From positions 1 to 56,700 of IMG/VR virus record IMGVR_UViG_3300013102_000035: a stretch of 56,700 nucleotides of DNA; one strand, 5' to 3'. Source of the stretch: a virus. The notes beneath the pieces are model-generated. The model had not been told where the DNA came from, searched no databases, and saw nothing but the letters and a program-made list of their open reading frames with translations. Positions within the stretch are counted from its first letter, which is position 1. Every line of letters starts with the position of its first letter. Both the position numbers and the translations under genes were made by a program. Below are positions 1 through 56,700 of the stretch, piece by piece.

Positions 1-1
1 A

Positions 2-244
2 TGGATCGCTGACGGCGTTGCGTACGAAGACGCCATCGACATACCGACCTACGGCGGACCGGCCCGCTGGGTTGAATGGGCCGACCTTTCATCCTCACCG
101 ATGGACGCCCTGCCGTTGTCTGCGGCGCACCGGAAGGCGATCATCGATAACTACAACAGCAATGAACCCCAGGATTCCACCGAAAGCGGGCAATGGGATA
201 AGCCCGGAGGGGTCCGTACAGACCATCCGTGGTGGAAGCCCTAG
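2..244 (+). CDS. Hypothetical protein, C-terminal part only
   Basis: Reading frame 2 is open from the window edge to a TAG at 242-244, giving 80 residues of a protein whose start lies upstream. Codon use matches the phage genes that follow. I do not recognise a family. The extreme C-terminus reads TDHPWWKP, which resembles the TQHRWWKA end of the small gene at 10697-10831, so the two may share a C-terminal motif. The promoter for the next transcription unit begins directly at the stop codon. Confidence 0.6.
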   Translation, partial: WIADGVAYEDAIDIPTYGGPARWVEWADLSSSPMDALPLSAAHRKAIIDNYNSNEPQDSTESGQWDKPGGVRTDHPWWKP

Positions 245-299
245 TGTGACCAACCGCACACACGGAACCATTGACACCGGCCGCAACGACCCCTAGGAT
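244..299 (+). promoter_or_regulatory. Promoter with palindromic GTGTGA operator (copy 1)
   Basis: Operator GTGTGA-CCAACC-GCACAC occupies 244-261. It is followed after 9 bases by -35 TTGACA (271-276), a 17-base spacer and -10 TAGGAT (294-299). Unlike the other operator-bearing promoters there is no start codon just downstream, so the product is probably the structured RNA region that follows. Confidence 0.7.
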
Positions 300-304
300 G
301 TACT

Positions 305-720
305 TATCGCACAGAACACCGAGGAACCCTCTGAGTCCTCTCCGGTGAAACCAGTCCTGACGGCTAACGACCACGACCTGCTGCCGAGATGGCAGGCGAT
401 CCCTGAATGAAGACTGGTGGAGGCTAGGCGGCGGCAAGTCCGCTGAGGGGAGTGAAGGTGTAAAACAGTAGCCCTAGCGGCCGAGAGCATCCGGGGAGTG
501 CGCACGATCCGGGGAGGGTAGGCGGCGAAGGCGCTGGCTGTGCGGTGTGCAGACTACCATAGAAGGGACACACCCCCGGATTCCAAACCGGGACAGAAAC
601 CCTTCCAGCGGAATCGCGACCGGTGGAAGGCTGCGGGCGCTCTGGATGAGCACGGCTTCTATAACAAGCCGGGGGAGGCATCCCCATCCGGGTTCGATTC
701 CCGGCCCTGCTGTCCCGATT
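305..720 (+). ncRNA. Probable structured non-coding RNA region
   Basis: No credible coding frame exists here, although a consensus promoter fires into it. Paired segments include CCAGTC (351-356) with GACTGG (412-417) enclosing a CTGCC/GGCAG hairpin. Three hairpins follow in tandem: GGTGTG (544-549)/CACACC (569-574), CCCGG (575-579)/CCGGG (588-592), and CCTTCCA/TGGAAGG near 602-631. The sequence ATCCGGGGAG is directly repeated near 489 and 507. The region ends with a tRNA-like element. The exact RNA ends and the family are unknown. Confidence 0.4.
632..711 (+). tRNA. tRNA-like element with long variable arm, anticodon-loop ATA (Tyr-like?)
   Basis: A perfect T arm (CCGGG, loop TTCGATT, CCCGG) is preceded by a class II type variable arm (GGGGA/TCCCC). 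The anticodon stem is GGCTT/AAGCC with loop CTATAAC, and the short D-like stem is GCTC/GAGC. A long variable arm plus anticodon ATA would fit a tyrosine tRNA. However, the acceptor stem pairs over only about 5 bp (633-637 with 706-710), the D loop is very short and no CCA is encoded. It may be a degenerate tRNA or a tRNA mimic. Confidence 0.45.
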
Positions 721-735
721 TGGGATCCGGGGGTT

Positions 736-1062
736 TTACTTTCTCTGCCGCGCCTGCCTCGCTAGGGTTCCTTTGGCGGCGTTGAGCGATTGCAAGCTGG
801 CCGTCTGCGCCGCCGACTCAACCTCATCACACGCGCGAAACCACTCGCCTGCAACCCTATGCGCCGCTAGCGAGGCGTGCAGCGTTTTCTCATCTTCGCG
901 GCTGCCCGACGACAGATACCCGATGATCTCAAGGTCATCAGAGAATCCAAGCGCCCTAGCGTCGCGCTTTAGATGGGAAAAGCGGTTCTGCAAGAACGAC
1001 GCCGCGCTGGCGGTGTAGCCGATCTTGACGACGCCGCTGGACGATTTTACGAAATAGACCAT
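736..1062 (-). CDS. GIY-YIG / T5orf172-like nuclease-domain protein
   Basis: This 108-residue protein is essentially one GIY-YIG fold. It starts VYFVKSS, carries KIGYT (residues 13-17), a candidate catalytic Arg at 27, and the family signature E-x5-LH...GEWF at 56-75. This architecture matches small stand-alone T5orf172/Mug113-like proteins, which are often nucleases of unknown target. It lies on the minus strand beside a tRNA-like element, so a homing or RNA-related role is possible but only inferred. A second protein with the same domain is encoded at 48099-48740. Confidence 0.75.
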   Translation of the reverse strand: MVYFVKSSSGVVKIGYTASAASFLQNRFSHLKRDARALGFSDDLEIIGYLSSGSREDEKTLHASLAAHRVAGEWFRACDEVESAAQTASLQSLNAAKGTLARQARQRK

Positions 1063-1068
1063 TGTTCA

Positions 1069-1085
1069 CCAATCTTGTGAAGATT
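1069..1085. repeat. Inverted repeat CAATCTT-gtg-AAGATTG
   Basis: A perfect 7-base inverted repeat lies just upstream of the minus-strand GIY-YIG gene. It could be an operator for that gene or an RNA hairpin in its leader. Confidence 0.4.
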
Positions 1086-1362
1086 GCGCGGGGCGCTTTT
1101 CAGGAACCCCAACAGCCCAAACAACCCTTACTAAGGTCAGCCGGAATTCAAAGTTATCGTCCGGAACTTCTTCTAGGGCATGCTCAAGGACCACTCAAGA
1201 TAGATCAAAACCATCTATTTGCAGGGGTTTCTTGGAATAGCTATGTTAGGTGTCCCTTGAGAGTACACCGCTGCCCTCCCGCTCGCCCTGGCTGGCTCTG
1301 CCGAGCCGCCAGGCGAGGCTGGGCTTACAGCCGGAAGCTTATCACACCGCGCGCACGAATCG

Positions 1363-1381
1363 TATGTAGCTTTCCTACATA
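1363..1381. promoter_or_regulatory. Candidate operator, copy A (TGTAGCTTTCCTACA core)
   Basis: Perfect inverted repeat TATGTAG-ctttc-CTACATA. Its 15-base core (1365-1379) recurs exactly, in reverse orientation, at 1651-1665 immediately ahead of a promoter. Confidence 0.55.
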
Positions 1382-1495
1382 TAGGCGATTTTGGCTCTAC
1401 AGCGCCGTTTTTAGGGGTGCGGCGGCGGCGGACTTAGGGTCGATCTTGTCAATTTACAGCGACTGTAAGGATTTTCGCCTGAGGAAGCGTCCCAC

Positions 1496-1519
1496 TTGAG
1501 AGCATTTTAGGGGTATTTG
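1496..1519 (+). repeat. Dispersed 24-base element, copy 1
   Basis: TTGAG-AGCATTTTAGGGGTATTTG here is nearly the same as TTGAGG-GGCATTTTAGCGGTACTTG at 41070-41094, with two substitutions and one indel in the shared part. Both lie in gene-free stretches next to candidate promoters. Confidence 0.5.
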
Positions 1520-1650
1520 AGTATACTCTACCAAAATGGTGGGGTTAGTGAAGAAAGGGTTACTGGCGGTAACCTAGGCCGGTTTGGGAACATCTTGGCG
1601 CGTAGCCGCTCATTATCACCAGTGAAGGCTCTTTGGTGGTGTGAATTCTG

Positions 1651-1695
1651 TGTAGGAAAGCTACAATTGCGTTCCTCTCGGCCGGGTGCTAGGAT
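1651..1695 (+). promoter_or_regulatory. Promoter with TGTAG operator, copy B
   Basis: Operator TGTAG-gaaag-CTACA (1651-1665) abuts -35 TTGCGT (1667-1672). A 17-base spacer and -10 TAGGAT (1690-1695) follow. The operator is the exact reverse complement of the site at 1365-1379, so a bound protein could bridge the two. The promoter serves the small-gene operon that begins near 1700. Confidence 0.6.
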
Positions 1696-1699
1696 TCTC

Positions 1700-1849
1700 A
1701 TGCGCCGTCAGCACGCCATGTCCGTGGCGGGTGGCGGGGAGCGTCAGCGACGCGAACGTGGGCGGACACCTACCGACGCCGAGCCGATGGCAGCCTCTCG
1801 TCCGGATCGAGCCGGACACGGCGAACAACTTCCAAAGGAGCACCTATGA
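1700..1849 (+). CDS. Possible 49-residue basic peptide (doubtful)
   Basis: An ATG four bases after the -10 box opens a frame that ends in an ATGA overlap with the next gene, typical of coupled phage genes. The product is rich in Arg, Gly and Glu with no recognisable domain. A second ATG at 1718 is equally possible, and the segment may simply be a leader. Confidence 0.3.
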   Translation: MRRQHAMSVAGGGERQRRERGRTPTDAEPMAASRPDRAGHGEQLPKEHL

Positions 1850-1977
1850 TCCTCACCATCATTCTCATCGCCATCCCCGTAGTGCTCGTGCCCGCGATCA
1901 TCTCCACGCACGTACGGTCCTACCGCGCCTACATGGCCGCGCTGGACGCCCTTGACACAGACCACGTCACCCGGTAG
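1846..1977 (+). CDS. Small membrane protein (43 aa)
   Basis: The start is set by a strong ribosome site (AAAGGAG, 6 bases from ATG). The N-terminus is a single hydrophobic helix (about residues 2-19, rich in Ile, Leu and Val), followed by a short polar tail. The family is unknown. The -35 box of the next promoter lies inside its last codons. Confidence 0.6.
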   Translation: MILTIILIAIPVVLVPAIISTHVRSYRAYMAALDALDTDHVTR

Positions 1978-1979
1978 CG
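1951..1979 (+). promoter_or_regulatory. Promoter, probably leaderless start at 1988
   Basis: -35 TTGACA (1951-1956), 17-base spacer, -10 TAGCGT from 1974. The next ATG (1988) begins 8 bases downstream, so transcription should start at or near the start codon. Confidence 0.5.
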
Positions 1980-1987
1980 TACGCGCC

Positions 1988-2284
1988 ATGATGAACGCCA
2001 TCACCATCACCAGATCCCAGCTTCGGGCGGCGGTCCTCTCCGCGATCACCCAGGCGCGCCCGGTCCTGGACGCCGACGCCATCGCGCGCCTGCACGACGT
2101 GGCCGACACCGCCATCGTGCTCGACTCAAACTACGAAGACGAAGGCCACGGCGGCTGCGTCGCCACCCAAGCCGCGCTTGCTACTGGCCCGCAGCGCTCC
2201 GTGTTCGCGTTCGCGTTTGACGACGCGATGAGCCACATGGACAAGCTGGCCTTCGAGGACGAGTTCTACCGGGTGATCGGATGA
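1988..2284 (+). CDS. Hypothetical protein, GGC-ATQA paralogue 1
   Basis: This 98-residue protein starts at the first of two adjacent ATGs placed for a leaderless message. Its central motif, D-x2-Y-ED-x-G-H-GGCVATQA, recurs in the next gene, so the two are tandem paralogues. The function is unknown. The stop codon overlaps the next start (ATGA). Confidence 0.65.
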   Translation: MMNAITITRSQLRAAVLSAITQARPVLDADAIARLHDVADTAIVLDSNYEDEGHGGCVATQAALATGPQRSVFAFAFDDAMSHMDKLAFEDEFYRVIG

Positions 2285-2595
2285 ACCCCATCGAGGTCGC
2301 CGCACGGCGTGTTGACGTTGTCACGTGCGCCAAGCAGGCCATCGACTTGGCGGGCACCCTATCCGGGCACGAGCAGGCCGCGCTGATGCGCGCCGCGAGC
2401 ACGACAATCGCGTTCGATAACGGCTTCAAGGACAACGGCAATGGTGGCTGCCTCGCCACACAGGCGGGACTGACCCAGCCCGGTAATCCTCATACCGATA
2501 TATTGCCGTTCGCGCTCACCTTCGACCGCCTGCTACAGCGCCGCTACCCCGGCTACAGCACCGTCTTCCCGACCGTGGTGACGGTGACCGCATGA
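2281..2595 (+). CDS. Hypothetical protein, GGC-ATQA paralogue 2
   Basis: This 104-residue protein has D-x2-F-KD-x-G-N-GGCLATQA in its middle, matching the preceding gene. The N-terminal helix-rich half and the downstream DILPFAL/VFAFAF segment also align. A local duplication is the simplest explanation. No enzymatic motif is visible. It overlaps its neighbours by ATGA on both sides. Confidence 0.65.
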   Translation: MNPIEVAARRVDVVTCAKQAIDLAGTLSGHEQAALMRAASTTIAFDNGFKDNGNGGCLATQAGLTQPGNPHTDILPFALTFDRLLQRRYPGYSTVFPTVVTVTA

Positions 2596-2777
2596 GCGGT
2601 TACATCTCGACGCTGGTGATCGCCACGATCAACGTGATGCTCTTTGCCTTCTCGCTGTTGTTGTCGTTCGACATCAATGCGTGGGTGCTCTTTTACGGTG
2701 CGGTGTATTGCGTCGGTATGTGGGTCGGCATGTGGGTCGGCGTGAAAATTCGCGAGCACGCCGAGCGTGATCGCTGA
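2592..2777 (+). CDS. Two-helix membrane protein (61 aa)
   Basis: Hydrophobic stretches at about residues 7-25 and 30-50 are followed by a charged C-terminus (KIREHAERDR), giving a small two-pass membrane protein. The motif GMWVGMWVG is an internal repeat. Function unknown. Confidence 0.6.
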   Translation: MSGYISTLVIATINVMLFAFSLLLSFDINAWVLFYGAVYCVGMWVGMWVGVKIREHAERDR

Positions 2778-2971
2778 TGTTGTACCTGATCATCAAAGAG
2801 GCCGTCTACTACCCTTCAGGCGGCACGTACGACTGGAAGCTGCTCACCGCTGATGAGGCAGAGGCGCTCGCCGCTTGGGCCGCGCTCCCCGACGACGACC
2901 TCAGCTACGTGTACACACTGGTGCGCATCGACCCTTCCATCCCGACGTACACACAATTGGACTATAAGTGA
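2777..2971 (+). CDS. Hypothetical protein (64 aa)
   Basis: A small acidic soluble protein beginning MLYLIIKEAVYYPSGG. It is tightly packed, sharing one base with the previous stop and four with the next GTG start. No family recognised. Confidence 0.6.
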   Translation: MLYLIIKEAVYYPSGGTYDWKLLTADEAEALAAWAALPDDDLSYVYTLVRIDPSIPTYTQLDYK

Positions 2972-3141
2972 TCACGACACTGCTGATCCTGAAGGTTGCG
3001 CTGTACGCGCTGATCAGTGTGGCGTCAATCGGCGTAGCGTTCGCTTGGCATCTGTTCGAGCGTGCCCGCTATCGCCGCCGCATCAACGACATCTACGAGC
3101 GTCACGGCATGGGCGCTATCAAGCCTTACGACGAGGACTGA
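2968..3141 (+). CDS. Single-pass membrane protein (57 aa)
   Basis: It starts at GTG overlapping the upstream TGA (GTGA). A hydrophobic helix spans residues 3-28, and a basic Arg-rich segment (residues 31-39) would hold the C-terminus in the cytoplasm. Function unknown. Confidence 0.55.
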   Translation: MITTLLILKVALYALISVASIGVAFAWHLFERARYRRRINDIYERHGMGAIKPYDED

Positions 3142-3142
3142 T

Positions 3143-3343
3143 ATGACCTACGCACAACTCACCATCATCGCCGAGCAGGCCCGCACAGCCGCCGAACATT
3201 CGATGCAAGACTACGCCGAGCGCTCCTACGACGGCGTATCCTATGCGACCGACTCAGACCTACGCGAGCTTTCACGGGAAGTCTATGACGCGGTCATCGA
3301 CGCCGGTCGGCAGTTTGTCGCGCCGATCATTGTGGTGGACTAG
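3143..3343 (+). CDS. Hypothetical protein (66 aa)
   Basis: I chose the ATG just after the upstream stop, because a longer frame from 3062 would overlap coding sequence. The product MTYAQLTII... is mostly helical and acidic. No family recognised. Confidence 0.55.
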   Translation: MTYAQLTIIAEQARTAAEHSMQDYAERSYDGVSYATDSDLRELSREVYDAVIDAGRQFVAPIIVVD

Positions 3344-3550
3344 ATGACCGCTAAGCAATGGTTGGTGTGTGTCTTTACGTTCGCTGTCGCGTTCGTGGTG
3401 TTCTTCACAGTGGTCATGCTTGCCTCAGATGGCTACACGCCCACGCACCAAAAGATCAATCGTGCCTGCACCGGCCACGGCGGAGTGCGACAGGTGCCCG
3501 ACGATCTGACAGTGGTTGTCTGTAACGACGGAGAAGTGGAGCCTTACTGA
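3344..3550 (+). CDS. Membrane-anchored small protein (68 aa)
   Basis: A hydrophobic segment (about residues 7-27) is followed by an outside-type domain with two Cys (CTGHGG and VVCND), which could form a disulfide. It immediately follows the previous stop. Function unknown. Confidence 0.6.
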   Translation: MTAKQWLVCVFTFAVAFVVFFTVVMLASDGYTPTHQKINRACTGHGGVRQVPDDLTVVVCNDGEVEPY

Positions 3551-3813
3551 TGCACTCCTACGACCGCATGACCGGCATACTGTGTAAGTGTATGGACTGC
3601 GCGCGCCAGCGCCAAGACCGGCTACGTATTTTCGCCACAGTCGAGTCGCCAGATATTCACGTCAAGCTGCTGACCGCCAAGCACCGGCAGTCACAGGTTC
3701 GCTCAGAGCTTGACCGTCTTGACGCGCAGATCGCGCGCAGTGAGCGCGAATGGCTGGACACGTCCCGTGAACTGCTGCTCGCGCGCATCGAAGCCGGAAA
3801 GGATCGTCCATGA
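3550..3813 (+). CDS. Cys-containing coiled-coil protein (87 aa)
   Basis: An N-terminal C-x-C-x2-C motif (CKCMDC) suggests metal binding. The rest is a charged heptad-like helix rich in Arg, Leu and Glu. It overlaps neighbours by single or few bases. Function unknown. Confidence 0.55.
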   Translation: MHSYDRMTGILCKCMDCARQRQDRLRIFATVESPDIHVKLLTAKHRQSQVRSELDRLDAQIARSEREWLDTSRELLLARIEAGKDRP

Positions 3814-4229
3814 GTGAGACCGACGCTGAGCGTCTGAAGCGCGAAGAGGCGCTGTATGAGAGGGTCAAGCACCGTCTAGAACAGGCCGAGCGCGACCACA
3901 TCGAAAAGCTGCGCCAAGATCGCGAAGCGGGCAATAGCTACAACGCTTACGGTCACGACCTGATCGCCGCGATCAATCGCGCAGACCGCCGCGCGATGCG
4001 CGAGCAGGCCGACGCGTTCGTCGCCGTGTGTAAGTCGAACCCGTTCGCGGCCTACTCAGAAATTACCGAGGCGCTGATCCGAGACGACCGCACCCCGCCG
4101 TCTGGCGAGACAATTACACAGGCCCTCAAGCGGGCGCTGGAATCCGAGCTTCGTGACATTGACAAGCTTCACGAGCGCTGGCACGACCCCGAGCAGCGTC
4201 GGCTCTGGTATGGCAGGTTCGGTCCGTGA
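3810..4229 (+). CDS. Hypothetical helical protein (139 aa)
   Basis: Highly charged and predicted largely helical, with a coiled-coil-like N-terminal half (ERLKREEALYERVKHRLEQ). No catalytic motif or family recognised. It overlaps the previous gene by ATGA and the next by GTGA. Confidence 0.6.
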   Translation: MSETDAERLKREEALYERVKHRLEQAERDHIEKLRQDREAGNSYNAYGHDLIAAINRADRRAMREQADAFVAVCKSNPFAAYSEITEALIRDDRTPPSGETITQALKRALESELRDIDKLHERWHDPEQRRLWYGRFGP

Positions 4230-4690
4230 CCGATCTAACTGACCCGTGTCTCACGCACTGCTGCCCAATTCACGGCTGCAAGTACGGCCGGGGTGGGGAG
4301 TTTCGACTCTTTGAATCCTGTGTCGTCGCAGGCGGGACGGTCGAGCCGGTCTACCCGAAGAACAACGGCTGCGAGATCTGTGAGTTTGCTCACACTTCGG
4401 TTGACAGCGATAGCGAGCCGTGTAAGGATGTGGCTATGAATTACGACGAAACAACTGAAGAGCAGCCCTGGCTCGTTTACGTCCTGAGCCGCACCAACGC
4501 CTTCGGCTGGGTCGAGCCGGTCAAGCAGCCGCGCATCTACGGCATGACCGTTGCGGCCGAGCGTACCGCGCGCGAGCTTGAACTTGGGGACGGCGTGCAC
4601 CAGCTTGCCGTGCTGTGCCCAGAGGACAACGAGCTTTGGCCGATCACCGTCACCGTGTCGATCATGTACAACGTCCGGGCGTCGGAATGA
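4226..4690 (+). CDS. Cys-rich HCCxxHGCKY protein (154 aa)
   Basis: It starts at GTG in a GTGA overlap. Residues 1-50 carry CLTHCCPIHGCKYG and a later C-x2-C (CEIC), a pattern I know from small phage proteins that probably bind zinc. Residues about 70-154 look like a separate alpha/beta domain starting MNYDETTEEQ. The two parts may be a fusion of genes that are separate elsewhere, with the internal ATG as a second start. Confidence 0.6.
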   Translation: MTDLTDPCLTHCCPIHGCKYGRGGEFRLFESCVVAGGTVEPVYPKNNGCEICEFAHTSVDSDSEPCKDVAMNYDETTEEQPWLVYVLSRTNAFGWVEPVKQPRIYGMTVAAERTARELELGDGVHQLAVLCPEDNELWPITVTVSIMYNVRASE

Positions 4691-4893
4691 CCGTCCGCAA
4701 GATCCGCCAGAATGCCACCAACGCGTTCAACAGCGGCGCGCGCGTATCGGTACGTCTGCTGGACGGCACGCTCATCTACGGGCTGGTCAATGCGATCAGC
4801 CCGTGGAGTTTCAGCCTGACCGGGCGTAACCTACCGATCCGTTATGACGACGCCGAGGCGGTCGAGATCGTCAAGGAGCCGTTGGCGGCATGA
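4687..4893 (+). CDS. Hypothetical Sm/Hfq-like-size beta protein (68 aa)
   Basis: The start is fixed by the ATGA overlap. After a basic N-terminus it reads VSVRLLDGTLIYGLVNAIS, a beta-rich pattern resembling Sm-fold or RNA-binding small proteins, but I cannot assign it to a family. Confidence 0.55.
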   Translation: MTVRKIRQNATNAFNSGARVSVRLLDGTLIYGLVNAISPWSFSLTGRNLPIRYDDAEAVEIVKEPLAA

Positions 4894-5258
4894 TCTGGCT
4901 CGCTATCAGCATTATGGCGTTCGTGGTGGTGCTGCTGTACTGTTCGCTGATGGCAGGGCGTTTGACGTTGAAGAAGGGTAAGGCCGCCCCACTGCCTAAG
5001 CCGGAATTTACCGTCGATCAGCGCCTAGAAGTTGACTACACCAATAAGGCTCACATCGTAGTCTCAGTAATAGACCGCCATTGGAACCCCCGTTACCCGA
5101 ACATCAGTGGGGTTCGTGAGATCGTTGCAAAGGAAGACCCGACCGCCCATGACCGTATCAGCAGCGCCATGGTCAAGGCCGCCGAGCGGTGCAATGAGAT
5201 CACGGACGGCAAGGCATATTCACAGGCCGCTATCGAGTCATTGACGAGGGAGATCTGA
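4890..5258 (+). CDS. Membrane-anchored protein (122 aa)
   Basis: An N-terminal transmembrane helix (about residues 2-22) is followed by a basic loop (LKKGK) and a soluble domain of about 85 residues with no recognised fold. It overlaps the preceding gene by ATGA. Confidence 0.6.
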   Translation: MIWLAISIMAFVVVLLYCSLMAGRLTLKKGKAAPLPKPEFTVDQRLEVDYTNKAHIVVSVIDRHWNPRYPNISGVREIVAKEDPTAHDRISSAMVKAAERCNEITDGKAYSQAAIESLTREI

Positions 5259-5259
5259 C

Positions 5260-5589
5260 ATGTTCAAGCGCCGAGTTGACCCGAATCACGATCTCACCGT
5301 CTGCGTAAATTGCGGCGCGGACACGACCTACCCTGATATGGACGAGTCTGAGCCGCTTGAGCGTGCTCGCTGGCGCGTGGTGTTGGTATGCGGCTCGTGC
5401 GGGCACTGCCGCGAGACCACCGCATACCAGTCCCAGCTTCACCGCTTCGACGCCAAGCTTGACCGCCAGCGGGACGCAATGGCGCGCGCGGCTGACGCGC
5501 TTGCCGCTGATGTGATGGCGTCGGAGGTTGACACCTTCATCGCCGCTTTGGACGCAGGGGCTGTTATGCCTGAGGACTTCAACCGCTAA
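5260..5589 (+). CDS. Zinc-ribbon protein (109 aa)
   Basis: Two Cys pairs (CVNCGAD near residue 16 and CGSCGHC near residue 46) form a likely zinc ribbon. A long helical C-terminus follows. Nucleic-acid or protein binding is plausible. Family not recognised. Confidence 0.6.
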   Translation: MFKRRVDPNHDLTVCVNCGADTTYPDMDESEPLERARWRVVLVCGSCGHCRETTAYQSQLHRFDAKLDRQRDAMARAADALAADVMASEVDTFIAALDAGAVMPEDFNR

Positions 5590-5601
5590 AGGAACCCCAA
5601 C

Positions 5602-6024
5602 ATGGCTGACACGAATATCACCCCCGAGCAGGCCCGCGCTGAATGGGCCGCAGCGCTTCGTAGCGGTGAGTACAAGCAAGGCACCGGGCTGCTCCATAAG
5701 ATTATGCTCATTTTCGAGCCAGAAGGCGACACGCGTGAAGAGGAACAGCACTGCTGCCTCGGCGTCGCCTGCGACATCGCGGTCAAGCATGGCGTGATCG
5801 AGCCGCCGCAGTTTGACGGGCTGGCGAAGGCGTGGTGCTACGCCGACGACCTTGAGGCGACGAACACGCACCTTCCTCGTAAGGTCGCTCAGTTCTTCGG
5901 CGTAGCCCAATCGCCTGTGCGCAAGTCTGACCACGCGCCGCTCACCGACCTGAACGACATTGGCACGAGCTTCGATGAGATCGCAGACGCCATTGAGCAG
6001 GACGACCTGACCATGCTCGATTAG
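5602..6024 (+). CDS. Conserved phage protein, ALRSGEY...CCLGVACD family
   Basis: This 140-residue protein has the pattern WAAALRSGEYKQG...HCCLGVACD, which is widespread in phages of many hosts and has no known function. The start is supported by the stereotyped ribosome site AAGGAACCCCAAC. It is the last gene before an operator-bearing promoter. Confidence 0.7.
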   Translation: MADTNITPEQARAEWAAALRSGEYKQGTGLLHKIMLIFEPEGDTREEEQHCCLGVACDIAVKHGVIEPPQFDGLAKAWCYADDLEATNTHLPRKVAQFFGVAQSPVRKSDHAPLTDLNDIGTSFDEIADAIEQDDLTMLD

Positions 6025-6074
6025 TGTGACATCGATCACACATCCTTGACAAGTACACGCCAAGCAGTAAGGAT
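6024..6074 (+). promoter_or_regulatory. Promoter with GTGTGA operator (copy 2)
   Basis: Operator GTGTGA-CATCGA-TCACAC (6024-6041) is a perfect half-site palindrome. It is followed by -35 TTGACA (6046-6051) and -10 TAAGGA/AAGGAT (6068-6074). The ATG at 6082 is 7-8 bases after the -10, implying a leaderless message. Confidence 0.75.
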
Positions 6075-6081
6075 CCCCGCC

Positions 6082-6279
6082 ATGGACATCGACTCTGAAA
6101 TCAGCAGGCTCGTCGGCGCTCCGTCAAAAGTGACCTACGTCACTTTTGACCCGGTCAAGGTCGCGACCGGCCTGGTCGCCATCGCTGCGCTCACCGGCAA
6201 GATCAATCCGACGCCCCGCGTCGCCATCGCGCTCGTGCTGGCGTCGCAGTGCTCGCTCGAATTGAAGTGGACGCGATGA
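6082..6279 (+). CDS. Hypothetical protein (65 aa)
   Basis: The start is the ATG at the expected transcription start, in place of an in-frame earlier codon inside the promoter. The product is small with a hydrophobic middle. Codons 15-23 (SKVTYVTFD) overlie a perfect 11+4+11 inverted repeat. Function unknown. Confidence 0.55.
   Translation: MDIDSEISRLVGAPSKVTYVTFDPVKVATGLVAIAALTGKINPTPRVAIALVLASQCSLELKWTR
6124..6149. repeat. Perfect 11-base inverted repeat inside a gene
   Basis: TCAAAAGTGAC-ctac-GTCACTTTTGA lies about 42 bases downstream of the predicted transcription start. It could be an intragenic operator or an RNA hairpin. Confidence 0.6.
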
Positions 6280-6443
6280 CTCGTGTGCTTGAGTTCACTC
6301 CGGCCGCCGCTATTTACGACTGGCAGGCCGCTGGCGATTTTCGCGAGACTGACCGAGACCGCTTCCTTCGTCGTCTCGCCGAGCGCATCGTCACGCCCGA
6401 GCGCTTTGACGGCAATGGGCCTGATTGGCGGTGGCCGCGATGA
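6276..6443 (+). CDS. Hypothetical protein (55 aa)
   Basis: The ATGA overlap sets the start. Small and acidic-basic mixed, ending in WRWPR. It may be a mini-domain involved in binding. No family recognised. Confidence 0.55.
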   Translation: MTRVLEFTPAAAIYDWQAAGDFRETDRDRFLRRLAERIVTPERFDGNGPDWRWPR

Positions 6444-6694
6444 CAGTGGTGCCAGAGCAGAGCGATCCGCGTGTGGTCGATCAGGTGCGTACGCAGGCGC
6501 AGGCGTATCTGGAATACGAGCAGGCGCGGCGTGCGCTTGATACGGCCCTGAACAAGCTCAAGGCTGCTGAGCAGCGGCGCTCATTCCAGACAGTGCATCT
6601 GACCGTCGTGATTGGCGACACTGCTGTCACGTCTTTCTGTGAGGTTGGCAGCGGCGGCGAGTGGACTTACGTCGCTTCGAAGGTGATCGGATGA
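6440..6694 (+). CDS. Hypothetical protein (84 aa)
   Basis: A helical N-terminal half (residues 10-47, coiled-coil-like) precedes a beta-rich C-terminal half. ATGA overlaps occur on both sides. Function unknown. Confidence 0.55.
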   Translation: MTVVPEQSDPRVVDQVRTQAQAYLEYEQARRALDTALNKLKAAEQRRSFQTVHLTVVIGDTAVTSFCEVGSGGEWTYVASKVIG

Positions 6695-6870
6695 CGCGCA
6701 TTGATACCCAGACTAACTCGCTTCAGCAATTTGGGCACGCCAGCGTCGCCTACATGACGCTCGCCGAAGCGTGCCAGGTGGCCGACAACGTCGGCATCAG
6801 CCTGCACGATGTTCGCCTGGTTGGTGGCGCGTGGCACGGCGTTCGCCTTGAGGTAATCGAAGATGAGTGA
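6691..6870 (+). CDS. Hypothetical protein (59 aa)
   Basis: ATGA overlap start. The segment MTLAEACQVADNVGISLHDVRLV resembles a small helix-turn domain. No firm family. Confidence 0.55.
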   Translation: MTRIDTQTNSLQQFGHASVAYMTLAEACQVADNVGISLHDVRLVGGAWHGVRLEVIEDE

Positions 6871-7390
6871 CCCGGACGCGGTCGAGCTTTACCGTTCGAT
6901 CCACCGCGAGAACACGGCCCGCTTTGAGCTTACGCCGAAGTACCGACCACTAAAGCGTTTCAAGCGGTATGAGGCATGCCGATCTTCGTACGCGTCGCTG
7001 TACGCTGCCACTGACCTAGAGCCGTACCTTCCGTCTCGTGTACTGGATTCACTCATCGCCGCCGCTAAGAAGGCGTGGCACGGCGGGCTGGACGTTATCG
7101 TGGTCGTGGTGTCGATATGCGTTGCGGTTATATCGCTGGTGGCGCTCTTTGTGTGGGGCGTTATGGCGTTGGATAAGAAGTCACCGCCGAAACCTCTGCC
7201 GATGGGCGTGCAGCAGGTTGGTTACAAGTTCATCATCCCCGCGCAGTATTCTACCCGCGCGACGACCGGCTCTGAGGTTGACCCTAAGGGTCTTTGCGAT
7301 AGGCTGCCGAGTGGTAGCCGCCGCACTGACTATAAAATCAGTGCTGGATCCAACGGGTCAATTATCGTAAGCTGCGAAATTGACGACTGA
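6863..7390 (+). CDS. Single-pass membrane protein (175 aa)
   Basis: A soluble N-terminal part (residues 1-70) precedes one strong transmembrane helix (about 76-102), followed by a C-terminal domain with a pair of Cys (LCDRL and VSCEI) that could be extracytoplasmic. Function unknown. Confidence 0.6.
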   Translation: MSDPDAVELYRSIHRENTARFELTPKYRPLKRFKRYEACRSSYASLYAATDLEPYLPSRVLDSLIAAAKKAWHGGLDVIVVVVSICVAVISLVALFVWGVMALDKKSPPKPLPMGVQQVGYKFIIPAQYSTRATTGSEVDPKGLCDRLPSGSRRTDYKISAGSNGSIIVSCEIDD

Positions 7391-7412
7391 CTTACAGTAA
7401 AGGAATCTCACT

Positions 7413-7664
7413 ATGATTACACCTAAATTGGTCAGGCAGGTTCGCGGTGCGCTGGTCGCACAGTGGATCCTCACAGGCGGACAGCAGCCGCAGATGAGCC
7501 TGATGTCGATTGGCCGTGCCATGGGCACAAACCCGCGCATCGGCGAGCTTGAGGACGCGCTCAACGCCCTGGTTGATTCCGGCGAGGTTGAGTATGAGGA
7601 CGTTCAGCCGATCCTCTACACCGCGACCGCCCCTGGCGTGCGCAAGGCGTTGATGTCGCTGTGA
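7413..7664 (+). CDS. Winged-helix-like small protein (83 aa)
   Basis: The order of helices followed by a short hairpin (IGELEDALNALVDSGEVEYEDVQPILYTATAPG) looks like a winged helix, so DNA binding is possible. The ribosome site AAGGAATCTCACT supports the start. Confidence 0.5.
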   Translation: MITPKLVRQVRGALVAQWILTGGQQPQMSLMSIGRAMGTNPRIGELEDALNALVDSGEVEYEDVQPILYTATAPGVRKALMSL

Positions 7665-7798
7665 ACTACATCGACACTTATTACGGTATTGAGCCTCCGA
7701 CGCCCCCTGCTGGGTACGTGTGGTTCTTGCAGATGTCACAGCACGGAGACCGCTACGTATTGATCCCTGAGGAAGGTAGAGATGAAGCGAGCGCGTGA
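7661..7798 (+). CDS. Hypothetical protein (45 aa)
   Basis: It starts at GTG in a GTGA overlap and reads MNYIDTYYGIEPPTPPAGY. Too short for family assignment. The tight packing between two genes supports translation. Confidence 0.5.
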   Translation: MNYIDTYYGIEPPTPPAGYVWFLQMSQHGDRYVLIPEEGRDEASA

Positions 7799-8006
7799 GG
7801 ACGTTGACGCGTTGATCCGCGACATGCGCATCATGGGCGTCGTCTTCGTGCTGGTTGGCTTTCTCGCCTCAGTCACGGCAGACGGCAACATGGCACGTCT
7901 CGGTTCGTATTTCGCCATCAGCGTCGGGCTGCTCATGACGGCGCTGGCGTCTGCGACGATCTGCATTGTGACCACGCTGCGAGAGGCGGCCGACAATGAA
8001 CGTTGA
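7782..8006 (+). CDS. Two-helix membrane protein (74 aa)
   Basis: A charged N-terminus (MKRAREDVDALIRD) precedes two hydrophobic helices at about 17-33 and 42-66. Function unknown; it resembles small phage membrane proteins of superinfection or holin type, but with no specific support. Confidence 0.55.
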   Translation: MKRAREDVDALIRDMRIMGVVFVLVGFLASVTADGNMARLGSYFAISVGLLMTALASATICIVTTLREAADNER

Positions 8007-8388
8007 TGAGCTTATTGACGAGATCCCGCCTGAGCGTGACCTGATCGCGTTCAGCCGCGCACTGCGCAAGGTTGGCGTCGCTAATGAGATTCACGACGGA
8101 CGCATCCTCGCGACAGAGTTTGAGGATATGGACGACCTTCAGGCGGTAGTTGATACGGACGACTTTCGCGAGGCGTATCGTCAGGAGCTTATCTCGTGGG
8201 CTACAGACCATCTTCTGTCGAGCCTGCACGCCAAGGGCGTAATTGAGCCGAGTGTTCGAGAGGACGGCAGCCTGCAATACACGCTCAGCGAATATGGCGC
8301 GATGCGGTTCGAGCAGGAATACGGCGAGCCGCCCACGGGCATGAAGTTTACGAAGAGGCCCCTTGACAGCGACGGCGACGACCTGTAA
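7996..8388 (+). CDS. Hypothetical acidic protein (130 aa)
   Basis: Mostly helical and acidic with no recognised family. Its last codons contain the -35 and spacer of a consensus promoter that reads into the gene-free stretch downstream. Confidence 0.6.
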   Translation: MNVDELIDEIPPERDLIAFSRALRKVGVANEIHDGRILATEFEDMDDLQAVVDTDDFREAYRQELISWATDHLLSSLHAKGVIEPSVREDGSLQYTLSEYGAMRFEQEYGEPPTGMKFTKRPLDSDGDDL

Positions 8389-8391
8389 GAT
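8363..8391 (+). promoter_or_regulatory. Consensus promoter firing into gene-free region (RNA A)
   Basis: -35 TTGACA (8363-8368), 17-base spacer, -10 TAAGAT (8386-8391). No start codon with a ribosome site follows, so the transcript is probably non-coding. Confidence 0.65.
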
Positions 8392-8397
8392 TCTTCT

Positions 8398-8590
8398 TGT
8401 CGGTTGGAAAACACTAGCTCGCAAGGACATGGAGCGGCCGACATAATCGCCCCGGACAGGCGAGGGGAGGCGCGGCGCGTCACCCCTCGCCAAGTTCGAT
8501 TATATCCCCAGCGTGAAGACCGGCTGCGAAAACTCCGGGGGCGGCCACTCACCGACCCCTAACGAAGAAACATAAAGATTTAGCAAGTTC
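8398..8590 (+). ncRNA. Candidate non-coding RNA A
   Basis: Transcribed from the promoter at 8363-8391. It contains a 9-bp hairpin GGCGAGGGG (8459-8467)/CCCCTCGCC (8483-8491) and further GC-rich pairing near 8535-8558. No convincing terminator of its own is seen, so transcription may continue into RNA B. It does not match tRNA, tmRNA or RNase P features that I can recognise. Confidence 0.4.
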
Positions 8591-8591
8591 C

Positions 8592-8619
8592 TTGACCTGC
8601 GTGCTGGGTTCTGTATAGT
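8592..8619 (+). promoter_or_regulatory. Promoter for RNA B
   Basis: -35 TTGACC (8592-8597), 16-base spacer, -10 TATAGT (8614-8619), in the middle of a gene-free stretch. Confidence 0.6.
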
Positions 8620-8625
8620 TCTCCT

Positions 8626-8880
8626 TGTCAGCCAGCAACCGGGATCGTACCCCGGTCATGTTTCGATCAAGCCCCAAAATTGTGGGCGAGCCTCCGAGCG
8701 ACAGGTAGGCACGGGACCTCTGGGCACGGTGCTTGTTGGGTCGCCTGACGTTGATGCTGGCGGGCGCTGCGAATCCGGGGTTATAACATGTACCGGCCAG
8801 TCCCCGCCCTTGCGATGAAGTACCAAACAGAATAGCCGGAAGCGGACGCCCCTGATAGGCCATCGGGGGCGTCCGCCTTT
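8626..8880 (+). ncRNA. Candidate structured non-coding RNA B (about 255 nt)
   Basis: A promoter at 8592-8619 and an intrinsic terminator at 8842-8880 delimit a segment without credible coding frames. It opens with the hairpin CCGGG-atcgta-CCCCGG and has further GC-rich helices. Size and insulation suggest a stable RNA. I cannot place it in a known class. Confidence 0.55.
8842..8880 (+). terminator. Strong intrinsic terminator
   Basis: An 11-bp stem GCGGACGCCCC (8842-8852)/GGGGCGTCCGC (8866-8876) is followed by CTTTG. It separates RNA B from the next operator-bearing promoter, which begins at 8881. Confidence 0.85.
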
Positions 8881-8925
8881 GTGTGACCAGATCACACTTG
8901 ACATTCTCGCCGAGATCCCTAGAAT
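8881..8925 (+). promoter_or_regulatory. Promoter with GTGTGA operator (copy 3)
   Basis: Operator GTGTGA-CCAGA-TCACAC (8881-8897) has a 5-base spacer where the other copies have 6, and abuts -35 TTGACA (8898-8903). A 16-base spacer and -10 TAGAAT (8920-8925) follow. ATG at 8934 is 8 bases downstream. Confidence 0.75.
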
Positions 8926-8933
8926 CCTGTCCC

Positions 8934-9176
8934 ATGAAGAGCGATTGGCACCCCCGAGGAACCCCCACATGGCCCGACTGGAAGAAGGCCCAGGCGGGGC
9001 AGCGGTTCGAGCACGTCCGCTCCGGACGCCGGGGCACCTTCGTCAAGATCGCCCGCAATCGCAACAACGGCGCGGTGGTTGATTGGGATCCCGTGCAGGT
9101 AGGTGCTGTTATGATGCCTGCGAGCCGTGCCAACGTCATCGCGCCTGCGTTCGACTTGAGGCCCATCGATGGCTAG
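8934..9176 (+). CDS. Hypothetical basic protein (80 aa)
   Basis: Leaderless start chosen at the ATG 8 bases after the -10; the upstream in-frame codon lies in the operator. A Trp-rich N-terminus precedes a beta-rich core (HVRSGRRGTFVKIARNRN) that could be an SH3-like or chromo-type mini-domain. Function unknown. Confidence 0.6.
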   Translation: MKSDWHPRGTPTWPDWKKAQAGQRFEHVRSGRRGTFVKIARNRNNGAVVDWDPVQVGAVMMPASRANVIAPAFDLRPIDG

Positions 9177-9744
9177 AAAGCGCGCGCCAAGGCGTACCCG
9201 ACATCGTTTTGTCGGCGTCAACCCCAATACCGGCAACTATGAGCGCGCCGATGTGCTGTCCTATGGCAAGGATCAAGCCGCCGAGCTTTTGATCGCTGAG
9301 AAGGGCTGGACGAAGGTCTCACTTTGGCCGCCTGGGCGTCGCTATCAGATTGACATGCGAGCGCTGCGCGCCGCCTGCGATTATTTCGACCTGCGCTGGC
9401 AGGTTGAGATCCGCTATCGTCCGACCACGCTTGACCACGACGGCGTCTATCGTTTCTTTCCGGGCATGCATCGCGTCACGCTCACGTACGAACATGGCTA
9501 CACGGTGCATCCGACGCTGGGCGTGCAATTTGACCAGGCTGCCGCGCTAGAGCGTTCATCTAAGACCCTGTGGCATGAATTGCAGCACTGCGAGCAGGGC
9601 GAGCGCTACGGCCTCGCTTACGGGCAGCATATCGACGGCGAGAAGTCCATCCCATACGCACTGCGGCCGTCTGAGATCGAAGCGACACAGGCCGAACAGC
9701 TTCACTTCGAAGTCGGCGCGTTGACCAAGCCTAGGAGGCTCTAA
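9169..9744 (+). CDS. Minimal HExxH metallopeptidase-like protein (191 aa)
   Basis: Residues 135-142 read WHELQHCE, which contains the zinc-binding HExxH motif (HELQH, 136-140). Downstream PSEIEATQ supplies candidate third-ligand glutamates (169 or 171), the gluzincin pattern. The N-terminus is strongly basic. Many phages carry small HExxH proteins of unknown substrate. Peptidase activity is inferred from the motif only. Confidence 0.65.
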   Translation: MARKRAPRRTRHRFVGVNPNTGNYERADVLSYGKDQAAELLIAEKGWTKVSLWPPGRRYQIDMRALRAACDYFDLRWQVEIRYRPTTLDHDGVYRFFPGMHRVTLTYEHGYTVHPTLGVQFDQAAALERSSKTLWHELQHCEQGERYGLAYGQHIDGEKSIPYALRPSEIEATQAEQLHFEVGALTKPRRL

Positions 9745-10253
9745 TGCTGCGTAAATTCATTGAGTGGTTTTACTCCTGGCAGCCTACCTCCGGTTGGGTT
9801 ATCGCAGGCTGGCTGCCTATCAACCTGCCGATTTGGTTCGTGCACTCGGACGTGGCGTGGTGTATTACACTCTGCTGGGCGGTTGTCTCCGCAACGATTG
9901 CATTCGTCGCCGTACCGTTTGAATCTGCCCGCCGCGCGAATTTGCGGCGCGCGCAATCCGCACGTGGGATCAGATATCGGCGCGCACACCTACATGTCGA
10001 ACCTGACGGCGACCGCGTGGTAATCGAATACAAGGAGCGCCCTGAAGGTGTCGGCCCTCAGCTTCTATACCCGTTCTATTTGAACCCGGAGATCGTTAGG
10101 GGCAGTGCCGCCGCGCGCTACGTCTTTCACGCTACTGACGAAGCAGACGAAGCCCATAGGGTTGCCTCTGAGCTTCGTGCACGAGCAGAAATGAAGCCCA
10201 TCGACAAGCATAGCCAGGAGGCGCGATTGCTTGCGAAGGTGCTCTCGAAGTAG
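9744..10253 (+). CDS. Membrane protein (169 aa)
   Basis: The N-terminal third contains two hydrophobic helices (about 17-33 and 37-57) followed by a basic stretch (SARRANLRRAQSARG) and a cytoplasmic-type C-terminal domain. Function unknown. Confidence 0.6.
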   Translation: MLRKFIEWFYSWQPTSGWVIAGWLPINLPIWFVHSDVAWCITLCWAVVSATIAFVAVPFESARRANLRRAQSARGIRYRRAHLHVEPDGDRVVIEYKERPEGVGPQLLYPFYLNPEIVRGSAAARYVFHATDEADEAHRVASELRARAEMKPIDKHSQEARLLAKVLSK

Positions 10254-10303
10254 TGTGCGATACGTCACAGATCACTTGACGGCGCTGGATAGCTCTGTAG
10301 ACT
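10253..10303 (+). promoter_or_regulatory. Promoter with GTGTGA-type operator (copy 4)
   Basis: Operator GTGTGC-GATACG-TCACAG (10253-10270), -35 TTGACG (10276-10281), 16-base spacer, -10 TAGACT (10298-10303). ATG at 10311 is 7 bases downstream. Confidence 0.7.
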
Positions 10304-10310
10304 TCATCCC

Positions 10311-10493
10311 ATGAGGCGCAAGAAGAACACATCCGGCCATGACGAGCATAAGACGCCCTCGGCGATCCTCGTTTCGGCCAAGCTCCGCTCCGGCGCTGGC
10401 AAGCATCAGCAGAGCCGAGAGTCTAAGAATGACCGCACCGGACGCCTGTCCGGTAAGGCTCGCCGTGACCTGAAGAACGGCGACTTCGACTAG
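10311..10493 (+). CDS. Small very basic protein (60 aa)
   Basis: Lys/Arg-rich and low in hydrophobic residues, so probably disordered and possibly nucleic-acid binding. Leaderless start from the promoter just upstream. No family. Confidence 0.6.
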   Translation: MRRKKNTSGHDEHKTPSAILVSAKLRSGAGKHQQSRESKNDRTGRLSGKARRDLKNGDFD

Positions 10494-10505
10494 AGGAACC
10501 CCAAC

Positions 10506-10700
10506 ATGCCCCGGCCGAACAAGACAGACCCCGATCATCTGCGCCCCGGACTCGCCGCTCAGCAGTTCGATGAGCGCGACCGGCAGATGTCTCGGATCGT
10601 TCGGGACATCGAGAAGCTGCTGCCGAACCCGCTGACCTTCAATCAGCGCTGCTTCATCGAGAACGCCATCATCCTCAACCTCAACGGAGCCGACCGATGA
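10506..10700 (+). CDS. Hypothetical protein (64 aa)
   Basis: Preceded by the stereotyped ribosome site AGGAACCCCAACATG. Helical, ending in IENAIILNLNGADR. Function unknown. Confidence 0.6.
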   Translation: MPRPNKTDPDHLRPGLAAQQFDERDRQMSRIVRDIEKLLPNPLTFNQRCFIENAIILNLNGADR

Positions 10701-10831
10701 CCGCCGACAAGTGCAACGAGAAGCATCCCCGCATCGAAGGCGTGGTCTGCGTCCATTGGGCCAATCACGTCGGCTCTTGCGGCGCGCCTGACGGCACCGG
10801 CAAGACCCAACATCGGTGGTGGAAGGCGTAA
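10697..10831 (+). CDS. Small Cys/His protein ending HRWWKA (44 aa)
   Basis: It overlaps the previous gene by ATGA. Three Cys and several His (KCNEKH, VCVHWANH, SCGAP) suggest a mini zinc-binding fold. The end TQHRWWKA resembles the TDHPWWKP terminus of the partial gene at 2-244. Confidence 0.55.
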   Translation: MTADKCNEKHPRIEGVVCVHWANHVGSCGAPDGTGKTQHRWWKA

Positions 10832-10848
10832 AGTCTTCCGCCGCCGAT

Positions 10849-10900
10849 GTGTGACATCGGTCACACTTCGCTTGACATTCATCCCCTCACCTGATTGGAT
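10849..10900 (+). promoter_or_regulatory. Promoter with GTGTGA operator (copy 5)
   Basis: Operator GTGTGA-CATCGG-TCACAC (10849-10866), -35 TTGACA (10872-10877), 17-base spacer, -10 TTGGAT (10895-10900). ATG at 10908 is 7 bases downstream. Confidence 0.75.
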
Positions 10901-10907
10901 CCCCATT

Positions 10908-11273
10908 ATGAAGCTCATCTGCACATACGCCGATCCGGACAAGAAGATCCAGGCGATCAAGGTTATCCGCGCCGCTTCCGGCCTCGGCCTCAAGGAGGCC
11001 AAGGAGGCTGCCGACGCGCTCACCGGTAGTTACCTGCCTAAGGAGGACAAGCGCGTGCTCGCGGCTGGACTTACACGGGCGGCAGCGAACGCGAAGCTTG
11101 ACATCCTGCGTGACGGTGGCTACGCCGATGGCTATATCGAACTGGACGACAACGAGCCGACGTTTTCGCAGTTTGACGTGATCGATGCCGTCGTGGACGC
11201 CATCGTGCTCGCCCGAGCCAACCCGGCCGTGCTCCCGAGCGAGATCCTCAAGGCGGTGCTTGACCGTGGCTGA
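10908..11273 (+). CDS. Protein with ribosomal L7/L12 C-terminal-like motif (121 aa)
   Basis: Residues 13-36 (KIQAIKVIRAASGLGLKEAK and following) closely match the factor-binding helix-turn-helix of ribosomal protein L7/L12, whose bacterial form reads K-x-xVIK-x-VR-x-xTGLGLKEAK. In the ribosome this surface recruits translation GTPases. Here it sits at the N-terminus, without the L7/L12 dimerisation domain, followed by an unknown domain. Modulating host translation factors is a reasonable inference. Leaderless start from an operator-controlled promoter. Confidence 0.7.
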   Translation: MKLICTYADPDKKIQAIKVIRAASGLGLKEAKEAADALTGSYLPKEDKRVLAAGLTRAAANAKLDILRDGGYADGYIELDDNEPTFSQFDVIDAVVDAIVLARANPAVLPSEILKAVLDRG

Positions 11274-11538
11274 GCAGCAGCTTGCGATTCTGCGCAATCC
11301 TCATTTCTGGGTGGATGATCGCGGTCTCGTGACCCTGCGATTTGACGCCACCCAGGAGGGTCTTAGAGCGCTACAGGTGCTCTACCTTCAGAACAGCATG
11401 GGCGTGAATCTCGAAGGCGCGCAGCAGATCATCGACTTGATCCAGGCCGCTGGCGATTTCGTCAAGCTGGACGGGCTGCCGATCCTCGTGGAGAAGGCTG
11501 ACGGCATGATGCACTACCTGAGGCCCGCTGACGTATGA
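11266..11538 (+). CDS. Hypothetical protein (90 aa)
   Basis: GTG start overlapping the upstream gene. Alpha/beta with no recognised motif. ATGA overlap with the next gene. Confidence 0.6.
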   Translation: MAEQQLAILRNPHFWVDDRGLVTLRFDATQEGLRALQVLYLQNSMGVNLEGAQQIIDLIQAAGDFVKLDGLPILVEKADGMMHYLRPADV

Positions 11539-11804
11539 AGTGGGGATTTTTCATCCTGCATGACATCGACCAGCCCTGGGCCGACGATCCTCAGTTTGGT
11601 CGGGTTCACGTCGATGCTTTTGAGGCCGACACGCCTGGCGAGGCCGTGCAGGCATTGCGCCGCCGCTTCCCCAATGTCTATGAGGACACTGACGTGTTCA
11701 TGGCCGTCGCAATCGATGACCACATGCACGTGTTTTTTGTGGACGGCACCGGCAACCTCTGTGAGCGCCATGAGAGCGCCAATCGACTGATCTCGCTCTG
11801 GTAA
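11535..11804 (+). CDS. Hypothetical protein (89 aa)
   Basis: Reads MKWGFFILHDIDQPWADD, then a helix around AVQALRRRFPNV. Acidic and soluble. It shares one base with the next gene. Family unknown. Confidence 0.6.
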   Translation: MKWGFFILHDIDQPWADDPQFGRVHVDAFEADTPGEAVQALRRRFPNVYEDTDVFMAVAIDDHMHVFFVDGTGNLCERHESANRLISLW

Positions 11805-12019
11805 TGCACACCGACCCGCACAGCCCCGTATACGACCCGCGTCCGGCGCTTCGTGACGCTGTTCGCTCGAAGATTCTGAGTGGATGGTACTGGCACGTGA
11901 ACGCCGAGGGCGAGACCGTTTGGGTATTGGTGCCTGCTGCCCCGCACATGCGCTCGATCCCCCACATTCCAGCCGCGTACATTCCGTCGATACTTGCGCA
12001 CTTGCACGTCGCTGTGTGA
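11804..12019 (+). CDS. Hypothetical protein (71 aa)
   Basis: Small His- and Pro-rich protein with several Trp and Tyr; no family recognised. Its stop codon lies within the next operator. Confidence 0.55.
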   Translation: MHTDPHSPVYDPRPALRDAVRSKILSGWYWHVNAEGETVWVLVPAAPHMRSIPHIPAAYIPSILAHLHVAV

Positions 12020-12070
12020 CGTATCGCACAGTTCTAATGCTTGACTTCTCTCCCACCACCTGAGAGGCTA
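12014..12070 (+). promoter_or_regulatory. Promoter with GTGTGA operator (copy 6)
   Basis: Operator GTGTGA-CGTATC-GCACAG (12014-12031), 9-base gap, -35 TTGACT (12041-12046), 17-base spacer, -10 GAGGCT (12064-12069). ATG at 12076. It drives the rIIA-like gene. Confidence 0.7.
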
Positions 12071-12075
12071 CCGAC

Positions 12076-14055
12076 ATGATCGTTGACCGACCTACAGATA
12101 CCACCGTCTTTTCGTCCATCAGCGGCGACGAGGCCCGCATGGGCCTTGACCCGAACGCCACGGCGCACCTTATGTCCGTGCTGACCGACCTCTACAATGA
12201 CCCTGAGACGGCGGTCATTCGCGAGTACAGCACGAACGCCATCGACGCGCATATCGCGGCGGGCGTCACTCGTCCCATCGAAGTGACGCTGCCGTCGGCG
12301 CTGCACCAGTTCTTCTCGGTGCGCGACTACGGTGTCGGCCTGACGCGCGATGACATCTTCGAGATCTACTCGCAGTACGGCGCGTCCACAAAGCGCAACA
12401 CGAACGACTTCAACGGGACGCTGGGCCTTGGTTGCAAGGCCGGTCTGACCTACACGTCTCAGTTCACGGTCGAGTCAGTCAAGGACGGCCGCAGGATCGT
12501 CGTCGTGGTTTCGCGCGATGAGGACGGCGGCAACATGACCGTGATCAAGCCTGCCGTGTCGCACCCGGAGGACCCCTACGCCGAACCCACCGACGAACCG
12601 AACGGAACGAAGGTCACCGTGCCGGTCAAGCGCTATAACGAATTCGAGAGCAAGGCCGCGAACCTGTTCAAGTTCGGTTGGGCGGGCAAGGTGCTGGTCA
12701 ATGGCAAGGAGCCGCAGCAGGTCTCCACGTTCGCGATCTCGGACACGATCCACACGACGACCGAGCTTCAGAAGGACTACGTCGTCATGGGCGGTGTGCC
12801 GTACCCGGTGGAGCGCGGGCAGATCGACCACGGGCTGTCGTGGAATTACAACATCGTCTGCTACGTGCCCATCGGTGACGTGAATTTCACGCCGTCGCGA
12901 GAGTCCCTGCGCATGACCACGCGTACCAAGGAAACGCTCGCCCGGTTGACCGAGCAGTTCAAGTCCGACGCGCTGAAGGCGGTGCAGGACGCGATCAACG
13001 CGTGCGCCACTCCGGCTGAGGCGCTGAACAAGATGCTTGAGTGGCACCGCATGCTGCCGAGCAATCTGCGGCCGGTCGGAGGCAAGTACACTTACAACGG
13101 CGGCGACCTTCCGACCAGCTTCGAGCAGAAGGACATGATCAAGGTCCCTGAGTATTCGAGCAAGCTCAGCGGGCATGACCGTGTCGATTACATCACCGCC
13201 GAGACCTGGCCTACGACGATTTGGTTCTACGGGTTTGAGTATGAGAACTTCACGGCCACCATGCGTAAGAAGATCAACCACTATATCGGTGAGATGCATA
13301 ACCCCTTTGACGGCGGCCACAGCCAGTTTGTGCTTACCGGCGCGCGGCCCCGCAGTCCGTTCATTGACCCTGCGCGCGTTATCCCGTGGGAGACCATCGA
13401 CAAGATCAAGCTGCCGCGCCGCGTCGGCGCGCGCATGGGCGCGAGTGGTCGCATCCCCGGATCGTACGACATGTACACGGCCACTGGCAAGCACTACGGT
13501 GTCCCGGCCGACGACATCGACACCGACGAGCCGGTGTTCTGGAACGACCGCTATTACGCCTCTAAGCACGAGCCGTACCTGCGTAAGTTCTATCCGGACT
13601 GCACCGTTGTGATCCTCACCGAGAATCGCATCGAGAAGTTCAAGCGCAATTTCCCCGAGGCCGAGCGGACGACCACGCGTATCGATTCCCTGGCTAAGAA
13701 ATTCAAGGCAGCCGTCAAGGACTCCGACAAGCGCAACCTGGCGATCCAGAACGCGCGTTGGGCGGCACGTGTGCGGTTGTTCGATGAGAGCCGCATCGAT
13801 GATCCGAATCTCAAGGCCGCGATCATCGAGACCAAGAACGCGGACGCTTCGGAATTCCGTGACAAGCTCGCCGCCATCCAGTCCGTGTCCTACATAAACA
13901 TCGAATTGCCGACCGTCGAGGACCCCCTGCGCCGCTTCACGTTGCTGCCGAACTACTACAGCAGCCTGCCGGACATGGAGCACGTCTACCTGTATGTCAA
14001 CGCGGTCTACGCGGCTGAAATTGCCGCGCAGTCCACGCTGCGGACCGCCGCTTGA
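12076..14055 (+). CDS. rIIA: rIIA-like GHKL ATPase protein
   Basis: This 659-residue protein carries the GHKL (Bergerat) ATP-binding fold at its N-terminus. The N box is REYSTNAIDAH (49-59) with Glu50, Asn54 and Asp57; G1 is DYGVGL (84-89); and the lid/G2 is GTLGLGCKAG (114-123). This order and spacing match the T4 rIIA family found in many large phages. T4 rIIA is membrane-associated and protects against RexAB exclusion. The partner rIIB-like gene follows directly, as in T4. The long C-terminal part has no motif I can name. Confidence 0.85.
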   Translation: MIVDRPTDTTVFSSISGDEARMGLDPNATAHLMSVLTDLYNDPETAVIREYSTNAIDAHIAAGVTRPIEVTLPSALHQFFSVRDYGVGLTRDDIFEIYSQYGASTKRNTNDFNGTLGLGCKAGLTYTSQFTVESVKDGRRIVVVVSRDEDGGNMTVIKPAVSHPEDPYAEPTDEPNGTKVTVPVKRYNEFESKAANLFKFGWAGKVLVNGKEPQQVSTFAISDTIHTTTELQKDYVVMGGVPYPVERGQIDHGLSWNYNIVCYVPIGDVNFTPSRESLRMTTRTKETLARLTEQFKSDALKAVQDAINACATPAEALNKMLEWHRMLPSNLRPVGGKYTYNGGDLPTSFEQKDMIKVPEYSSKLSGHDRVDYITAETWPTTIWFYGFEYENFTATMRKKINHYIGEMHNPFDGGHSQFVLTGARPRSPFIDPARVIPWETIDKIKLPRRVGARMGASGRIPGSYDMYTATGKHYGVPADDIDTDEPVFWNDRYYASKHEPYLRKFYPDCTVVILTENRIEKFKRNFPEAERTTTRIDSLAKKFKAAVKDSDKRNLAIQNARWAARVRLFDESRIDDPNLKAAIIETKNADASEFRDKLAAIQSVSYINIELPTVEDPLRRFTLLPNYYSSLPDMEHVYLYVNAVYAAEIAAQSTLRTAA

Positions 14056-14080
14056 CATCTTGACCGACATCGTCTAAGCT
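14052..14080 (+). promoter_or_regulatory. Promoter for rIIB-like gene
   Basis: -35 TTGACA (14052-14057), 17-base spacer, -10 TAAGCT (14075-14080). This one has a real leader with a ribosome site (GAGGGAG) before ATG 14118. Confidence 0.65.
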
Positions 14081-14117
14081 GATCAAAGAATCCACCACCA
14101 GAGGGAGCAAACACTAC

Positions 14118-15272
14118 ATGCAAGCAACCCATGGACTTCACGACGGCGAGCAGTTCATCACCGTCTTCATCCCCGGCCAGGACATCCTCTCGGCCACCGA
14201 CAGCTTCCCGGCGTTCGAGCAGATTGTCACCCGTGTCGGCGAACTGAACGCCAAGCTCAAGGACGGCGGCTCGCTGTCTGACGGCGAGATCGAGGACCTT
14301 CAGGCACTGTTCCAGCCTGCCAAGGCCATCGTCCAGAAGTTCCGACGCCTTTCGGACCGCGTGACGGTCAAGGACGGTGTGATGCTGCTGGACGGCGACC
14401 CGGTCCATAACACGCTCGCCGAGCAGGTGCTGCGTTTCCTTGACGCGGGTGAGGACTTCAGCCCGCTGGTGCGCTTCTATGAGCGCCTGCTGGCAAACGT
14501 CGATGGCGTCCGTCCGGAGGCAGCCGCGCACAGCCGTGAGCAGCTTTACGACTGGCTCAAGACCCACGACTTCACGATCACCGATGACGGTATGATCGTT
14601 GGCTACAAGGGCGTCACGCCTGGCGGTGAGTGGGAGGGGCAGCCGTGCTTCCAGTCCACGCGTCGGGGTCCGGCCACGGTCAACGATGTAGACGTGGACG
14701 GCTACGTTCCGAACCCGGACGGCGCGGTCATCCGTATGCAGCGCTCCCAGGTCACGCACGACCCGAACACGCACTGCTCTCCTGGGCTGCACGTTGGCAC
14801 GTTCGCCTATGCCAAGAGCTTCACCGGCAATGTGCTTGAGGTTCACGTTGACCCGGCGAAGGTCGTGAGCGTGCCGACTGAGACCCGCGCGAACAAGATG
14901 CGTGTCTGCGAATACCATGTCATCGGCATCGTGGAAGAGCAGTACACGTCCCCGGTGCTGGTCACCACGCCTTCGACTGACGACGGCGACGAGGACTATC
15001 GCGATGACGAGGACTACTGCGACAACTGCGGTGACTTCGCCTGCGACGGCCCGTGCGAGGGCTGCGACTCCTGTTACTGCGACGGCTCCTGCCAGTACGA
15101 CGACGGCTGGGATGAGCCGGACGCCGCTGGCGACACGGCACCCGAGATCTCCGGCTCCGGCGCAGCCGCGCAGGCAATCCGCAACGCCGGTACCGGGCGT
15201 TGGGCCGAGGGTAACCCCGGCCGTCCCGGCTCCGCGCGCGGCACGACCGGACGGTTCGCCGCCGAGTCCTAA
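14118..15272 (+). CDS. rIIB: rIIB-like protein with Cys/Asp-rich tail
   Basis: This 384-residue protein has the rIIB core pattern: PLVRFYERLL (116-125), LYDWL (143-147), ITDDGMIVGYKGV (154-166), then CSPGLHVGTFAYAKSF (220-235) and an RVCEYHV segment (262-268). It follows rIIA, as in T4-like phages. The tail (about 285-335) is unusual: eight Cys at 301-325 in pairs such as CDNC and CDSCYC, embedded in acidic residues, probably a metal-binding knuckle absent from the classical protein. The last 40 residues are Gly/Pro/Arg-rich and likely disordered. Confidence 0.8.
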   Translation: MQATHGLHDGEQFITVFIPGQDILSATDSFPAFEQIVTRVGELNAKLKDGGSLSDGEIEDLQALFQPAKAIVQKFRRLSDRVTVKDGVMLLDGDPVHNTLAEQVLRFLDAGEDFSPLVRFYERLLANVDGVRPEAAAHSREQLYDWLKTHDFTITDDGMIVGYKGVTPGGEWEGQPCFQSTRRGPATVNDVDVDGYVPNPDGAVIRMQRSQVTHDPNTHCSPGLHVGTFAYAKSFTGNVLEVHVDPAKVVSVPTETRANKMRVCEYHVIGIVEEQYTSPVLVTTPSTDDGDEDYRDDEDYCDNCGDFACDGPCEGCDSCYCDGSCQYDDGWDEPDAAGDTAPEISGSGAAAQAIRNAGTGRWAEGNPGRPGSARGTTGRFAAES

Positions 15273-15300
15273 GAGCTTCCCCACGGGGGAAGGTGCGACT

Positions 15301-15340
15301 AGCGCTCCCGGCCTGGTGGTGGGCTGGGAGCGCTTTGTCG
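15301..15340 (+). terminator. Intrinsic terminator after rIIB
   Basis: Stem AGCGCTCCC (15301-15309)/GGGAGCGCT (15326-15334) is followed by a T-rich tail. A second small hairpin (CTTCCCC/GGGGAAG) precedes it near 15276-15292. Confidence 0.8.
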
Positions 15341-15342
15341 TT

Positions 15343-15398
15343 GTGTGATGCATCGCACACTCTCGACTCTTGACAGGTTCAAGCGCAGACCTTAGTAT
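15343..15398 (+). promoter_or_regulatory. Promoter with GTGTGA operator (copy 7)
   Basis: Operator GTGTGA-TGCATC-GCACAC (15343-15360), 9-base gap, -35 TTGACA (15370-15375), 17-base spacer, -10 TAGTAT (15393-15398). ATG at 15406 is 7 bases downstream. Confidence 0.75.
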
Positions 15399-15405
15399 GC
15401 CGCTT

Positions 15406-15690
15406 ATGGATCAGGTCACCACTTCTACTGAATGCCCCTCTTGCGGTGAGTCGCCGATGGGCACGGGCTGCTACCACATCTGCCCCAACAGCATCCATTT
15501 CTACTCGCCCGAGCAGGAGCGTTACGACGACCAGTTCTACGGCGAGGACGATATGCGCGAGCGCTACGCTGGCGAGCTTATCGGACTTGAGGATGATTAT
15601 CAGGAGGACCCCGAGGACTTTATCCTTGACGCCGCGCATCACGCCGCCCCGGTCCTGCCGCCTGCCGCCCCCGACGACATCCCCTTCTAG
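15406..15690 (+). CDS. Conserved phage zinc protein, YSPEQE motif (94 aa)
   Basis: Begins with C-x2-C...C...C (CPSCGESP, CYHICPNS) followed by YSPEQER, a pattern I associate with small actinophage zinc-binding proteins of unknown role. The acidic C-terminus ends in DDIPF. Leaderless start; earlier in-frame codons lie within the promoter. Confidence 0.65.
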   Translation: MDQVTTSTECPSCGESPMGTGCYHICPNSIHFYSPEQERYDDQFYGEDDMRERYAGELIGLEDDYQEDPEDFILDAAHHAAPVLPPAAPDDIPF

Positions 15691-15704
15691 AAAGGAACCC
15701 CAAC

Positions 15705-15965
15705 ATGCCCAACTTTCACGTCATCGCGCTCGTGCCGTCATGGGCAGCGGGCAATGAGTTGAATTGCACTCGCGACAAGGGTAAGGACCCGCGCGATGCG
15801 CTAGAATCGCGTCTCAACAAGGTCTCGCACTCGCTGAACTTCGACACTGCACAGTTCATCGTGGTTGAGACGCATGATCCGTACTTCGCGGACGCGCACC
15901 TGTTCAACGTCACTACGACTGGCCCGCACAGCTTCTACATTTCGAAGGGCCGCGTCAATGCGTAG
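15705..15965 (+). CDS. Hypothetical protein (86 aa)
   Basis: Ribosome site AAAGGAACCCCAACATG. Reads MPNFHVIALVPSW; alpha/beta ferredoxin-like length. Family unknown. Confidence 0.6.
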   Translation: MPNFHVIALVPSWAAGNELNCTRDKGKDPRDALESRLNKVSHSLNFDTAQFIVVETHDPYFADAHLFNVTTTGPHSFYISKGRVNA

Positions 15966-16197
15966 GTCCATCATGACGCCGCTGACCGAGTCGGGCTTCG
16001 AATTCATCCACGGCCGTCCTCCGGTCTTCAAGGACTTCTTCTCCGGCTTCTGTGTCCCGGCGTGGCCGTATACGCAGGTTGACGCGCTGACGGCGAAGGA
16101 TCACGCCACGATCATCGAGACGGGTAACCGTCTCTATGACGCCGCCCACAACTTCGGTGGTCTGGTGCATCCCGAGGACACGGAAGAGGCGGCGTAA
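15958..16197 (+). CDS. Hypothetical protein (79 aa)
   Basis: I chose the ATG overlapping the previous gene by 8 bases because AAGGG lies at a workable distance; a second ATG at 15973 is possible. No motif recognised. Confidence 0.5.
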   Translation: MRRSIMTPLTESGFEFIHGRPPVFKDFFSGFCVPAWPYTQVDALTAKDHATIIETGNRLYDAAHNFGGLVHPEDTEEAA

Positions 16198-16208
16198 CCG
16201 AAGCGCCT

Positions 16209-16652
16209 ATGTCTGAGTCCGTTACACTTAGGTATGGGTGGGGTTTCGAGGCTGCGCTTCCGTATGGGGACATCACGCCCGAGACTGAAGTTGCGTTCAC
16301 GCGAGGGCATTGCCATGCGCTCGCTGTCGCGCTCCATGAGGCCACCGGCTGGCCGATCTATGAGGCATATTACGACGGCCATTTGCCGGACCCTGATGAG
16401 GCCGGTGGGCATTTCGCCGTCAAGTGCCCGGACGGACGCATCGTGGACGTGATGGGCGCGTACACCGAAGACGAGGAAGCCTTTCCTGGCTGGGGCGTCG
16501 CTACCTGGGTGCCGTCTGACATCGCCCGAATTCAATGGGCGGTCAACTGGGATGGGTACCGTCCGCTTGAGGACGCCCTTGATTTGGCGCGCTCGCTGGT
16601 GCCTCATGTGCTTCGCCGAGCGTTTGGCCTTGACAAACAAGAGACAACCTGA
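16209..16652 (+). CDS. Possible papain-like fold protein (147 aa)
   Basis: RGHCHALAVALHEATGW (residues 32-48), HFAVKCPDG (68-76) and IVDVMGA (78-84) give a Cys35-His68-Asp80 arrangement like papain-like or transglutaminase-fold hydrolases. Similar small proteins occur in phages without known function. Catalysis is inferred from spacing only. Confidence 0.5.
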   Translation: MSESVTLRYGWGFEAALPYGDITPETEVAFTRGHCHALAVALHEATGWPIYEAYYDGHLPDPDEAGGHFAVKCPDGRIVDVMGAYTEDEEAFPGWGVATWVPSDIARIQWAVNWDGYRPLEDALDLARSLVPHVLRRAFGLDKQETT

Positions 16653-16658
16653 GAGGAT
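16630..16658 (+). promoter_or_regulatory. Promoter, probably leaderless start at 16666
   Basis: -35 TTGACA (16630-16635), 17-base spacer, -10 GAGGAT (16653-16658), then 7 bases to ATG. It lies within the end of the preceding gene and has no GTGTGA operator. Confidence 0.55.
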
Positions 16659-16665
16659 CCCCACC

Positions 16666-17055
16666 ATGGCAAGCAAACGAATCACAGCCACCGCCGAGCC
16701 TGGACGCGTGTCCATCAGTGTTCCGACAACCGGCTTCACGCCGGACCCTGACACCGCTCGCGAGATCGCCGCTGATCTCATAGCGGCGGCCGACCGCGCC
16801 GACGAGCTTCGCTTTCGCGAGGTTCGTAACGCGGTCGCGGTTCCGGCTCATCCTGAGCGTTGGAAGCACATCTACATCGTGCACAGAGGCCGACTGGACA
16901 TGATGACCAACGAGCTTCACACGCGGGAAGTGACGCATGTCGTCGGCATGGACGGCGGCGCGCCGCTTGACTCCAGTCGCCGCACGACCAAGGGCCTGCT
17001 GACTATCGGAGACGGTGCTGACGATTTCAAACTAATCTACGAGCAGGAGAACTAG
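16666..17055 (+). CDS. Hypothetical protein (129 aa)
   Basis: Starts MASKRITATAEPGRVSIS. Alpha/beta and soluble. The longer upstream frame overlaps coding sequence and was discarded. Function unknown. Confidence 0.6.
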   Translation: MASKRITATAEPGRVSISVPTTGFTPDPDTAREIAADLIAAADRADELRFREVRNAVAVPAHPERWKHIYIVHRGRLDMMTNELHTREVTHVVGMDGGAPLDSSRRTTKGLLTIGDGADDFKLIYEQEN

Positions 17056-17258
17056 TGTTCAACCAGTACACAGCCACCGCCGCCGCTTGGCTGGAACTGC
17101 TCACCGACGAGCAGGCTGACGCGTTGGTTACGGTCGCGGACCGGGTCGGCGACGGTCTTGTCGTCGCGGTCAACGGCTCGTTCATCGTCGCTACGCACCC
17201 CGACAGCATCGGATATGTGTTCACGGCCCGCATTCGGCCGGAAAGACTGGGCCTGTAA
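17055..17258 (+). CDS. Hypothetical protein (67 aa)
   Basis: GTG start sharing one base with the upstream TAG. Helix-strand pattern (ALVTVADRVGDGLVVAVNGSFIV). Unknown. Confidence 0.55.
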   Translation: MFNQYTATAAAWLELLTDEQADALVTVADRVGDGLVVAVNGSFIVATHPDSIGYVFTARIRPERLGL

Positions 17259-17588
17259 ATGCCTCCGATCACCCCCGAGCAGGCACAGGCCGCCGACAGG
17301 AGCAAGCCGATCCCCGAGGACGTGTTCGAGGTTTTCAACGAGTTGATCGTTGACGATCTGAGCGCGGATGGACGCGCCCGCGTCTACAGGGACGACGCAG
17401 TCGAGCGATTGGCCGCCAAGGGCTACCGCGCGAGCGATTTGTTCATAGAAGGGTGGCTAGACGTTGAGCCGCATTACCGTGCGGCAGGATGGAATGTCAC
17501 TTACGATCAGCCTGCGTACAACGAGTCGTATGCGGCGTACTACGACTTCGTCAAGGACACTGGCGTCAAGGCAAAGGCGACACCGTGA
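17259..17588 (+). CDS. Hypothetical protein (109 aa)
   Basis: The region around VFEVFNELIVDDLSADGRARVYRDDAVE and the YDFV C-terminal segment form a conserved-looking alpha/beta domain seen in phage proteins of unknown role. GTGA overlap with the next gene. Confidence 0.6.
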   Translation: MPPITPEQAQAADRSKPIPEDVFEVFNELIVDDLSADGRARVYRDDAVERLAAKGYRASDLFIEGWLDVEPHYRAAGWNVTYDQPAYNESYAAYYDFVKDTGVKAKATP

Positions 17589-17719
17589 GTTACAAAGTGA
17601 TCGCCGCGTTCTCTACACGGGAGCAGCTTGTCAAGATCGTGACCGCCGACGAGCTTGCCGCAGCGGTGCGTGAGGCGTGGGATATGGGCGCTACAGCGGT
17701 GTGCGCAGACGCCGTGTGA
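17585..17719 (+). CDS. Hypothetical protein (44 aa)
   Basis: GTG start within a GTGA overlap, MSYKVIAAFSTREQ. Compact alpha/beta mini-protein. Unknown. Confidence 0.5.
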   Translation: MSYKVIAAFSTREQLVKIVTADELAAAVREAWDMGATAVCADAV

Positions 17720-18078
17720 CTACTAAGGTGCACGGACTAACAATCTACTCCGTGGTATTCCCAGCGCACCTGGGGATGTCTGAGTGGGAGAGCCAGTCCG
17801 TTTATCTGACGGCTCCGAATTTCGTGCAGCCCACAACCTTGAAGTTGCATCGCTGGGTGATCGCCGACGATTACCGCAAGCTCTATGCGCTCTGTCATCG
17901 CAACACACGCGCAGGCGGTTGGGCGTTTATGGTTGTCGGCGCGGACAAGCACCGACTTGATGCAATGGCACTTACCCTCAACAGCGGCTCGCCGCGTTGG
18001 CGTTACGGCGGCGTGGTGCGTTATTCTGACCCGAACGCGTATTTCGTCATGGAGCTTGACATTCGCAAGTCGATGTAA
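17716..18078 (+). CDS. Hypothetical protein (120 aa)
   Basis: GTG start set by overlap with the upstream stop. Mixed alpha/beta with many aromatic residues; no family recognised. Last gene before a short gene-free stretch. Confidence 0.6.
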   Translation: MTTKVHGLTIYSVVFPAHLGMSEWESQSVYLTAPNFVQPTTLKLHRWVIADDYRKLYALCHRNTRAGGWAFMVVGADKHRLDAMALTLNSGSPRWRYGGVVRYSDPNAYFVMELDIRKSM

Positions 18079-18089
18079 TAGGCTTCGAC

Positions 18090-18229
18090 GCAGAGTTTTT
18101 GAAGAGCTAGAGGGTACCGGGCAACCGGCTAAGTTGGCAAAGCGCTAGCCCTCCAATCTTCTCGATAGAACACGCCGCGAAGACCGCCGAGGGCGCGGGG
18201 GCTGCCATCCAACGACCCGTTTTTATGTT
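18090..18229 (+). other. Structured gene-free segment, possible 3' RNA element/terminator
   Basis: No gene. Nested pairing GAAGA/TCTTC around GAGGG/CCCTC encloses a CCGG-GCAA-CCGG hairpin with a GNRA-type loop. A short stem (CGGG/CCCG) ends with TTTTT near 18221, which may terminate transcription before the next promoter. Confidence 0.35.
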
Positions 18230-18280
18230 GTGTGATGTTGGTCACACTTCCCTTGACGGATCCCGAAATCCTCTATAGAG
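18230..18280 (+). promoter_or_regulatory. Promoter with GTGTGA operator (copy 8)
   Basis: Operator GTGTGA-TGTTGG-TCACAC (18230-18247), -35 TTGACG (18253-18258), -10 ATAGAG or TATAGA (18274-18280). ATG at 18289. Confidence 0.75.
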
Positions 18281-18288
18281 TGCACAGC

Positions 18289-19725
18289 ATGAACACCGCC
18301 GAGAGCACCTACCAGCTTCAGAAGGATCGCGACTTCGCTTGGAGCCGCGCAGCGGGCGCAGGCGACCCCAGCGTCATGACCGCCGCCGAGCGTGCCTACG
18401 CTCAGACGGTCTACGCCGAGTACGAGGCTGCCGACGAGGCTATGCGTGAGGCTCAGGCCGAGATCGGCGGCATCGTCTTTCGGATCCCCGAGCAGAACAT
18501 CGCCATGCTCGAAGAGCGCATCGACAAGCTCAACAAGCGCGCCGACAAGCTGGGCGTCGAGCCGGTTACGCTGACCGGGCACGAGGACACCGAGATTCGG
18601 ACTCGCATCGATGGCGTTGAGAAGATCACCGTTTACCGCTTCGTTGTGATCACTGGACAGTCGCCCCGACTGGCGGGCTGGCGTTTCGTCGCCACCCTTG
18701 AGCACGACGACGAGCAGAACGCCATCATTCGCCGCCTGCCGACCTTCGACGGCGAGGCCGACCTGACCGCCTACCGCAAGGCCACCCCGGACAACTGCGA
18801 CCACTGCGGGTTCCGCCGCCGTCGCAAGGACACCTACATTGTCCAGCACGAGGACGGTACCCTCAAGCAGGTCGGCTCCAACTGCCTGGTCGATTTCCTG
18901 GGCGGCGCATCGCCCGCCAGCATCGCCCGGTGGATGGAGTACGTCGCCGACCTGATGGACGCCCTTGAGGACGATGAGTCCGAGTTCTACGGCGGCTCCG
19001 CGCCTCAGCGGATCCCCACTGATCACTATCTGACACACGTCGCCTGCATGATCCGCGAGTCTGGCTGGCAGTCGCGTTCCAGCGCGTATGACTTCGGCGG
19101 CTACCCCACGGCCGACGCCGCGATCTCCAATATGGAGAACATGGTCAAGAAGGCGCGCGACCGACAGGGCAGCCCGCTGTGGACTGACACGACCGACGAG
19201 GACGCCGCCAAGGCCGACGCCGCCATTGAGTGGGTCCGGGGCTTCGCCGACACCGACGATGAGGTTGCCGCGCTGTCGGAGTTTGAGTACAACATGTTCA
19301 CGATCCTGAAGGCCGATTCGATCACGCACCGCCAGCTTGGCATCGCCGCCTACGCGGTGGAGGGCTATCGCCGCAACGTCGAGAAGATCGCCCGCGAGCA
19401 GGCCCGCGCGAAGACCGTCGAGCAGTCCGACTACATCGGCACGGTTGGCGATAAGGTCGAGCTTACCGTGACTTTGGTCAGTGAATTCCGCATTGAGGAC
19501 CGCTACAGCTACAATGGCGGGACCAAGCCGCTGTACACCTTCGTGGACGACGACGGCAACCAGATCAAGTGGTTTTCCTCGCGCGACATCGCCGAGCTTG
19601 CCGAGACTGGCGTCAAGGTCACGCTCAAGGGCACGATCAAGTCTCACGACGACGGCACCGGCCGCTACGGCGACAAGAATTACGGCAAGTCCACGGTGCT
19701 CACCCGCTGCAAGGTTGTCGGCTAA
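18289..19725 (+). CDS. Zinc-finger plus OB-fold-like phage protein (478 aa)
   Basis: The middle carries CDHCGFRRRRKDTYIV (C170, C173) and, 26 residues later, QVGSNCLVDFLG (C199), a signature of phage and plasmid proteins thought to bind nucleic acid. The C-terminal hundred residues (GDKVELTVTLVSEF...LKGTIKSH...LTRCKV) look like an OB fold. A helical N-terminal region (about 1-80) may oligomerise. Single-stranded DNA binding is plausible but unproven. Leaderless start; the longer frame begins in the operator. Confidence 0.65.
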   Translation: MNTAESTYQLQKDRDFAWSRAAGAGDPSVMTAAERAYAQTVYAEYEAADEAMREAQAEIGGIVFRIPEQNIAMLEERIDKLNKRADKLGVEPVTLTGHEDTEIRTRIDGVEKITVYRFVVITGQSPRLAGWRFVATLEHDDEQNAIIRRLPTFDGEADLTAYRKATPDNCDHCGFRRRRKDTYIVQHEDGTLKQVGSNCLVDFLGGASPASIARWMEYVADLMDALEDDESEFYGGSAPQRIPTDHYLTHVACMIRESGWQSRSSAYDFGGYPTADAAISNMENMVKKARDRQGSPLWTDTTDEDAAKADAAIEWVRGFADTDDEVAALSEFEYNMFTILKADSITHRQLGIAAYAVEGYRRNVEKIAREQARAKTVEQSDYIGTVGDKVELTVTLVSEFRIEDRYSYNGGTKPLYTFVDDDGNQIKWFSSRDIAELAETGVKVTLKGTIKSHDDGTGRYGDKNYGKSTVLTRCKVVG

Positions 19726-20717
19726 TGCGCAAGCTGCTGATTACCATCGCTCTGAGCTTGGCGTGTGTCCTCTCGGCCGCGCCTGCTCAGGCGATGGATT
19801 TTGGCATGCAGCAGGAGCCTATGACGGCGGCCCGCTGCGACCAGATCGCCGCGCTAAATAGCCGCTGGGTTCGAATCATGGTCATGCCTACTAGATGGGC
19901 CGACACTGATTATCTGGGGGTCGTGAAGCGCTGTAAAGCGGACGGCCTGAAGGTGATGGTGTCGTTGATGTTCTGGCAGTCACACCCGTCGCCCGCCTAT
20001 ATCGCGGCGTTCGCCGCTGTGGCCGCTCGCAAGCTTGGCCCGTACGTGGACGCGTGGTCGCCTATGAACGAGCCGAATCATCGGTACTTTCAGCCCGCGT
20101 ACAACCCTTATTGCTCAGGGCCTGTGACCAAAACCACGGCCGCGCGCAAGGTGCGCTTCAAGCGCGTCCGGCGAGGCTCGTGGAAGCGTGTGCGGCGGCA
20201 CGGAGAGGTTCGCTATCGGCACGTCAAGCATCGGCGCGGGCGCTACCGTCGCGTTGTGCGGACTAGATGGGCCACCGCCACGCGGGTTGAACCGCTGGGT
20301 TCGACCGTCTGCCTGGCGATCACTTCGCGGCAGGCGTATGACGCGGCAGCCGCGCAGGTTCATCATTGGGACCCGAGCGCTTCGTTGATCATCGGCGACA
20401 CGGCCGGTCAGCCGATCACGTATCTTCGGGCGTGGTTTGCGGCTAGCTCTAAGCGCCCGTTGGGTAATATCCTCGGCGTGCATTATTCGGTTCCTACAGT
20501 GTCTGTGCGAGCGCTGGCGAAGGCTAATGGACTAGCCCTGTGGGTCCCAGAGGCGGGCATGTTGCCTAAAGAGCAAGCGCTATTTGCGCCTTGGCTGAAG
20601 TCGCTTCAGCAGGCGGGCGTAAAGGTTGTGATTTACTACAACGGACTCGCCGCCGACGCTTGGCGGGACCAGACACTGACGCCGAGCGCCCGCGTGATTG
20701 CCGCGCACTGGAATTGA
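19725..20717 (+). CDS. Secreted glycoside-hydrolase-like protein with basic insert (330 aa)
   Basis: A classical signal peptide ends in AQA at residue 23. The rest resembles a clan A (beta/alpha)8 glycosidase such as the GH5/GH39-type families: VMVSLMFW strand, acid/base motif NEPN with Glu116, and a candidate nucleophile in WVPEAG (Glu276). Residues about 140-182 are an inserted tract of more than half Arg, Lys and His that could bind an anionic polymer. A phage-coded secreted enzyme could remodel wall glycans or capsule. Such basic tracts are familiar in Thermoleophilia secretome proteins, hinting at acquisition from the host. Confidence 0.65.
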   Translation: MRKLLITIALSLACVLSAAPAQAMDFGMQQEPMTAARCDQIAALNSRWVRIMVMPTRWADTDYLGVVKRCKADGLKVMVSLMFWQSHPSPAYIAAFAAVAARKLGPYVDAWSPMNEPNHRYFQPAYNPYCSGPVTKTTAARKVRFKRVRRGSWKRVRRHGEVRYRHVKHRRGRYRRVVRTRWATATRVEPLGSTVCLAITSRQAYDAAAAQVHHWDPSASLIIGDTAGQPITYLRAWFAASSKRPLGNILGVHYSVPTVSVRALAKANGLALWVPEAGMLPKEQALFAPWLKSLQQAGVKVVIYYNGLAADAWRDQTLTPSARVIAAHWN

Positions 20718-20742
20718 CAAATCCCAAATAGCCTGAAAGGAT
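20714..20742 (+). promoter_or_regulatory. Promoter, probably leaderless start at 20751
   Basis: -35 TTGACA (20714-20719), 17-base spacer, -10 AAGGAT (20737-20742), 8 bases to ATG. Confidence 0.55.
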
Positions 20743-20750
20743 CCCTCACT

Positions 20751-20987
20751 ATGTATGACTACGATTACGACTATTCGCGTTACTCGTTGTACCAGCAAGT
20801 CGTTGACCTTGAAAGCGACCTTGACTACGCGTTGACGCGCAACACCGGGTTGATCAATGATCTTCGTGCGGCCAACCGCAAGCTTGAGGTTCAGACGGGT
20901 TCGCTCGCTCGCGAGGCTGACCGCGCCGACGCCGCTGAGGCCGAGCTTGCCGAACTGAAGGCCGCAATGAGGCTGTTGGGGCGATGA
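20751..20987 (+). CDS. Coiled-coil protein with YD repeats (78 aa)
   Basis: The N-terminus is a low-complexity YDYDYDYSRYS tract. Residues 18-75 form a continuous heptad-rich helix. Probably an oligomeric or structural small protein. Unknown. Confidence 0.6.
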   Translation: MYDYDYDYSRYSLYQQVVDLESDLDYALTRNTGLINDLRAANRKLEVQTGSLAREADRADAAEAELAELKAAMRLLGR

Positions 20988-21352
20988 GCACGCACGAGAT
21001 CCGGCTCACCATCGAGATCGCCGACGAGACCGCGCAGGCCGTGCTTGAGGCCGCCATGTACGGCGGCTCTAATTACTGGGCTGACTTTGCAGACATCGTC
21101 CGCGATGACAACAAAGAATTGATTTCCATGGCCGTCCTACCGCATGACGCTGACGATTATCACTACGTCGATCTGAACGGCATCAGGCGTGGCATGATCC
21201 AAGCCAGCGCCGCCGATAAGGGCTTGAACCCGGGCATTCGTAATGACGTTCGCTCGCTGCTGTTCAGCGGTGCTGACAGCGTCGATTGGGACGCTGAGAC
21301 CGCTGACGTGATTCTGCAATTCAGCTTGTTCGGGGAATTGGTGTACGGATGA
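20984..21352 (+). CDS. Conserved phage protein, YGGSNYW family (122 aa)
   Basis: AVLEAAMYGGSNYWADF near residues 20-36, IRRGM in the middle, and a C-terminal ADVILQFSLFGELVYG match a small family found in phages and plasmids whose function is unknown. ATGA overlap with the previous gene. Confidence 0.65.
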   Translation: MSTHEIRLTIEIADETAQAVLEAAMYGGSNYWADFADIVRDDNKELISMAVLPHDADDYHYVDLNGIRRGMIQASAADKGLNPGIRNDVRSLLFSGADSVDWDAETADVILQFSLFGELVYG

Positions 21353-21651
21353 CAGTTCGCCGCGCACTGCCGTATTTTGAAGTCTTCGCGTTCAGGCCCG
21401 GTGACGCATTTGGCGCGGAAGGCGAGCGTATGTACGCCGAGACGATTATTGGCGCAGCAAATCGCTGGCTGAAGGTATGGGCGGCTGAGGCTGATGACGG
21501 GACGCGCTTGATAATCACCGGTCCGTATTACCAGCACGGCGAAGAGCCGCCGTTTGCGCAGCAGCCGCAAGCTCGAATCTTCGAGATCTCCAACCGCCCG
21601 ACTCACACTGAAGTCGGTATTTGGAAAGGCGAGCCTGAACCTAAGGTCTAG
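21349..21651 (+). CDS. Hypothetical protein (100 aa)
   Basis: Overlaps upstream by ATGA. Beta-rich and soluble, no motif recognised. Confidence 0.55.
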   Translation: MTVRRALPYFEVFAFRPGDAFGAEGERMYAETIIGAANRWLKVWAAEADDGTRLIITGPYYQHGEEPPFAQQPQARIFEISNRPTHTEVGIWKGEPEPKV

Positions 21652-21659
21652 GGTTAGGC

Positions 21660-21687
21660 TTGCTCTGAGCGCCCGATTCTGTAGACT
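21660..21687 (+). promoter_or_regulatory. Promoter, probably leaderless start at 21694
   Basis: -35 TTGCTC (21660-21665), 16-base spacer, -10 TAGACT (21682-21687), 6 bases to ATG. Confidence 0.45.
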
Positions 21688-21693
21688 TGGGGG

Positions 21694-21891
21694 ATGGATC
21701 CCCAACGAGCCTTCAAGCACGGAGTGCGAGCCGACGCCTGCGAAGTTTCAACGACGCGCGGGAAGTTTGGCGATGCCTGGGTGGTTCAATGGCGTGGATT
21801 TCCAGAACGACCGGTAACGCAGTCGCAAAGTGTCTTTCTAACGTGCCATTGGGTCGCAGCGCTCAAGGAGCTAGAGCAAAATCGAGAGTGA
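21694..21891 (+). CDS. Hypothetical protein (65 aa)
   Basis: Reads MDPQRAFKHGVRAD with a beta-rich core containing WVVQWRGF. Convergent with the minus-strand HNH-like gene, whose end overlaps it by 21 bases. Confidence 0.5.
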   Translation: MDPQRAFKHGVRADACEVSTTRGKFGDAWVVQWRGFPERPVTQSQSVFLTCHWVAALKELEQNRE

Positions 21892-22119
21892 GGCGCAGTT
21901 TGGGCACTTTCGAGTGTATTTGGCTAGTTCGGCTCGAACGGCCTTGACGCCGCGCGAGCGAACAAGGTCCGAAACGGGCATTTGGGCTGAATTGGGCACT
22001 AGGCGCATAATCGCCGGGTCTAGGTCTACGCCGCAATCCTCACATGGGCCGTTTTTGCGATTTTCGACCAATTCGAGCTTTCGGGCGCGCGCGGCACGTA
22101 CGTTTGGGTCTTTGATCAT
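21871..22119 (-). CDS. HNH-related zinc protein, catalytic His apparently lost (82 aa)
   Basis: The layout N-G-P-CEDCG-...-VSDLVRSRG-...-AELAKYTRKCPNC resembles a common family of small HNH-type proteins in phages and bacteria, with two C-x2-C knuckles. Where that family has FDH and CANCH, this protein has RLVP and CPNCA, so the catalytic histidines are missing. It may be a DNA-binding relic. I start at the ATG at 22119, which removes an unlikely N-terminal extension. Confidence 0.6.
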   Translation of the reverse strand: MIKDPNVRAARARKLELVENRKNGPCEDCGVDLDPAIMRLVPNSAQMPVSDLVRSRGVKAVRAELAKYTRKCPNCASLSILL

Positions 22120-22195
22120 GCCTGTATCGTACCTTATGCCGGTACAGAAAATCGGAATGGGGTGGAAATCGAAATACGGTTGTGAGGCGTCCCTG

Positions 22196-22224
22196 TTGCC
22201 AGGCAAGCCGGTTGTTGATACTCT
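22196..22224 (+). promoter_or_regulatory. Promoter for metallophosphoesterase
   Basis: -35 TTGCCA (22196-22201), 17-base spacer, -10 TACTCT (22219-22224), then a leader with ribosome site AAGGAACCCCAGC before GTG 22261. Confidence 0.5.
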
Positions 22225-22260
22225 TACGGGAGCTATCCACCCTAAGGAAGGAACCCCAGC

Positions 22261-22971
22261 GTGCCCAAGGTACTAGCCACCGCCGATCTCCACGGCAACC
22301 TGCCAGCTATCCCCGATTGCGACCTTCTGGTCATTGCAGGGGACATTTGTCCTGATTTTTTTACGCACCGGCCTTCACGGACGATGGAAAAGGGTGAACA
22401 GCGACAAAAGTCGTGGCTGAACACTGAATTTCGCGAGTGGCTTGATGAGCTATCCGCTCGAAACATCGAAGTGGTCGGCATCGCCGGAAATCACGACTAC
22501 GTGTTCGAGCATCACTTCCTAATCCCCGATGACTTGCCGTGGACGTACCTTCGCGACGAGGGGCACACGTCACGCACGGGATTGAAGCTCTGGGGCACTC
22601 CGTGGGTTCCCAACCTGCCTAATTGGGCTTTCTATGGCAGTGAGCGAGCGCTTGAAATTCGCTGTTCGATCATCCCCGAGGATTTGGACATCCTGATCAG
22701 TCATGGTCCGCCCTACGGGCTGGGCGACATGATCGGTCCGTTCTTTGGCGGCCCAAAGCCGGTCGGCGACATCCCGTTGCTCAAGAAACTTGACAGGATC
22801 CGTCCTACGGTAGTAGTGTGCGGCCATATCCATGAGGCGCATGGAGTCTACGATTACCCGTTCGACCCGGACTCAAAGCCCTACACGACGGTCTACAACG
22901 TCGCGTATGTGGATGAGACCTATGCGCCCGTCAATCCCATTGTCGAACTTACGGAGTTCACTTATGTATAA
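22261..22971 (+). CDS. Calcineurin-like metallophosphoesterase
   Basis: All family motifs are in order: DLH (Asp9, His11), GD (Asp28), GNHD (77-79 region), SHGPP (His148) and GHIH (His189, His191). The length of 236 residues fits the single-domain cytosolic members that hydrolyse phosphoesters, including cyclic nucleotides or DNA/RNA ends. The substrate here is unknown. GTG start supported by the ribosome site. The next gene starts inside its last codons. Confidence 0.85.
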   Translation: MPKVLATADLHGNLPAIPDCDLLVIAGDICPDFFTHRPSRTMEKGEQRQKSWLNTEFREWLDELSARNIEVVGIAGNHDYVFEHHFLIPDDLPWTYLRDEGHTSRTGLKLWGTPWVPNLPNWAFYGSERALEIRCSIIPEDLDILISHGPPYGLGDMIGPFFGGPKPVGDIPLLKKLDRIRPTVVVCGHIHEAHGVYDYPFDPDSKPYTTVYNVAYVDETYAPVNPIVELTEFTYV

Positions 22972-23221
22972 CTTTGAAATTGAGCGTGATAAGACTTCCG
23001 TCATTTTCTCGTGGACGGACCGGCATGGAAATGAGTCTAAGCTTCGTCTCACTCCCTACCTAGAGGCCGGAGATCTCGGTTTCGACTTGTACAGCTTCAA
23101 TCAGGGCTGCCCTGAGGAAGCAACGTTCACGAACATCGATGCAGAGATCGCCGCCGCACTGATCGCGTATCTGGTCGAGCGCTTCGGCTTCGATCCCATG
23201 GTCTCTGCGGCGCTGCCTTGA
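22964..23221 (+). CDS. Hypothetical protein (85 aa)
   Basis: Start ATG overlaps the phosphoesterase stop by 8 bases. Beta-rich N-terminus (NFEIERDKTSVIFSW), helical end. The next promoter lies in its final codons. Confidence 0.55.
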   Translation: MYNFEIERDKTSVIFSWTDRHGNESKLRLTPYLEAGDLGFDLYSFNQGCPEEATFTNIDAEIAAALIAYLVERFGFDPMVSAALP

Positions 23222-23246
23222 CAAGCGCATAGCCACGCACTAAGAT
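23218..23246 (+). promoter_or_regulatory. Consensus promoter for SPFH lipoprotein
   Basis: -35 TTGACA (23218-23223), exactly 17 bases, -10 TAAGAT (23241-23246). A real leader with AAAGGAG precedes ATG 23272. Confidence 0.75.
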
Positions 23247-23271
23247 CCCCGCCATCCCTAACGAAAGGAGC

Positions 23272-24255
23272 ATGTCTATGCTCAAGACCTGGGCGCGCCG
23301 CGTCCTTATCCTTCCGCTGCTGGCTCTTGGCCTGTTTGCGGCCGGTTGTACCTCCACCCCTGAGGGTGGACAGATTCAGGTCATCCGCAACGGCGGACCC
23401 TGGGACAACCACAATATCCGCGAGATCGTCTGCCCCGGCAGCGGCAACTCGTGGATCGGTGTGATGAGCGAGGCGCATGGTTATCCGGCGTCCGACTCTC
23501 AGCGCACGTACAAGTTCTCCAACGACAAGGACGCCGACGCTCGTCCTATCGAGGGCCTGCGGACTAAGGACGGCGTGAAGGTCACGCTGTCGGGCACGTT
23601 CTACTTCAAGACGGGCTTTGACTGCACGCCTGAGGGCCGCAAGCTGGTCACCGCGTTCGATCAACAGTTCGTCAATCGTCCTGAGGGCCAGCGCCCGTGG
23701 GAGGACTGGCAGGGCTGGCTGAATTCGACGTGGAAGCCGATCCTTGACGCCAACGCGCGTGACGTGTTCCTGGGCCTTCAGGCCAAGGAGGTTGTCTCGT
23801 CTGCCGCACTGCTGGCACGCGACGCCACCGATTCCGACATTGACCCCGACAAGGTGGACAATCAGGACAACGTGGCCCGTATCGAGCAGGCTATGGCCGA
23901 GGGCCTTGAGGCTCAGCTTCGAGCGAAGCTGGGCGGCAAGGATCACCTTGACTTCTTCCGCGAGATTACGTTCAATATGGAGCAGCCCCAGCTTCCCGAG
24001 GTTGAGGGAGCAATCGCCAACGCTCAGCAGGCGTACGCGAAGGTCGCTGACACCCGTGCCGAACGGCTCAAGCAGGAAGAGCAGGTCAAGGTCGAGAAGC
24101 AGAAGAAGCTTGTCAATCAGCAGCGCCAGCTTGGCTATGCCAAGTGCGCATCGTGCGCCCGCCAGGATGAGCTTCGCGCGTTCGGCGATTCCCTGCCGGA
24201 CGGCGTGACCACCGTCGTCGTCGGCAGCGACGCCCCGATCTCGGTCGGCCGGTAA
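23272..24255 (+). CDS. SPFH/band-7-like lipoprotein (327 aa)
   Basis: The N-terminus is a lipoprotein signal with lipobox LFAAGC (Cys26). A beta-rich domain with the DGVKVTLSGTFYFK segment and a long helical region (about 195-290) follow, the organisation of SPFH/prohibitin proteins. In bacteria these assemble into membrane-bound rings; phage versions are known from large phages but their role is not. A C-terminal CASC pair could bind metal. It has the best promoter in the window and a good ribosome site, suggesting high expression. Confidence 0.7.
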   Translation: MSMLKTWARRVLILPLLALGLFAAGCTSTPEGGQIQVIRNGGPWDNHNIREIVCPGSGNSWIGVMSEAHGYPASDSQRTYKFSNDKDADARPIEGLRTKDGVKVTLSGTFYFKTGFDCTPEGRKLVTAFDQQFVNRPEGQRPWEDWQGWLNSTWKPILDANARDVFLGLQAKEVVSSAALLARDATDSDIDPDKVDNQDNVARIEQAMAEGLEAQLRAKLGGKDHLDFFREITFNMEQPQLPEVEGAIANAQQAYAKVADTRAERLKQEEQVKVEKQKKLVNQQRQLGYAKCASCARQDELRAFGDSLPDGVTTVVVGSDAPISVGR

Positions 24256-24260
24256 GCATT

Positions 24261-24590
24261 ATGAAGGCAGTCGAGATCGTCACATTCGGCATCGTCGTGT
24301 TGGCGATTCTCGTCTTCTTCATCGTCACGAAGTCGGCGGCGGCGCTCTCTGAGCGTCGTCGTCGTCGTCGTGAACTTACCGAGCCGTGGCGGGTAGAGGA
24401 AGACGAAATTGGACGAACGACGGTGGTCCAGTTGGTCCGCCCTGGCGAAGATCCTATTTACGTGGGCGATCCGGTACCCCACAACCTCTCTCATCTTGAG
24501 TACGAGGATAAGGTCTCCGAGCTTTGGACGGAGGCCGAGGACATGGCGATGTTCAAGAACCTTCGACTTCAGCGGGCGCTCAAGAAATGA
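24261..24590 (+). CDS. Single-pass membrane protein (109 aa)
   Basis: One N-terminal helix (about 4-27) is followed by ERRRRRRE, giving a cytoplasmic C-terminal domain. It follows the SPFH gene directly and could partner it. Unknown family. Confidence 0.6.
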   Translation: MKAVEIVTFGIVVLAILVFFIVTKSAAALSERRRRRRELTEPWRVEEDEIGRTTVVQLVRPGEDPIYVGDPVPHNLSHLEYEDKVSELWTEAEDMAMFKNLRLQRALKK

Positions 24591-24814
24591 ACGTCAAGCT
24601 CTTCACAGCCGGTAACGGCAATAAGTTTGCGTTGGTCTCCCGTGAGTATTCGGGCCAGGTAGTCGTGTTTACAAAGCGCGCCGAGAAGTGGGTTGGTTGC
24701 TGTGAATTCAATCAGAACGAAAGCGCTGGAATCTGGCCCGGTACACCGATTGATGAAGTCCTTTCACTGATCAATTACGCTGAGCAGCTTGACAGCGGCG
24801 GCCACACCGTCTAA
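24587..24814 (+). CDS. Hypothetical protein (75 aa)
   Basis: ATGA overlap start. Beta-rich, with KWVGCCEF. Its 3' end holds the next promoter's -35. Confidence 0.55.
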   Translation: MNVKLFTAGNGNKFALVSREYSGQVVVFTKRAEKWVGCCEFNQNESAGIWPGTPIDEVLSLINYAEQLDSGGHTV

Positions 24815-24817
24815 GCT
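24789..24817 (+). promoter_or_regulatory. Promoter, probably leaderless start at 24825
   Basis: -35 TTGACA (24789-24794), 17-base spacer, -10 TAAGCT (24812-24817), 7 bases to ATG. Confidence 0.6.
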
Positions 24818-24824
24818 TCGTGCC

Positions 24825-25022
24825 ATGACCACCACCTACCTCACATCTGGCGACGTGCTCATGCATGGCGGCATGGGAATCTTGTTCGGTTCCACCGCCG
24901 CGTGCGTTCGCGGAACCTGCAAGCACATTGAGCATCAGGGCCGCCGCCGAGTGGCTACCGTCATGCTCGCACTGCTGTGCATTTATATCGAGGCCGTTAT
25001 CACCGTGGCGGTGATGGGATGA
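24825..25022 (+). CDS. Small membrane protein (65 aa)
   Basis: The C-terminal helix (about 45-64) is hydrophobic, and a Cys pair sits near CVRGTCKH. Leaderless start as above. Confidence 0.55.
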   Translation: MTTTYLTSGDVLMHGGMGILFGSTAACVRGTCKHIEHQGRRRVATVMLALLCIYIEAVITVAVMG

Positions 25023-25552
25023 ACATTGAACGCAATTTCCCCGTGGCCTCGTTGCGTCCCGGCGACCACTTCTCGTTTATCAGCGCCGACACCGACAATG
25101 GCTATTACGTCTGCCTGCGGCGCGAGGGTGACACGCTCTGGTCCCGCTTGATACATCCAAATAGCGACGCTAGTGGGCATGTCTGGACAGACTCCATCGC
25201 CGCTAACGACGAGTTCTGCTTTCTGCTTCGGAGGATGCCGGAGTTCAGAGGCAAGCGCGAGTATGACAAGCGAGTAGCCGCCCGCAAGCTCGAACGCGAG
25301 CGACAGCCTGGCATCTTGCAGTGGTATCGCGCTGAGGTCTCGCACCATGCCGACGACATTCGGCTGTGGGAGAGGCTGTACAGCGACGCTTTGCAGGCTA
25401 TTGCCGATAAGGACGATCAGATCGTTGACCTTGAGTCGCAGCTTGACAACGCCGCGACGGCTTGGGATGATGGTTACGCGCACGGAGCGCGGCAGACGCT
25501 CGCCTCCATGGAAGTCGAAATTGAAGCTACCCGCCGAAAGCTACTCAGCTAA
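25019..25552 (+). CDS. Hypothetical protein with coiled coil (177 aa)
   Basis: The N-terminal domain begins with a beta-type segment (LRPGDHFSFISADTDNGYYVCLR), reminiscent of short SH3-like folds. From about residue 80 it is helical with a long coiled coil. Unknown function. Confidence 0.6.
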   Translation: MNIERNFPVASLRPGDHFSFISADTDNGYYVCLRREGDTLWSRLIHPNSDASGHVWTDSIAANDEFCFLLRRMPEFRGKREYDKRVAARKLERERQPGILQWYRAEVSHHADDIRLWERLYSDALQAIADKDDQIVDLESQLDNAATAWDDGYAHGARQTLASMEVEIEATRRKLLS

Positions 25553-25563
25553 GGAGCATCACT

Positions 25564-25767
25564 ATGGAACGACATCTTGCACTTGATGGACCCGATAACG
25601 GCATGTACATCGGAGCCGAAGAGGCCGCCGAGCACGGCTACACGCTCTCTCCGTGGTCGCTTGACCCGGAGTCGGAGACCGTCTACCTACATACCGCGAC
25701 GACCCTCGCCGCCACCAACGATGACGGCATTCCCGTTGAGTTCGAAGAGGACGGGTACGAGCGATGA
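25564..25767 (+). CDS. Hypothetical acidic protein (67 aa)
   Basis: Ribosome site AAGGAGCATCACT. Strongly acidic and could mimic DNA charge. No family recognised. Confidence 0.55.
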   Translation: MERHLALDGPDNGMYIGAEEAAEHGYTLSPWSLDPESETVYLHTATTLAATNDDGIPVEFEEDGYER

Positions 25768-25925
25768 GCGACTATGCCGTCGCTGAGGCTTTGAGGAAGG
25801 TTGCTGAGGCGATCCAAAAGAACGCCGAAGCGCAGATCACTGCGGCGAAGATCCACGCAAACACTCAGGCGAAGGTGCATGGCTTTACGCGGCCATATAC
25901 TAGCCGCGAAACAGGAGAATACTAA
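25764..25925 (+). CDS. Hypothetical helical peptide (53 aa)
   Basis: ATGA overlap start. One amphipathic helix rich in Ala, then a polar tail. Unknown. Confidence 0.5.
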   Translation: MSDYAVAEALRKVAEAIQKNAEAQITAAKIHANTQAKVHGFTRPYTSRETGEY

Positions 25926-25926
25926 C

Positions 25927-26049
25927 ATGGCTATCTTCTTTTGGGGTGGCATCATCCCCATGATCCCGGACCTTCTGGTCTTTCTTCCCGCCGCCTTCTA
26001 CGGCCTCGGCCGCTATCAGGGCAGCAGGCGTAAGCGGCTGAACCCGTGA
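25927..26049 (+). CDS. Small membrane protein (40 aa)
   Basis: MAIFFWGGIIPMIPDLLVFLP is a single hydrophobic helix and the end is basic (GSRRKRLNP). The ribosome site ACAGGAG is 8 bases from ATG. Confidence 0.6.
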   Translation: MAIFFWGGIIPMIPDLLVFLPAAFYGLGRYQGSRRKRLNP

Positions 26050-26102
26050 GCTTCAGCGATAAGATTCAAGATTACCCTGGACTGTCTGACCGAGCCGATT
26101 AG
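26046..26102 (+). CDS. Possible 18-residue peptide
   Basis: GTG start in a GTGA overlap with the previous stop, a frequent arrangement here. Too short to judge; it may be fortuitous. Confidence 0.3.
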   Translation: MSFSDKIQDYPGLSDRAD

Positions 26103-26116
26103 AAAGGATCCCCAAC

Positions 26117-26698
26117 ATGTCTAACCTCACTATGTCGGTCGATGTAAAGCTGGGCCTGTTCATGCGCCTGTTCCTGTGGACGTATGCGATCCCCGCTTCG
26201 ACCGAAAACCTGAACACGTGCAAGCTCTTCTGGGGTTTTGTGTTCATGCCGCTCTCGCTACCGATTTCGGTGTTTATCCGTGCCATCGTCAAGATCGCTA
26301 ATCCGATGTTTGACTACGCAGCCCGCCGCCGAGCGGCGAAGAACCGCAGTGCAGCGCCGCGCGTGCGAACTGGTCCGTCGCGCGGAGAGCGCGCGCTTGA
26401 TTTCACGTCCACTCGTGCTTCTATGCTCTGGAGCCGCTTCCAGACGCTGTTCAAGTGGGCTGGCATCGTCATCGGACTCCTACTTGCCGTCACATTGATC
26501 GTGCTGGCTGTCGTGTTCTACACGATCACTCTCAAGGCGCTGCTGATCACAGCCATCGTCGCACTGTCTGCCCTTTTGATGTTCGTCGCCCTCTACGCCC
26601 TATTCGCTATCTTTGACTCAGGGTTGGGCAGCGCACTGGCCTCGGCCGGACGCGGTGTGCATCAAAAGACGTGTGCGCGCGTCAGCATCAAGCGCTAA
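26117..26698 (+). CDS. Multi-pass membrane protein (193 aa)
   Basis: Hydrophobic segments lie at about 10-30, 38-58, 113-138 and 140-162, with a basic cytosolic loop between (ARRRAAKNRS...). Ribosome site AAAGGATCCCCAAC. Unknown family. Confidence 0.6.
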   Translation: MSNLTMSVDVKLGLFMRLFLWTYAIPASTENLNTCKLFWGFVFMPLSLPISVFIRAIVKIANPMFDYAARRRAAKNRSAAPRVRTGPSRGERALDFTSTRASMLWSRFQTLFKWAGIVIGLLLAVTLIVLAVVFYTITLKALLITAIVALSALLMFVALYALFAIFDSGLGSALASAGRGVHQKTCARVSIKR

Positions 26699-26710
26699 GG
26701 GAGCTATCCG

Positions 26711-27223
26711 ATGGCAAAGCCATTGATCCACGCGCAATCATCGGCGAGGAAGTTCGGCGGACAGCCGGAAGATTACCTAGAAATTCATGACTTTCTAGAT
26801 TCGTCCAAGGCTGTCTTTCCGGACAACCGACATCGCGCGCTGACGCACAACTCATGGTTCATCTTTGTCGTAGAGCGCGTCTTCGGGCACACCATCACGA
26901 TCAAGACGGATCTGCCGTGCGATAACTGCGACGGCACCGCCGCTACCGACCCGATGGGCGGTCAGCAGAAGGTATTCGAGGACACCATGTGCATCTGCAA
27001 CGGCTCCGGCCGCAAGCAGAAGCAGGTGTCGGTTCGCGATGTGTGCGAGCAGCACATCCTTGAAGACTTTGGAGGCAAATTCATCCCGACCGCGAGCGAC
27101 TATCTTGAAGGTATGGAGTTTCAGGATTGGATGAACAATGCGATCTCAGGAACCCCAACCTCTCACCGCAAGCTCGCAAGTAAGTCAAAGACAACGAGGC
27201 GTCGGGCCATTGTGCTCGACTGA
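26711..27223 (+). CDS. DUF6915-like protein with inserted zinc knuckle (170 aa)
   Basis: Residues 7-64 (HAQSSARKFGGQPEDYLEIHDFLDSS... HRALTHN...VFGHTIT) and 106-135 (VSVRDVCEQHILEDFGGKFIP) match the two halves of a small widespread bacterial and phage family that I know as DUF6915. Between them lies an extra segment of about 35 residues (70-103) with CDNCDGT and MCICNGSGRK, a DnaJ-type zinc knuckle. The usual family runs straight across this point. The MazG-like protein at 36520 has a similar insert. Confidence 0.7.
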   Translation: MAKPLIHAQSSARKFGGQPEDYLEIHDFLDSSKAVFPDNRHRALTHNSWFIFVVERVFGHTITIKTDLPCDNCDGTAATDPMGGQQKVFEDTMCICNGSGRKQKQVSVRDVCEQHILEDFGGKFIPTASDYLEGMEFQDWMNNAISGTPTSHRKLASKSKTTRRRAIVLD

Positions 27224-27236
27224 AAGGAGCTATCCC

Positions 27237-27707
27237 ATGGCTCATGAAGTTCTACAGGATCTCTCCGCTGCTAAGGAGAATTTGGAGCAGGCTGAGCAGC
27301 GCCTGACTGAGGCTGTCAAGCGCGGCATCCGCGAGGGCCTGATCGAGACTTTCTCCAATTCCGGAATTCAAAACGTGGTGTTCGGTGTGTGCACCGCACC
27401 CTACAACGACGAGAACCCCGGCCAGGGTGTCTTTGGTCCTCTGGTCAACCTGCTTGACGAGGACGAGAGCATCACGTCTGACTACGACGGCGCGGGCTAT
27501 GAGTTGTTCTACAACTACGGAGGGCCGACCGCTACGGCCGACGCTCCGTTGTTGTCGGCGGTCCTCAAGGGCGCTGGCTGGGAGCCTGCGGCCAACGCGC
27601 TGGGTGTCTCTTACTACCCCGGTGAGGGCGGCGGCGACAACGTGGTGTTCGTCGCGCGGCGCACCGACGACGGATTCTCGCTCGAAGAGAACAGCGTGGG
27701 CTACTGA
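27237..27707 (+). CDS. Hypothetical protein, FG-TPYND family member 1 (156 aa)
   Basis: Helical N-terminus, then VVFGVCTAPYNDENPGQGVFG. The next gene has FGWLQYTPYFNDGEPCEFG at the same place, so the two are related. Similar phage proteins have no known role. Ribosome site AAAGGAGCTATCCC. Confidence 0.6.
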   Translation: MAHEVLQDLSAAKENLEQAEQRLTEAVKRGIREGLIETFSNSGIQNVVFGVCTAPYNDENPGQGVFGPLVNLLDEDESITSDYDGAGYELFYNYGGPTATADAPLLSAVLKGAGWEPAANALGVSYYPGEGGGDNVVFVARRTDDGFSLEENSVGY

Positions 27708-28264
27708 TGAGCACCATGGATACCGGCGCTGTCAGGGAAGCGCTCAAGCCTACTGAGCGGCTGCTGGAACTGAGCGAGCATATCAAGCGCGCGCAACAGC
27801 AGATGCGCGAGCACGCGCAGGAAATGGTCAAGGACGGCACCAAGGCCATCTTCGCGGAGTACGGCGACATCGTGCACAGCTTCGGCTGGCTTCAGTACAC
27901 GCCGTATTTCAACGACGGTGAGCCGTGCGAGTTCGGCATGCACGAGCTTGTGGTCGTGGCGCACGAAGATCTTGAAGGTCTGGACGAGTTCGAGGCAGAA
28001 GAACGGCGCTCAGAATGGCGCTACGAAGGCAGCCCGACTTTCAGCCATTATGGCAGCGACACCAAGGTGCGTGAGACGTTCTACGGCGGCGACACAAATC
28101 CCAACTTTGACCAGCGCTACAAGGACGCCTATGACGCCTGCGTGGCGATTTACGAGGCGCTGGCGTCTGACGGGCAGAAGCTCGCTAGGGATGTCTTCGG
28201 CGACCACGTCGAAGTGATCTTCACTCCGCAGGGCGTGGACGTGCAGGAGTATGAGCACGACTGA
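27707..28264 (+). CDS. Hypothetical protein, FG-TPYND family member 2 (185 aa)
   Basis: Helical N-terminal region (about 15-55), then the FGWLQYTPYFNDGEPCEFG signature and an alpha/beta C-terminus. Related to the previous gene. One-base overlap. Confidence 0.6.
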   Translation: MSTMDTGAVREALKPTERLLELSEHIKRAQQQMREHAQEMVKDGTKAIFAEYGDIVHSFGWLQYTPYFNDGEPCEFGMHELVVVAHEDLEGLDEFEAEERRSEWRYEGSPTFSHYGSDTKVRETFYGGDTNPNFDQRYKDAYDACVAIYEALASDGQKLARDVFGDHVEVIFTPQGVDVQEYEHD

Positions 28265-28424
28265 TCTGACAGTCGTATTCTCGGACGGCGGGACCGCCAA
28301 GCTCATTGGCGATCCTGCCGATCCGCAGCTTTGGATCGCCGTCGCGGAACAGCTTCCCCAGGACGATCCGACTGTCTGGGTTGAGTACATCGAAGACGCA
28401 GACGGCAACTTGATCGAGTATTGA
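28251..28424 (+). CDS. Hypothetical protein (57 aa)
   Basis: Starts inside the end of the previous gene. Acidic, with a beta hairpin-like start (VVFSDGGTAKLIGD). Its stop overlaps the next promoter's -35. Confidence 0.5.
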   Translation: MSTTDLTVVFSDGGTAKLIGDPADPQLWIAVAEQLPQDDPTVWVEYIEDADGNLIEY

Positions 28425-28449
28425 CATTCCTGAATAGATCGAGTAGGAT
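28421..28449 (+). promoter_or_regulatory. Promoter, probably leaderless start at 28457
   Basis: -35 TTGACA (28421-28426), 17-base spacer, -10 TAGGAT (28444-28449), 7 bases to ATG. Confidence 0.65.
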
Positions 28450-28456
28450 CCCAGAC

Positions 28457-28657
28457 ATGCACACTGAATACATCAAATCCCAGCAGTGCCTAGAGATCGC
28501 ATTCGGGTTTCTCATGGGCCTGCTCGCCGAGAGTGTCGCACTTGACGATGCGCTCACGAGGACCGCATATAGGTTCTCTTGCGACCGTGCGAAGCTGGCG
28601 GCGCTGTGGTTTGACTACGCCGAAGGACGAACGGAGCTTTGCCTTGAACACAACTGA
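28457..28657 (+). CDS. Hypothetical helical protein (66 aa)
   Basis: Leaderless start. Mostly helical, with one mildly hydrophobic helix (CLEIAFGFLMGLLAESVAL). Unknown. Confidence 0.55.
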   Translation: MHTEYIKSQQCLEIAFGFLMGLLAESVALDDALTRTAYRFSCDRAKLAALWFDYAEGRTELCLEHN

Positions 28658-28871
28658 ATCCCAGCGCAAGGGACTTCGCTTTGAAGTTGAGCAGGCCGAG
28701 AATGGGCAGTGGAACTGGGTCCTCATCGGCAAGGACGGACCTGTCTGCGTCTCGTACGAAAGCTTCGTAAGCGAAGCCAACGCTCGCGCGAACATCGCCA
28801 AGAGTAAGGGCCGCCTGAAGGCTTCTGGGTACGCGAAGGTGGTGACGGTTCGTGACGACGACAAGTCCTAA
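28644..28871 (+). CDS. DUF1508-like-size hypothetical protein (75 aa)
   Basis: Probable TTG start with GGAG 8 bases upstream. The pattern FEVEQAENGQWNWVLIGKDGPVCVSYESFVSEANARANI resembles the small YegP/DUF1508 beta-beta-beta-alpha repeat proteins, a weak match made by eye. Confidence 0.5.
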   Translation: MNTTESQRKGLRFEVEQAENGQWNWVLIGKDGPVCVSYESFVSEANARANIAKSKGRLKASGYAKVVTVRDDDKS

Positions 28872-29094
28872 GCTGGCGCATCGTCTCGACGCGCTCAAGT
28901 CCTGTCGTGTGATCGCCGGATGGCAGGAGCGCGGCGCAACCAAGAACGTCGGCCTAACCCGTGCGCCCCTGCCTTGGCTGATCTTCCCGGTCGGCGGCGG
29001 TCCGGCGACGACCTATTACAACGAGGCTGAGCTTGAGATCGCCGTTGTGGCGCTTGAGACCTTCGGCCCGATGCAGTTGACTGGACGCCGCTGA
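28852..29094 (+). CDS. Hypothetical protein (80 aa)
   Basis: GTG start overlapping the previous gene. Soluble, with LPWLIFPVGGGPATTYYN. Unknown. Confidence 0.5.
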   Translation: MTTTSPKLAHRLDALKSCRVIAGWQERGATKNVGLTRAPLPWLIFPVGGGPATTYYNEAELEIAVVALETFGPMQLTGRR

Positions 29095-29597
29095 TGGCAC
29101 GCAAGCCAATCGAATTCGATCCAAAGGACCAAGAGCACCTTCTAGGCGAGGCCATCTACCTCGCCGCAAAGGTGCACCGTTACCAGAAGGACAAGACGGG
29201 TGTCTGCTACATGCTGCACCCGCTCAACGTCATGCTGATGCGCGGTGATAAGAAGGACCGCGACGTGATGATCGTGTCGGTGCTGCACGACGCCGTCGAA
29301 GATTTCGCCGGAACGCCGCTGGAACGCGGTGAATTCATCCACCACATCATCAGCACCTTTCCGTCGAAGCACATCGAGGCGTTGAACGCCTTGACGCACA
29401 AGCCGCGCGGTGAGGAAACCTACGACGAGTACATCGAGCGCGTGGCGCAGAATTGGCTCGCCCGCCGCGTGAAGATCCGCGACTTGACGCACAACATGGA
29501 CCCACGTAGGATCCCTGCCGGACAGATCGTAGACAAGGACTTCGAGCGGTGGGACAAATACAGGAAAGCTTTGATTCGCCTAGAACGAGAAGACTGA
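29094..29597 (+). CDS. HD-domain (p)ppGpp hydrolase-like protein (MESH1/SpoT type)
   Basis: The small-alarmone-hydrolase pattern is visible: AAKVHRYQ (His28), the YMLHP segment (His42), LHDAVED (His65, Asp66, Glu69, Asp70) and VKIRDLTHN (Asp130, Asn134). At 167 residues it fits single-domain Mn-dependent MESH1-type enzymes that remove pyrophosphate from (p)ppGpp. A phage could use it to blunt the stringent response or alarmone-based defence. Substrate not provable from sequence. Confidence 0.75.
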   Translation: MARKPIEFDPKDQEHLLGEAIYLAAKVHRYQKDKTGVCYMLHPLNVMLMRGDKKDRDVMIVSVLHDAVEDFAGTPLERGEFIHHIISTFPSKHIEALNALTHKPRGEETYDEYIERVAQNWLARRVKIRDLTHNMDPRRIPAGQIVDKDFERWDKYRKALIRLERED

Positions 29598-29609
29598 CAA
29601 GCTAGTTGG

Positions 29610-29621
29610 TACTCTCTATGT
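29610..29621 (+). promoter_or_regulatory. Possible -10 (TACTCT) for the LAGLIDADG gene
   Basis: TACTCT (29610-29615) lies 6 bases before ATG 29622 and equals the -10 used at 22219. No good -35 is visible; CTGACA 29594-29599 is too close to it, but is 17 bases from an alternative TATGTA that overlaps the start codon. Confidence 0.3.
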
Positions 29622-29966
29622 ATGAGCAGAGAGACTGATATTGCTTGGGCTGCTGGAATTTACGAGGGCGAAGGCTCGATTGAGTTTCGAAAGCGCAAAG
29701 ACGGACTAGCGCCAACAGCGCTCAGAGTTTGTATGACAGACAGGGATGTTGTAGAACGGTTTTGGAAGGTAGTAGGGGTGGGTAACTTCCAAGCCAAGAA
29801 GAAGAATTACGGTCCTACCCACAAACAGCAATGGCAAGTGACTATTACTGGACAAGAAAACATCGCATTGGTGCTCAGACTGGTGTACCCGTATCTAGGG
29901 ATTAGACGTAAGAAGTCGGCCGATCTAGCACTCAATTGGAGGAAGAGAAAGAACCAACATCTATGA
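29622..29966 (+). CDS. LAGLIDADG-like endonuclease (single motif, 114 aa)
   Basis: WAAGIYEGEGSI (residues 9-20) matches the LAGLIDADG helix with its acidic end, followed by beta strands (LRVCMTDRDVVERFW, QWQVTITG) and a final LGIRRKKSAD helix as in phage stand-alone enzymes. One motif means it would act as a homodimer. Base composition is more AT-rich than neighbours, consistent with a mobile gene. No intron or intein was found next to it. Confidence 0.7.
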   Translation: MSRETDIAWAAGIYEGEGSIEFRKRKDGLAPTALRVCMTDRDVVERFWKVVGVGNFQAKKKNYGPTHKQQWQVTITGQENIALVLRLVYPYLGIRRKKSADLALNWRKRKNQHL

Positions 29967-30334
29967 TATTCGCCATGAACTTCATTCCGTTGCTGCCTAA
30001 TTGGGCCGAGATCGTGTCGCTGTGTGTCGGCTACACCGCAGCGTCTATTGACATTTCCCGACGACTCTCTTGGCACTGGGATAAGCGTAGCTCACACTAC
30101 GATCCCGCATATCAGATTGGCGCATGGGCAACTTCGTTCTTCGCTATGCCGGTGGCACTAGTGCTACTGCGCAATTACACCAGCCAGGACGATGATCGTG
30201 ATCCGTGGAACAAGCCGCCGCGTAACATCCGCAAGGAGCAATCGCGTAAGCACCTTGAGTCTGAGCGAGACCGACTCGAACGTGAGAACAAGCGGCTTGA
30301 GCGCAAGCTTGGCCTGTTCTTGGATTCGGAGTGA
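29963..30334 (+). CDS. Membrane protein with coiled-coil tail (123 aa)
   Basis: Hydrophobic segments at about 12-30 and 53-70. The C-terminal 40 residues are a highly charged coiled coil (ESERDRLERENKRLERKL). Unknown. Confidence 0.6.
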   Translation: MIFAMNFIPLLPNWAEIVSLCVGYTAASIDISRRLSWHWDKRSSHYDPAYQIGAWATSFFAMPVALVLLRNYTSQDDDRDPWNKPPRNIRKEQSRKHLESERDRLERENKRLERKLGLFLDSE

Positions 30335-30522
30335 TGTTCGTGCTAGGAACAGCAACCGGCTGGCGCATCTGGCCTGAGGACACCATCGGAGAGTCTGGGG
30401 TGGCGGTCGCGACTTGGAAATGGTCAGCGTATGGCCCGTTGGGTACCAAGGAAGGCATCGCTACGTCATCTGATTCAGCGCTAGAGCAGGCGCAAAACGC
30501 CGAACAACAGCTTACTCGATGA
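30334..30522 (+). CDS. Hypothetical protein (62 aa)
   Basis: Shares one base with the upstream stop. Contains several Trp (WRIWPED, TWKWSAYG). Unknown. Confidence 0.5.
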   Translation: MFVLGTATGWRIWPEDTIGESGVAVATWKWSAYGPLGTKEGIATSSDSALEQAQNAEQQLTR

Positions 30523-30830
30523 CCGTAATCACTCAAACCGTCAGCGTCTGTAAGGAGTGCGACCACAACTCCGACCCCCTTGAGGTTCCGGAAGAGCACT
30601 GTGGCCACGACGCTCAAACACATCGCCAGGCTGTGCCCGTGCGAGCTATCCTGACGACGCTGTCAGAAGAAGAACTTGACGCACTTGCAAACAGGCTCAA
30701 TGATGCGTATGCTGTGTTGCGTACAGTGCCGCATCACACTCAGGCTGTGTCTCCGATTACCAACGACCGTGTCAATATGAGCGGATTGTCGGATGAAGTG
30801 CTCAGCCTAGCATCCATCATTCGACCGTAA
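30519..30830 (+). CDS. Zinc-binding hypothetical protein (103 aa)
   Basis: CKECDHNS and EEHCGHD give Cys/His ligands near the N-terminus; the rest is helical. ATGA overlap. Unknown. Confidence 0.55.
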   Translation: MTVITQTVSVCKECDHNSDPLEVPEEHCGHDAQTHRQAVPVRAILTTLSEEELDALANRLNDAYAVLRTVPHHTQAVSPITNDRVNMSGLSDEVLSLASIIRP

Positions 30831-30842
30831 AGGATCCCCAAC

Positions 30843-31157
30843 ATGTTTATCCTACTTTGGCTCATTGTGATCATGGCGTACACTATGATCCTGCGCGGCC
30901 TTTCCTTGGAAGTGTTCTGGGATTGGTTTGTATCCGGCCCGGACGCACCTTTCTACGGCAGCGTCCCTGGAATCACCTTCGCCCAGGCGCTGGGCATCTC
31001 GCTGCTCGTGGCCTTCCTCACCTACGACGCCTTCGACAAGAAGACTGAGAACGGGGGCAGGGACGCTGGCACTATCTTGCTCGAATCGTTCTTCAAGATC
31101 ACGCTCATCTACGGCGTGTTCTGGTTGGGCGCAATCCTCTACCACTCCTTCATGTGA
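30843..31157 (+). CDS. Three-helix membrane protein (104 aa)
   Basis: Hydrophobic helices at about 1-20, 45-62 and 80-102. Ribosome site AAAGGATCCCCAAC. Unknown family. Confidence 0.6.
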   Translation: MFILLWLIVIMAYTMILRGLSLEVFWDWFVSGPDAPFYGSVPGITFAQALGISLLVAFLTYDAFDKKTENGGRDAGTILLESFFKITLIYGVFWLGAILYHSFM

Positions 31158-31351
31158 TGAGTCTGAGAAACGCAGTCATCGACGGCGCTATCCGAGTTCT
31201 TGACGAGCTTCGCGAGGACGAGCCTCAGCAGGAGCGTCAGGAGCGGCCCAAGGAGCCGGAAGTCCCCACAGCGATCACCATCATCGGCGGACTGGTCCGC
31301 GATCAGGTGCGCGATGAGCTTCGTCGCCGAGAGCAGCGTGATCGCCGATGA
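31157..31351 (+). CDS. Hypothetical charged protein (64 aa)
   Basis: Highly charged, with an acidic-Gln run in the middle (EDEPQQERQERPKEPE) and a basic end. Likely partly disordered. Confidence 0.5.
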   Translation: MSLRNAVIDGAIRVLDELREDEPQQERQERPKEPEVPTAITIIGGLVRDQVRDELRRREQRDRR

Positions 31352-31932
31352 ACGCGCTGATTGTTGTGGACATGCAGCGCGACTTCCTTCCCGGAGGCGC
31401 ACTGGGGGTGCCTGAGGGCAACCTGATCATTGGTCCGATCTGCCAGTTTGGGGAGCAGTTTGAGCACGTCGCGCTGACGCGCGACTGGCATCCGGACGAC
31501 CATGTCAGCTTCTCTGACAACCCGAAGTTTGTTGACGGGTCCTGGCCTGCGCATTGCGTGCAGAACACTTCGGGCGCTGAGATCCACGAGGAAATCCTTG
31601 AAGCGTTTCCTGATGCCCCCATCTTCTCCAAGGGCTGGGTTCGAGACACCGAGGCATACAGCGGCTTCGATGGGACTGCTGAAAATGGCCAGTTCCTGCA
31701 TGAATGGCTGGACAACGTTGGGGCTGAGCGGGTCTACGTTGTCGGGCTGGCGCTCGACTATTGCGTGAAGGCGACGGTGCTCGACGCAAATTATTACGGC
31801 CTCTATACAGGCGTACCGCTTCATCTGACGCGGCCGGTCTCATATGACACCGGCATGCAGGCTGTCGCTGACCTGTCCGATGACGGCGTGGCCTTGTGCG
31901 GCCCCGATCACTTCCGTGATAGACGTATTTGA
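31348..31932 (+). CDS. pncA: Nicotinamidase (isochorismatase-like cysteine hydrolase)
   Basis: Catalytic triad Asp8 (VVDMQRDF), Lys95 (FSKGW) and Cys139 (LDYCVKATVLDA) are all present, as are metal ligands Asp46, His48, His52 and His69. These positions nearly equal those of bacterial PncA. It converts nicotinamide to nicotinic acid in NAD salvage. A phage copy could support NAD recovery or remove nicotinamide produced by NAD-cleaving defences. ATGA overlap upstream. A NadR-like P-loop protein is encoded at 37496. Confidence 0.85.
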   Translation: MNALIVVDMQRDFLPGGALGVPEGNLIIGPICQFGEQFEHVALTRDWHPDDHVSFSDNPKFVDGSWPAHCVQNTSGAEIHEEILEAFPDAPIFSKGWVRDTEAYSGFDGTAENGQFLHEWLDNVGAERVYVVGLALDYCVKATVLDANYYGLYTGVPLHLTRPVSYDTGMQAVADLSDDGVALCGPDHFRDRRI

Positions 31933-32173
31933 TCACGGAGACCCGCGCGTTGACAAGCTCTGGCGTGACCGTCTTTCTACAAAAGGCGTCATGCCAGAGC
32001 GTGAGTGGGCGTTCATCGAACTGGCGGCACTGAGCGCTTATCAGTGCTTGAACGCAGACGCCGAGACGTTCAGGGCGCACGCCGGATATGGTGGGCTGAA
32101 TCGACTGACGCCCGACACCGGCGCTACTCGATACGACGACGAAATCGCATGGAATTTCACTGACGAGACATGA
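31916..32173 (+). CDS. Hypothetical protein (85 aa)
   Basis: GTG start overlapping the nicotinamidase end. Helical middle (EWAFIELAALSAYQCLNADAE). Unknown. Confidence 0.5.
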   Translation: MIDVFDHGDPRVDKLWRDRLSTKGVMPEREWAFIELAALSAYQCLNADAETFRAHAGYGGLNRLTPDTGATRYDDEIAWNFTDET

Positions 32174-32412
32174 GCACCGTACTAGACCCAGGCAAGCACA
32201 CATTTGAAGAGTTTCAGTTCGAGGACTTCTCTAGTGGCAGCGGCATGATTCATTTCGCCTGCATTTCCTGTGCTCCCAGCGGAGACACAGCGATCTGCGG
32301 CAAGCGAATCAACCCCGAGACCTTGACCGACGCTGGGGATCCGGTAGACTGCGTAGTGTGCGCGGACCTAGTAGGTCCATTCGTTCGCTGCCCGACCTGT
32401 GGACAGCGGTGA
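32170..32412 (+). CDS. Zinc-binding protein (80 aa)
   Basis: Cys pairs in CISCAPSG, CVVCADL and CPTCGQR suggest one or two zinc sites. ATGA overlap. It contains a TTGACC-16-TAGACT promoter-like match (TAGACT 32344-32349) reading toward the next gene. Confidence 0.55.
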   Translation: MSTVLDPGKHTFEEFQFEDFSSGSGMIHFACISCAPSGDTAICGKRINPETLTDAGDPVDCVVCADLVGPFVRCPTCGQR

Positions 32413-32654
32413 GCCTATTCCCCTACATCATCGCCGAGCCTGAGGAAAAGCAGGTAACTGCATCCGAGCGCTTGATCTACCGAACGTTCGTCGCTATCGT
32501 GGATAGCGATCCTCCAACATCCACAGCCCGAGCAGTTGTACGGACTGCTAAAAGATGCGGCGTGTCACGCAGTCGCGTGCTTGAGATCATCCGTACTGTC
32601 AACTCCTATTACCTAGACTTCGAGGAACCCCAACATGGCACAGATCACAGATAA
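32409..32654 (+). CDS. HTH-like protein (81 aa)
   Basis: ARAVVRTAKRCGVSRSRVLEIIRTV looks like a helix-turn-helix. I use the GTG in the GTGA overlap. A GTG at 32358 sits 8 bases after the promoter-like TAGACT and would give a 98-residue leaderless form, so two starts are possible. Confidence 0.5.
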   Translation: MSLFPYIIAEPEEKQVTASERLIYRTFVAIVDSDPPTSTARAVVRTAKRCGVSRSRVLEIIRTVNSYYLDFEEPQHGTDHR

Positions 32655-32904
32655 GCGTCTATCCCTGCTTGCCCGTCAGATTGTCAAGGATGAAAATTCC
32701 GTACGGGTGAAGTCCGGTTCCGTCAACGGTGAGCCGGTTCTCCACGTCTTCGTGCCTGGCAGCAACGAACTTGCTCGCGATGTGCGAACGGTGGGGGACT
32801 GGGAAGCGCACCCCGCAAACGGCAAGGCCAAGCGCAACCAAGACATGGCCGATTCGCAGGCCACCGAGGCGCTGATGGCGTCCAACCGACCCGAGAAGGG
32901 CTGA
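32635..32904 (+). CDS. Hypothetical protein (89 aa)
   Basis: Ribosome site GAGGAACCCCAACATG inside the previous gene's end. Basic and soluble. Unknown. Confidence 0.55.
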   Translation: MAQITDKRLSLLARQIVKDENSVRVKSGSVNGEPVLHVFVPGSNELARDVRTVGDWEAHPANGKAKRNQDMADSQATEALMASNRPEKG

Positions 32905-32909
32905 CAGAC

Positions 32910-33596
32910 ATGACTACACTAGAGGACATTTACCTTTCCGACGACGAGCTTCGGGTCGGTGGCGTGCTTGACGATGATGGGGATCTTACTCTCTCCTTCG
33001 GAAGCTATGGGCGCGTCTACCTGGATGCTGACGACCGCGCTAAGCTGCGCGAGCGTCTGGACGCTATTGACGGTATCAAACACGGGCAGCTTGAGACATT
33101 CTCCCTCAGCCGCGACGACTCGCCTGTCGCAGATGCGATCAAGGATCTCGCCGATGCCGTGCGCTCGCTGAGCGTACCTAAGATCGTCAACGTCACGAAC
33201 TCGTTTACGCCTGAGGCCACGCCAGAGATGGTTGTTGCCGAGCCGAAGCCCTTCGGTGTCGGAGAGCCGGTCGGAACTGAGGATAAGACGGACTGGAATC
33301 TGGCCGCGCTTGAGTATGCCGTCCATAACAGCATGGCTGTACGGTTCACGTACCGTAAGCCTGCCGTTGTCGGGCGTCGCCTGGCATGGGAGCCGGATAC
33401 CAAGAATCGGTTCTTCCGTCCGAGCAAGGTTGAGTATGTCGGACCAGAGTGGGATCGCTACGCGGTCACCACAGGGTTTGACATTGACGACGAAATGCCC
33501 AAGACTTTCCGGCTAGACCGGATTGAGGGCTACATTGTCGTGGACGAATCCACGACCCAATCAGAGCGTTCGGAGGCAAGCGCTCTCGATGTGTAA
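32910..33596 (+). CDS. WYL-domain-like protein (228 aa)
   Basis: The C-terminal half (from about residue 130) reads LEYAVHNSMAVRFTYRKP, then PSKVEYVG and GFDIDDEMPKTFRLDRIEGY, the strand order and FRLDRI end of WYL ligand-sensing domains. The N-terminal half is acidic without a recognisable HTH. WYL proteins regulate defence and DNA-damage genes in bacteria. A role as a regulator or ligand sink is inferred. Confidence 0.6.
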   Translation: MTTLEDIYLSDDELRVGGVLDDDGDLTLSFGSYGRVYLDADDRAKLRERLDAIDGIKHGQLETFSLSRDDSPVADAIKDLADAVRSLSVPKIVNVTNSFTPEATPEMVVAEPKPFGVGEPVGTEDKTDWNLAALEYAVHNSMAVRFTYRKPAVVGRRLAWEPDTKNRFFRPSKVEYVGPEWDRYAVTTGFDIDDEMPKTFRLDRIEGYIVVDESTTQSERSEASALDV

Positions 33597-33608
33597 GGAG
33601 CTATCCCT

Positions 33609-33965
33609 ATGAAGCTACTGGTAGCACTTGCAGTAGTTGTGATCCTCGCAGTGGTGGGCTACGCGGTGATCGATTACTCAAAGACAGAAACCGTCACGTT
33701 GCATGTCACGGGCAAGGAATCCGTGTCTACGGACGACGGACACGAGTACCGCGTATACACGACCGAGGACACCTACAAGATCGGCGACTCAGTCGTTCAT
33801 CCGCGCTTCAATAGCTCGAACCTCTACGGGAATCTTCCGGTGCCGTCAGGCGGACCCGGAAACCCGACGCACGCGATCAAGCTTCGCTGTGAAGTGTATG
33901 GTTGGCGAGTACCGCTGTTCTCGCAGTTCAAGAACATCCTGCACTGCGACGGCGTGAAGGGCTAA
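33609..33965 (+). CDS. Membrane-anchored DUF1523-like protein (118 aa)
   Basis: One N-terminal helix (about 3-22), then TVTLHVTGKESVSTDDGHEYRVYTTEDTYKIGDS, a beta-sandwich-like pattern resembling small DUF1523-type exported proteins. Ribosome site AAGGAGCTATCCCT. Convergent with the minus-strand cluster, overlapping by 4 bases. Confidence 0.6.
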   Translation: MKLLVALAVVVILAVVGYAVIDYSKTETVTLHVTGKESVSTDDGHEYRVYTTEDTYKIGDSVVHPRFNSSNLYGNLPVPSGGPGNPTHAIKLRCEVYGWRVPLFSQFKNILHCDGVKG

Positions 33966-34462
33966 CCGCCGCCTAGGACTGCTGGACGCTTGGGCACCAC
34001 AGGGTCCGGCTCTGGCAGTCCTACGCCAGGCTTGTCGCAAAACGGAGGCGCTTCATCAGTGTTGGCGTCTTCTTCTGTCTGCGGCAGGAACCTGATAATC
34101 GCCTTGGCAAGCGGCTGCTCTCGCTGCTTCGGTGTCAGTCCGACGAGATACGCGTACGTACGCTTCAATTGATTGACTTCACGAAGGTGCGCACGTTCGT
34201 CCTGGAAGCAGATCTGATCGCGGCGGTCGCGGCTCTCCATTTCTACCTTCTTGATCGCAATCTGCGCGTTGGCGGCAGCGCGGTTGGACGAGCGAGCGGC
34301 TTCCTTGGCGTTGTTGGCAGCGTTGAACGCTAGGTAGTTGGCGTAGGCGGCGGCCAATGCTACGAGTAGAAACGCAATGGTTCGCTTATGGCGTTCGAGT
34401 AGGAAGCGTAGATACGCCAACACGCGTTGTTCCTTGATCAAATGCCTCACTAGGTGCCTCAT
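33962..34462 (-). CDS. Membrane protein with coiled coil, last gene of minus operon (166 aa)
   Basis: A transmembrane helix (about 29-47) is followed by a long helical region (52-120) and a Pro-rich end. It overlaps the upstream minus gene by ATGA. Its layout (N-in, helix, coiled periplasmic-type domain) resembles the next gene upstream. Possible lysis or envelope protein; function inferred only from company. Confidence 0.55.
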   Translation of the reverse strand: MRHLVRHLIKEQRVLAYLRFLLERHKRTIAFLLVALAAAYANYLAFNAANNAKEAARSSNRAAANAQIAIKKVEMESRDRRDQICFQDERAHLREVNQLKRTYAYLVGLTPKQREQPLAKAIIRFLPQTEEDANTDEAPPFCDKPGVGLPEPDPVVPKRPAVLGGG

Positions 34463-34863
34463 GGTTGCTTCGGTACGGCCGCCTCACAGTCGGTCAAAGG
34501 CAGTGCATGGAACTGTACATTATGTACCAGCTTACTCTGCAAGTTCTCGTAGCGTTTCGCGACTTTCTTGTCGCCTGTTCGCGCCCTGGCTGTCGCCGCG
34601 TCGCCCATAAATTGAACAAGCACCTGCTGCTGAACCTTATGCGCCTTGACGCTCGTATTGATTTCGTTGCGCATGTCGTTGTTGCGCTCGCACTCTTGAA
34701 CTTGCGCCTTGCGAAGCTGAGCGGTGAACTGCTGCGTGTCGCGCTCAGACGTACGGTCGATGGCGTAACCGCCCGCGAGGGCTACGAGCAGAAACGCGCC
34801 GATTGCAGCGTTTCGCTTGACAAACTCGCGAAAGTTTCCTACCTTTTGCGTACCGGCTGTCAT
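34459..34863 (-). CDS. Membrane protein with coiled coil (134 aa)
   Basis: Transmembrane helix about 19-35, then a charged helical domain with Cys near residues 58 and 126. Same design as the downstream gene, so perhaps diverged duplicates. Part of the minus operon. Confidence 0.55.
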   Translation of the reverse strand: MTAGTQKVGNFREFVKRNAAIGAFLLVALAGGYAIDRTSERDTQQFTAQLRKAQVQECERNNDMRNEINTSVKAHKVQQQVLVQFMGDAATARARTGDKKVAKRYENLQSKLVHNVQFHALPLTDCEAAVPKQP

Positions 34864-34865
34864 AA

Positions 34866-34955
34866 CTACCCGATGTGCAGTACGATGAGTTCCAGAGCCG
34901 CGATGAACCCGATGTACAGCATCAGCAAAGGGCGGCTCTTGCAGTAAATGATCAT
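34866..34955 (-). CDS. Tiny membrane protein (29 aa)
   Basis: MIIYCKSRPLLMLYIGFIAA and its continuation form one hydrophobic helix. Start overlaps the upstream stop as ATGA. It sits between holin-like genes in a tight operon. Confidence 0.5.
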   Translation of the reverse strand: MIIYCKSRPLLMLYIGFIAALELIVLHIG

Positions 34956-35140
34956 GGCTTGTCGTCGTTTCCTCCGTTCTTGTCTCCCGGACCCCGAAGG
35001 AATGCGGGAAGACCCATCATTGCAGCGAAAAGGATGAGCAGTGTCGGACGTTCGGATTGCGTCAGCACTGTTTCGTGAACGACCCCGGCGAGTCCTCCAC
35101 AGAAAAGCACTACGTCGCGCAGAATAGGCCACTGCTTCAT
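34952..35140 (-). CDS. Holin-like small membrane protein (62 aa)
   Basis: Two hydrophobic helices (about 8-24 and 33-49) and a charged C-terminus (GPGDKNGGNDDKP). This is the usual look of phage holins, but such features are not specific. First well-supported gene of the minus operon. Confidence 0.5.
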   Translation of the reverse strand: MKQWPILRDVVLFCGGLAGVVHETVLTQSERPTLLILFAAMMGLPAFLRGPGDKNGGNDDKP

Positions 35141-35143
35141 GTC

Positions 35144-35221
35144 TCATGTCTTGGCGCATAGTTCCAGCGCGCATGTAGGAGGCTCCCAAGCACTACCCCA
35201 GCGTACCAATACGCTGGCCAT
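35144..35221 (-). CDS. Possible 25-residue leader peptide of minus operon
   Basis: MASVLVRWGSAWEPPTCALE... begins at the centre of the divergent intergenic region and ends just before the holin-like gene. No strong ribosome site; could be spurious. Confidence 0.25.
   Translation of the reverse strand: MASVLVRWGSAWEPPTCALELCAKT
35198..35217. promoter_or_regulatory. Perfect palindrome between divergent operons
   Basis: CCAGCGTA-CCAA-TACGCTGG is an 8+4+8 perfect inverted repeat lying between the minus-strand membrane-protein operon and the plus-strand gene at 35258. A likely operator controlling one or both directions. Confidence 0.6.
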
Positions 35222-35257
35222 TGATACCACTAAAGACAATAAAGTAGCGAAAGGCAC

Positions 35258-35614
35258 ATGGACGAAGAAATCAAGACCAAGGACAGCAGCACGACCTTTA
35301 CATACAGGGACCCCAGCCGCAACTTTGACGGCACCCCGTATCAGGCGGCTGCGCAGGCTGTAGTACAAACCGACGCGGTATTGCGTCTAGCTCTCAGGTC
35401 CCTTAGAGACACAGCGGTTCAAGCAAGGAATGCTTACATGCAGGCGAATCTCGATACAGGCGACGAGCCTAATGCCGCAGCATGGCCCGAGTCGGCGCAA
35501 GCACGTACACTTGCCCGTATGGTCTCGGAGATCGTGGCGATGCGTAAAAAGCTCGCCCCGCTCTTGCGGGCCGTGGCGTATGACCCGAAGAATCCACCGA
35601 AAGAAGACGACTGA
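35258..35614 (+). CDS. Hypothetical protein (118 aa)
   Basis: Polar N-terminus (MDEEIKTKDSSTTFTYRDPS), then helices. Ribosome site AAAGG. First gene of the rightward replication half. Unknown. Confidence 0.6.
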   Translation: MDEEIKTKDSSTTFTYRDPSRNFDGTPYQAAAQAVVQTDAVLRLALRSLRDTAVQARNAYMQANLDTGDEPNAAAWPESAQARTLARMVSEIVAMRKKLAPLLRAVAYDPKNPPKEDD

Positions 35615-35616
35615 AA

Positions 35617-35886
35617 ATGCAAGAGGCGCTTGACCTATTGCGCGATCAACCGGCCGGATGGCCCCAGTGGCGGGCGGGCACTCCTGGGAACGAGCTTCAT
35701 CTGTTCCTGTTCGAGAGCACCGCGCAGATGCCCAGCGGAGAAAGGTTCGGCGAGTTCACGCCGTTCTGTCGATTCATGGACGGCGCGCAGTATGTCGAAG
35801 CGCGGGCAGACAATACCGGCAAGGCGACCATCGCCATTTGCCGCCACTGCATCAGAGCCACGCTGGCTGAAATCGAAGTCACGTAA
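35617..35886 (+). CDS. Hypothetical protein (89 aa)
   Basis: Trp- and Phe-rich with a late C-x2-H-C (ICRHC), perhaps a metal site. Unknown. Confidence 0.55.
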   Translation: MQEALDLLRDQPAGWPQWRAGTPGNELHLFLFESTAQMPSGERFGEFTPFCRFMDGAQYVEARADNTGKATIAICRHCIRATLAEIEVT

Positions 35887-35887
35887 C

Positions 35888-36002
35888 TGCTACACTGTGT
35901 AAAGCTGGCGACCGAGGCAAAAGGTCGGGATGGGCGGACATTGGCTACGGTCACCGCGTGTAGGTCGCTAGCAATCATCCACTTACGAAGGGAATCTCAT
36001 CT
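35888..36002 (+). promoter_or_regulatory. Extended -10 promoter and structured leader
   Basis: TGCTACACT (about 35887-35895) is an extended -10 (TGN-TACACT). The following 100 bases before ATG 36003 contain a CGACC/GGTCG hairpin (near 35909-35928). The long leader could hold a regulatory RNA element; no known riboswitch recognised. Confidence 0.4.
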
Positions 36003-36329
36003 ATGGCACCGACTCTAACTGACGGCCAGCGCGCCGTGCTGCGGGCATTCCATGAGTTCGGCCGTCCTATGGACGACATCACGCTGAGCGTATTGGTGCA
36101 TCACGTAGCGGATCGTCCCTATTCCTCGTCCGGGATTCGTTCCCGTCGTGCGGAGCTTTGCCGCACCATCGACAACGACGGAATCACCAACTACGCATCG
36201 ACCCAGCCTCTCGTTGAGTCGGTCGGTCGCAAGCGCCTCCGAAGCGGGCGTTACGCGCAAGTCTTTGCCCTGACGGCCGAAGGTAAGCGAGTCGCCAAGG
36301 CCCTGTTCAAGACAACCGCCTCGGTCTGA
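36003..36329 (+). CDS. Winged-helix protein (108 aa)
   Basis: LTDGQRAVLRAFHEFGRPM, then SSSGIRSRRAEL (recognition helix), PLVESVGRKRLRSGRYAQVFALTAEGKRVA (wing). This is a typical winged helix-turn-helix of phage regulators or DNA-binding proteins. Ribosome site AAGGGAATCTCATCT. Confidence 0.65.
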   Translation: MAPTLTDGQRAVLRAFHEFGRPMDDITLSVLVHHVADRPYSSSGIRSRRAELCRTIDNDGITNYASTQPLVESVGRKRLRSGRYAQVFALTAEGKRVAKALFKTTASV

Positions 36330-36523
36330 TGGCGAAGGTCAGGGTTTACCCGGCGCGAGACGTGCCGGAAGAGCCAATCGTGTTCGAGGGCGTTACGCAG
36401 ATCACCTACGTGGATAATGACAGCCACGGGCAGGGTCCGGTAGGATCCATCAGCGATCTACGTGGCGGCAAGCGGTTGATCATCAGTTCTCCGAATTCGC
36501 TGGCAGTCCTCATCGAAGCATGA
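36329..36523 (+). CDS. Hypothetical protein (64 aa)
   Basis: Beta-rich small protein (MAKVRVYPARDVPEEPIVFEG). Shares one base with the upstream stop. Confidence 0.55.
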   Translation: MAKVRVYPARDVPEEPIVFEGVTQITYVDNDSHGQGPVGSISDLRGGKRLIISSPNSLAVLIEA

Positions 36524-37035
36524 CGGATCCGACCGAACTAACAAGAGAATTCCACGAGTTCTTCAAGCGCCCCGTACGAGACCAGGCCACCCTGGTCACC
36601 GGGGACGAGCTAAGGCTTCGTAGGACTCTCATCGCCGAGGAATATGACGAGCTTGACTACGAGTTTGCGCTGGAGACCGAGGGCGATCTACGCCAGCAGT
36701 ACAAGGAAGCAGCCGATCTCGTCTACGTGATCTACGGCTGGGACCAGCATGCGGGCAATCTGTTGTCCCGAGTGCTTGAAGAGGTTCACCGGTCGAACAT
36801 GACCAAGCTATGGCCGTGCGACTTTTGTGACGGGACAGGCACAGCAACTACCGGGTGTATGTATCGAGAGACACCACCGTACACGCCAATGGCGGCTGTC
36901 GTAATGCGCTGCGCCATGTGCAACGGCACTGGCAAGGTAGCTAAGTATCGTGAGGACGGCAAGGTTCTCAAGCCCCCGACCTACGAGCCGCCCGACCTAA
37001 GCTTCATCCCGGAGGAACCCCCGCATGCCGAATGA
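36520..37035 (+). CDS. MazG-like nucleotide pyrophosphohydrolase with inserted zinc knuckle (171 aa)
   Basis: The helical active-site motifs EEYDE (Glu40, Glu41, Glu44) and KEAADLVYVIYG (Glu63, Asp66) are those of phage MazG/dUTPase-like enzymes that hydrolyse NTPs or dNTPs. VLEEVHRSNMTKLWP (85-99) and DGKVLKPPTYEPPDLS (146-161) are normally adjacent in this family. Here residues 100-140 interrupt them with CDFCDGTGTAT...CAMCNGTGKV, a DnaJ-type zinc knuckle like that in the gene at 26711. Confidence 0.8.
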   Translation: MTDPTELTREFHEFFKRPVRDQATLVTGDELRLRRTLIAEEYDELDYEFALETEGDLRQQYKEAADLVYVIYGWDQHAGNLLSRVLEEVHRSNMTKLWPCDFCDGTGTATTGCMYRETPPYTPMAAVVMRCAMCNGTGKVAKYREDGKVLKPPTYEPPDLSFIPEEPPHAE

Positions 37036-37306
37036 ACTCAGTATCACAGTTAGTAAAGAGATTCCCGTCTACCTACCGGGTGGCGATGTCTACAATACGT
37101 TCCAGCATCACGCGTTTGCGTTCAAGTTTGATTTTGATGACGGTGAGACCTATGTCATCGGATCGCCTCCTGGCTCGCGTAAGCAAGGCTGGGAAAGTTG
37201 GGTAGAAGACGCGCTCTCGCGGGCTATGGATCTTCGACACGAAAACCAGAACTTCGACGGCGATAAGCACTACGCCGCAGTGATCGACGGTCCGTCTATT
37301 TTCTGA
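37025..37306 (+). CDS. Hypothetical protein (93 aa)
   Basis: Starts inside the end of the MazG-like gene with ribosome site GGAGGAACCCCCGC. Beta-rich. Unknown. Confidence 0.6.
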   Translation: MPNELSITVSKEIPVYLPGGDVYNTFQHHAFAFKFDFDDGETYVIGSPPGSRKQGWESWVEDALSRAMDLRHENQNFDGDKHYAAVIDGPSIF

Positions 37307-37503
37307 TGGGCAGGCTCACCGACTGCGCCCGCGAGGGCTGCGATAAGCGCATCGATCTCACTCGCGTGGATCTGAACGAGCCGGTGAAGGAATGGGACGC
37401 GGGGATCCTGCATCGCATCAGCCCTCCCGGCTTTCCATTTCTCGGCGTATGTGCGGACTGCAAAGCTAAGACATCCTACGTACTAAAGGAATTTGATGAC
37501 TGA
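37306..37503 (+). CDS. Zinc-finger-like protein (65 aa)
   Basis: CAREGCDKRI and CADCKAKT supply two Cys pairs about 40 residues apart. Possibly a treble-clef type knuckle. Unknown function. Confidence 0.55.
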   Translation: MGRLTDCAREGCDKRIDLTRVDLNEPVKEWDAGILHRISPPGFPFLGVCADCKAKTSYVLKEFDD

Positions 37504-38164
37504 CACGCTCAAGGTCACGCTGTTTGGTGGACCGGGCGCGGGCAAGTCTACGACGATGGCGCTCGCATTCGGCTACCTCAAGCAGGCGGGACACAACATT
37601 GAGAACGTCCCTGAGGTTGCCAAGGAATTGGTTTGGGAGGAACGTCACCAGGCACTACTATTCCAGCCGTACATCATTGCTAAGCAGATGTGGCGCGAGC
37701 GACGGCTTGACGGAAAGGTCGATGCGATCATCACCGACACGTCCACACTGTTTTCCTTCATCTACGGTGGCGAGGCCAATGGGGTCACGCCAGCGTTCAA
37801 GGAATGGGTGCTGGACGACTACCGACGCGCAAATAGGCTAAACTACTTCCTGAGGCGCGATCCGACCCGAGCCTACAACCCTAATGGTCGGACTCAGAAG
37901 TCGCTGGAAGAAGCCAGCGCGCACGACGCCGAGATCTTGGCAGTCCTAGAAGACAACGAGATCCCGTACATGTTCGTGCAGGTAGACAAAGACGGTAATA
38001 GCCACGTCGATGTGATTGTTCGTGGGATCGAACGTAAACTTGAAATGATGCGCGACGAAGCAGATGCGTGGGCCATGCTTGAGCAGGCTCATGTGCCTAT
38101 GGGGTGCGAATGTGATGAAGGTCTTCGAACCCCATTCAATTGCTGGTCTTGCACCGCTAGATGA
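37496..38164 (+). CDS. P-loop ATPase/kinase, NadR-kinase-like (222 aa)
   Basis: Walker A FGGPGAGKSTT (10-20), then VPEVAKELVWE, IAKQMWRERRL and DAIITDTSTLFS as a Walker B-like strand. This sequence of motifs is shared by phage ATP-binding proteins related to the ribosylnicotinamide kinase domain of NadR and to thymidylate-type kinases. A C-terminal C-x-C...C-x2-C (CECDEG, CWSC) may bind zinc. The substrate is uncertain. Start at the first ATG, overlapping the upstream gene. Confidence 0.65.
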   Translation: MTDTLKVTLFGGPGAGKSTTMALAFGYLKQAGHNIENVPEVAKELVWEERHQALLFQPYIIAKQMWRERRLDGKVDAIITDTSTLFSFIYGGEANGVTPAFKEWVLDDYRRANRLNYFLRRDPTRAYNPNGRTQKSLEEASAHDAEILAVLEDNEIPYMFVQVDKDGNSHVDVIVRGIERKLEMMRDEADAWAMLEQAHVPMGCECDEGLRTPFNCWSCTAR

Positions 38165-38346
38165 CCGTACAAGACAAAATCGAAGAACTGCATAGAAAGT
38201 CTCGTCTAACTGGCATGAGCATTATGGGCGGCTACATGCCGCACTCGCCTGCCAGGCTAACGGACCGCGAGGTAGCGGCCGGGTTGCAGCGAAGCTGCGG
38301 CTGGAAGCTTACCCCGGAAGCTGTTCGAGCATTTCGAAAGGACTAA
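38161..38346 (+). CDS. Hypothetical protein (61 aa)
   Basis: ATGA overlap. Helical, with LTDREVAAGLQRSCGWKLTPEAVRAFR, an HTH-like pair of helices. Unknown. Confidence 0.5.
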   Translation: MTVQDKIEELHRKSRLTGMSIMGGYMPHSPARLTDREVAAGLQRSCGWKLTPEAVRAFRKD

Positions 38347-40293
38347 ATGCCAAAGCTAGAGAAGGGGAACGATCAGCTAGAACTGACGTTCTTTGGTTAT
38401 CAGGATTACGTGCAGCATGAAGCTGCCGTGAAGGCCGTCCCTGGCCGCAGGTTCCAGTCCATTGGAGAGCGTAAGTTTTGGGCGTTCCCGGAGGATCCTG
38501 CCGTCGCTGAGCGACTGATGGTCACTGTCCGTCCGGAAGTGTCGGCGGACCTTCTGGGGTGGATCAAGCTCGCCAAGGCTGAAAAGCAGGCCGAGCTTGT
38601 GACTCCGTTGCCCGAAGACGCCGACTTGATCATTCCGTGGGCCAAGGACCGCGTGTCCTGGCAGCCAGAAATGGTCGGCAAGAAGGGCGAGGAACGCCCG
38701 TTCAAGGGCTTGTTCGATTTTCAAAGGTCGTTCGTCTCGTTTGCTGCGGAGCACCCCGCTCTGCTGCTGGCCGACGACATGGGCCTAGGTAAGTGCGGTC
38801 AGAGTTCGTCTGCGGTCCTTGAACACCAGCTTCTATCTTCGAAGCTGGCTTTCGAGGAAGGCAGTATTCCCACTGACGGCTTCGCTCACGCCAGCGAAAT
38901 GCTCGCGTGGGCCGGGATTGATGATGGGCCTAAACTAGTGATTTGTCCGGCGTCTGTCAAGGGCACCTGGGGTCGAGAGCTTCGAATGTGGCTAGGCCAG
39001 GACATCCCGCATCAGATTGTGGACGCTACGACGCCCAAGGCGAGGCACAAGCAGCTTGAGCAGGCTATTCTCGAAAACGGCTGGGCGGTCGTAAACTGGG
39101 AGCAGATCCGTACTAAGAAGGAGATCCAAAAGAAGAGGATCAAGCTCGTGCACCCGCTCACTCGCGAGTTCATCCGTTGGGGCGAAAAAGAGGTCGAAGT
39201 TGAAGTCCTGCGCGAGCCGCTGTTTGAGACTACGCCATGGGTCGCTGCGATTGCGGACGAGGTTCATCGAGCCAAGAACCGCAAGAGCTTGCAGGCCCGA
39301 GGGTTGTGGCGTATCGACGCGCAGATGAAGATGGCGCTCACGGGCACGCCTCTGATGAATTCTCCGGACGAGCTTTGGCCGATCCTGCGCTGGCTGTACC
39401 CGGAGCAGTACACGTCATACTGGCGCTTCTTTGATCAGTACGTGGACTTCTACGAAGGCAAGTACGGTAAGATCATCACAGGCGTCAAGAATCCGGACGC
39501 GCTACGGTTTGAATTGGCGACGCGTCTGGTGCGGCGCACCAAGAAGCAGGTGCTCAGCCTCCCGGAGAAGACGCGCACCTACATTCCGATCAAGCTCAAC
39601 CCCAAGCAGCGCAAGCTTTATAGTGAGGCTGAGAAGCAGCTTTGGGTTGAGGTAGAACAGGCGATCAAGGAGGGCGACAAGAGCGCCCTGAGGTTCGCCG
39701 AGGCTGTAGCCGAGGACCCGAGCAAGATCTACACGTTGGCTAACGGAGCCTCGCGCACCGTGCGTCTGCGGCAGATCGCCTCATCGCCCGCACTGCTGGG
39801 CGGCGAGGACGATTCAGCGAAGCTAGACGCAGCCGTGGAAATCATCATGGACGCACAGCCGAAGCAGATCGTAGTGTTCTCTGAGTTTGTCATGACGTGC
39901 AGCCTGCTGGCTGAACGCCTGAAGGCTCGCGGATTGCGCGCCGAAGTATGGACCGGTGAGGTTGATACTCAAGCACGTACGCAGCTAGAGGACGAGTTCC
40001 AGGCCGGTGAAATTGACGTACTTTGCGGCACCATTGCCGCTATGAAGGAGGGCGTCACGCTCACAGCAGCGGATACTCAGCTTTGGCTTGAGCGCCACTG
40101 GACGCCTGCTAACAATGAACAGGGTGAGGATCGCTCGCACCGTACCGGCCAGCACAACCCCGTGACCATCCTGATTCTCGAAGCTGAGGACACAGTGGAT
40201 ACGGCCAACGTCAAGATCGCAAACCGAATCAAGAGTCTGATCGTTTCGTCTGTCATCGTCAAGGACGAAGTGGCAGAGAAGGAGGCAGCATGA
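38347..40293 (+). CDS. SNF2-family helicase with HARP-like N-terminus (648 aa)
   Basis: Residues 14-60 (FGYQDYVQHEAAVKAVPGRRF...FWAFPED) resemble the HARP annealing domain of SMARCAL1-type translocases. Helicase motifs follow: I LLLADDMGLGKC (139-150), Ia KLVICPASVKGTW, II ADEVH (303-307), III LTGTPLMN (331-338), and a C-terminal GEDRSHRTGQ motif VI. Motif I has Cys in place of the usual Thr after the lysine, and about 40 extra residues lie between I and Ia. Likely a replication-fork or annealing helicase. Confidence 0.85.
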   Translation: MPKLEKGNDQLELTFFGYQDYVQHEAAVKAVPGRRFQSIGERKFWAFPEDPAVAERLMVTVRPEVSADLLGWIKLAKAEKQAELVTPLPEDADLIIPWAKDRVSWQPEMVGKKGEERPFKGLFDFQRSFVSFAAEHPALLLADDMGLGKCGQSSSAVLEHQLLSSKLAFEEGSIPTDGFAHASEMLAWAGIDDGPKLVICPASVKGTWGRELRMWLGQDIPHQIVDATTPKARHKQLEQAILENGWAVVNWEQIRTKKEIQKKRIKLVHPLTREFIRWGEKEVEVEVLREPLFETTPWVAAIADEVHRAKNRKSLQARGLWRIDAQMKMALTGTPLMNSPDELWPILRWLYPEQYTSYWRFFDQYVDFYEGKYGKIITGVKNPDALRFELATRLVRRTKKQVLSLPEKTRTYIPIKLNPKQRKLYSEAEKQLWVEVEQAIKEGDKSALRFAEAVAEDPSKIYTLANGASRTVRLRQIASSPALLGGEDDSAKLDAAVEIIMDAQPKQIVVFSEFVMTCSLLAERLKARGLRAEVWTGEVDTQARTQLEDEFQAGEIDVLCGTIAAMKEGVTLTAADTQLWLERHWTPANNEQGEDRSHRTGQHNPVTILILEAEDTVDTANVKIANRIKSLIVSSVIVKDEVAEKEAA

Positions 40294-40619
40294 ACGACCC
40301 AACACTAAATGACCGCGAAACTGCCCGCACGACGGGCGATGAGCCACCGGATCCGTCCGTGCCTCCGATGTACATGATTATGCCTCCGGCCTCGCCCCGT
40401 AAGGCCCCGACGCTTGCACAGGTCGCATGGACATGGGTTGGAGTGCTGGCGTTGCTGATTACGATCATGGCCGTCACAGGCTGGCTGATCATGACAGCGC
40501 TCAACAACTGGCACGTCACCAACAACGGCGAAGAGATCACGTTCCTCCAAGGCGTCAGCGCCGCGCTCATCGTGTACCTCTCCGGACTTCTGTTCCGACT
40601 GTCCTCTCGACGCAGCTAG
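40290..40619 (+). CDS. Membrane protein (109 aa)
   Basis: Pro-rich cytosolic N-terminus, then hydrophobic helices at about 49-70 and 86-103. ATGA overlap with the helicase. Unknown. Confidence 0.6.
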   Translation: MNDPTLNDRETARTTGDEPPDPSVPPMYMIMPPASPRKAPTLAQVAWTWVGVLALLITIMAVTGWLIMTALNNWHVTNNGEEITFLQGVSAALIVYLSGLLFRLSSRRS

Positions 40620-40628
40620 AAGGGAGAT

Positions 40629-41048
40629 ATGAGCGACCTAGCAGCACTAGAAAGCAAGTTTAGGCGGCTCGCTGAGCTTCGTGAACAGCGAGACATCGAC
40701 AAGAAGGCCGCAGAACAGTCAGAGTCTGAGTACCGCGAGTACGAGGCGGAACTGTTCGGAGCGGTAGAGGACTCTGCGCTACGCGGCACGGTGGAATTCG
40801 ACTTCGGCGGCGACCTGGGCAAGATCAGGTTTCAGCCAAGGCGCACGATCTACGGACAGGTCGTGGACAAGTCTGCTGCGCTGGAATCGTTTGAGCAGGA
40901 AGCGCTAATTGACGAAATGACAGGGCCAAGGATCGAAGCCCGACGACTCAACGAGTACGTCCGGGACCGGCTAGAGAACGGGCAGGAATTGCCTGACGGC
41001 GTTTCGTACTACGAGCGTAAGTTTTTCACTATCTCGCGCAAGGGATAG
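40629..41048 (+). CDS. Hypothetical coiled-coil protein (139 aa)
   Basis: N-terminal coiled coil (about 3-45), then a beta domain (GTVEFDFGGDLGKIRFQPRRTIYG). It sits between the helicase and the next replication-type gene, so a DNA-metabolism role is likely. Ribosome site AAGGGAGAT. Confidence 0.6.
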   Translation: MSDLAALESKFRRLAELREQRDIDKKAAEQSESEYREYEAELFGAVEDSALRGTVEFDFGGDLGKIRFQPRRTIYGQVVDKSAALESFEQEALIDEMTGPRIEARRLNEYVRDRLENGQELPDGVSYYERKFFTISRKG

Positions 41049-41069
41049 CTACCAGTAGATAACAAGCAT

Positions 41070-41115
41070 TTGAGGGGCATTTTAGCGGTACTTGTGGACC
41101 CCTCTGTGATACACT
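41070..41115 (+). promoter_or_regulatory. Dispersed element copy 2 and extended -10 promoter
   Basis: TTGAGG-GGCATTTTAGCGGTACTTG (41070-41094) repeats the element at 1496-1519. It is followed by TGATACACT, an extended -10, ahead of the gene at 41146. Confidence 0.5.
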
Positions 41116-41145
41116 ACTAGAAGACAACAAGGAGCACCCCCACAT

Positions 41146-41943
41146 ATGGCTAAGAGCACATCGCAGGAACTAGACGTAGTTGAGGCTGGCGGCGAGATCG
41201 AAGAGGTTTCCGCTGAAGAAGCCGCGCTGATCGCGGCCAACCAGGCTGAGGTAGACGCGAGCGAGTTCATCGTTCCAATCCTCAAGCTGGGACAGCCTCT
41301 CACCGATGAGGTTACGTCCGGCATGGCTTCCGCAGGAGACTTTATCCTGGGCCTGACGGGCGAGGCGTTCACGCCGCCCATCGAATTCGTCGTCGCAGGT
41401 AAGGGCAAGGGACGTTTCAAGCCCGGACGCAAGGGCGAGCGCACGCTTGTCGCCTACGACACCAACATCGTGCCGTGGAAGGACGACCCGTTCTACGGTA
41501 AGCCGTTCTCTGAGCACCCGGACGCGGAAGAGCAGTTCAAGGCCCGCGTGGACGCGAAGGAAATCGAGTGGGGCAGCGGCCCGCCGATCCAGACGACGTT
41601 CAACTACACCGGCTTCATCGTCGGCACTGAGGTTCCGGTTCGCCTTTCGCTGCGTCGCACTAGCGCGCCAGCGGCCCGTAAGTGGAACACCCTTCTCGAC
41701 GCGGTGCTGCGTGGCCGCTATTGGGATCAGGTCTTCACTGTCGGCTCTGAGCAGCAGAAGAACGACAGCGGCACCTACTACGTCGTGACGGTAGCCCCGT
41801 CGCGCAAGACGACGCCCGAAGAGAAGAAGGGCGCTATCGGCCTCGCCACCGCGCTGCGCAACCAGCAGGTTCGCACGGTCGGCGACGAGAGCGACGGTCC
41901 GACCGTCGAGCCGGAGACTCCGGAAGGCGCGCTCGACGTATGA
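41146..41943 (+). CDS. Putative phage ssDNA-binding/replication accessory protein (265 aa)
   Basis: PILKLGQPLTDEVTSGMASAGDFILGLTGEAF (44-75) followed by IEFVVAGKGKGRFKP and a long beta-rich core match a phage family usually encoded beside helicases and polymerases. N- and C-termini are acidic and flexible, as in single-strand binding proteins. I infer DNA binding from context, not from a proven motif. Ribosome site AAGGAGCACCCCC. Confidence 0.55.
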   Translation: MAKSTSQELDVVEAGGEIEEVSAEEAALIAANQAEVDASEFIVPILKLGQPLTDEVTSGMASAGDFILGLTGEAFTPPIEFVVAGKGKGRFKPGRKGERTLVAYDTNIVPWKDDPFYGKPFSEHPDAEEQFKARVDAKEIEWGSGPPIQTTFNYTGFIVGTEVPVRLSLRRTSAPAARKWNTLLDAVLRGRYWDQVFTVGSEQQKNDSGTYYVVTVAPSRKTTPEEKKGAIGLATALRNQQVRTVGDESDGPTVEPETPEGALDV

Positions 41944-42137
41944 GCGACCTGGCCTACAAGGCGACGCGGATGCGGGCCGTAATTGGCCCGCAGCCCGCGA
42001 TCTGCAATCACGGCAACTACGCTCGTGGGCTGGCAGAGATTCCGACTGAGGGATCCTTCGCTGTTGGCTATCTGACGGAAGTCGTCGTCGCTATCGACGG
42101 CCCGACTCCGATGGAGAGGCTAGACACACCAGCGTAG
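41940..42137 (+). CDS. Hypothetical protein (65 aa)
   Basis: ATGA overlap with the preceding gene. Small with a Pro-rich end. Unknown. Confidence 0.55.
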   Translation: MSDLAYKATRMRAVIGPQPAICNHGNYARGLAEIPTEGSFAVGYLTEVVVAIDGPTPMERLDTPA

Positions 42138-42253
42138 GTTGAGAGTTGGGAAGAGTGCGCGCAGGCAGGCAGATTGGATGGCGCACTGGGTAAGAGCTTG
42201 AGGGGATGGCGACTTACCAGGCTTATACAACGAACGCTTAGGAAGGCACCCCC
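42138..42253 (+). promoter_or_regulatory. Short gene-free segment with hairpin and TATACA box
   Basis: GGTAAG/CTTACC pair around a 20-base loop, and TATACA near 42225 could be a -10 for the gene at 42254, whose ribosome site is AAGGCACCCCC. TTGAGGGG occurs here as in the element at 41070. Weak evidence. Confidence 0.3.
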
Positions 42254-42451
42254 ATGCCTAGAACCAACGTGTCCGAAGAGTTCGTAAGAGACTGCCAGTC
42301 GCTGGGCGTAGAACATGCGCTCCGGCGCTGGCGGTTTTCTCTTGACGACCTTCGTGCCTCACATGCCGAGCTTGCTGGCGCGGCCAAGAATGCGACCGAC
42401 GCCTTGAACGTCCTCTACCGCCAACTTGAAGCTGAGGACCAGAATGAGTAG
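42254..42451 (+). CDS. Hypothetical helical protein (65 aa)
   Basis: Helical throughout (LGVEHALRRWRFSLDDLRASHAEL...). Unknown. Confidence 0.55.
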   Translation: MPRTNVSEEFVRDCQSLGVEHALRRWRFSLDDLRASHAELAGAAKNATDALNVLYRQLEAEDQNE

Positions 42452-42806
42452 AGTCTACGTCAGCGGCTCGATCCGAGACATGCCACGGTGTCGTGCCGTC
42501 ATGGACATCGTACGCCAGGCCGGACATACGATCACGTATGACTGGACGGAGTACGACGGCTCGAAGGACAACTTCAACGAGGCGCGTCGGCAGTATAACG
42601 GCGTAGGTTCGGCTGATGTGCTCATTTTGGTAGAACATCCGCGCCTAAAGGCCGGGTGGATGGAGTTCGGAGTAGCTGTTTCACTAGCGATCCCAACTCT
42701 TGTAATCCCGCATCCCGAAGTGTCACCGTCGATGTGGTACACGTTCCCCAACGTGAATGTAATCGGCAATCACACAATCCCAGACGCCATTTCCCTCGTC
42801 GCCTGA
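42444..42806 (+). CDS. Nucleoside 2-deoxyribosyltransferase-like protein (120 aa)
   Basis: VYVSGSIRDMPRCRAVMD (residues 4-21), GHTITYDWTEYDG and VGSADVLILVEHPRLKAGWMEFG have the Rossmann-like fold order and the D...E...E pattern of deoxyribosyltransferase-family proteins such as YtoQ and DUF4406. They act on nucleotides or N-glycosidic bonds. A relative is at 46903. Confidence 0.65.
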   Translation: MSRVYVSGSIRDMPRCRAVMDIVRQAGHTITYDWTEYDGSKDNFNEARRQYNGVGSADVLILVEHPRLKAGWMEFGVAVSLAIPTLVIPHPEVSPSMWYTFPNVNVIGNHTIPDAISLVA

Positions 42807-42819
42807 AAGGAACCCCAAC

Positions 42820-43422
42820 ATGCTCTACGAACTTCACCTAACTACAGCGCCGAGCGCCGACCTGGGCGAGTGGTCTCGCATGTGGAAGACCTTGGACATC
42901 AAGCCTCTCGCTATTCAGGTTGCTAGCGATGAGGGGGTTCCGGAGAATCCTTTTCAGGTAATGATGGCCGCCGTCTTTGAGGGCAACGACGACGAAGCCC
43001 GTGACTGGGTCTTTGGTTTGGAAGCGATCATGGAGGACAAGGGCTTCGACTTGGTGCGCTCGAAGATCGAAGTGCCGCTGGATAAGAGTGTGCAGTACCG
43101 GCCTGCCTACTATGAGACACATGTCAAGTCTCTGATTCAGCCTGCGCACACCGATGAAGTAATTCTCGCCGCCGAAGACCTTGGCTGGAAGGCGTCCACC
43201 AATGTCCTGTTCTCGCATGAGGCTGGACTGGAAAAGTGGTATTTCACCCGCCGCGCCTACGACGACGGATCTGACACGTTCAATTACTTGAACATCGGCC
43301 ATCAGTTCTCCAAGGCATTCTCTGAGTTGGTCAACGCCGACCTGCCTTTCCACACTGTCAGGATGGAAAAGGAAGCCGTCATCGGTGACACCAACCCCGG
43401 CTACGACGAGGGGTGGGCGTGA
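42820..43422 (+). CDS. Hypothetical protein (200 aa)
   Basis: Two similar halves may exist: an N-terminal ferredoxin-like pattern (LYELHLTTAPS), then YYETHVKSLIQP and HEAGLEKWYFTRRAYD. Such KWYFTRR segments recur in actinophage proteins of unknown role. Ribosome site AAAGGAACCCCAACATG. Confidence 0.6.
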   Translation: MLYELHLTTAPSADLGEWSRMWKTLDIKPLAIQVASDEGVPENPFQVMMAAVFEGNDDEARDWVFGLEAIMEDKGFDLVRSKIEVPLDKSVQYRPAYYETHVKSLIQPAHTDEVILAAEDLGWKASTNVLFSHEAGLEKWYFTRRAYDDGSDTFNYLNIGHQFSKAFSELVNADLPFHTVRMEKEAVIGDTNPGYDEGWA

Positions 43423-43700
43423 TGGCAGAGATCCTGTCAAAGCCTTCCGCCGACTGGAAAGCTGTGCTTGATTGCAGTAAGTGCGGCACCACAGCGCGCT
43501 ACACCGAAGATGACTTGCAGTATGACACGTTCAAAATGAGCGGCTATGACTTCAACGACACGGCCGACTGGCAGGGACACTATTTCGTGCAGTGCCCAAC
43601 GTGTACTTACTGCCTACTCATCGACCGCAGTCAGGTCACAGAAGTGATGCGATTGTATCTGATCTCACACGGCAACTACCACAAGGCGACGCCCCGATGA
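43422..43700 (+). CDS. Zinc-ribbon protein (92 aa)
   Basis: CSKCGTTARY and CPTCTYC form a zinc ribbon split by about 38 residues. Overlaps upstream by one base. Unknown. Confidence 0.6.
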   Translation: MAEILSKPSADWKAVLDCSKCGTTARYTEDDLQYDTFKMSGYDFNDTADWQGHYFVQCPTCTYCLLIDRSQVTEVMRLYLISHGNYHKATPR

Positions 43701-43909
43701 CCATTGAACGTGACTTGGTAGACCAACTGACCAGGGAAGCCGAGCGCTACGAAAACCTTGCCAGAATTCGTCGCGAGCAGGCGTCGATGATCGTCAGGTT
43801 CTCATACATGGGCGCAGGCGTGGTCACAGATGAGGGCATGCCTCCGAACCAAATCAAAATCGTCAGCCCTGACGGCGACGAAGTAACGGTGGTGAATCTC
43901 GGTGATTGA
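43697..43909 (+). CDS. Hypothetical protein (70 aa)
   Basis: Helical N-terminal half, beta hairpin at the end (IKIVSPDGDEVTVV). ATGA overlap start. Confidence 0.55.
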   Translation: MTIERDLVDQLTREAERYENLARIRREQASMIVRFSYMGAGVVTDEGMPPNQIKIVSPDGDEVTVVNLGD

Positions 43910-43910
43910 C

Positions 43911-44075
43911 ATGCAAGAGGTTGCTCAGATTATCTCTGAGTTGACTGACCCTGGCGAGTGCTGGTATGACCACCACGGTTATTGCCAGGCTCACTACCTG
44001 CAAGAGGATTGCGTAGTGCCTCGCGCTCGCAAGATGCTGGAAAAACTAGAAGCACTAGGATTTGTACCTGAATGA
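43911..44075 (+). CDS. Small Cys/His protein (54 aa)
   Basis: DPGECWYDHHGYCQAHYLQEDC has C, H, H, C spacing suggestive of a zinc site; GTG 43902 is an alternative start. Similar mini-proteins occur beside primases in actinophages. Confidence 0.5.
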   Translation: MQEVAQIISELTDPGECWYDHHGYCQAHYLQEDCVVPRARKMLEKLEALGFVPE

Positions 44076-45031
44076 GTGAACCGAACCCCCATGTAGGACG
44101 CTTTATGAAGCTGTTCAGTGGGCTGGGCAGCGCATACGGCACTGGCGAAGGTCGCTGGATCCACGAGCCGCCCAAGCGCGCGCAGTTCTCAGAGCACCTG
44201 GCCGGTCGCGGCCCTGGCCTGGGCATCGCGCCACTGCGCTATGACGGCACATGCAGCTTCGCCGCCATCGATCTGGATGAGCCTGATTTTGAGACAGCAC
44301 GCGAGCTTCGCGACCTGCTGCCCGGACCGGCATTCATCGAGCGCTCACGGTCCGGCAACGCACACATCTTCGCGTTCTTCTCTGAGCCTATCGACGCGTG
44401 GGTTGCTCGCGGCATCATGCGCGAGGCGACGGCCGCTGTCGGCAAGCGCCACGTCGAAGTGTTCCCGAAGCAGGACAAGCTTCGCGAAGGCATGGTCGGC
44501 AGTTACATCAACCTGCCATACCATGGAGACAGCCGTCCAATTATCGGCGACTGGACAGAGGCTAACGAGCCTGTGTTTATGCTACTTGGTGATTTCATTT
44601 CACTGGCTGAAAAGAATCTAAACGATCCGGTCGAGTGGAAGAAGCGCGCGAAGTGGCTAGGCGTGCCGTCACCGCAGGAGCGCGAGTCGTCGGGGCACTC
44701 TGAGTTCGGTACTCAGCGCACGCTGCATCGCTGCGCCGAGTACGTGGTCGCTAACCGCGACGAGAACCCCGTCGTAGAGGGCCACAGAGCGGTCGTCTAT
44801 TTCGCGTTGTCAAAGATGTTCGCCAACTGCGAGCAGTATTCATCCGACGAGGCGCTCACGATCCTCAAGATGGTCAACGAGTCAAGCCCGGACCCGATCT
44901 CTGAGTACGAACTGACTCGAATTTACGAAAACGCTGAGCGCGGACAGTTTACGTCCACTTCGTGCGACGATCCGCTATTTCAGCCATACGCCGATCCGGA
45001 ATGTCCAATCGCAAATGGGAGTAGATACTAA
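44072..45031 (+). CDS. AEP-type primase-polymerase (TOTE/Prim-Pol-like, 319 aa)
   Basis: Archaeo-eukaryotic primase motifs are visible: CSFAAIDLDEPD (Asp67, Asp69) as the metal pair, RSRSGNAHIFAFF (SGNAH, 94-98), and VEVFPKQ (128-134) with INLPY following. This combination is typical of the primase domain found in TOTE conflict systems and phage primases. The C-terminal 120 residues are helical and may be the PriCT-like part. It makes primers for the family A polymerase. Confidence 0.8.
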   Translation: MSEPNPHVGRFMKLFSGLGSAYGTGEGRWIHEPPKRAQFSEHLAGRGPGLGIAPLRYDGTCSFAAIDLDEPDFETARELRDLLPGPAFIERSRSGNAHIFAFFSEPIDAWVARGIMREATAAVGKRHVEVFPKQDKLREGMVGSYINLPYHGDSRPIIGDWTEANEPVFMLLGDFISLAEKNLNDPVEWKKRAKWLGVPSPQERESSGHSEFGTQRTLHRCAEYVVANRDENPVVEGHRAVVYFALSKMFANCEQYSSDEALTILKMVNESSPDPISEYELTRIYENAERGQFTSTSCDDPLFQPYADPECPIANGSRY

Positions 45032-45564
45032 TGGGAATGTCATCTGACGGAGAAATCTTCTTTGGCGTCTGGTTGGGCGAAGGGAACCCCATGATTCCTG
45101 ACTACGACAGTGAAGAGTACGAAGCACTTACTGAGGAAGAGATCGAAGCGCTCGAAGAGAAGTACGAAGAGTTCGACGGTGAGATCGTTGACCTACTAGT
45201 CGAAGCTGAAGGCATCTATAACCCATGGGATGATAGGCCCGAGGGTTATAAGTACAACAGCAGCAGCGAATTCCCAGAGTTCGAAGCCAAGCTGGACAAA
45301 TACTATGAGCAGCGTCGAGAACTTGAGGACCGCATCCCCGTGGAAATGTCGCCTGTCGGCTACCACGATTATCCCCAGTGGGTCCTACGACTCAAGGGCA
45401 CACGCGTTTATGCCTACGGCTACGGCGCGGAACCGCTCGATTTGGATGAGTTGAAGGCTCGCGTTACACCGGAGAAGATCGAGGAAGCCAAAGCATTCTG
45501 CGAGGCGTGGGGACTCCCGCCCTTCAAAGACCCGCAGTGGTGGCTGACTTCCTCTTACGGATAA
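45031..45564 (+). CDS. Hypothetical acidic protein (177 aa)
   Basis: Very acidic N-terminal half (YDSEEYEALTEEEIEALEEKYEEF), aromatic C-terminal half. Sits between primase and helicase-like genes. Unknown. Confidence 0.6.
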   Translation: MGMSSDGEIFFGVWLGEGNPMIPDYDSEEYEALTEEEIEALEEKYEEFDGEIVDLLVEAEGIYNPWDDRPEGYKYNSSSEFPEFEAKLDKYYEQRRELEDRIPVEMSPVGYHDYPQWVLRLKGTRVYAYGYGAEPLDLDELKARVTPEKIEEAKAFCEAWGLPPFKDPQWWLTSSYG

Positions 45565-45576
45565 GAGGAAGACCAA

Positions 45577-46746
45577 TTGACAGACGTAAGACTTACTGAG
45601 TTCGCTCAGCTACTCGCTGCTGCGGAGGATCGCGATGCCTTGATCGCGCGAGCAAAGCTGCTCGCGATGAGTTCTGCGGATCCGCAGGCGTTCGAGGCTC
45701 CGATCTCGCAACTTCGCGAGTACCTGGCCCGCCCAATTCCCGTCCCTCCGATTCTGGTGGAACCGGCCCTGGTCGTTCGCGGAGGAATTCTCTGCACGGT
45801 TGGACGTGCCGGTAAGGGCAAGACGCAGGTCAACCTAAACCGAATCCTGAAGTGGGCGTGCGGCGAGCCGATGTTCGAGGGCCTTTTCACGCCTGACGAG
45901 AAGCCGGTGCTCGCGCCGTCGCAGCCGCTCAAGACGCTCATCATCGAGAACGAAGGCGCGGCGGGCATGTTCCACAAGCAGCTTGGCATCATGACCCACG
46001 CGGACGGCTATCTGTCTGACGAACATCGAGAAATGGTGCTGGACAACGTGCTCATCTGGGGCGACGGCGGTTACTCCGGACTGAAGCTGGACGACCCCAA
46101 TCAGCTTGACACGGTTCGAGCAGGGTGTGAGAAGTGGGAACCTGATATCGTCTTCATCGAACCGTTTCGTGGACTATGGCAGGGCGACGAGAATTCGTCC
46201 ACCGATATGGCGAAGGTAGCCGACGCGCTGTCGGGCATTGCGGCCGACTACGACTGCGGTGTAATCCTCACCCACCACGAGCGCAAGAGCGGCGCGGGCG
46301 ACGACGGCGAGAAGATGAGTGCCGGACGAGGCTCGACCGTGCTCGAAGGCGTCGTGGCGACGATGGAGAATTTCGAAGTTGCCAAGGGCGGCGATTACCG
46401 AGAGCTTTCGTGGAGCAAGATTCGCTATGGTGGCGGCTCGAAGATCCTGCCTGTGCGCATGGAGTGGCAGGGCAAGGACTGGTGGTACAAGCACGTACCG
46501 ATGGGCGCTATCGAGCAGGCCATCCTTGACGTGCTCGCTGAGAACGACGACCCGCTCACCATCGGCGAGTTGATCGTGGAAACCGACGAGAAGGAATACT
46601 CGATCCGCAAGATCATGAAGTCTCTGGTGGAGCAGGGCAAGGTCAAGAAGATGGCCTCCATGCATACCGGCTCAGGATCCACCGGACAGCGATTCCGCTT
46701 GGCGGTATCGACCGGTAACGACGACGACGGAGGCATGGACTTCTGA
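45577..46746 (+). CDS. RecA/DnaB-fold replicative ATPase, RepA-like (389 aa)
   Basis: Walker A GRAGKGKTQ (76-84), Walker B IVFIEPFRG (191-199, with Glu in place of the common Asp), and VILTHHERKS sensor-type strand place it in the RecA superfamily with RepA/AAA_25 helicases. Residues about 305-370 (AIEQAILDVLAENDDPLTIGEL...IRKIMKSLVEQGKVKK) form a winged helix. It is probably the replicative helicase or a recombinase. TTG start with an upstream AGAGGAAG. Confidence 0.75.
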   Translation: MTDVRLTEFAQLLAAAEDRDALIARAKLLAMSSADPQAFEAPISQLREYLARPIPVPPILVEPALVVRGGILCTVGRAGKGKTQVNLNRILKWACGEPMFEGLFTPDEKPVLAPSQPLKTLIIENEGAAGMFHKQLGIMTHADGYLSDEHREMVLDNVLIWGDGGYSGLKLDDPNQLDTVRAGCEKWEPDIVFIEPFRGLWQGDENSSTDMAKVADALSGIAADYDCGVILTHHERKSGAGDDGEKMSAGRGSTVLEGVVATMENFEVAKGGDYRELSWSKIRYGGGSKILPVRMEWQGKDWWYKHVPMGAIEQAILDVLAENDDPLTIGELIVETDEKEYSIRKIMKSLVEQGKVKKMASMHTGSGSTGQRFRLAVSTGNDDDGGMDF

Positions 46747-46919
46747 TGATCACCGGACAACGAGCATACGAAGTTCACTGCGCGGCAGAGCTTGCCTTTC
46801 GGGGCGAGGTTCTGCCGCACTGGGACGACCTGAGTTGGCGCGCCCATGATGAGTGGGAAGACATCGCCACCGAACTAAACGAAGCAAGGGAGCCTCTACC
46901 GAATGGAAACGACGACTGA
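46746..46919 (+). CDS. Hypothetical protein (57 aa)
   Basis: Starts one base before the previous stop ends. Acidic, His/Trp containing (HWDDLSWRAHDEWEDI). Unknown. Confidence 0.55.
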   Translation: MITGQRAYEVHCAAELAFRGEVLPHWDDLSWRAHDEWEDIATELNEAREPLPNGNDD

Positions 46920-47433
46920 CGTGAGCAACCTAGGTGCATTTGAAGAGGCCATGTGGCTTCATGGCGGCGCGGATCGCACGCGGCCGTACTACTACCTGGC
47001 AGGACCGATGTCCAACATCCCCCACAACAACTTCCCGGCCTTCGATGCGATGGCCGCAAAGCTGCGCAAGGGCGGACTGAACATCCTAAACCCGGCCGAG
47101 CTTGACGACGAGCAGGAGCGAGCGGACGCGATGGCCAACGTTTCCGGAGAGCCGGACATGGACCTGTACCGACGCTGTCTGCGACGCGATCTGGATATTG
47201 TGCTTGATCCCAACTGCCTTGGCGTCATCGTCCTCGGACCGGAATGGGTCGAGTCAAACGGCGCTCGCATGGAAACCTACGCAGCCTGTGGCGTCGGCGT
47301 CCCGCTCTATCGTGTAGTATTCATGAAGGCAGGAGACCCTGTCCTAATCGAGATCGACAGGCAGAAGGCACTTGAGGCTTACTTTGCGGGTAAGCGCGCC
47401 GACTCCGACATCGGTCTCGCAGGCATCGCCTAG
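46903..47433 (+). CDS. DUF4406 / deoxyribosyltransferase-like protein (176 aa)
   Basis: YYYLAGPMSNIPHNNFPAFDAMAAKLR, ILNPAELD, LYRRCLRRDLDIVLDP and GVIVLGPEWVESNGARMETYAA match the DUF4406 family, related to nucleoside 2-deoxyribosyltransferases and common in phages. Probably acts on deoxynucleosides or nucleotides. Overlaps the previous gene. Confidence 0.75.
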   Translation: METTTDVSNLGAFEEAMWLHGGADRTRPYYYLAGPMSNIPHNNFPAFDAMAAKLRKGGLNILNPAELDDEQERADAMANVSGEPDMDLYRRCLRRDLDIVLDPNCLGVIVLGPEWVESNGARMETYAACGVGVPLYRVVFMKAGDPVLIEIDRQKALEAYFAGKRADSDIGLAGIA

Positions 47434-47447
47434 CAGAAGGGATAGCT

Positions 47448-48098
47448 ATGATGGAACTCATCGGGCTGCACGCCCGACTACACGCAGGCAAAGATACTGC
47501 CTACGAAGTCCTTTGTCAAGTGGGTGAGGAAAAGGACTTGACGGTCGTACGCCGTGCGTTCGCTGATCCACTGAAGTTCAGCGGCCTACGCGCCCTCGGC
47601 ATGGAGGACTCCATCGCATTGGCGAACGCGATCAAGGAGACAGGCCGCATCACGATCACCTGGGAAGGTCCACGCGGCGGTCTGAAGGGGCGCACCATCA
47701 CCGGCCGCCAATACTGGCAGTGGTATGGCACCGAAGCGCACCGGTCCGGCGATCTGGGCGCGTCATTTGGCGAGGACTTCTGGGTTGACAATCTACTGCC
47801 TGAGGACGACGGCTATGAGGACACCGATGGTTATTGGATTCCGCCGTCGTGGGAGAGCAACTTCAAGTCTGCCGACCTAGCCGTCGTAACTGACGTGCGC
47901 TTCCCCAACGAGGCTCAGCGCATCATTGACCTGGGCGGACAGGTATGGAAGATCGATGCCGACGAGCGCCTGGGACCGAACGAAGATACGCACGCGTCTG
48001 AGATCCCCTTGGCCGACAAGTACGTCACGAAGGTCATCGACAACAACGGAACACTAGAGGAATTCGCGCAGAACATTCGCTTGGCTGTAGGACGATAG
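47448..48098 (+). CDS. Deoxynucleoside monophosphate kinase
   Basis: The P-loop LHARLHAGKDTA (7-18) with Lys-Asp is characteristic of phage dNMP kinases related to T4 gp1 and T5 dnk. YWQWYGTEAHR and VVTDVRFPNEAQRI are further family signatures. It phosphorylates dNMPs for the dNTP pool. Neighbouring replication genes fit. Ribosome site AAGGGATAGCT. Confidence 0.75.
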   Translation: MMELIGLHARLHAGKDTAYEVLCQVGEEKDLTVVRRAFADPLKFSGLRALGMEDSIALANAIKETGRITITWEGPRGGLKGRTITGRQYWQWYGTEAHRSGDLGASFGEDFWVDNLLPEDDGYEDTDGYWIPPSWESNFKSADLAVVTDVRFPNEAQRIIDLGGQVWKIDADERLGPNEDTHASEIPLADKYVTKVIDNNGTLEEFAQNIRLAVGR

Positions 48099-48740
48099 AT
48101 GCTGACTATTGAGGATCTGAGGAACCCCAACCGCAAGAGCGGGTTTGATCACGTAAATGGGCCTAAGGTAGACAGGCGATCAGGGAGAACCAATCCTAAG
48201 CCTTTCCAAGCAGCCCATGGAGCTAAGGCACATTACCCTGGCGAAAAGACCAACATCTGGACCGGAACCAGGCGCGCCACGGCTGAAGAAGCAGCCCAGG
48301 ATTACTGTGACTATGTGAACTCCGGACAGGTAGGAACCCCCGCAACCCTCAACACGGTCGGCCATTCACGCAGGCCAAAGGAAGAGTTGGATCCTGAGGT
48401 TGAGGCTGCGTTGGGGGTTCTTAGGGATGCCAAGGCGCAGCGCGCCGGACGGCCTGGCTTTCTGTACTGCATCGGCGAGTCTGCGCTTGGAGGCTATGGG
48501 GTGAAGGTTGGCTATTCGGTGAACCCGGAGGCTCGCGTGGGTGAGCTTCAGACCGGCAACCCCCGTCAGCTTCACCTTTTGGCAAAGGTGCGCGGCACGC
48601 GCGAGGACGAACGCGCCCTGCACGCGAAGTACATCCAATACAACTTGATCGGTGAATGGTTTATTCCCACTCCCGAGCTTCTGAATGAATTTGGGCTGAA
48701 CTCTGTAGGTCAGCCTTACGGTGAAAGGATCGTAGCGTGA
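48099..48740 (+). CDS. GIY-YIG / T5orf172 domain protein (213 aa)
   Basis: The C-terminal half carries FLYCIGESALGGYGVKVGYS, then EARVGELQTGNP, E-x2-LHAKY and GEWFIP, the same GIY-YIG-like fold as the gene at 736-1062. The N-terminal 100 residues are basic and may bind DNA (NPNRKSGFDHVNGPKVDRRSG). Located immediately before DNA polymerase; could be a homing-type or repair nuclease. Confidence 0.7.
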   Translation: MLTIEDLRNPNRKSGFDHVNGPKVDRRSGRTNPKPFQAAHGAKAHYPGEKTNIWTGTRRATAEEAAQDYCDYVNSGQVGTPATLNTVGHSRRPKEELDPEVEAALGVLRDAKAQRAGRPGFLYCIGESALGGYGVKVGYSVNPEARVGELQTGNPRQLHLLAKVRGTREDERALHAKYIQYNLIGEWFIPTPELLNEFGLNSVGQPYGERIVA

Positions 48741-50590
48741 TTGACTTTGACGTAGAAACAGACGGCTTGCAGCCTTGGAGCGGCAAGCAGCGTGCGTTCC
48801 TGTATCAGTTCGGCGACGACACCGGGTTGGTAGAGGTACTGCGCCCAGAAACTGACGGCGAGCGCATCCAGTGGTGGTTCCGTCGCGGCGACGAGGAAGG
48901 CATCCGCGCGTGGAACACTAAGTTCGACCGAGCATTCGGTGACGTTGGCCCGTTCGACATCCCCGGCGACGGCAAGTGGCACGACGGTATGCTGCTCGCG
49001 CACGCGCTGGACGAGAACAAGAGCTTGGCGCTGAAGGCCAAGGCGACCGAGCTTTTGGGCGCGGGTTCTGACGATCTACAGGTACAAGTCAAGGAGTGGC
49101 TGACAGCCGAGCGCCGCCGCCGCAAGACCGCAGCCCACAAGGAGGGCACCGAGCTTGTAGAGCCGACCTACGCGGACGTGCCTGCGGAACTGATGGAAGA
49201 GTACGCGGCCGAGGACATCGTACTTACGCGCAAGGTCTGCGACATCATGGGTCCGATGGTTGAACAGTCAGAGGATCTGTCTGGCATCGTGGAGTTCGAG
49301 CGCGAAGTTTTGGACGCGCTCTACGCGGTAGAAAAGCGCGGCTTCCCGGTAGACGATGAGGGTTACCGCCGTCTGGAACTCGAAGTGATCGAAAACCTTG
49401 AGCGGCTGGACTCTGACCTTGACGCGTTGGCGGCAGTCGGCGGCGTGGAGGACTTCAACCCTAACTCTACCGCTCAGATCATTACAGCGCTCAAGGGCCG
49501 CAAGGCTGACATGAGCTTCATGTCTGAAAAGAACGGCAAGCTCTCGGCCGACCGCGAGAACCTTGAGACCGTAGACGACGAATTGGCCCGCGCGATCTTG
49601 GAGTACCGTAGCGAGTTCAAGGCGCTTTCGACCTACATCAGGCCGTACATCGAGCGCTCGTACGCGGCCTCACTGCGCTCATGGAAGGAGCCGTTCATCG
49701 CGCCGGACGGGCGCATTCACGCGAACTTCCGCCAGGTCGGCACTAAGACAGGACGCATGTCCTGCTCTGACCCCAACCTACAAAATCAGCCTCGCGACGA
49801 CTTGCGCCTGCGCTACAACTTCCGGGCTGAGCCTGGGTTCAAGATCGTCACATGCGACCTTTCCAACATCGAAATGCGTGTCTTCGCCGCGTATGCCGGT
49901 GAGGGTGCGCTGCTTCGCGCGATCCTAGAGGGCCGCGACCTGCACGAAATGACGGCTGAGTTCATTGGCATCCGTGACCGCGCTCGCGCAGGCGGCACGT
50001 ATGAGTCTGCTCGCCAGCGCGGAAAGACCTTCAACTTCTCCATGGTCTACGGCGGCGGCGTGCGTACGATCCGCAAGCAGCAGCGTGTCTCTCAGGACGA
50101 GGCTCGCCGCATGATGCAGCGTTACAAGGACGCGTACCCTGAGGTAGTCAAGCTTCAGAACCGCATCGCTTACCGGCTCGCGGACAGTGGCTACATCAAG
50201 AGCGCGTGGGGGCGACGTTTCCACGTTGACCCGCGCGACGCCTACAAGGGCGTCAATTACTTGGTACAGGGCACGTCTGCGGACCTGCTGAAGGCGGCGC
50301 TGATTCGGCTGCACAAGGAGGGCGTACCGGTCGTGGCGTGCGTACACGACGAAATCGTGGCGTACGTGCCTGAGGCTGACGCCAAGGACGCGCAGCAACA
50401 CATCATCGCGGCGCTGACCGATCACCCGAGGCTCACCGAGCGCGTGCCGCTCGAAGCCGAAGGCGACATCGTGGACCGGTGGAGCGACGCCAAGGCTCTC
50501 AAGGACGACGAAGGGCGCAAGTACCTGTTCACTCCGCGCTGGGCTGGCGGCGAGCGACGCTACGTTGACGAATTGAAGGCGGCGGCATGA
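48737..50590 (+). CDS. polA: DNA polymerase I (family A) with 3'-5' exonuclease
   Basis: Exonuclease motifs: DVET (from Asp5, Glu7), WNTKFD, and YAAEDIVLTRKV with the late Asp. Polymerase motif A is CDLSNIEMRVFA (Asp374), motif B RQRGKTFNFSMVYGGG (about 425-440), and motif C VHDEIV (536-541). At 617 residues it lacks a 5'-3' exonuclease domain, as usual for phage polymerases. It replicates the phage genome with the primase and helicase nearby. GTG start in a four-base overlap. Confidence 0.95.
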   Translation: MIDFDVETDGLQPWSGKQRAFLYQFGDDTGLVEVLRPETDGERIQWWFRRGDEEGIRAWNTKFDRAFGDVGPFDIPGDGKWHDGMLLAHALDENKSLALKAKATELLGAGSDDLQVQVKEWLTAERRRRKTAAHKEGTELVEPTYADVPAELMEEYAAEDIVLTRKVCDIMGPMVEQSEDLSGIVEFEREVLDALYAVEKRGFPVDDEGYRRLELEVIENLERLDSDLDALAAVGGVEDFNPNSTAQIITALKGRKADMSFMSEKNGKLSADRENLETVDDELARAILEYRSEFKALSTYIRPYIERSYAASLRSWKEPFIAPDGRIHANFRQVGTKTGRMSCSDPNLQNQPRDDLRLRYNFRAEPGFKIVTCDLSNIEMRVFAAYAGEGALLRAILEGRDLHEMTAEFIGIRDRARAGGTYESARQRGKTFNFSMVYGGGVRTIRKQQRVSQDEARRMMQRYKDAYPEVVKLQNRIAYRLADSGYIKSAWGRRFHVDPRDAYKGVNYLVQGTSADLLKAALIRLHKEGVPVVACVHDEIVAYVPEADAKDAQQHIIAALTDHPRLTERVPLEAEGDIVDRWSDAKALKDDEGRKYLFTPRWAGGERRYVDELKAAA

Positions 50591-50784
50591 GAGAGCAAAT
50601 CACAGCGTGGGAGTACCTGGAACTGGTTGCCGGGGAATTGTGCCCATGCGGTCACTACGCGGCTGATCACGATCAAGCAGACGGCTCCGTCAGCGAGCCT
50701 GGCACAGACATGCTGGTGGAGGATTTCGGTCCTTGCACCAAGTGTCTATGCGACGGTGTCATGAGCGTTGTGAATGCCGACTAA
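50587..50784 (+). CDS. Zinc-binding protein (65 aa)
   Basis: CPCGHYAADHDQ and CTKCLCDG supply Cys and His ligands. Small, possibly DNA- or protein-binding. ATGA overlap with the polymerase gene. Confidence 0.55.
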   Translation: MREQITAWEYLELVAGELCPCGHYAADHDQADGSVSEPGTDMLVEDFGPCTKCLCDGVMSVVNAD

Positions 50785-51124
50785 GCGCGTCAACTGGAAG
50801 ATCGCCTTTGATCCTGTCACGGGAGACCATCAGTCCTACCCGCGCATCACCTACGAGTACGACAGGTTTGGCTCGTCTGCCACCAAGATCGAACCAGAGT
50901 GGCGTGAGCAGTTCTCATTCGAGGACATCCTTGAGTATCAACACTACACTCGCGGCCGGTCAGCGCTGAACTTCATCTGGAAGTCCAAGACCACAGGCAT
51001 TCACTATGAAATGTTCCTGGCTCAGTTGGACGACGCGCTGCCTTACATCGTCGGAGGATGCCTGACCGGTACCTTCGACTTCGTCAAATACGGGAACAAC
51101 ACTGGAATTCGTTTTCAGCTATAA
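50774..51124 (+). CDS. Conserved hypothetical protein (116 aa)
   Basis: The sequence FSFEDILEYQHYTRGRSALNFIWKSKTTGIHYEMF looks like a conserved phage alpha/beta fold; I do not know its function. Overlaps the previous gene. Confidence 0.6.
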   Translation: MPTKRVNWKIAFDPVTGDHQSYPRITYEYDRFGSSATKIEPEWREQFSFEDILEYQHYTRGRSALNFIWKSKTTGIHYEMFLAQLDDALPYIVGGCLTGTFDFVKYGNNTGIRFQL

Positions 51125-51135
51125 TTGAGGAACCC

Positions 51136-51498
51136 ATGGGAACAGAACAACTATTTCCAATCGGATTGGTCGGTAAGCGTCGAGACAAGAAGGAAGACGC
51201 CTGGGACGAGATCCGAGTTGTCGGCGGTGGCGATTCTCTGATCGTCACTTCAAACACTGAATTCACTGGCTCTGAGCCGATCAGCGTGCAGCAGGCACGC
51301 GAAGACTATGAGTGGGAAGAGCATGACAGCGCCGATGCGGTAGCGCGCGGCATTGTGACGTTGGATCCTGGCCCCACTCCGGAAGAAGTATTCGCCCGCC
51401 AGACACGAGCGGATCGTGAGGCAGGCGTAGAGCCGGTAGGCCGTAGGGGACGCAAGCGCTCTGACGATCCTGCACCCACACGGCAAGGCGGGGAGTAG
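51136..51498 (+). CDS. Hypothetical protein (120 aa)
   Basis: Ribosome site GAGGAACCC. Acidic middle, basic Arg/Gly-rich C-terminus (GRRGRKRSDD), probably disordered. Unknown. Confidence 0.55.
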   Translation: MGTEQLFPIGLVGKRRDKKEDAWDEIRVVGGGDSLIVTSNTEFTGSEPISVQQAREDYEWEEHDSADAVARGIVTLDPGPTPEEVFARQTRADREAGVEPVGRRGRKRSDDPAPTRQGGE

Positions 51499-51502
51499 GC
51501 GC

Positions 51503-51709
51503 GTGGGGTTCTTCACCGAGGACGACGAACCATATTACTGCGAAGTCAGTATGATGGGCACCGTCTACCAGATCAGTGATCTGGCTCCTGAGGAACCCAA
51601 GCGACGCTTCTGGCAAAAGAAGAGCAAGACGCCGCCAAAGCCGAAGCCCAGCTTCGGTTTTTCGCGCGCCCTAGACAAGGATCGACATGAGCCAACGTCC
51701 AACCGTTGA
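51503..51709 (+). CDS. Hypothetical protein (68 aa)
   Basis: GTG start. The C-terminal half is Lys/Pro-rich (KKSKTPPKPKPS). Unknown. Confidence 0.5.
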   Translation: MGFFTEDDEPYYCEVSMMGTVYQISDLAPEEPKRRFWQKKSKTPPKPKPSFGFSRALDKDRHEPTSNR

Positions 51710-51974
51710 CAAGAAGAAGGAGCGGCTGATCAAGTCGCTGCGGAACACGCCTCCGGCGTGGATCGATCTGGTCCACTACATCAAGTTCCGTACTCGCTGC
51801 TCCACCGGCAAGGCCAAGGCCGCGCTGCTCGCTGGGGTGCTGTATGTGGACTCGCACCCGGTCGGGTATAAGTGGGAGAAGGACATCACCGGTGAGTCGG
51901 TGAAGGTACTCGACCCGTACCTGCCCGCGCACCTGTATGACCGCATCGAAGTAAGGGAGCCGTCTGATGGCTAG
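51687..51974 (+). CDS. Conserved small protein (95 aa)
   Basis: RTRCSTGKAKAALLAGVLYVDSHPVGYKW has the helix-strand look of an S4-like or winged domain (the LLAGVLYVDSHPVG loop). Nucleic-acid binding possible. Confidence 0.55.
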   Translation: MSQRPTVDKKKERLIKSLRNTPPAWIDLVHYIKFRTRCSTGKAKAALLAGVLYVDSHPVGYKWEKDITGESVKVLDPYLPAHLYDRIEVREPSDG

Positions 51975-52329
51975 TTCTACTGCGGCAGCACTAGTGACAT
52001 GCAGCGAAGACCTATTGAAGAGTCCGGAAGAGGCTGTCGTTACGTTGCTCTGTAAGGAAGCGTCTGAGCGTATGGAAACGCTGCTACAAAACCGACCAGA
52101 GAATTGGCAGTCAACCACTGCCGATCCCGAGGATCGATCATCGGTGAAGAAGCTCAGCAAAGATTCTTTGATCTTCCGCGTCGAAGTGAAGGTGGACTTT
52201 GACGAGTTGGACAACTCAGGGTCGATCAGGTACATTCGACAGGCAGAGAACAAGATGCGCCTGATGGCAGACTGCGTCAGGGCTGGTTACGGGATCCTTT
52301 CCGAGAGCGATTTCTACGTACATGACTGA
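51967..52329 (+). CDS. Hypothetical protein (120 aa)
   Basis: Helical with a late alpha/beta segment. ATGA-like overlap upstream. Unknown. Confidence 0.55.
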   Translation: MASSTAAALVTCSEDLLKSPEEAVVTLLCKEASERMETLLQNRPENWQSTTADPEDRSSVKKLSKDSLIFRVEVKVDFDELDNSGSIRYIRQAENKMRLMADCVRAGYGILSESDFYVHD

Positions 52330-52843
52330 TGAAGAGCTATGGCTGTCTTGCGATCCCGGCGAAGACACTGGCTGGGCGTTGTGGCGAGGCAACAAACTGA
52401 TCGACGCAGGCACTGAAAAGCTCTGGGCGTTCGGGGACTCTGTTTACACAGCGGTGTTTACCGATCCCGTCGAGATTGAGTTGATCGGCGACGAACTCGC
52501 ACAGAAGTTTGTAGGGATCACGCGCATCGTGGCTGAGGACTGGCGACTGTACCCGTGGGCGCTCAAGACGGGCGAGCTTGCATGGGACCAATGCCGCACC
52601 GCGCGCCTGATTGGGGCGCTGACAATGATCTGCCGCATGGGCGGGATCGAGTTCACGTTGCAGGGCGCGAAGATCAAAGAGCGCGCGGAGGCAGCGGGCG
52701 CTGAGGCGCTGTTCCTATCGCCTCGTAAAGAAAACCGGCACGCCAACGACGCCATCCGTCACGGCGTGTATTTCCAAGCGATTGCACGCGGAGTCGCGCC
52801 AGTCGTAGAGCAGGGAGACGATGATGCCTTCGGCGGATTTTAG
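52322..52843 (+). CDS. RuvC-like Holliday junction resolvase (173 aa)
   Basis: RNase H-fold motifs: CDPGEDTGWALW (Asp11), IVAEDWRLYPWA (Glu72, Asp73), IGALTMICR helix and HANDAIRHGVYF (His140, Asp143). This is the RuvC-type arrangement seen in phage resolvases that debranch replication or packaging intermediates. Located just before the terminase module. Confidence 0.75.
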   Translation: MTDEELWLSCDPGEDTGWALWRGNKLIDAGTEKLWAFGDSVYTAVFTDPVEIELIGDELAQKFVGITRIVAEDWRLYPWALKTGELAWDQCRTARLIGALTMICRMGGIEFTLQGAKIKERAEAAGAEALFLSPRKENRHANDAIRHGVYFQAIARGVAPVVEQGDDDAFGGF

Positions 52844-53048
52844 TATTGATTTCTTCGAGCAGGATCGCCAGCAGTTCATCGGCTGGCTGTATGAAAACGT
52901 CGGCGATGAGCAGCTTCGTGATGATATCATCACAGGCATGAACGCGTTCATCGAGCGTGCCCAAAAGAAGACCTACGCGGAAGTTGCCCGCACACTATAT
53001 AAGACAGGACAAGAGCTAGAAGTAAAGGCTCGACCGCAAAGTGTGTAG
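52821..53048 (+). CDS. Hypothetical protein (75 aa)
   Basis: Starts inside the resolvase end; two adjacent ATGs are possible. Helical and acidic. Unknown. Confidence 0.55.
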   Translation: MMPSADFSIDFFEQDRQQFIGWLYENVGDEQLRDDIITGMNAFIERAQKKTYAEVARTLYKTGQELEVKARPQSV

Positions 53049-53298
53049 GGTACTCAACAAGCACTACGATGATTGCAGCCAGGCCGTCTATGTTGGGCGG
53101 CCTTCGCTGTGGGGCAACCCATTCAAGGTGGGCGTAGACGGAGATCGAGAGGCCGTCATCGCCGCGTATGAAAAGTGGCTGCGTAGTAACAAGGCTTTGA
53201 TGGCCGCGCTGCCTCGCCTGCGCGGTAAGAACCTCGCCTGTTGGTGCGCGCCGCGCGCTTGCCACGCAGATGTCCTGTTGAGGTTGGCAAATGAGTAA
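53041..53298 (+). CDS. DUF4326 protein (85 aa)
   Basis: VYVGRPSLWGNPFKVGVDGDR (17-37) and LRGKNLACWCAPRACHADVL (60-79) are the two halves of DUF4326, a small family frequent in phages with invariant WGNPF and CWC...CH. The Cys/His set suggests a metal or catalytic thiol. Function unknown. GTG start. Confidence 0.85.
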   Translation: MCRVLNKHYDDCSQAVYVGRPSLWGNPFKVGVDGDREAVIAAYEKWLRSNKALMAALPRLRGKNLACWCAPRACHADVLLRLANE

Positions 53299-53521
53299 CC
53301 TCATGTACGCCGCCTATGCCCGGTGTCCTTGCGGCGCTGGCCTAGCCTATGACCCGCAGGGCGAAAGCGGCAAACCGATCATTGGCTACTGGGATTGTTC
53401 TGCGATCCTACTTGGTACCGCAGATGAAAATGTAACTCATACGGCACAGCTTCCGTTCGTGTTCTACGAAATCAAATCGGAAGGACAGCCATCAGCGCAG
53501 GGAAGCACAACCAGACCGTAG
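53291..53521 (+). CDS. Zinc-motif conserved protein (76 aa)
   Basis: CPCGAGLAYDPQ and GYWDCSAILLG; a small conserved phage protein with C-x-C and a later Cys. Overlaps the DUF4326 gene. Confidence 0.6.
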   Translation: MSNLMYAAYARCPCGAGLAYDPQGESGKPIIGYWDCSAILLGTADENVTHTAQLPFVFYEIKSEGQPSAQGSTTRP

Positions 53522-53531
53522 AGCGCACCCC

Positions 53532-53560
53532 CATGTCGCAACCTCTAATGGAGCGACATG
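53532..53560 (+). promoter_or_regulatory. Inverted repeat covering the start codon of the HTH gene
   Basis: CATGTCGC (53532-53539) is perfectly complementary to GCGACATG (53553-53560), which contains the ATG of the next gene. It could be an RNA hairpin masking the start codon or an operator. The short ATG frame at 53533 may be a leader peptide. Confidence 0.55.
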
Positions 53561-53842
53561 AGCAAACGGAAGAGCGGCGAAGTTGAGCCGCGTGTAGTGA
53601 CCGAAGACGTACAGCGTATCCTCCGACGCATCGTACGACCTGATCAGGAGGACGAGGGAGACTCTGTAGCGACCATCGCAGAGAAGGCTGATACTTCAAC
53701 GCGAACCGTTTACAGAGTTCTTGCCGGGACGACACAGACATTGTCGTTGGACCTAGCGGATCGACTATGTCTGGCCGCCGACGCGCACCTTTATGAGTGC
53801 CGACTGCAATGGCCTGACGGCCGCCAAGAGGACTACTTCTAG
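53558..53842 (+). CDS. HTH regulatory protein (94 aa)
   Basis: Residues about 36-57 (SVATIAEKADTSTRTVYRVLAG) form a clear helix-turn-helix, followed by LDLADRLCLAADAHLYEC. It is the kind of small DNA-binding protein found just before terminase genes in actinophages. The start codon lies in an inverted repeat, suggesting autoregulation. Confidence 0.7.
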   Translation: MSKRKSGEVEPRVVTEDVQRILRRIVRPDQEDEGDSVATIAEKADTSTRTVYRVLAGTTQTLSLDLADRLCLAADAHLYECRLQWPDGRQEDYF

Positions 53843-53910
53843 CCTCTGTACCAGAGGGCAAAGGGCCTCTCCGAACCCCACGGACCCCCACAGCCCAGGA
53901 CATTCCTGTC

Positions 53911-53933
53911 ACACCCGCAGGTAAATTGGGTGT
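53911..53933 (+). promoter_or_regulatory. Inverted repeat and possible -10 before terminase
   Basis: ACACCC (53911-53916)/GGGTGT (53928-53933) flank TAAATT (53922-53927), 6 bases from ATG 53934. A poor -35 (GACATT) lies 17 bases upstream. An operator-controlled leaderless start is possible. Confidence 0.4.
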
Positions 53934-54350
53934 ATGCCAGGACGCTCTCCTATCGCAGACCCCGCCGTAGCCAAGGCCGTAGCTCAATCCTACGTCAATG
54001 GCGACAGCCGTGAAGAAATGGCTGACCTATTTGGTGTGCATAAGGATACGATCTCTAGTTGGACCAAGGATCCGCGCGTCCAAGCGCACACTGTCAGGTT
54101 CGCCACTGAACGCGTTCTACGCATCACTCGCAAGATCGACTCTTCTATTGAACGCCTGCTAGATGACGTAGACGAACTTGACGTAGACGTGCGCCTGAAG
54201 ATCCGCAAGGAATACACCGAGCGCGCACTGAAGAACTTGGCACTGCCGGGAGATAACGACCAGGCTAAGACAGTCAGCGAGACCATCGAGGCGCTCGAAT
54301 CTGATCCCGAGACCGCACGCGAGTTGCAGCGCCTACTTGGCGGCACTTAG
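53934..54350 (+). CDS. terS: Terminase small subunit-like protein (138 aa)
   Basis: The N-terminus has an HTH (AVAQSYVNGDSREEMADLFGVHKDTISSWTKDPRV, residues 16-50). Helical oligomerisation-type sequence follows. Size and position directly before the large subunit fit a terminase small subunit that recognises the packaging site. Confidence 0.7.
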   Translation: MPGRSPIADPAVAKAVAQSYVNGDSREEMADLFGVHKDTISSWTKDPRVQAHTVRFATERVLRITRKIDSSIERLLDDVDELDVDVRLKIRKEYTERALKNLALPGDNDQAKTVSETIEALESDPETARELQRLLGGT

Positions 54351-54352
54351 CC

Positions 54353-55849
54353 ATGGCTGACAACCAAGAGCGGCTTGAAAAGCTGCTCGCCCTTATCCAA
54401 GCCGACCCTGAAGGCGGCGCGAAGCTGGTCAACAGCATCATGGGCAAGATGCTCATCCCACATTCGGATGGGCAGAAGGATGTGTTGTTGTCAGAGGCTC
54501 GTTACATGGTCCTATGTGCCGGTCGGCGTTGGGGCAAGTCTCAGGTCGGTGCCGCGCGCGCTCTGAAGGCTGCTAGGGAGCCTGGCACGATCATCTGGTG
54601 GGCCGCGCCGACCTACAAGAACGTAAAGCACGGCTATCGCGCCTGCACCAAGCAGTGCCCAGACGGGCTGCTGGCAAAGCCTGCGCCGCCTGAGACCGCC
54701 TTCGACGCCGGACGCGCTGTAGCGCTGGAATTCAAGAACGGCTCTCGCATTCAGTTCTTCTCCGCAGATCGTCCCGAAGGTATGCTGGGCGGATCCTGCG
54801 ACTTTCTGATTCTGGACGAGGCCGCCACCATGCCGGAGGTAGTTTGGACGCAGTACCTGCGCGCCACGCTCGCCGACCGTCAGGGACGCGCGCTATTCAT
54901 CAGCACGCCGCGCGGCAAGAACTGGTTCTACAAGCTGTGGACGCGCGGACAGAGCAAGGCTGTTGAAGACAAGGACTTCCAGTCTTGGCGATTCCCGTCG
55001 TTTACTAACCCAACGATCCCTGCCTCGGAGTGGGAAGACGCGCGCCGCGACTTGCCGTTGGCCGTCTACGAGCAGGAAGTGCTAGCGGAATTCATTTCCA
55101 ACGCCGCTTCGGTGTTCCGCTTTCCTCCGGCGCTCGATCAATTTGGAAAGCGCCTGGATGACGTGCCGTCGCCTGCTGTGCAGGCTAGCCTAGAGGTCCC
55201 AACGTCGCACGTAGTTCTCGGCGTGGACCTCGCTAAGCATAATGACTTCACGGTGCTGCTGGGGATCAACACGCACAACCGGCGTGTCTGCTACCACGAC
55301 CGGTTCAATCAGGTCTCCTGGCCTGAGCAGCGAAAGCTCATCCACGAGGCCGTCGAAGACATCATGGAGACGGCGTCCGGCATCACGGTCATGCTCGACT
55401 CGACCGGCGTCGGTGACGTAATCTACGATGACCTGTCAGAGGAAGGCTTGGACGCCGTACCGATCAAGTTCACACCGCAGTGGAAGCAGGCGGCGGTGCA
55501 GCTTCTATCGGCTGATATCGAGCGAGGCCAGGCTTACGTCTATGACGAAGCGCTAGCAGAGTTTGAGTCCTATTCCTACCAGATCACGGAAGCCGGACGG
55601 TGGAAGTACGAGGCAGCCACGGGGCATGACGACGAAGTTTCGGCGGCGCTACTAGCCCACTGGGGCATCGTGCACTCTGGCGTGCCGAACGTGCAAACGC
55701 TGACTGTGGAGTCCACGGCTGATGTAGTGGACGAGTGGAACTGGGAATCCGAGGGCCAAATGGTGGATACAGGCGTTCCACAGAGGGAGTCAAGTGGCTT
55801 GACCCCCTCTATGAATGAGTTGCTTCACAATCCGAACGTGTGGAACTAG
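54353..55849 (+). CDS. terL: Terminase large subunit
   Basis: ATPase: Walker A AGRRWGKS (56-63), Walker B FLILDEAA (151-158), coupling motif STPRG (184-188). Nuclease: GVDLAKHNDF (Asp292), MLDSTGVGD (Asp349) and TGHDDEVSA (Asp426, Asp427), the RNase H-type metal site. 498 residues is the usual length. It packages DNA into proheads with the small subunit. Confidence 0.95.
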   Translation: MADNQERLEKLLALIQADPEGGAKLVNSIMGKMLIPHSDGQKDVLLSEARYMVLCAGRRWGKSQVGAARALKAAREPGTIIWWAAPTYKNVKHGYRACTKQCPDGLLAKPAPPETAFDAGRAVALEFKNGSRIQFFSADRPEGMLGGSCDFLILDEAATMPEVVWTQYLRATLADRQGRALFISTPRGKNWFYKLWTRGQSKAVEDKDFQSWRFPSFTNPTIPASEWEDARRDLPLAVYEQEVLAEFISNAASVFRFPPALDQFGKRLDDVPSPAVQASLEVPTSHVVLGVDLAKHNDFTVLLGINTHNRRVCYHDRFNQVSWPEQRKLIHEAVEDIMETASGITVMLDSTGVGDVIYDDLSEEGLDAVPIKFTPQWKQAAVQLLSADIERGQAYVYDEALAEFESYSYQITEAGRWKYEAATGHDDEVSAALLAHWGIVHSGVPNVQTLTVESTADVVDEWNWESEGQMVDTGVPQRESSGLTPSMNELLHNPNVWN

Positions 55850-55887
55850 ACCTTCCAACCACAGCGCCAACCACTGAGTACGCGCAT
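55846..55887 (-). CDS. Possible 13-residue peptide
   Basis: MRVLSGWRCGWKV is preceded on the minus strand by an excellent AAAGGAGG ribosome site, 7 bases from ATG. It overlaps the terminase stop tail to tail. The strong site is the only real support. Confidence 0.35.
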   Translation of the reverse strand: MRVLSGWRCGWKV

Positions 55888-55907
55888 AGCAGTGCCTCCT
55901 TTCGTTC

Positions 55908-55976
55908 TTAGAGCAGCCAGAGAATGAGCAGGATGATCAAGATGATCAACAGCACACTACCGATTCCTACGTACAT
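55908..55976 (-). CDS. Tiny membrane peptide (22 aa)
   Basis: MYVGIGSVLLIILIILLILW plus two Leu is entirely one hydrophobic helix, like the small lmo0937-type membrane peptides of bacteria. A GGGAGA ribosome site precedes it on the minus strand. Confidence 0.55.
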   Translation of the reverse strand: MYVGIGSVLLIILIILLILWLL

Positions 55977-56044
55977 TACTCTATCTCCCTGTTAGTTGAC
56001 TGCTGCGTTTTTGCAGCGAACACTACATCCATCTTACATCAAGA

Positions 56045-56078
56045 GAGCGCCACCCGAGACCTAAATCACGGGTGGCGC
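56045..56078 (-). terminator. Terminator of the minus-strand PT-repeat gene
   Basis: Perfect 11-bp stem AGCGCCACCCG/CGGGTGGCGCT with a 12-base loop, just beyond the minus-strand stop at 56091. The T tract is short (CTCTCTTG on the minus strand), so it may also act in the plus direction (CTATTTTC). Confidence 0.65.
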
Positions 56079-56090
56079 TACCCCTATTTT

Positions 56091-56700
56091 CTAGACCTTG
56101 TCGGCGTAGATGATCATGCCGACGCTGCCTTGGCCGCCGCCGCTGGGCCACGTGTTGGGTAGTGTGCTGACCGGGTAAACGCCCGTGTAAGCGACTCCCG
56201 AGGTTCCCTGGAAGAACAGCTTGCTGCGAGGCAGCCAAGCGATCCGTACCGATCCGTTGAGAGTAGTCAGCGGAATCGACACACAGAGCTTGCCGGTTCC
56301 TGGGTTACCTGTGTAGGTCCCCTTCGCGGGGTTACCCGTGCTCGCTCCGTATAGCGCCCTGGTAGTGGCGTTGTAGATCGCCAAGTCCACGGTCACCACC
56401 GATCCCGGAGCGACCTTCGGCTGCGCGCAGATACGGTTGACCTGTGCGTTGGACGCGGTGAACGTCCAGCCGTCCAACTCCTGAGCGCTCGCGTAATCCT
56501 GCGTTGTACCGCTCGTCGTCCTTCCGACCGTCACGCTAGGCGTGGGCGTCGGGGTAGGAGTCGGAGTTGGTGTCGGGGTAGGAGTTGGTGTCGGGGTAGG
56601 CGTTGGTGTCGGGGTAGGAGTTGGGGTCGGGGTAGGAGTCGGGGTAGGAGTCGGGGTGGGAGTCGGGGTAGGGGTCGGGGGAGGGGTAGGGGAGGGGGTC
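56091..56700 (-). CDS. C-terminal part of a Pro-Thr-repeat surface/virion protein
   Basis: The minus frame is open to the window edge. About 50 residues of almost pure alternating Pro-Thr (56535-56700) form an extended linker. They are followed by a C-terminal domain of about 148 residues, beta-rich with SVTVGRTTSG, VTVDLAIYNATT and GSVRIAWLP segments. Such a linker plus small beta domain is typical of virion-displayed or secreted binding modules. The N-terminal part lies beyond the window. Confidence 0.75.
   Translation of the reverse strand, partial: TPSPTPPPTPTPTPTPTPTPTPTPTPTPTPTPTPTPTPTPTPTPTPTPTPTPTPSVTVGRTTSGTTQDYASAQELDGWTFTASNAQVNRICAQPKVAPGSVVTVDLAIYNATTRALYGASTGNPAKGTYTGNPGTGKLCVSIPLTTLNGSVRIAWLPRSKLFFQGTSGVAYTGVYPVSTLPNTWPSGGGQGSVGMIIYADKV

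Follow-up and report, generated by a model that had tools for sequence, protein, structure and literature searches.

What regulator would read a CRP-like palindrome that recurs immediately upstream of promoters along one arm of a phage genome? The question is raised by a 56,700-base sequence of an uncultured phage (IMG/VR record IMGVR_UViG_3300013102_000035; one strand), hereafter the window, in which a first-pass annotation had described eight promoters sharing a GTGTGA-N6-TCACAC operator. Because the IMG/VR record is classed as linear, the window may be a fragment.

Nine operator-promoters in the left arm

Sites were located by a motif scan and by a custom scan allowing N5 and N6 gaps and a downstream TTGAC. 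Between them, the scans recovered a GTGTGA/TCACAC-like palindrome at all eight coordinates previously proposed, and a ninth copy that had been overlooked was found at 4378-4395. The distance of 0-9 bases to a TTGAC box, originally given for eight sites, is true of all nine, whereas the operator sequence itself proved less uniform than claimed: the N6 spacer is present at eight of the nine sites, with N5 at 8881, and the exact GTGTGA-N6-TCACAC occurs only at 6024, 10849 and 18230, with one mismatch at 244, 4378 and 15343 and two at 10253 and 12014. The shorter TGTGA/TCACA core is exact at 4378, 6024, 8881 (N5), 10849 and 18230, and carries a single mismatch in each of the remaining sites (244, 10253, 12014 and 15343).

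All nine operators lie on the plus strand. The leftmost, GTGTGACCAACCGCACAC (244..261), is followed by a -35 box TTGACA (271-276), a spacer of 17 and a -10 box TAGGAT (294-299); no start codon stands at the predicted transcript start, so that its centre (about -53.5) is judged by the -10 box, and the promoter reads into a gene-poor stretch with a tRNA-Tyr call at 629-712. The newly found operator, CTGTGAGTTTGCTCACAC (4378..4395), is followed by TTCGG, TTGACA (4401-4406), 17 nt, AAGGAT (4424-4429), 6 nt and an ATG at 4436, and GTGTGACATCGATCACAC (6024..6041) by TTGACA (6046-6051), AAGGAT (6069-6074) and an ATG at 6082, both being centred at -49.5 with respect to the A of the start codon. The N5 operator GTGTGACCAGATCACAC (8881..8897) abuts its -35 box (TTGACA, 8898-8903; TAGAAT, 8920-8925; ATG 8934; centre -45). 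Next come GTGTGCGATACGTCACAG (10253..10270; TTGACG, 10276-10281; TAGACT, 10298-10303; ATG 10311; centre -49.5), GTGTGACATCGGTCACAC (10849..10866; TTGACA, 10872-10877; TTGGAT, 10895-10900; ATG 10908; centre -50.5), GTGTGACGTATCGCACAG (12014..12031; TTGACT, 12041-12046; GAGGCT, 12064-12069; ATG 12076; centre -53.5), GTGTGATGCATCGCACAC (15343..15360; TTGACA, 15370-15375; TAGTAT, 15393-15398; ATG 15406; centre -54.5) and GTGTGATGTTGGTCACAC (18230..18247; TTGACG, 18253-18258; TAGAGT, 18276-18281; ATG 18289; centre -50.5).

Chance expectation was taken from 60 dinucleotide shuffles of the window. N6 sites with no more than one mismatch were seen 6 times against 0.1 expected, all six upstream of TTGAC, and the comparison with shuffled sequence that had been suggested at the outset gave 9 sites against about 0.05 expected when up to two mismatches were accepted and TTGAC was sought within 9 nt. 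The bare motif with three mismatches allowed was not enriched (23 seen, 24.8 expected), so the signal resides in the combination of motif and -35 box. As had been stated, no further operator of this kind was found by the custom scan beyond 18.3 kb in the rest of the window; as the window is itself possibly a fragment, the proposed restriction of the regulon to a single region does not gain support from this. The original observation is thus confirmed, with corrections. The window also holds promoters of the same -35/-10 type that have no operator (e.g. at 1952, 14052, 24789 and 28421), which makes the operator a non-obligatory part of the promoters of this phage.

Three of the operators directly follow very stable hairpins on the plus strand, two of them terminator-like: a terminator-like hairpin at 8842..8876 (z -5.4) lies directly upstream of operator 8881, a very stable hairpin at 10810..10850 (z -7.5; no T-run) ends at operator 10849, and a second terminator-like hairpin at 15301..15334 (z -5.4) directly precedes operator 15343. 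For this reason these three operators appear to open new transcription units. Among the first genes behind operators, all on the plus strand, are those for a small protein matching the ribosomal L7/L12 C-terminal domain (10908..11273; PF00542, E 6.6e-8; operator 10849), an rIIA-like protein (12076..14055; operator 12014), which is followed by an rIIB-like gene (14118-15272), and a protein of phrog_2319, a family with no assigned function (18289..19725; operator 18230).

Operator sequence and position

The GlxR consensus is TGTGANNTANNTCACA (PMC4254451), and TGTGA-N6-TCACA is the operator core (PMC7999487). The window sites match this consensus in their core, in the N6 gap and in a preference for T at spacer position 3 and A at position 4: one or the other is present in all eight N6 sites, with 37% expected per site (p about 3e-4). 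The earlier equation of the half-site with the CRP/GlxR consensus thereby gains support, as does the reading of the nine palindromes as CRP/GlxR-type operators, at which binding of the host protein is predicted.

An ATG follows the -10 box by 6-8 nt in eight of the nine promoters; leaderless transcripts are therefore predicted for these eight, whose ATG may be used as a position marker, less surely at 4378, 6024, 10849 and 12014, where the -10 boxes are weak. Measured in this way, the operator centres fall at -45 (8881), at -49.5 to -50.5 (4378, 6024, 10253, 10849 and 18230) and at -53.5 to -54.5 (12014 and 15343), in agreement with the range near -45 to -55 anticipated for leaderless starts. 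Class I and class II CRP promoters of E. coli have the operator centred at -61.5 and -41.5, respectively, and neither position is occupied by any of the nine window operators. All centres lie inside the -60 to -40 band in which mycobacterial CRP sites cluster (PMC4117774), and in M. tuberculosis CRP is needed for the expression of genes whose sites lie at -44.5, -54.5, -57.5 and -59.5 (PMC4117774). The -45 and -54 sites of the window fit these M. tuberculosis positions, and the -50 sites are within the band, on another helix face than the sites with a gap of 9. The gaps between operator and TTGAC are 0, 4, 5, 5, 5, 5, 9, 9 and 9, so that the helical phase with respect to the -35 box is inconsistent in the window; strict phasing is no known requirement of actinobacterial CRP. 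The suggestion that this position suits an activator is supported by the mycobacterial band, together with the spacing peak in environmental phages described below.

The same module in other phages

The scan of other phages that had likewise been suggested revealed the same architecture in IMG/VR. A first scan, for the palindrome plus TTGAC, returned at least 106 distinct places, with a peak at a gap of 9 nt. In a second scan, for the operator, a free gap of 0-29, TTGACA, 17 nt and TAnnnT, 43 of 111 distinct promoters among the matches listed had a gap of 9, and 19 of the 111 had a gap of 19-21, where the average over the other bins would predict about 7; since near-duplicate contigs remain among these promoters, p values for the spacing peaks are optimistic. 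Gaps of 19-21 correspond to one helical turn beyond gap 9. Also among the matches listed, A occupies spacer position 4 in 35 of the 43 gap-9 promoters, and the operator is common to unrelated phages across a wide GC range; on several contigs, between two and four of these promoters occur together. A complete IMG/VR scan with a control palindrome returned 47 hits, of which 32 were distinct, without a comparable gap peak. In 257 Gb of bacterial genomes the strict gap-9 pattern was hit 3 times, never in an actinobacterium, whereas the viral loci of the first scan contained at least 22 distinct versions of it. A gap-10 class in the first scan, considered as a second spacing, consisted mostly of structured RNA with TTGAC in the loop and was set aside.

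No other IMG/VR contig yielded the exact gap-5 pattern, and five of the nine window sites (gap 4-5, centre about -50) lie half a helical turn off the gap-9 spacing dominant in other phages, so that the unity of the set, as originally presented, is not supported.

Phages E7 and F5 (OX376640 and OX376641) were isolated on 'Ca. Planktophila' (PMC10202952). Each has two perfect operator sites, where 0.1 are expected in shuffles of E7, and one of the F5 sites lies 9 bases from a TCAAAA-17-TAGAGT promoter. One of the perfect E7 sites instead belongs to a structured RNA. The single perfect site of phage BillNye, which is located between tRNA genes with no promoter behind it, was rejected.

The recurrence of this operator-plus-promoter design in many environmental phages suggests that these viruses borrow a metabolic regulator of the host for the expression of their own genes. 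A broader reading, to which we give somewhat less than even weight, is that a large set of unrelated phages, often freshwater phages with actinobacterial hosts, convergently adopted one promoter module in which a CRP/GlxR operator precedes a consensus -35 box by 9 bases, or by one helical turn more, and which places phage genes under the cAMP regulator of the host; the phage of the window would then have a nine-promoter version with an additional spacing class of its own.

Host and regulator

The window phage is probably an actinobacterial phage, judging by an rIIA-like protein and a DNA polymerase that resemble actinophage proteins (37% to Streptomyces phages and 30% to mycobacteriophages, respectively). 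The terminase, closest to those of Thermus and other phages at ~30%, tempers this assignment. No match to phages was found by megablast with the first 20 kb of the window, and the rIIA-like protein, used by itself to search IMG/VR, retrieved no relative. An alignment search with the same protein identified 24 relatives; the operator-promoter module was absent from their flanks examined, so that there is no phylogenetic footprint at that distance.

To our knowledge, WhiB is restricted to Actinobacteria and their phages. It is encoded in 25 of 50 operator-bearing contigs tested and in 9 of 46 comparison contigs, the latter being a rough control only, since true gap-0, gap-9 and gap-14 promoters supply most of the nine; among the called proteins of the window WhiB is absent. 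HTH_Crp_2 (PF13545) was above cut-off in none of the 50 operator-bearing contigs. The window, which may be incomplete, does not contain it, nor did its called proteins show any member of the cAMP-binding family (cNMP_binding) in Pfam scans. A WYL match at 32910-33596 was discarded as a regulator, being below cut-off and having no helix-turn-helix. The first-pass annotation had left the choice between the host cAMP regulator and an unknown phage regulator; the match to GlxR, the position band, the lack of a CRP-type protein in the window and, above cut-off, in the 50 contigs, and the spacing peak make a host regulator more likely.

Predicted activation and its alternatives

We consider it probable that host CRP/GlxR binds and activates the nine predicted promoters. 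After DNA entry, the host cAMP-receptor protein would bind the operators just upstream of promoters of the strong housekeeping type (TTGACA / TAnnnT) and, probably by way of the alpha C-terminal domain, help to bring in RNA polymerase, which would increase transcription of left-arm, probably early genes (those for the rIIA-like protein, the L7/L12-domain protein and many small proteins). We infer that the host encodes and uses CRP, that the protein binds these sites and activates the promoters, and that the genes belong to the early class. Mycobacterial CRP is reported to be abundant and weakly cAMP-dependent; if this also holds here, it would act as a near-constant booster and may not be a fuel gauge. 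Counting against activation by host CRP are the majority of sites with a gap of 4-5, the one N5 site, the operator-free rIIA relatives, the lack of WhiB in the window and the lack of E. coli positions.

The main rival of activation is repression by the same protein at the close-set sites, where bound CRP/GlxR would hinder polymerase at the -35 box and the genes would open only at low cAMP. A dimer bound at a site with a gap of 0-5 could reach the -35 region, the promoters already approach the consensus unaided, and in coliphage T1 cAMP-CRP represses the pir, dam and recE promoters (PMC6737242). We nevertheless regard repression as unlikely, given that the -35 box is left free at the gap-9 sites, that helically phased spacing peaks such as those in other phages are typical of activation, and that the M. 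tuberculosis sites between -44.5 and -59.5 belong to genes that need CRP for expression. Quite unlikely, too, is a phage-encoded repressor or activator that shares the CRP half-site and whose gene lies in the part of the genome that is missing here. That the window is a fragment lacking structural genes, that its gap-5 geometry is peculiar to this phage and that one site has N5 would all suit such a protein, whereas the presence of the same operator in unrelated phages over a wide GC range, the 50 contigs in which no CRP-type helix-turn-helix exceeds the cut-off, and a T3/A4 preference that matches CRP/GlxR specifically argue for the host protein.

It is very improbable that the palindromes are RNA hairpins or terminators ending upstream genes, even though several sites stand directly after stop codons or strong hairpins and a similar TGTGAG-GNAA-CTCACA hairpin lies within real structured RNA of other phages. 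No T-run follows the palindromes, and they precede the predicted start of transcription, with a position tied to that of the -35 box. Moreover, their half-site deviations are uncompensated (GTGTGC/TCACAG at 10253 and GTGTGA/GCACAG at 12014), which, as far as sequences can tell, favours a DNA site over an RNA stem. Activation by host CRP/GlxR, if true, would place phage promoters under a host metabolic regulator and link infection to the energy state of the host, or would at least show CRP to serve phages as a booster of transcription. It would also provide a sequence rule (operator, nine bases, TTGACA) for the abundant, hard-to-culture freshwater Actinobacteria, testable in the isolated 'Ca. 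Planktophila' phages.

Comparison with known systems

A search of the open-access literature found no paper on such actinophage promoters, and related arrangements differ in several respects. The stoperators of L5-like mycobacteriophages are asymmetric sites for the phage repressor spread over the genome; they resemble the present sites in that a single phage genome holds the operator many times, but the window sites are palindromes that accompany promoters and occur in one arm of the fragment only. Cluster K mycobacteriophages have start-associated sequences, a short motif repeated at gene starts, next to the start codon. These share with the window operators their repetition at actinophage gene starts, although the operator is upstream of the -35 box. 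A further comparison is with the CRP/GlxR-activated actinobacterial promoters (the M. tuberculosis CRP and C. glutamicum GlxR regulons, and M. smegmatis ahpC), which have the same TGTGA-N6-TCACA core and central TA preference and, in mycobacterial CRP promoters, an upstream operator within -60 to -40. Unlike them, the promoters described here are phage promoters with a near-consensus -35 box, and their strict gap-9 form is nearly absent from bacterial genomes. Phage promoters answering to the host cAMP regulator, as predicted here, have a precedent in coliphage T1 (PMC6737242); in T1, however, the effect of CRP is repression and the phage regulator Pir has the central role, whereas here an operator array occupies an activator-like position in probable actinophages.

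Structured RNA carrying an operator-like hairpin

In phages that are probably freshwater actinophages, a structured RNA was found in which a fold resembling a three-way junction (CCCC ... GGGGCAC) comes after a TGTGAG-GNAA-CTCACAG hairpin, with two-sided compensatory changes at 12 of the 20 pairs across 13 sequences. Six loci compared with Rfam gave no match at the gathering threshold. Among the virus loci with the palindrome near TTGAC (number after the colon, position in the locus), copies lie on the minus strand at L130:1449, in the isolated phage E7, and at L064:1102, L114:5678 and L119:8031. Others were located at L012:949, L024:719, L240:5258, L246:2401 and L260:6880, and further loci with copies are L026, L050 and L071.

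Other features of the window and operator spacing

A start-site motif, approximately AGGAACCCCAACATG / AGGATCCCCACCATG, is repeated ahead of many window genes (for example, those starting at 5590, 10494, 15691 and 16654), and is similar to the stretch from the -10 box to the ATG in several promoters. At 10908-11273, the first gene downstream of an exact operator encodes a phage protein matching the ribosomal L7/L12 C-terminal domain (PF00542, E 6.6e-8). The two MUG113/T5orf172 (GIY-YIG-like) proteins, encoded at 736-1062 (minus strand) and 48099-48740, may be homing-type endonucleases. Two stretches are gene-poor: 300-1850, in which a tRNA-Tyr was called whose anticodon is unusual, and 8389-8880, where TTGAC promoter-like sites were noted at 8363 and 8592.

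L253, a high-GC (66%) IMG/VR locus, carries three CTGTGAA-N4-TTCACAG operators at gaps of 4, 14 and 14 nt to TTGACA promoters, and is possibly related to the half-turn-shifted spacing class of the window.
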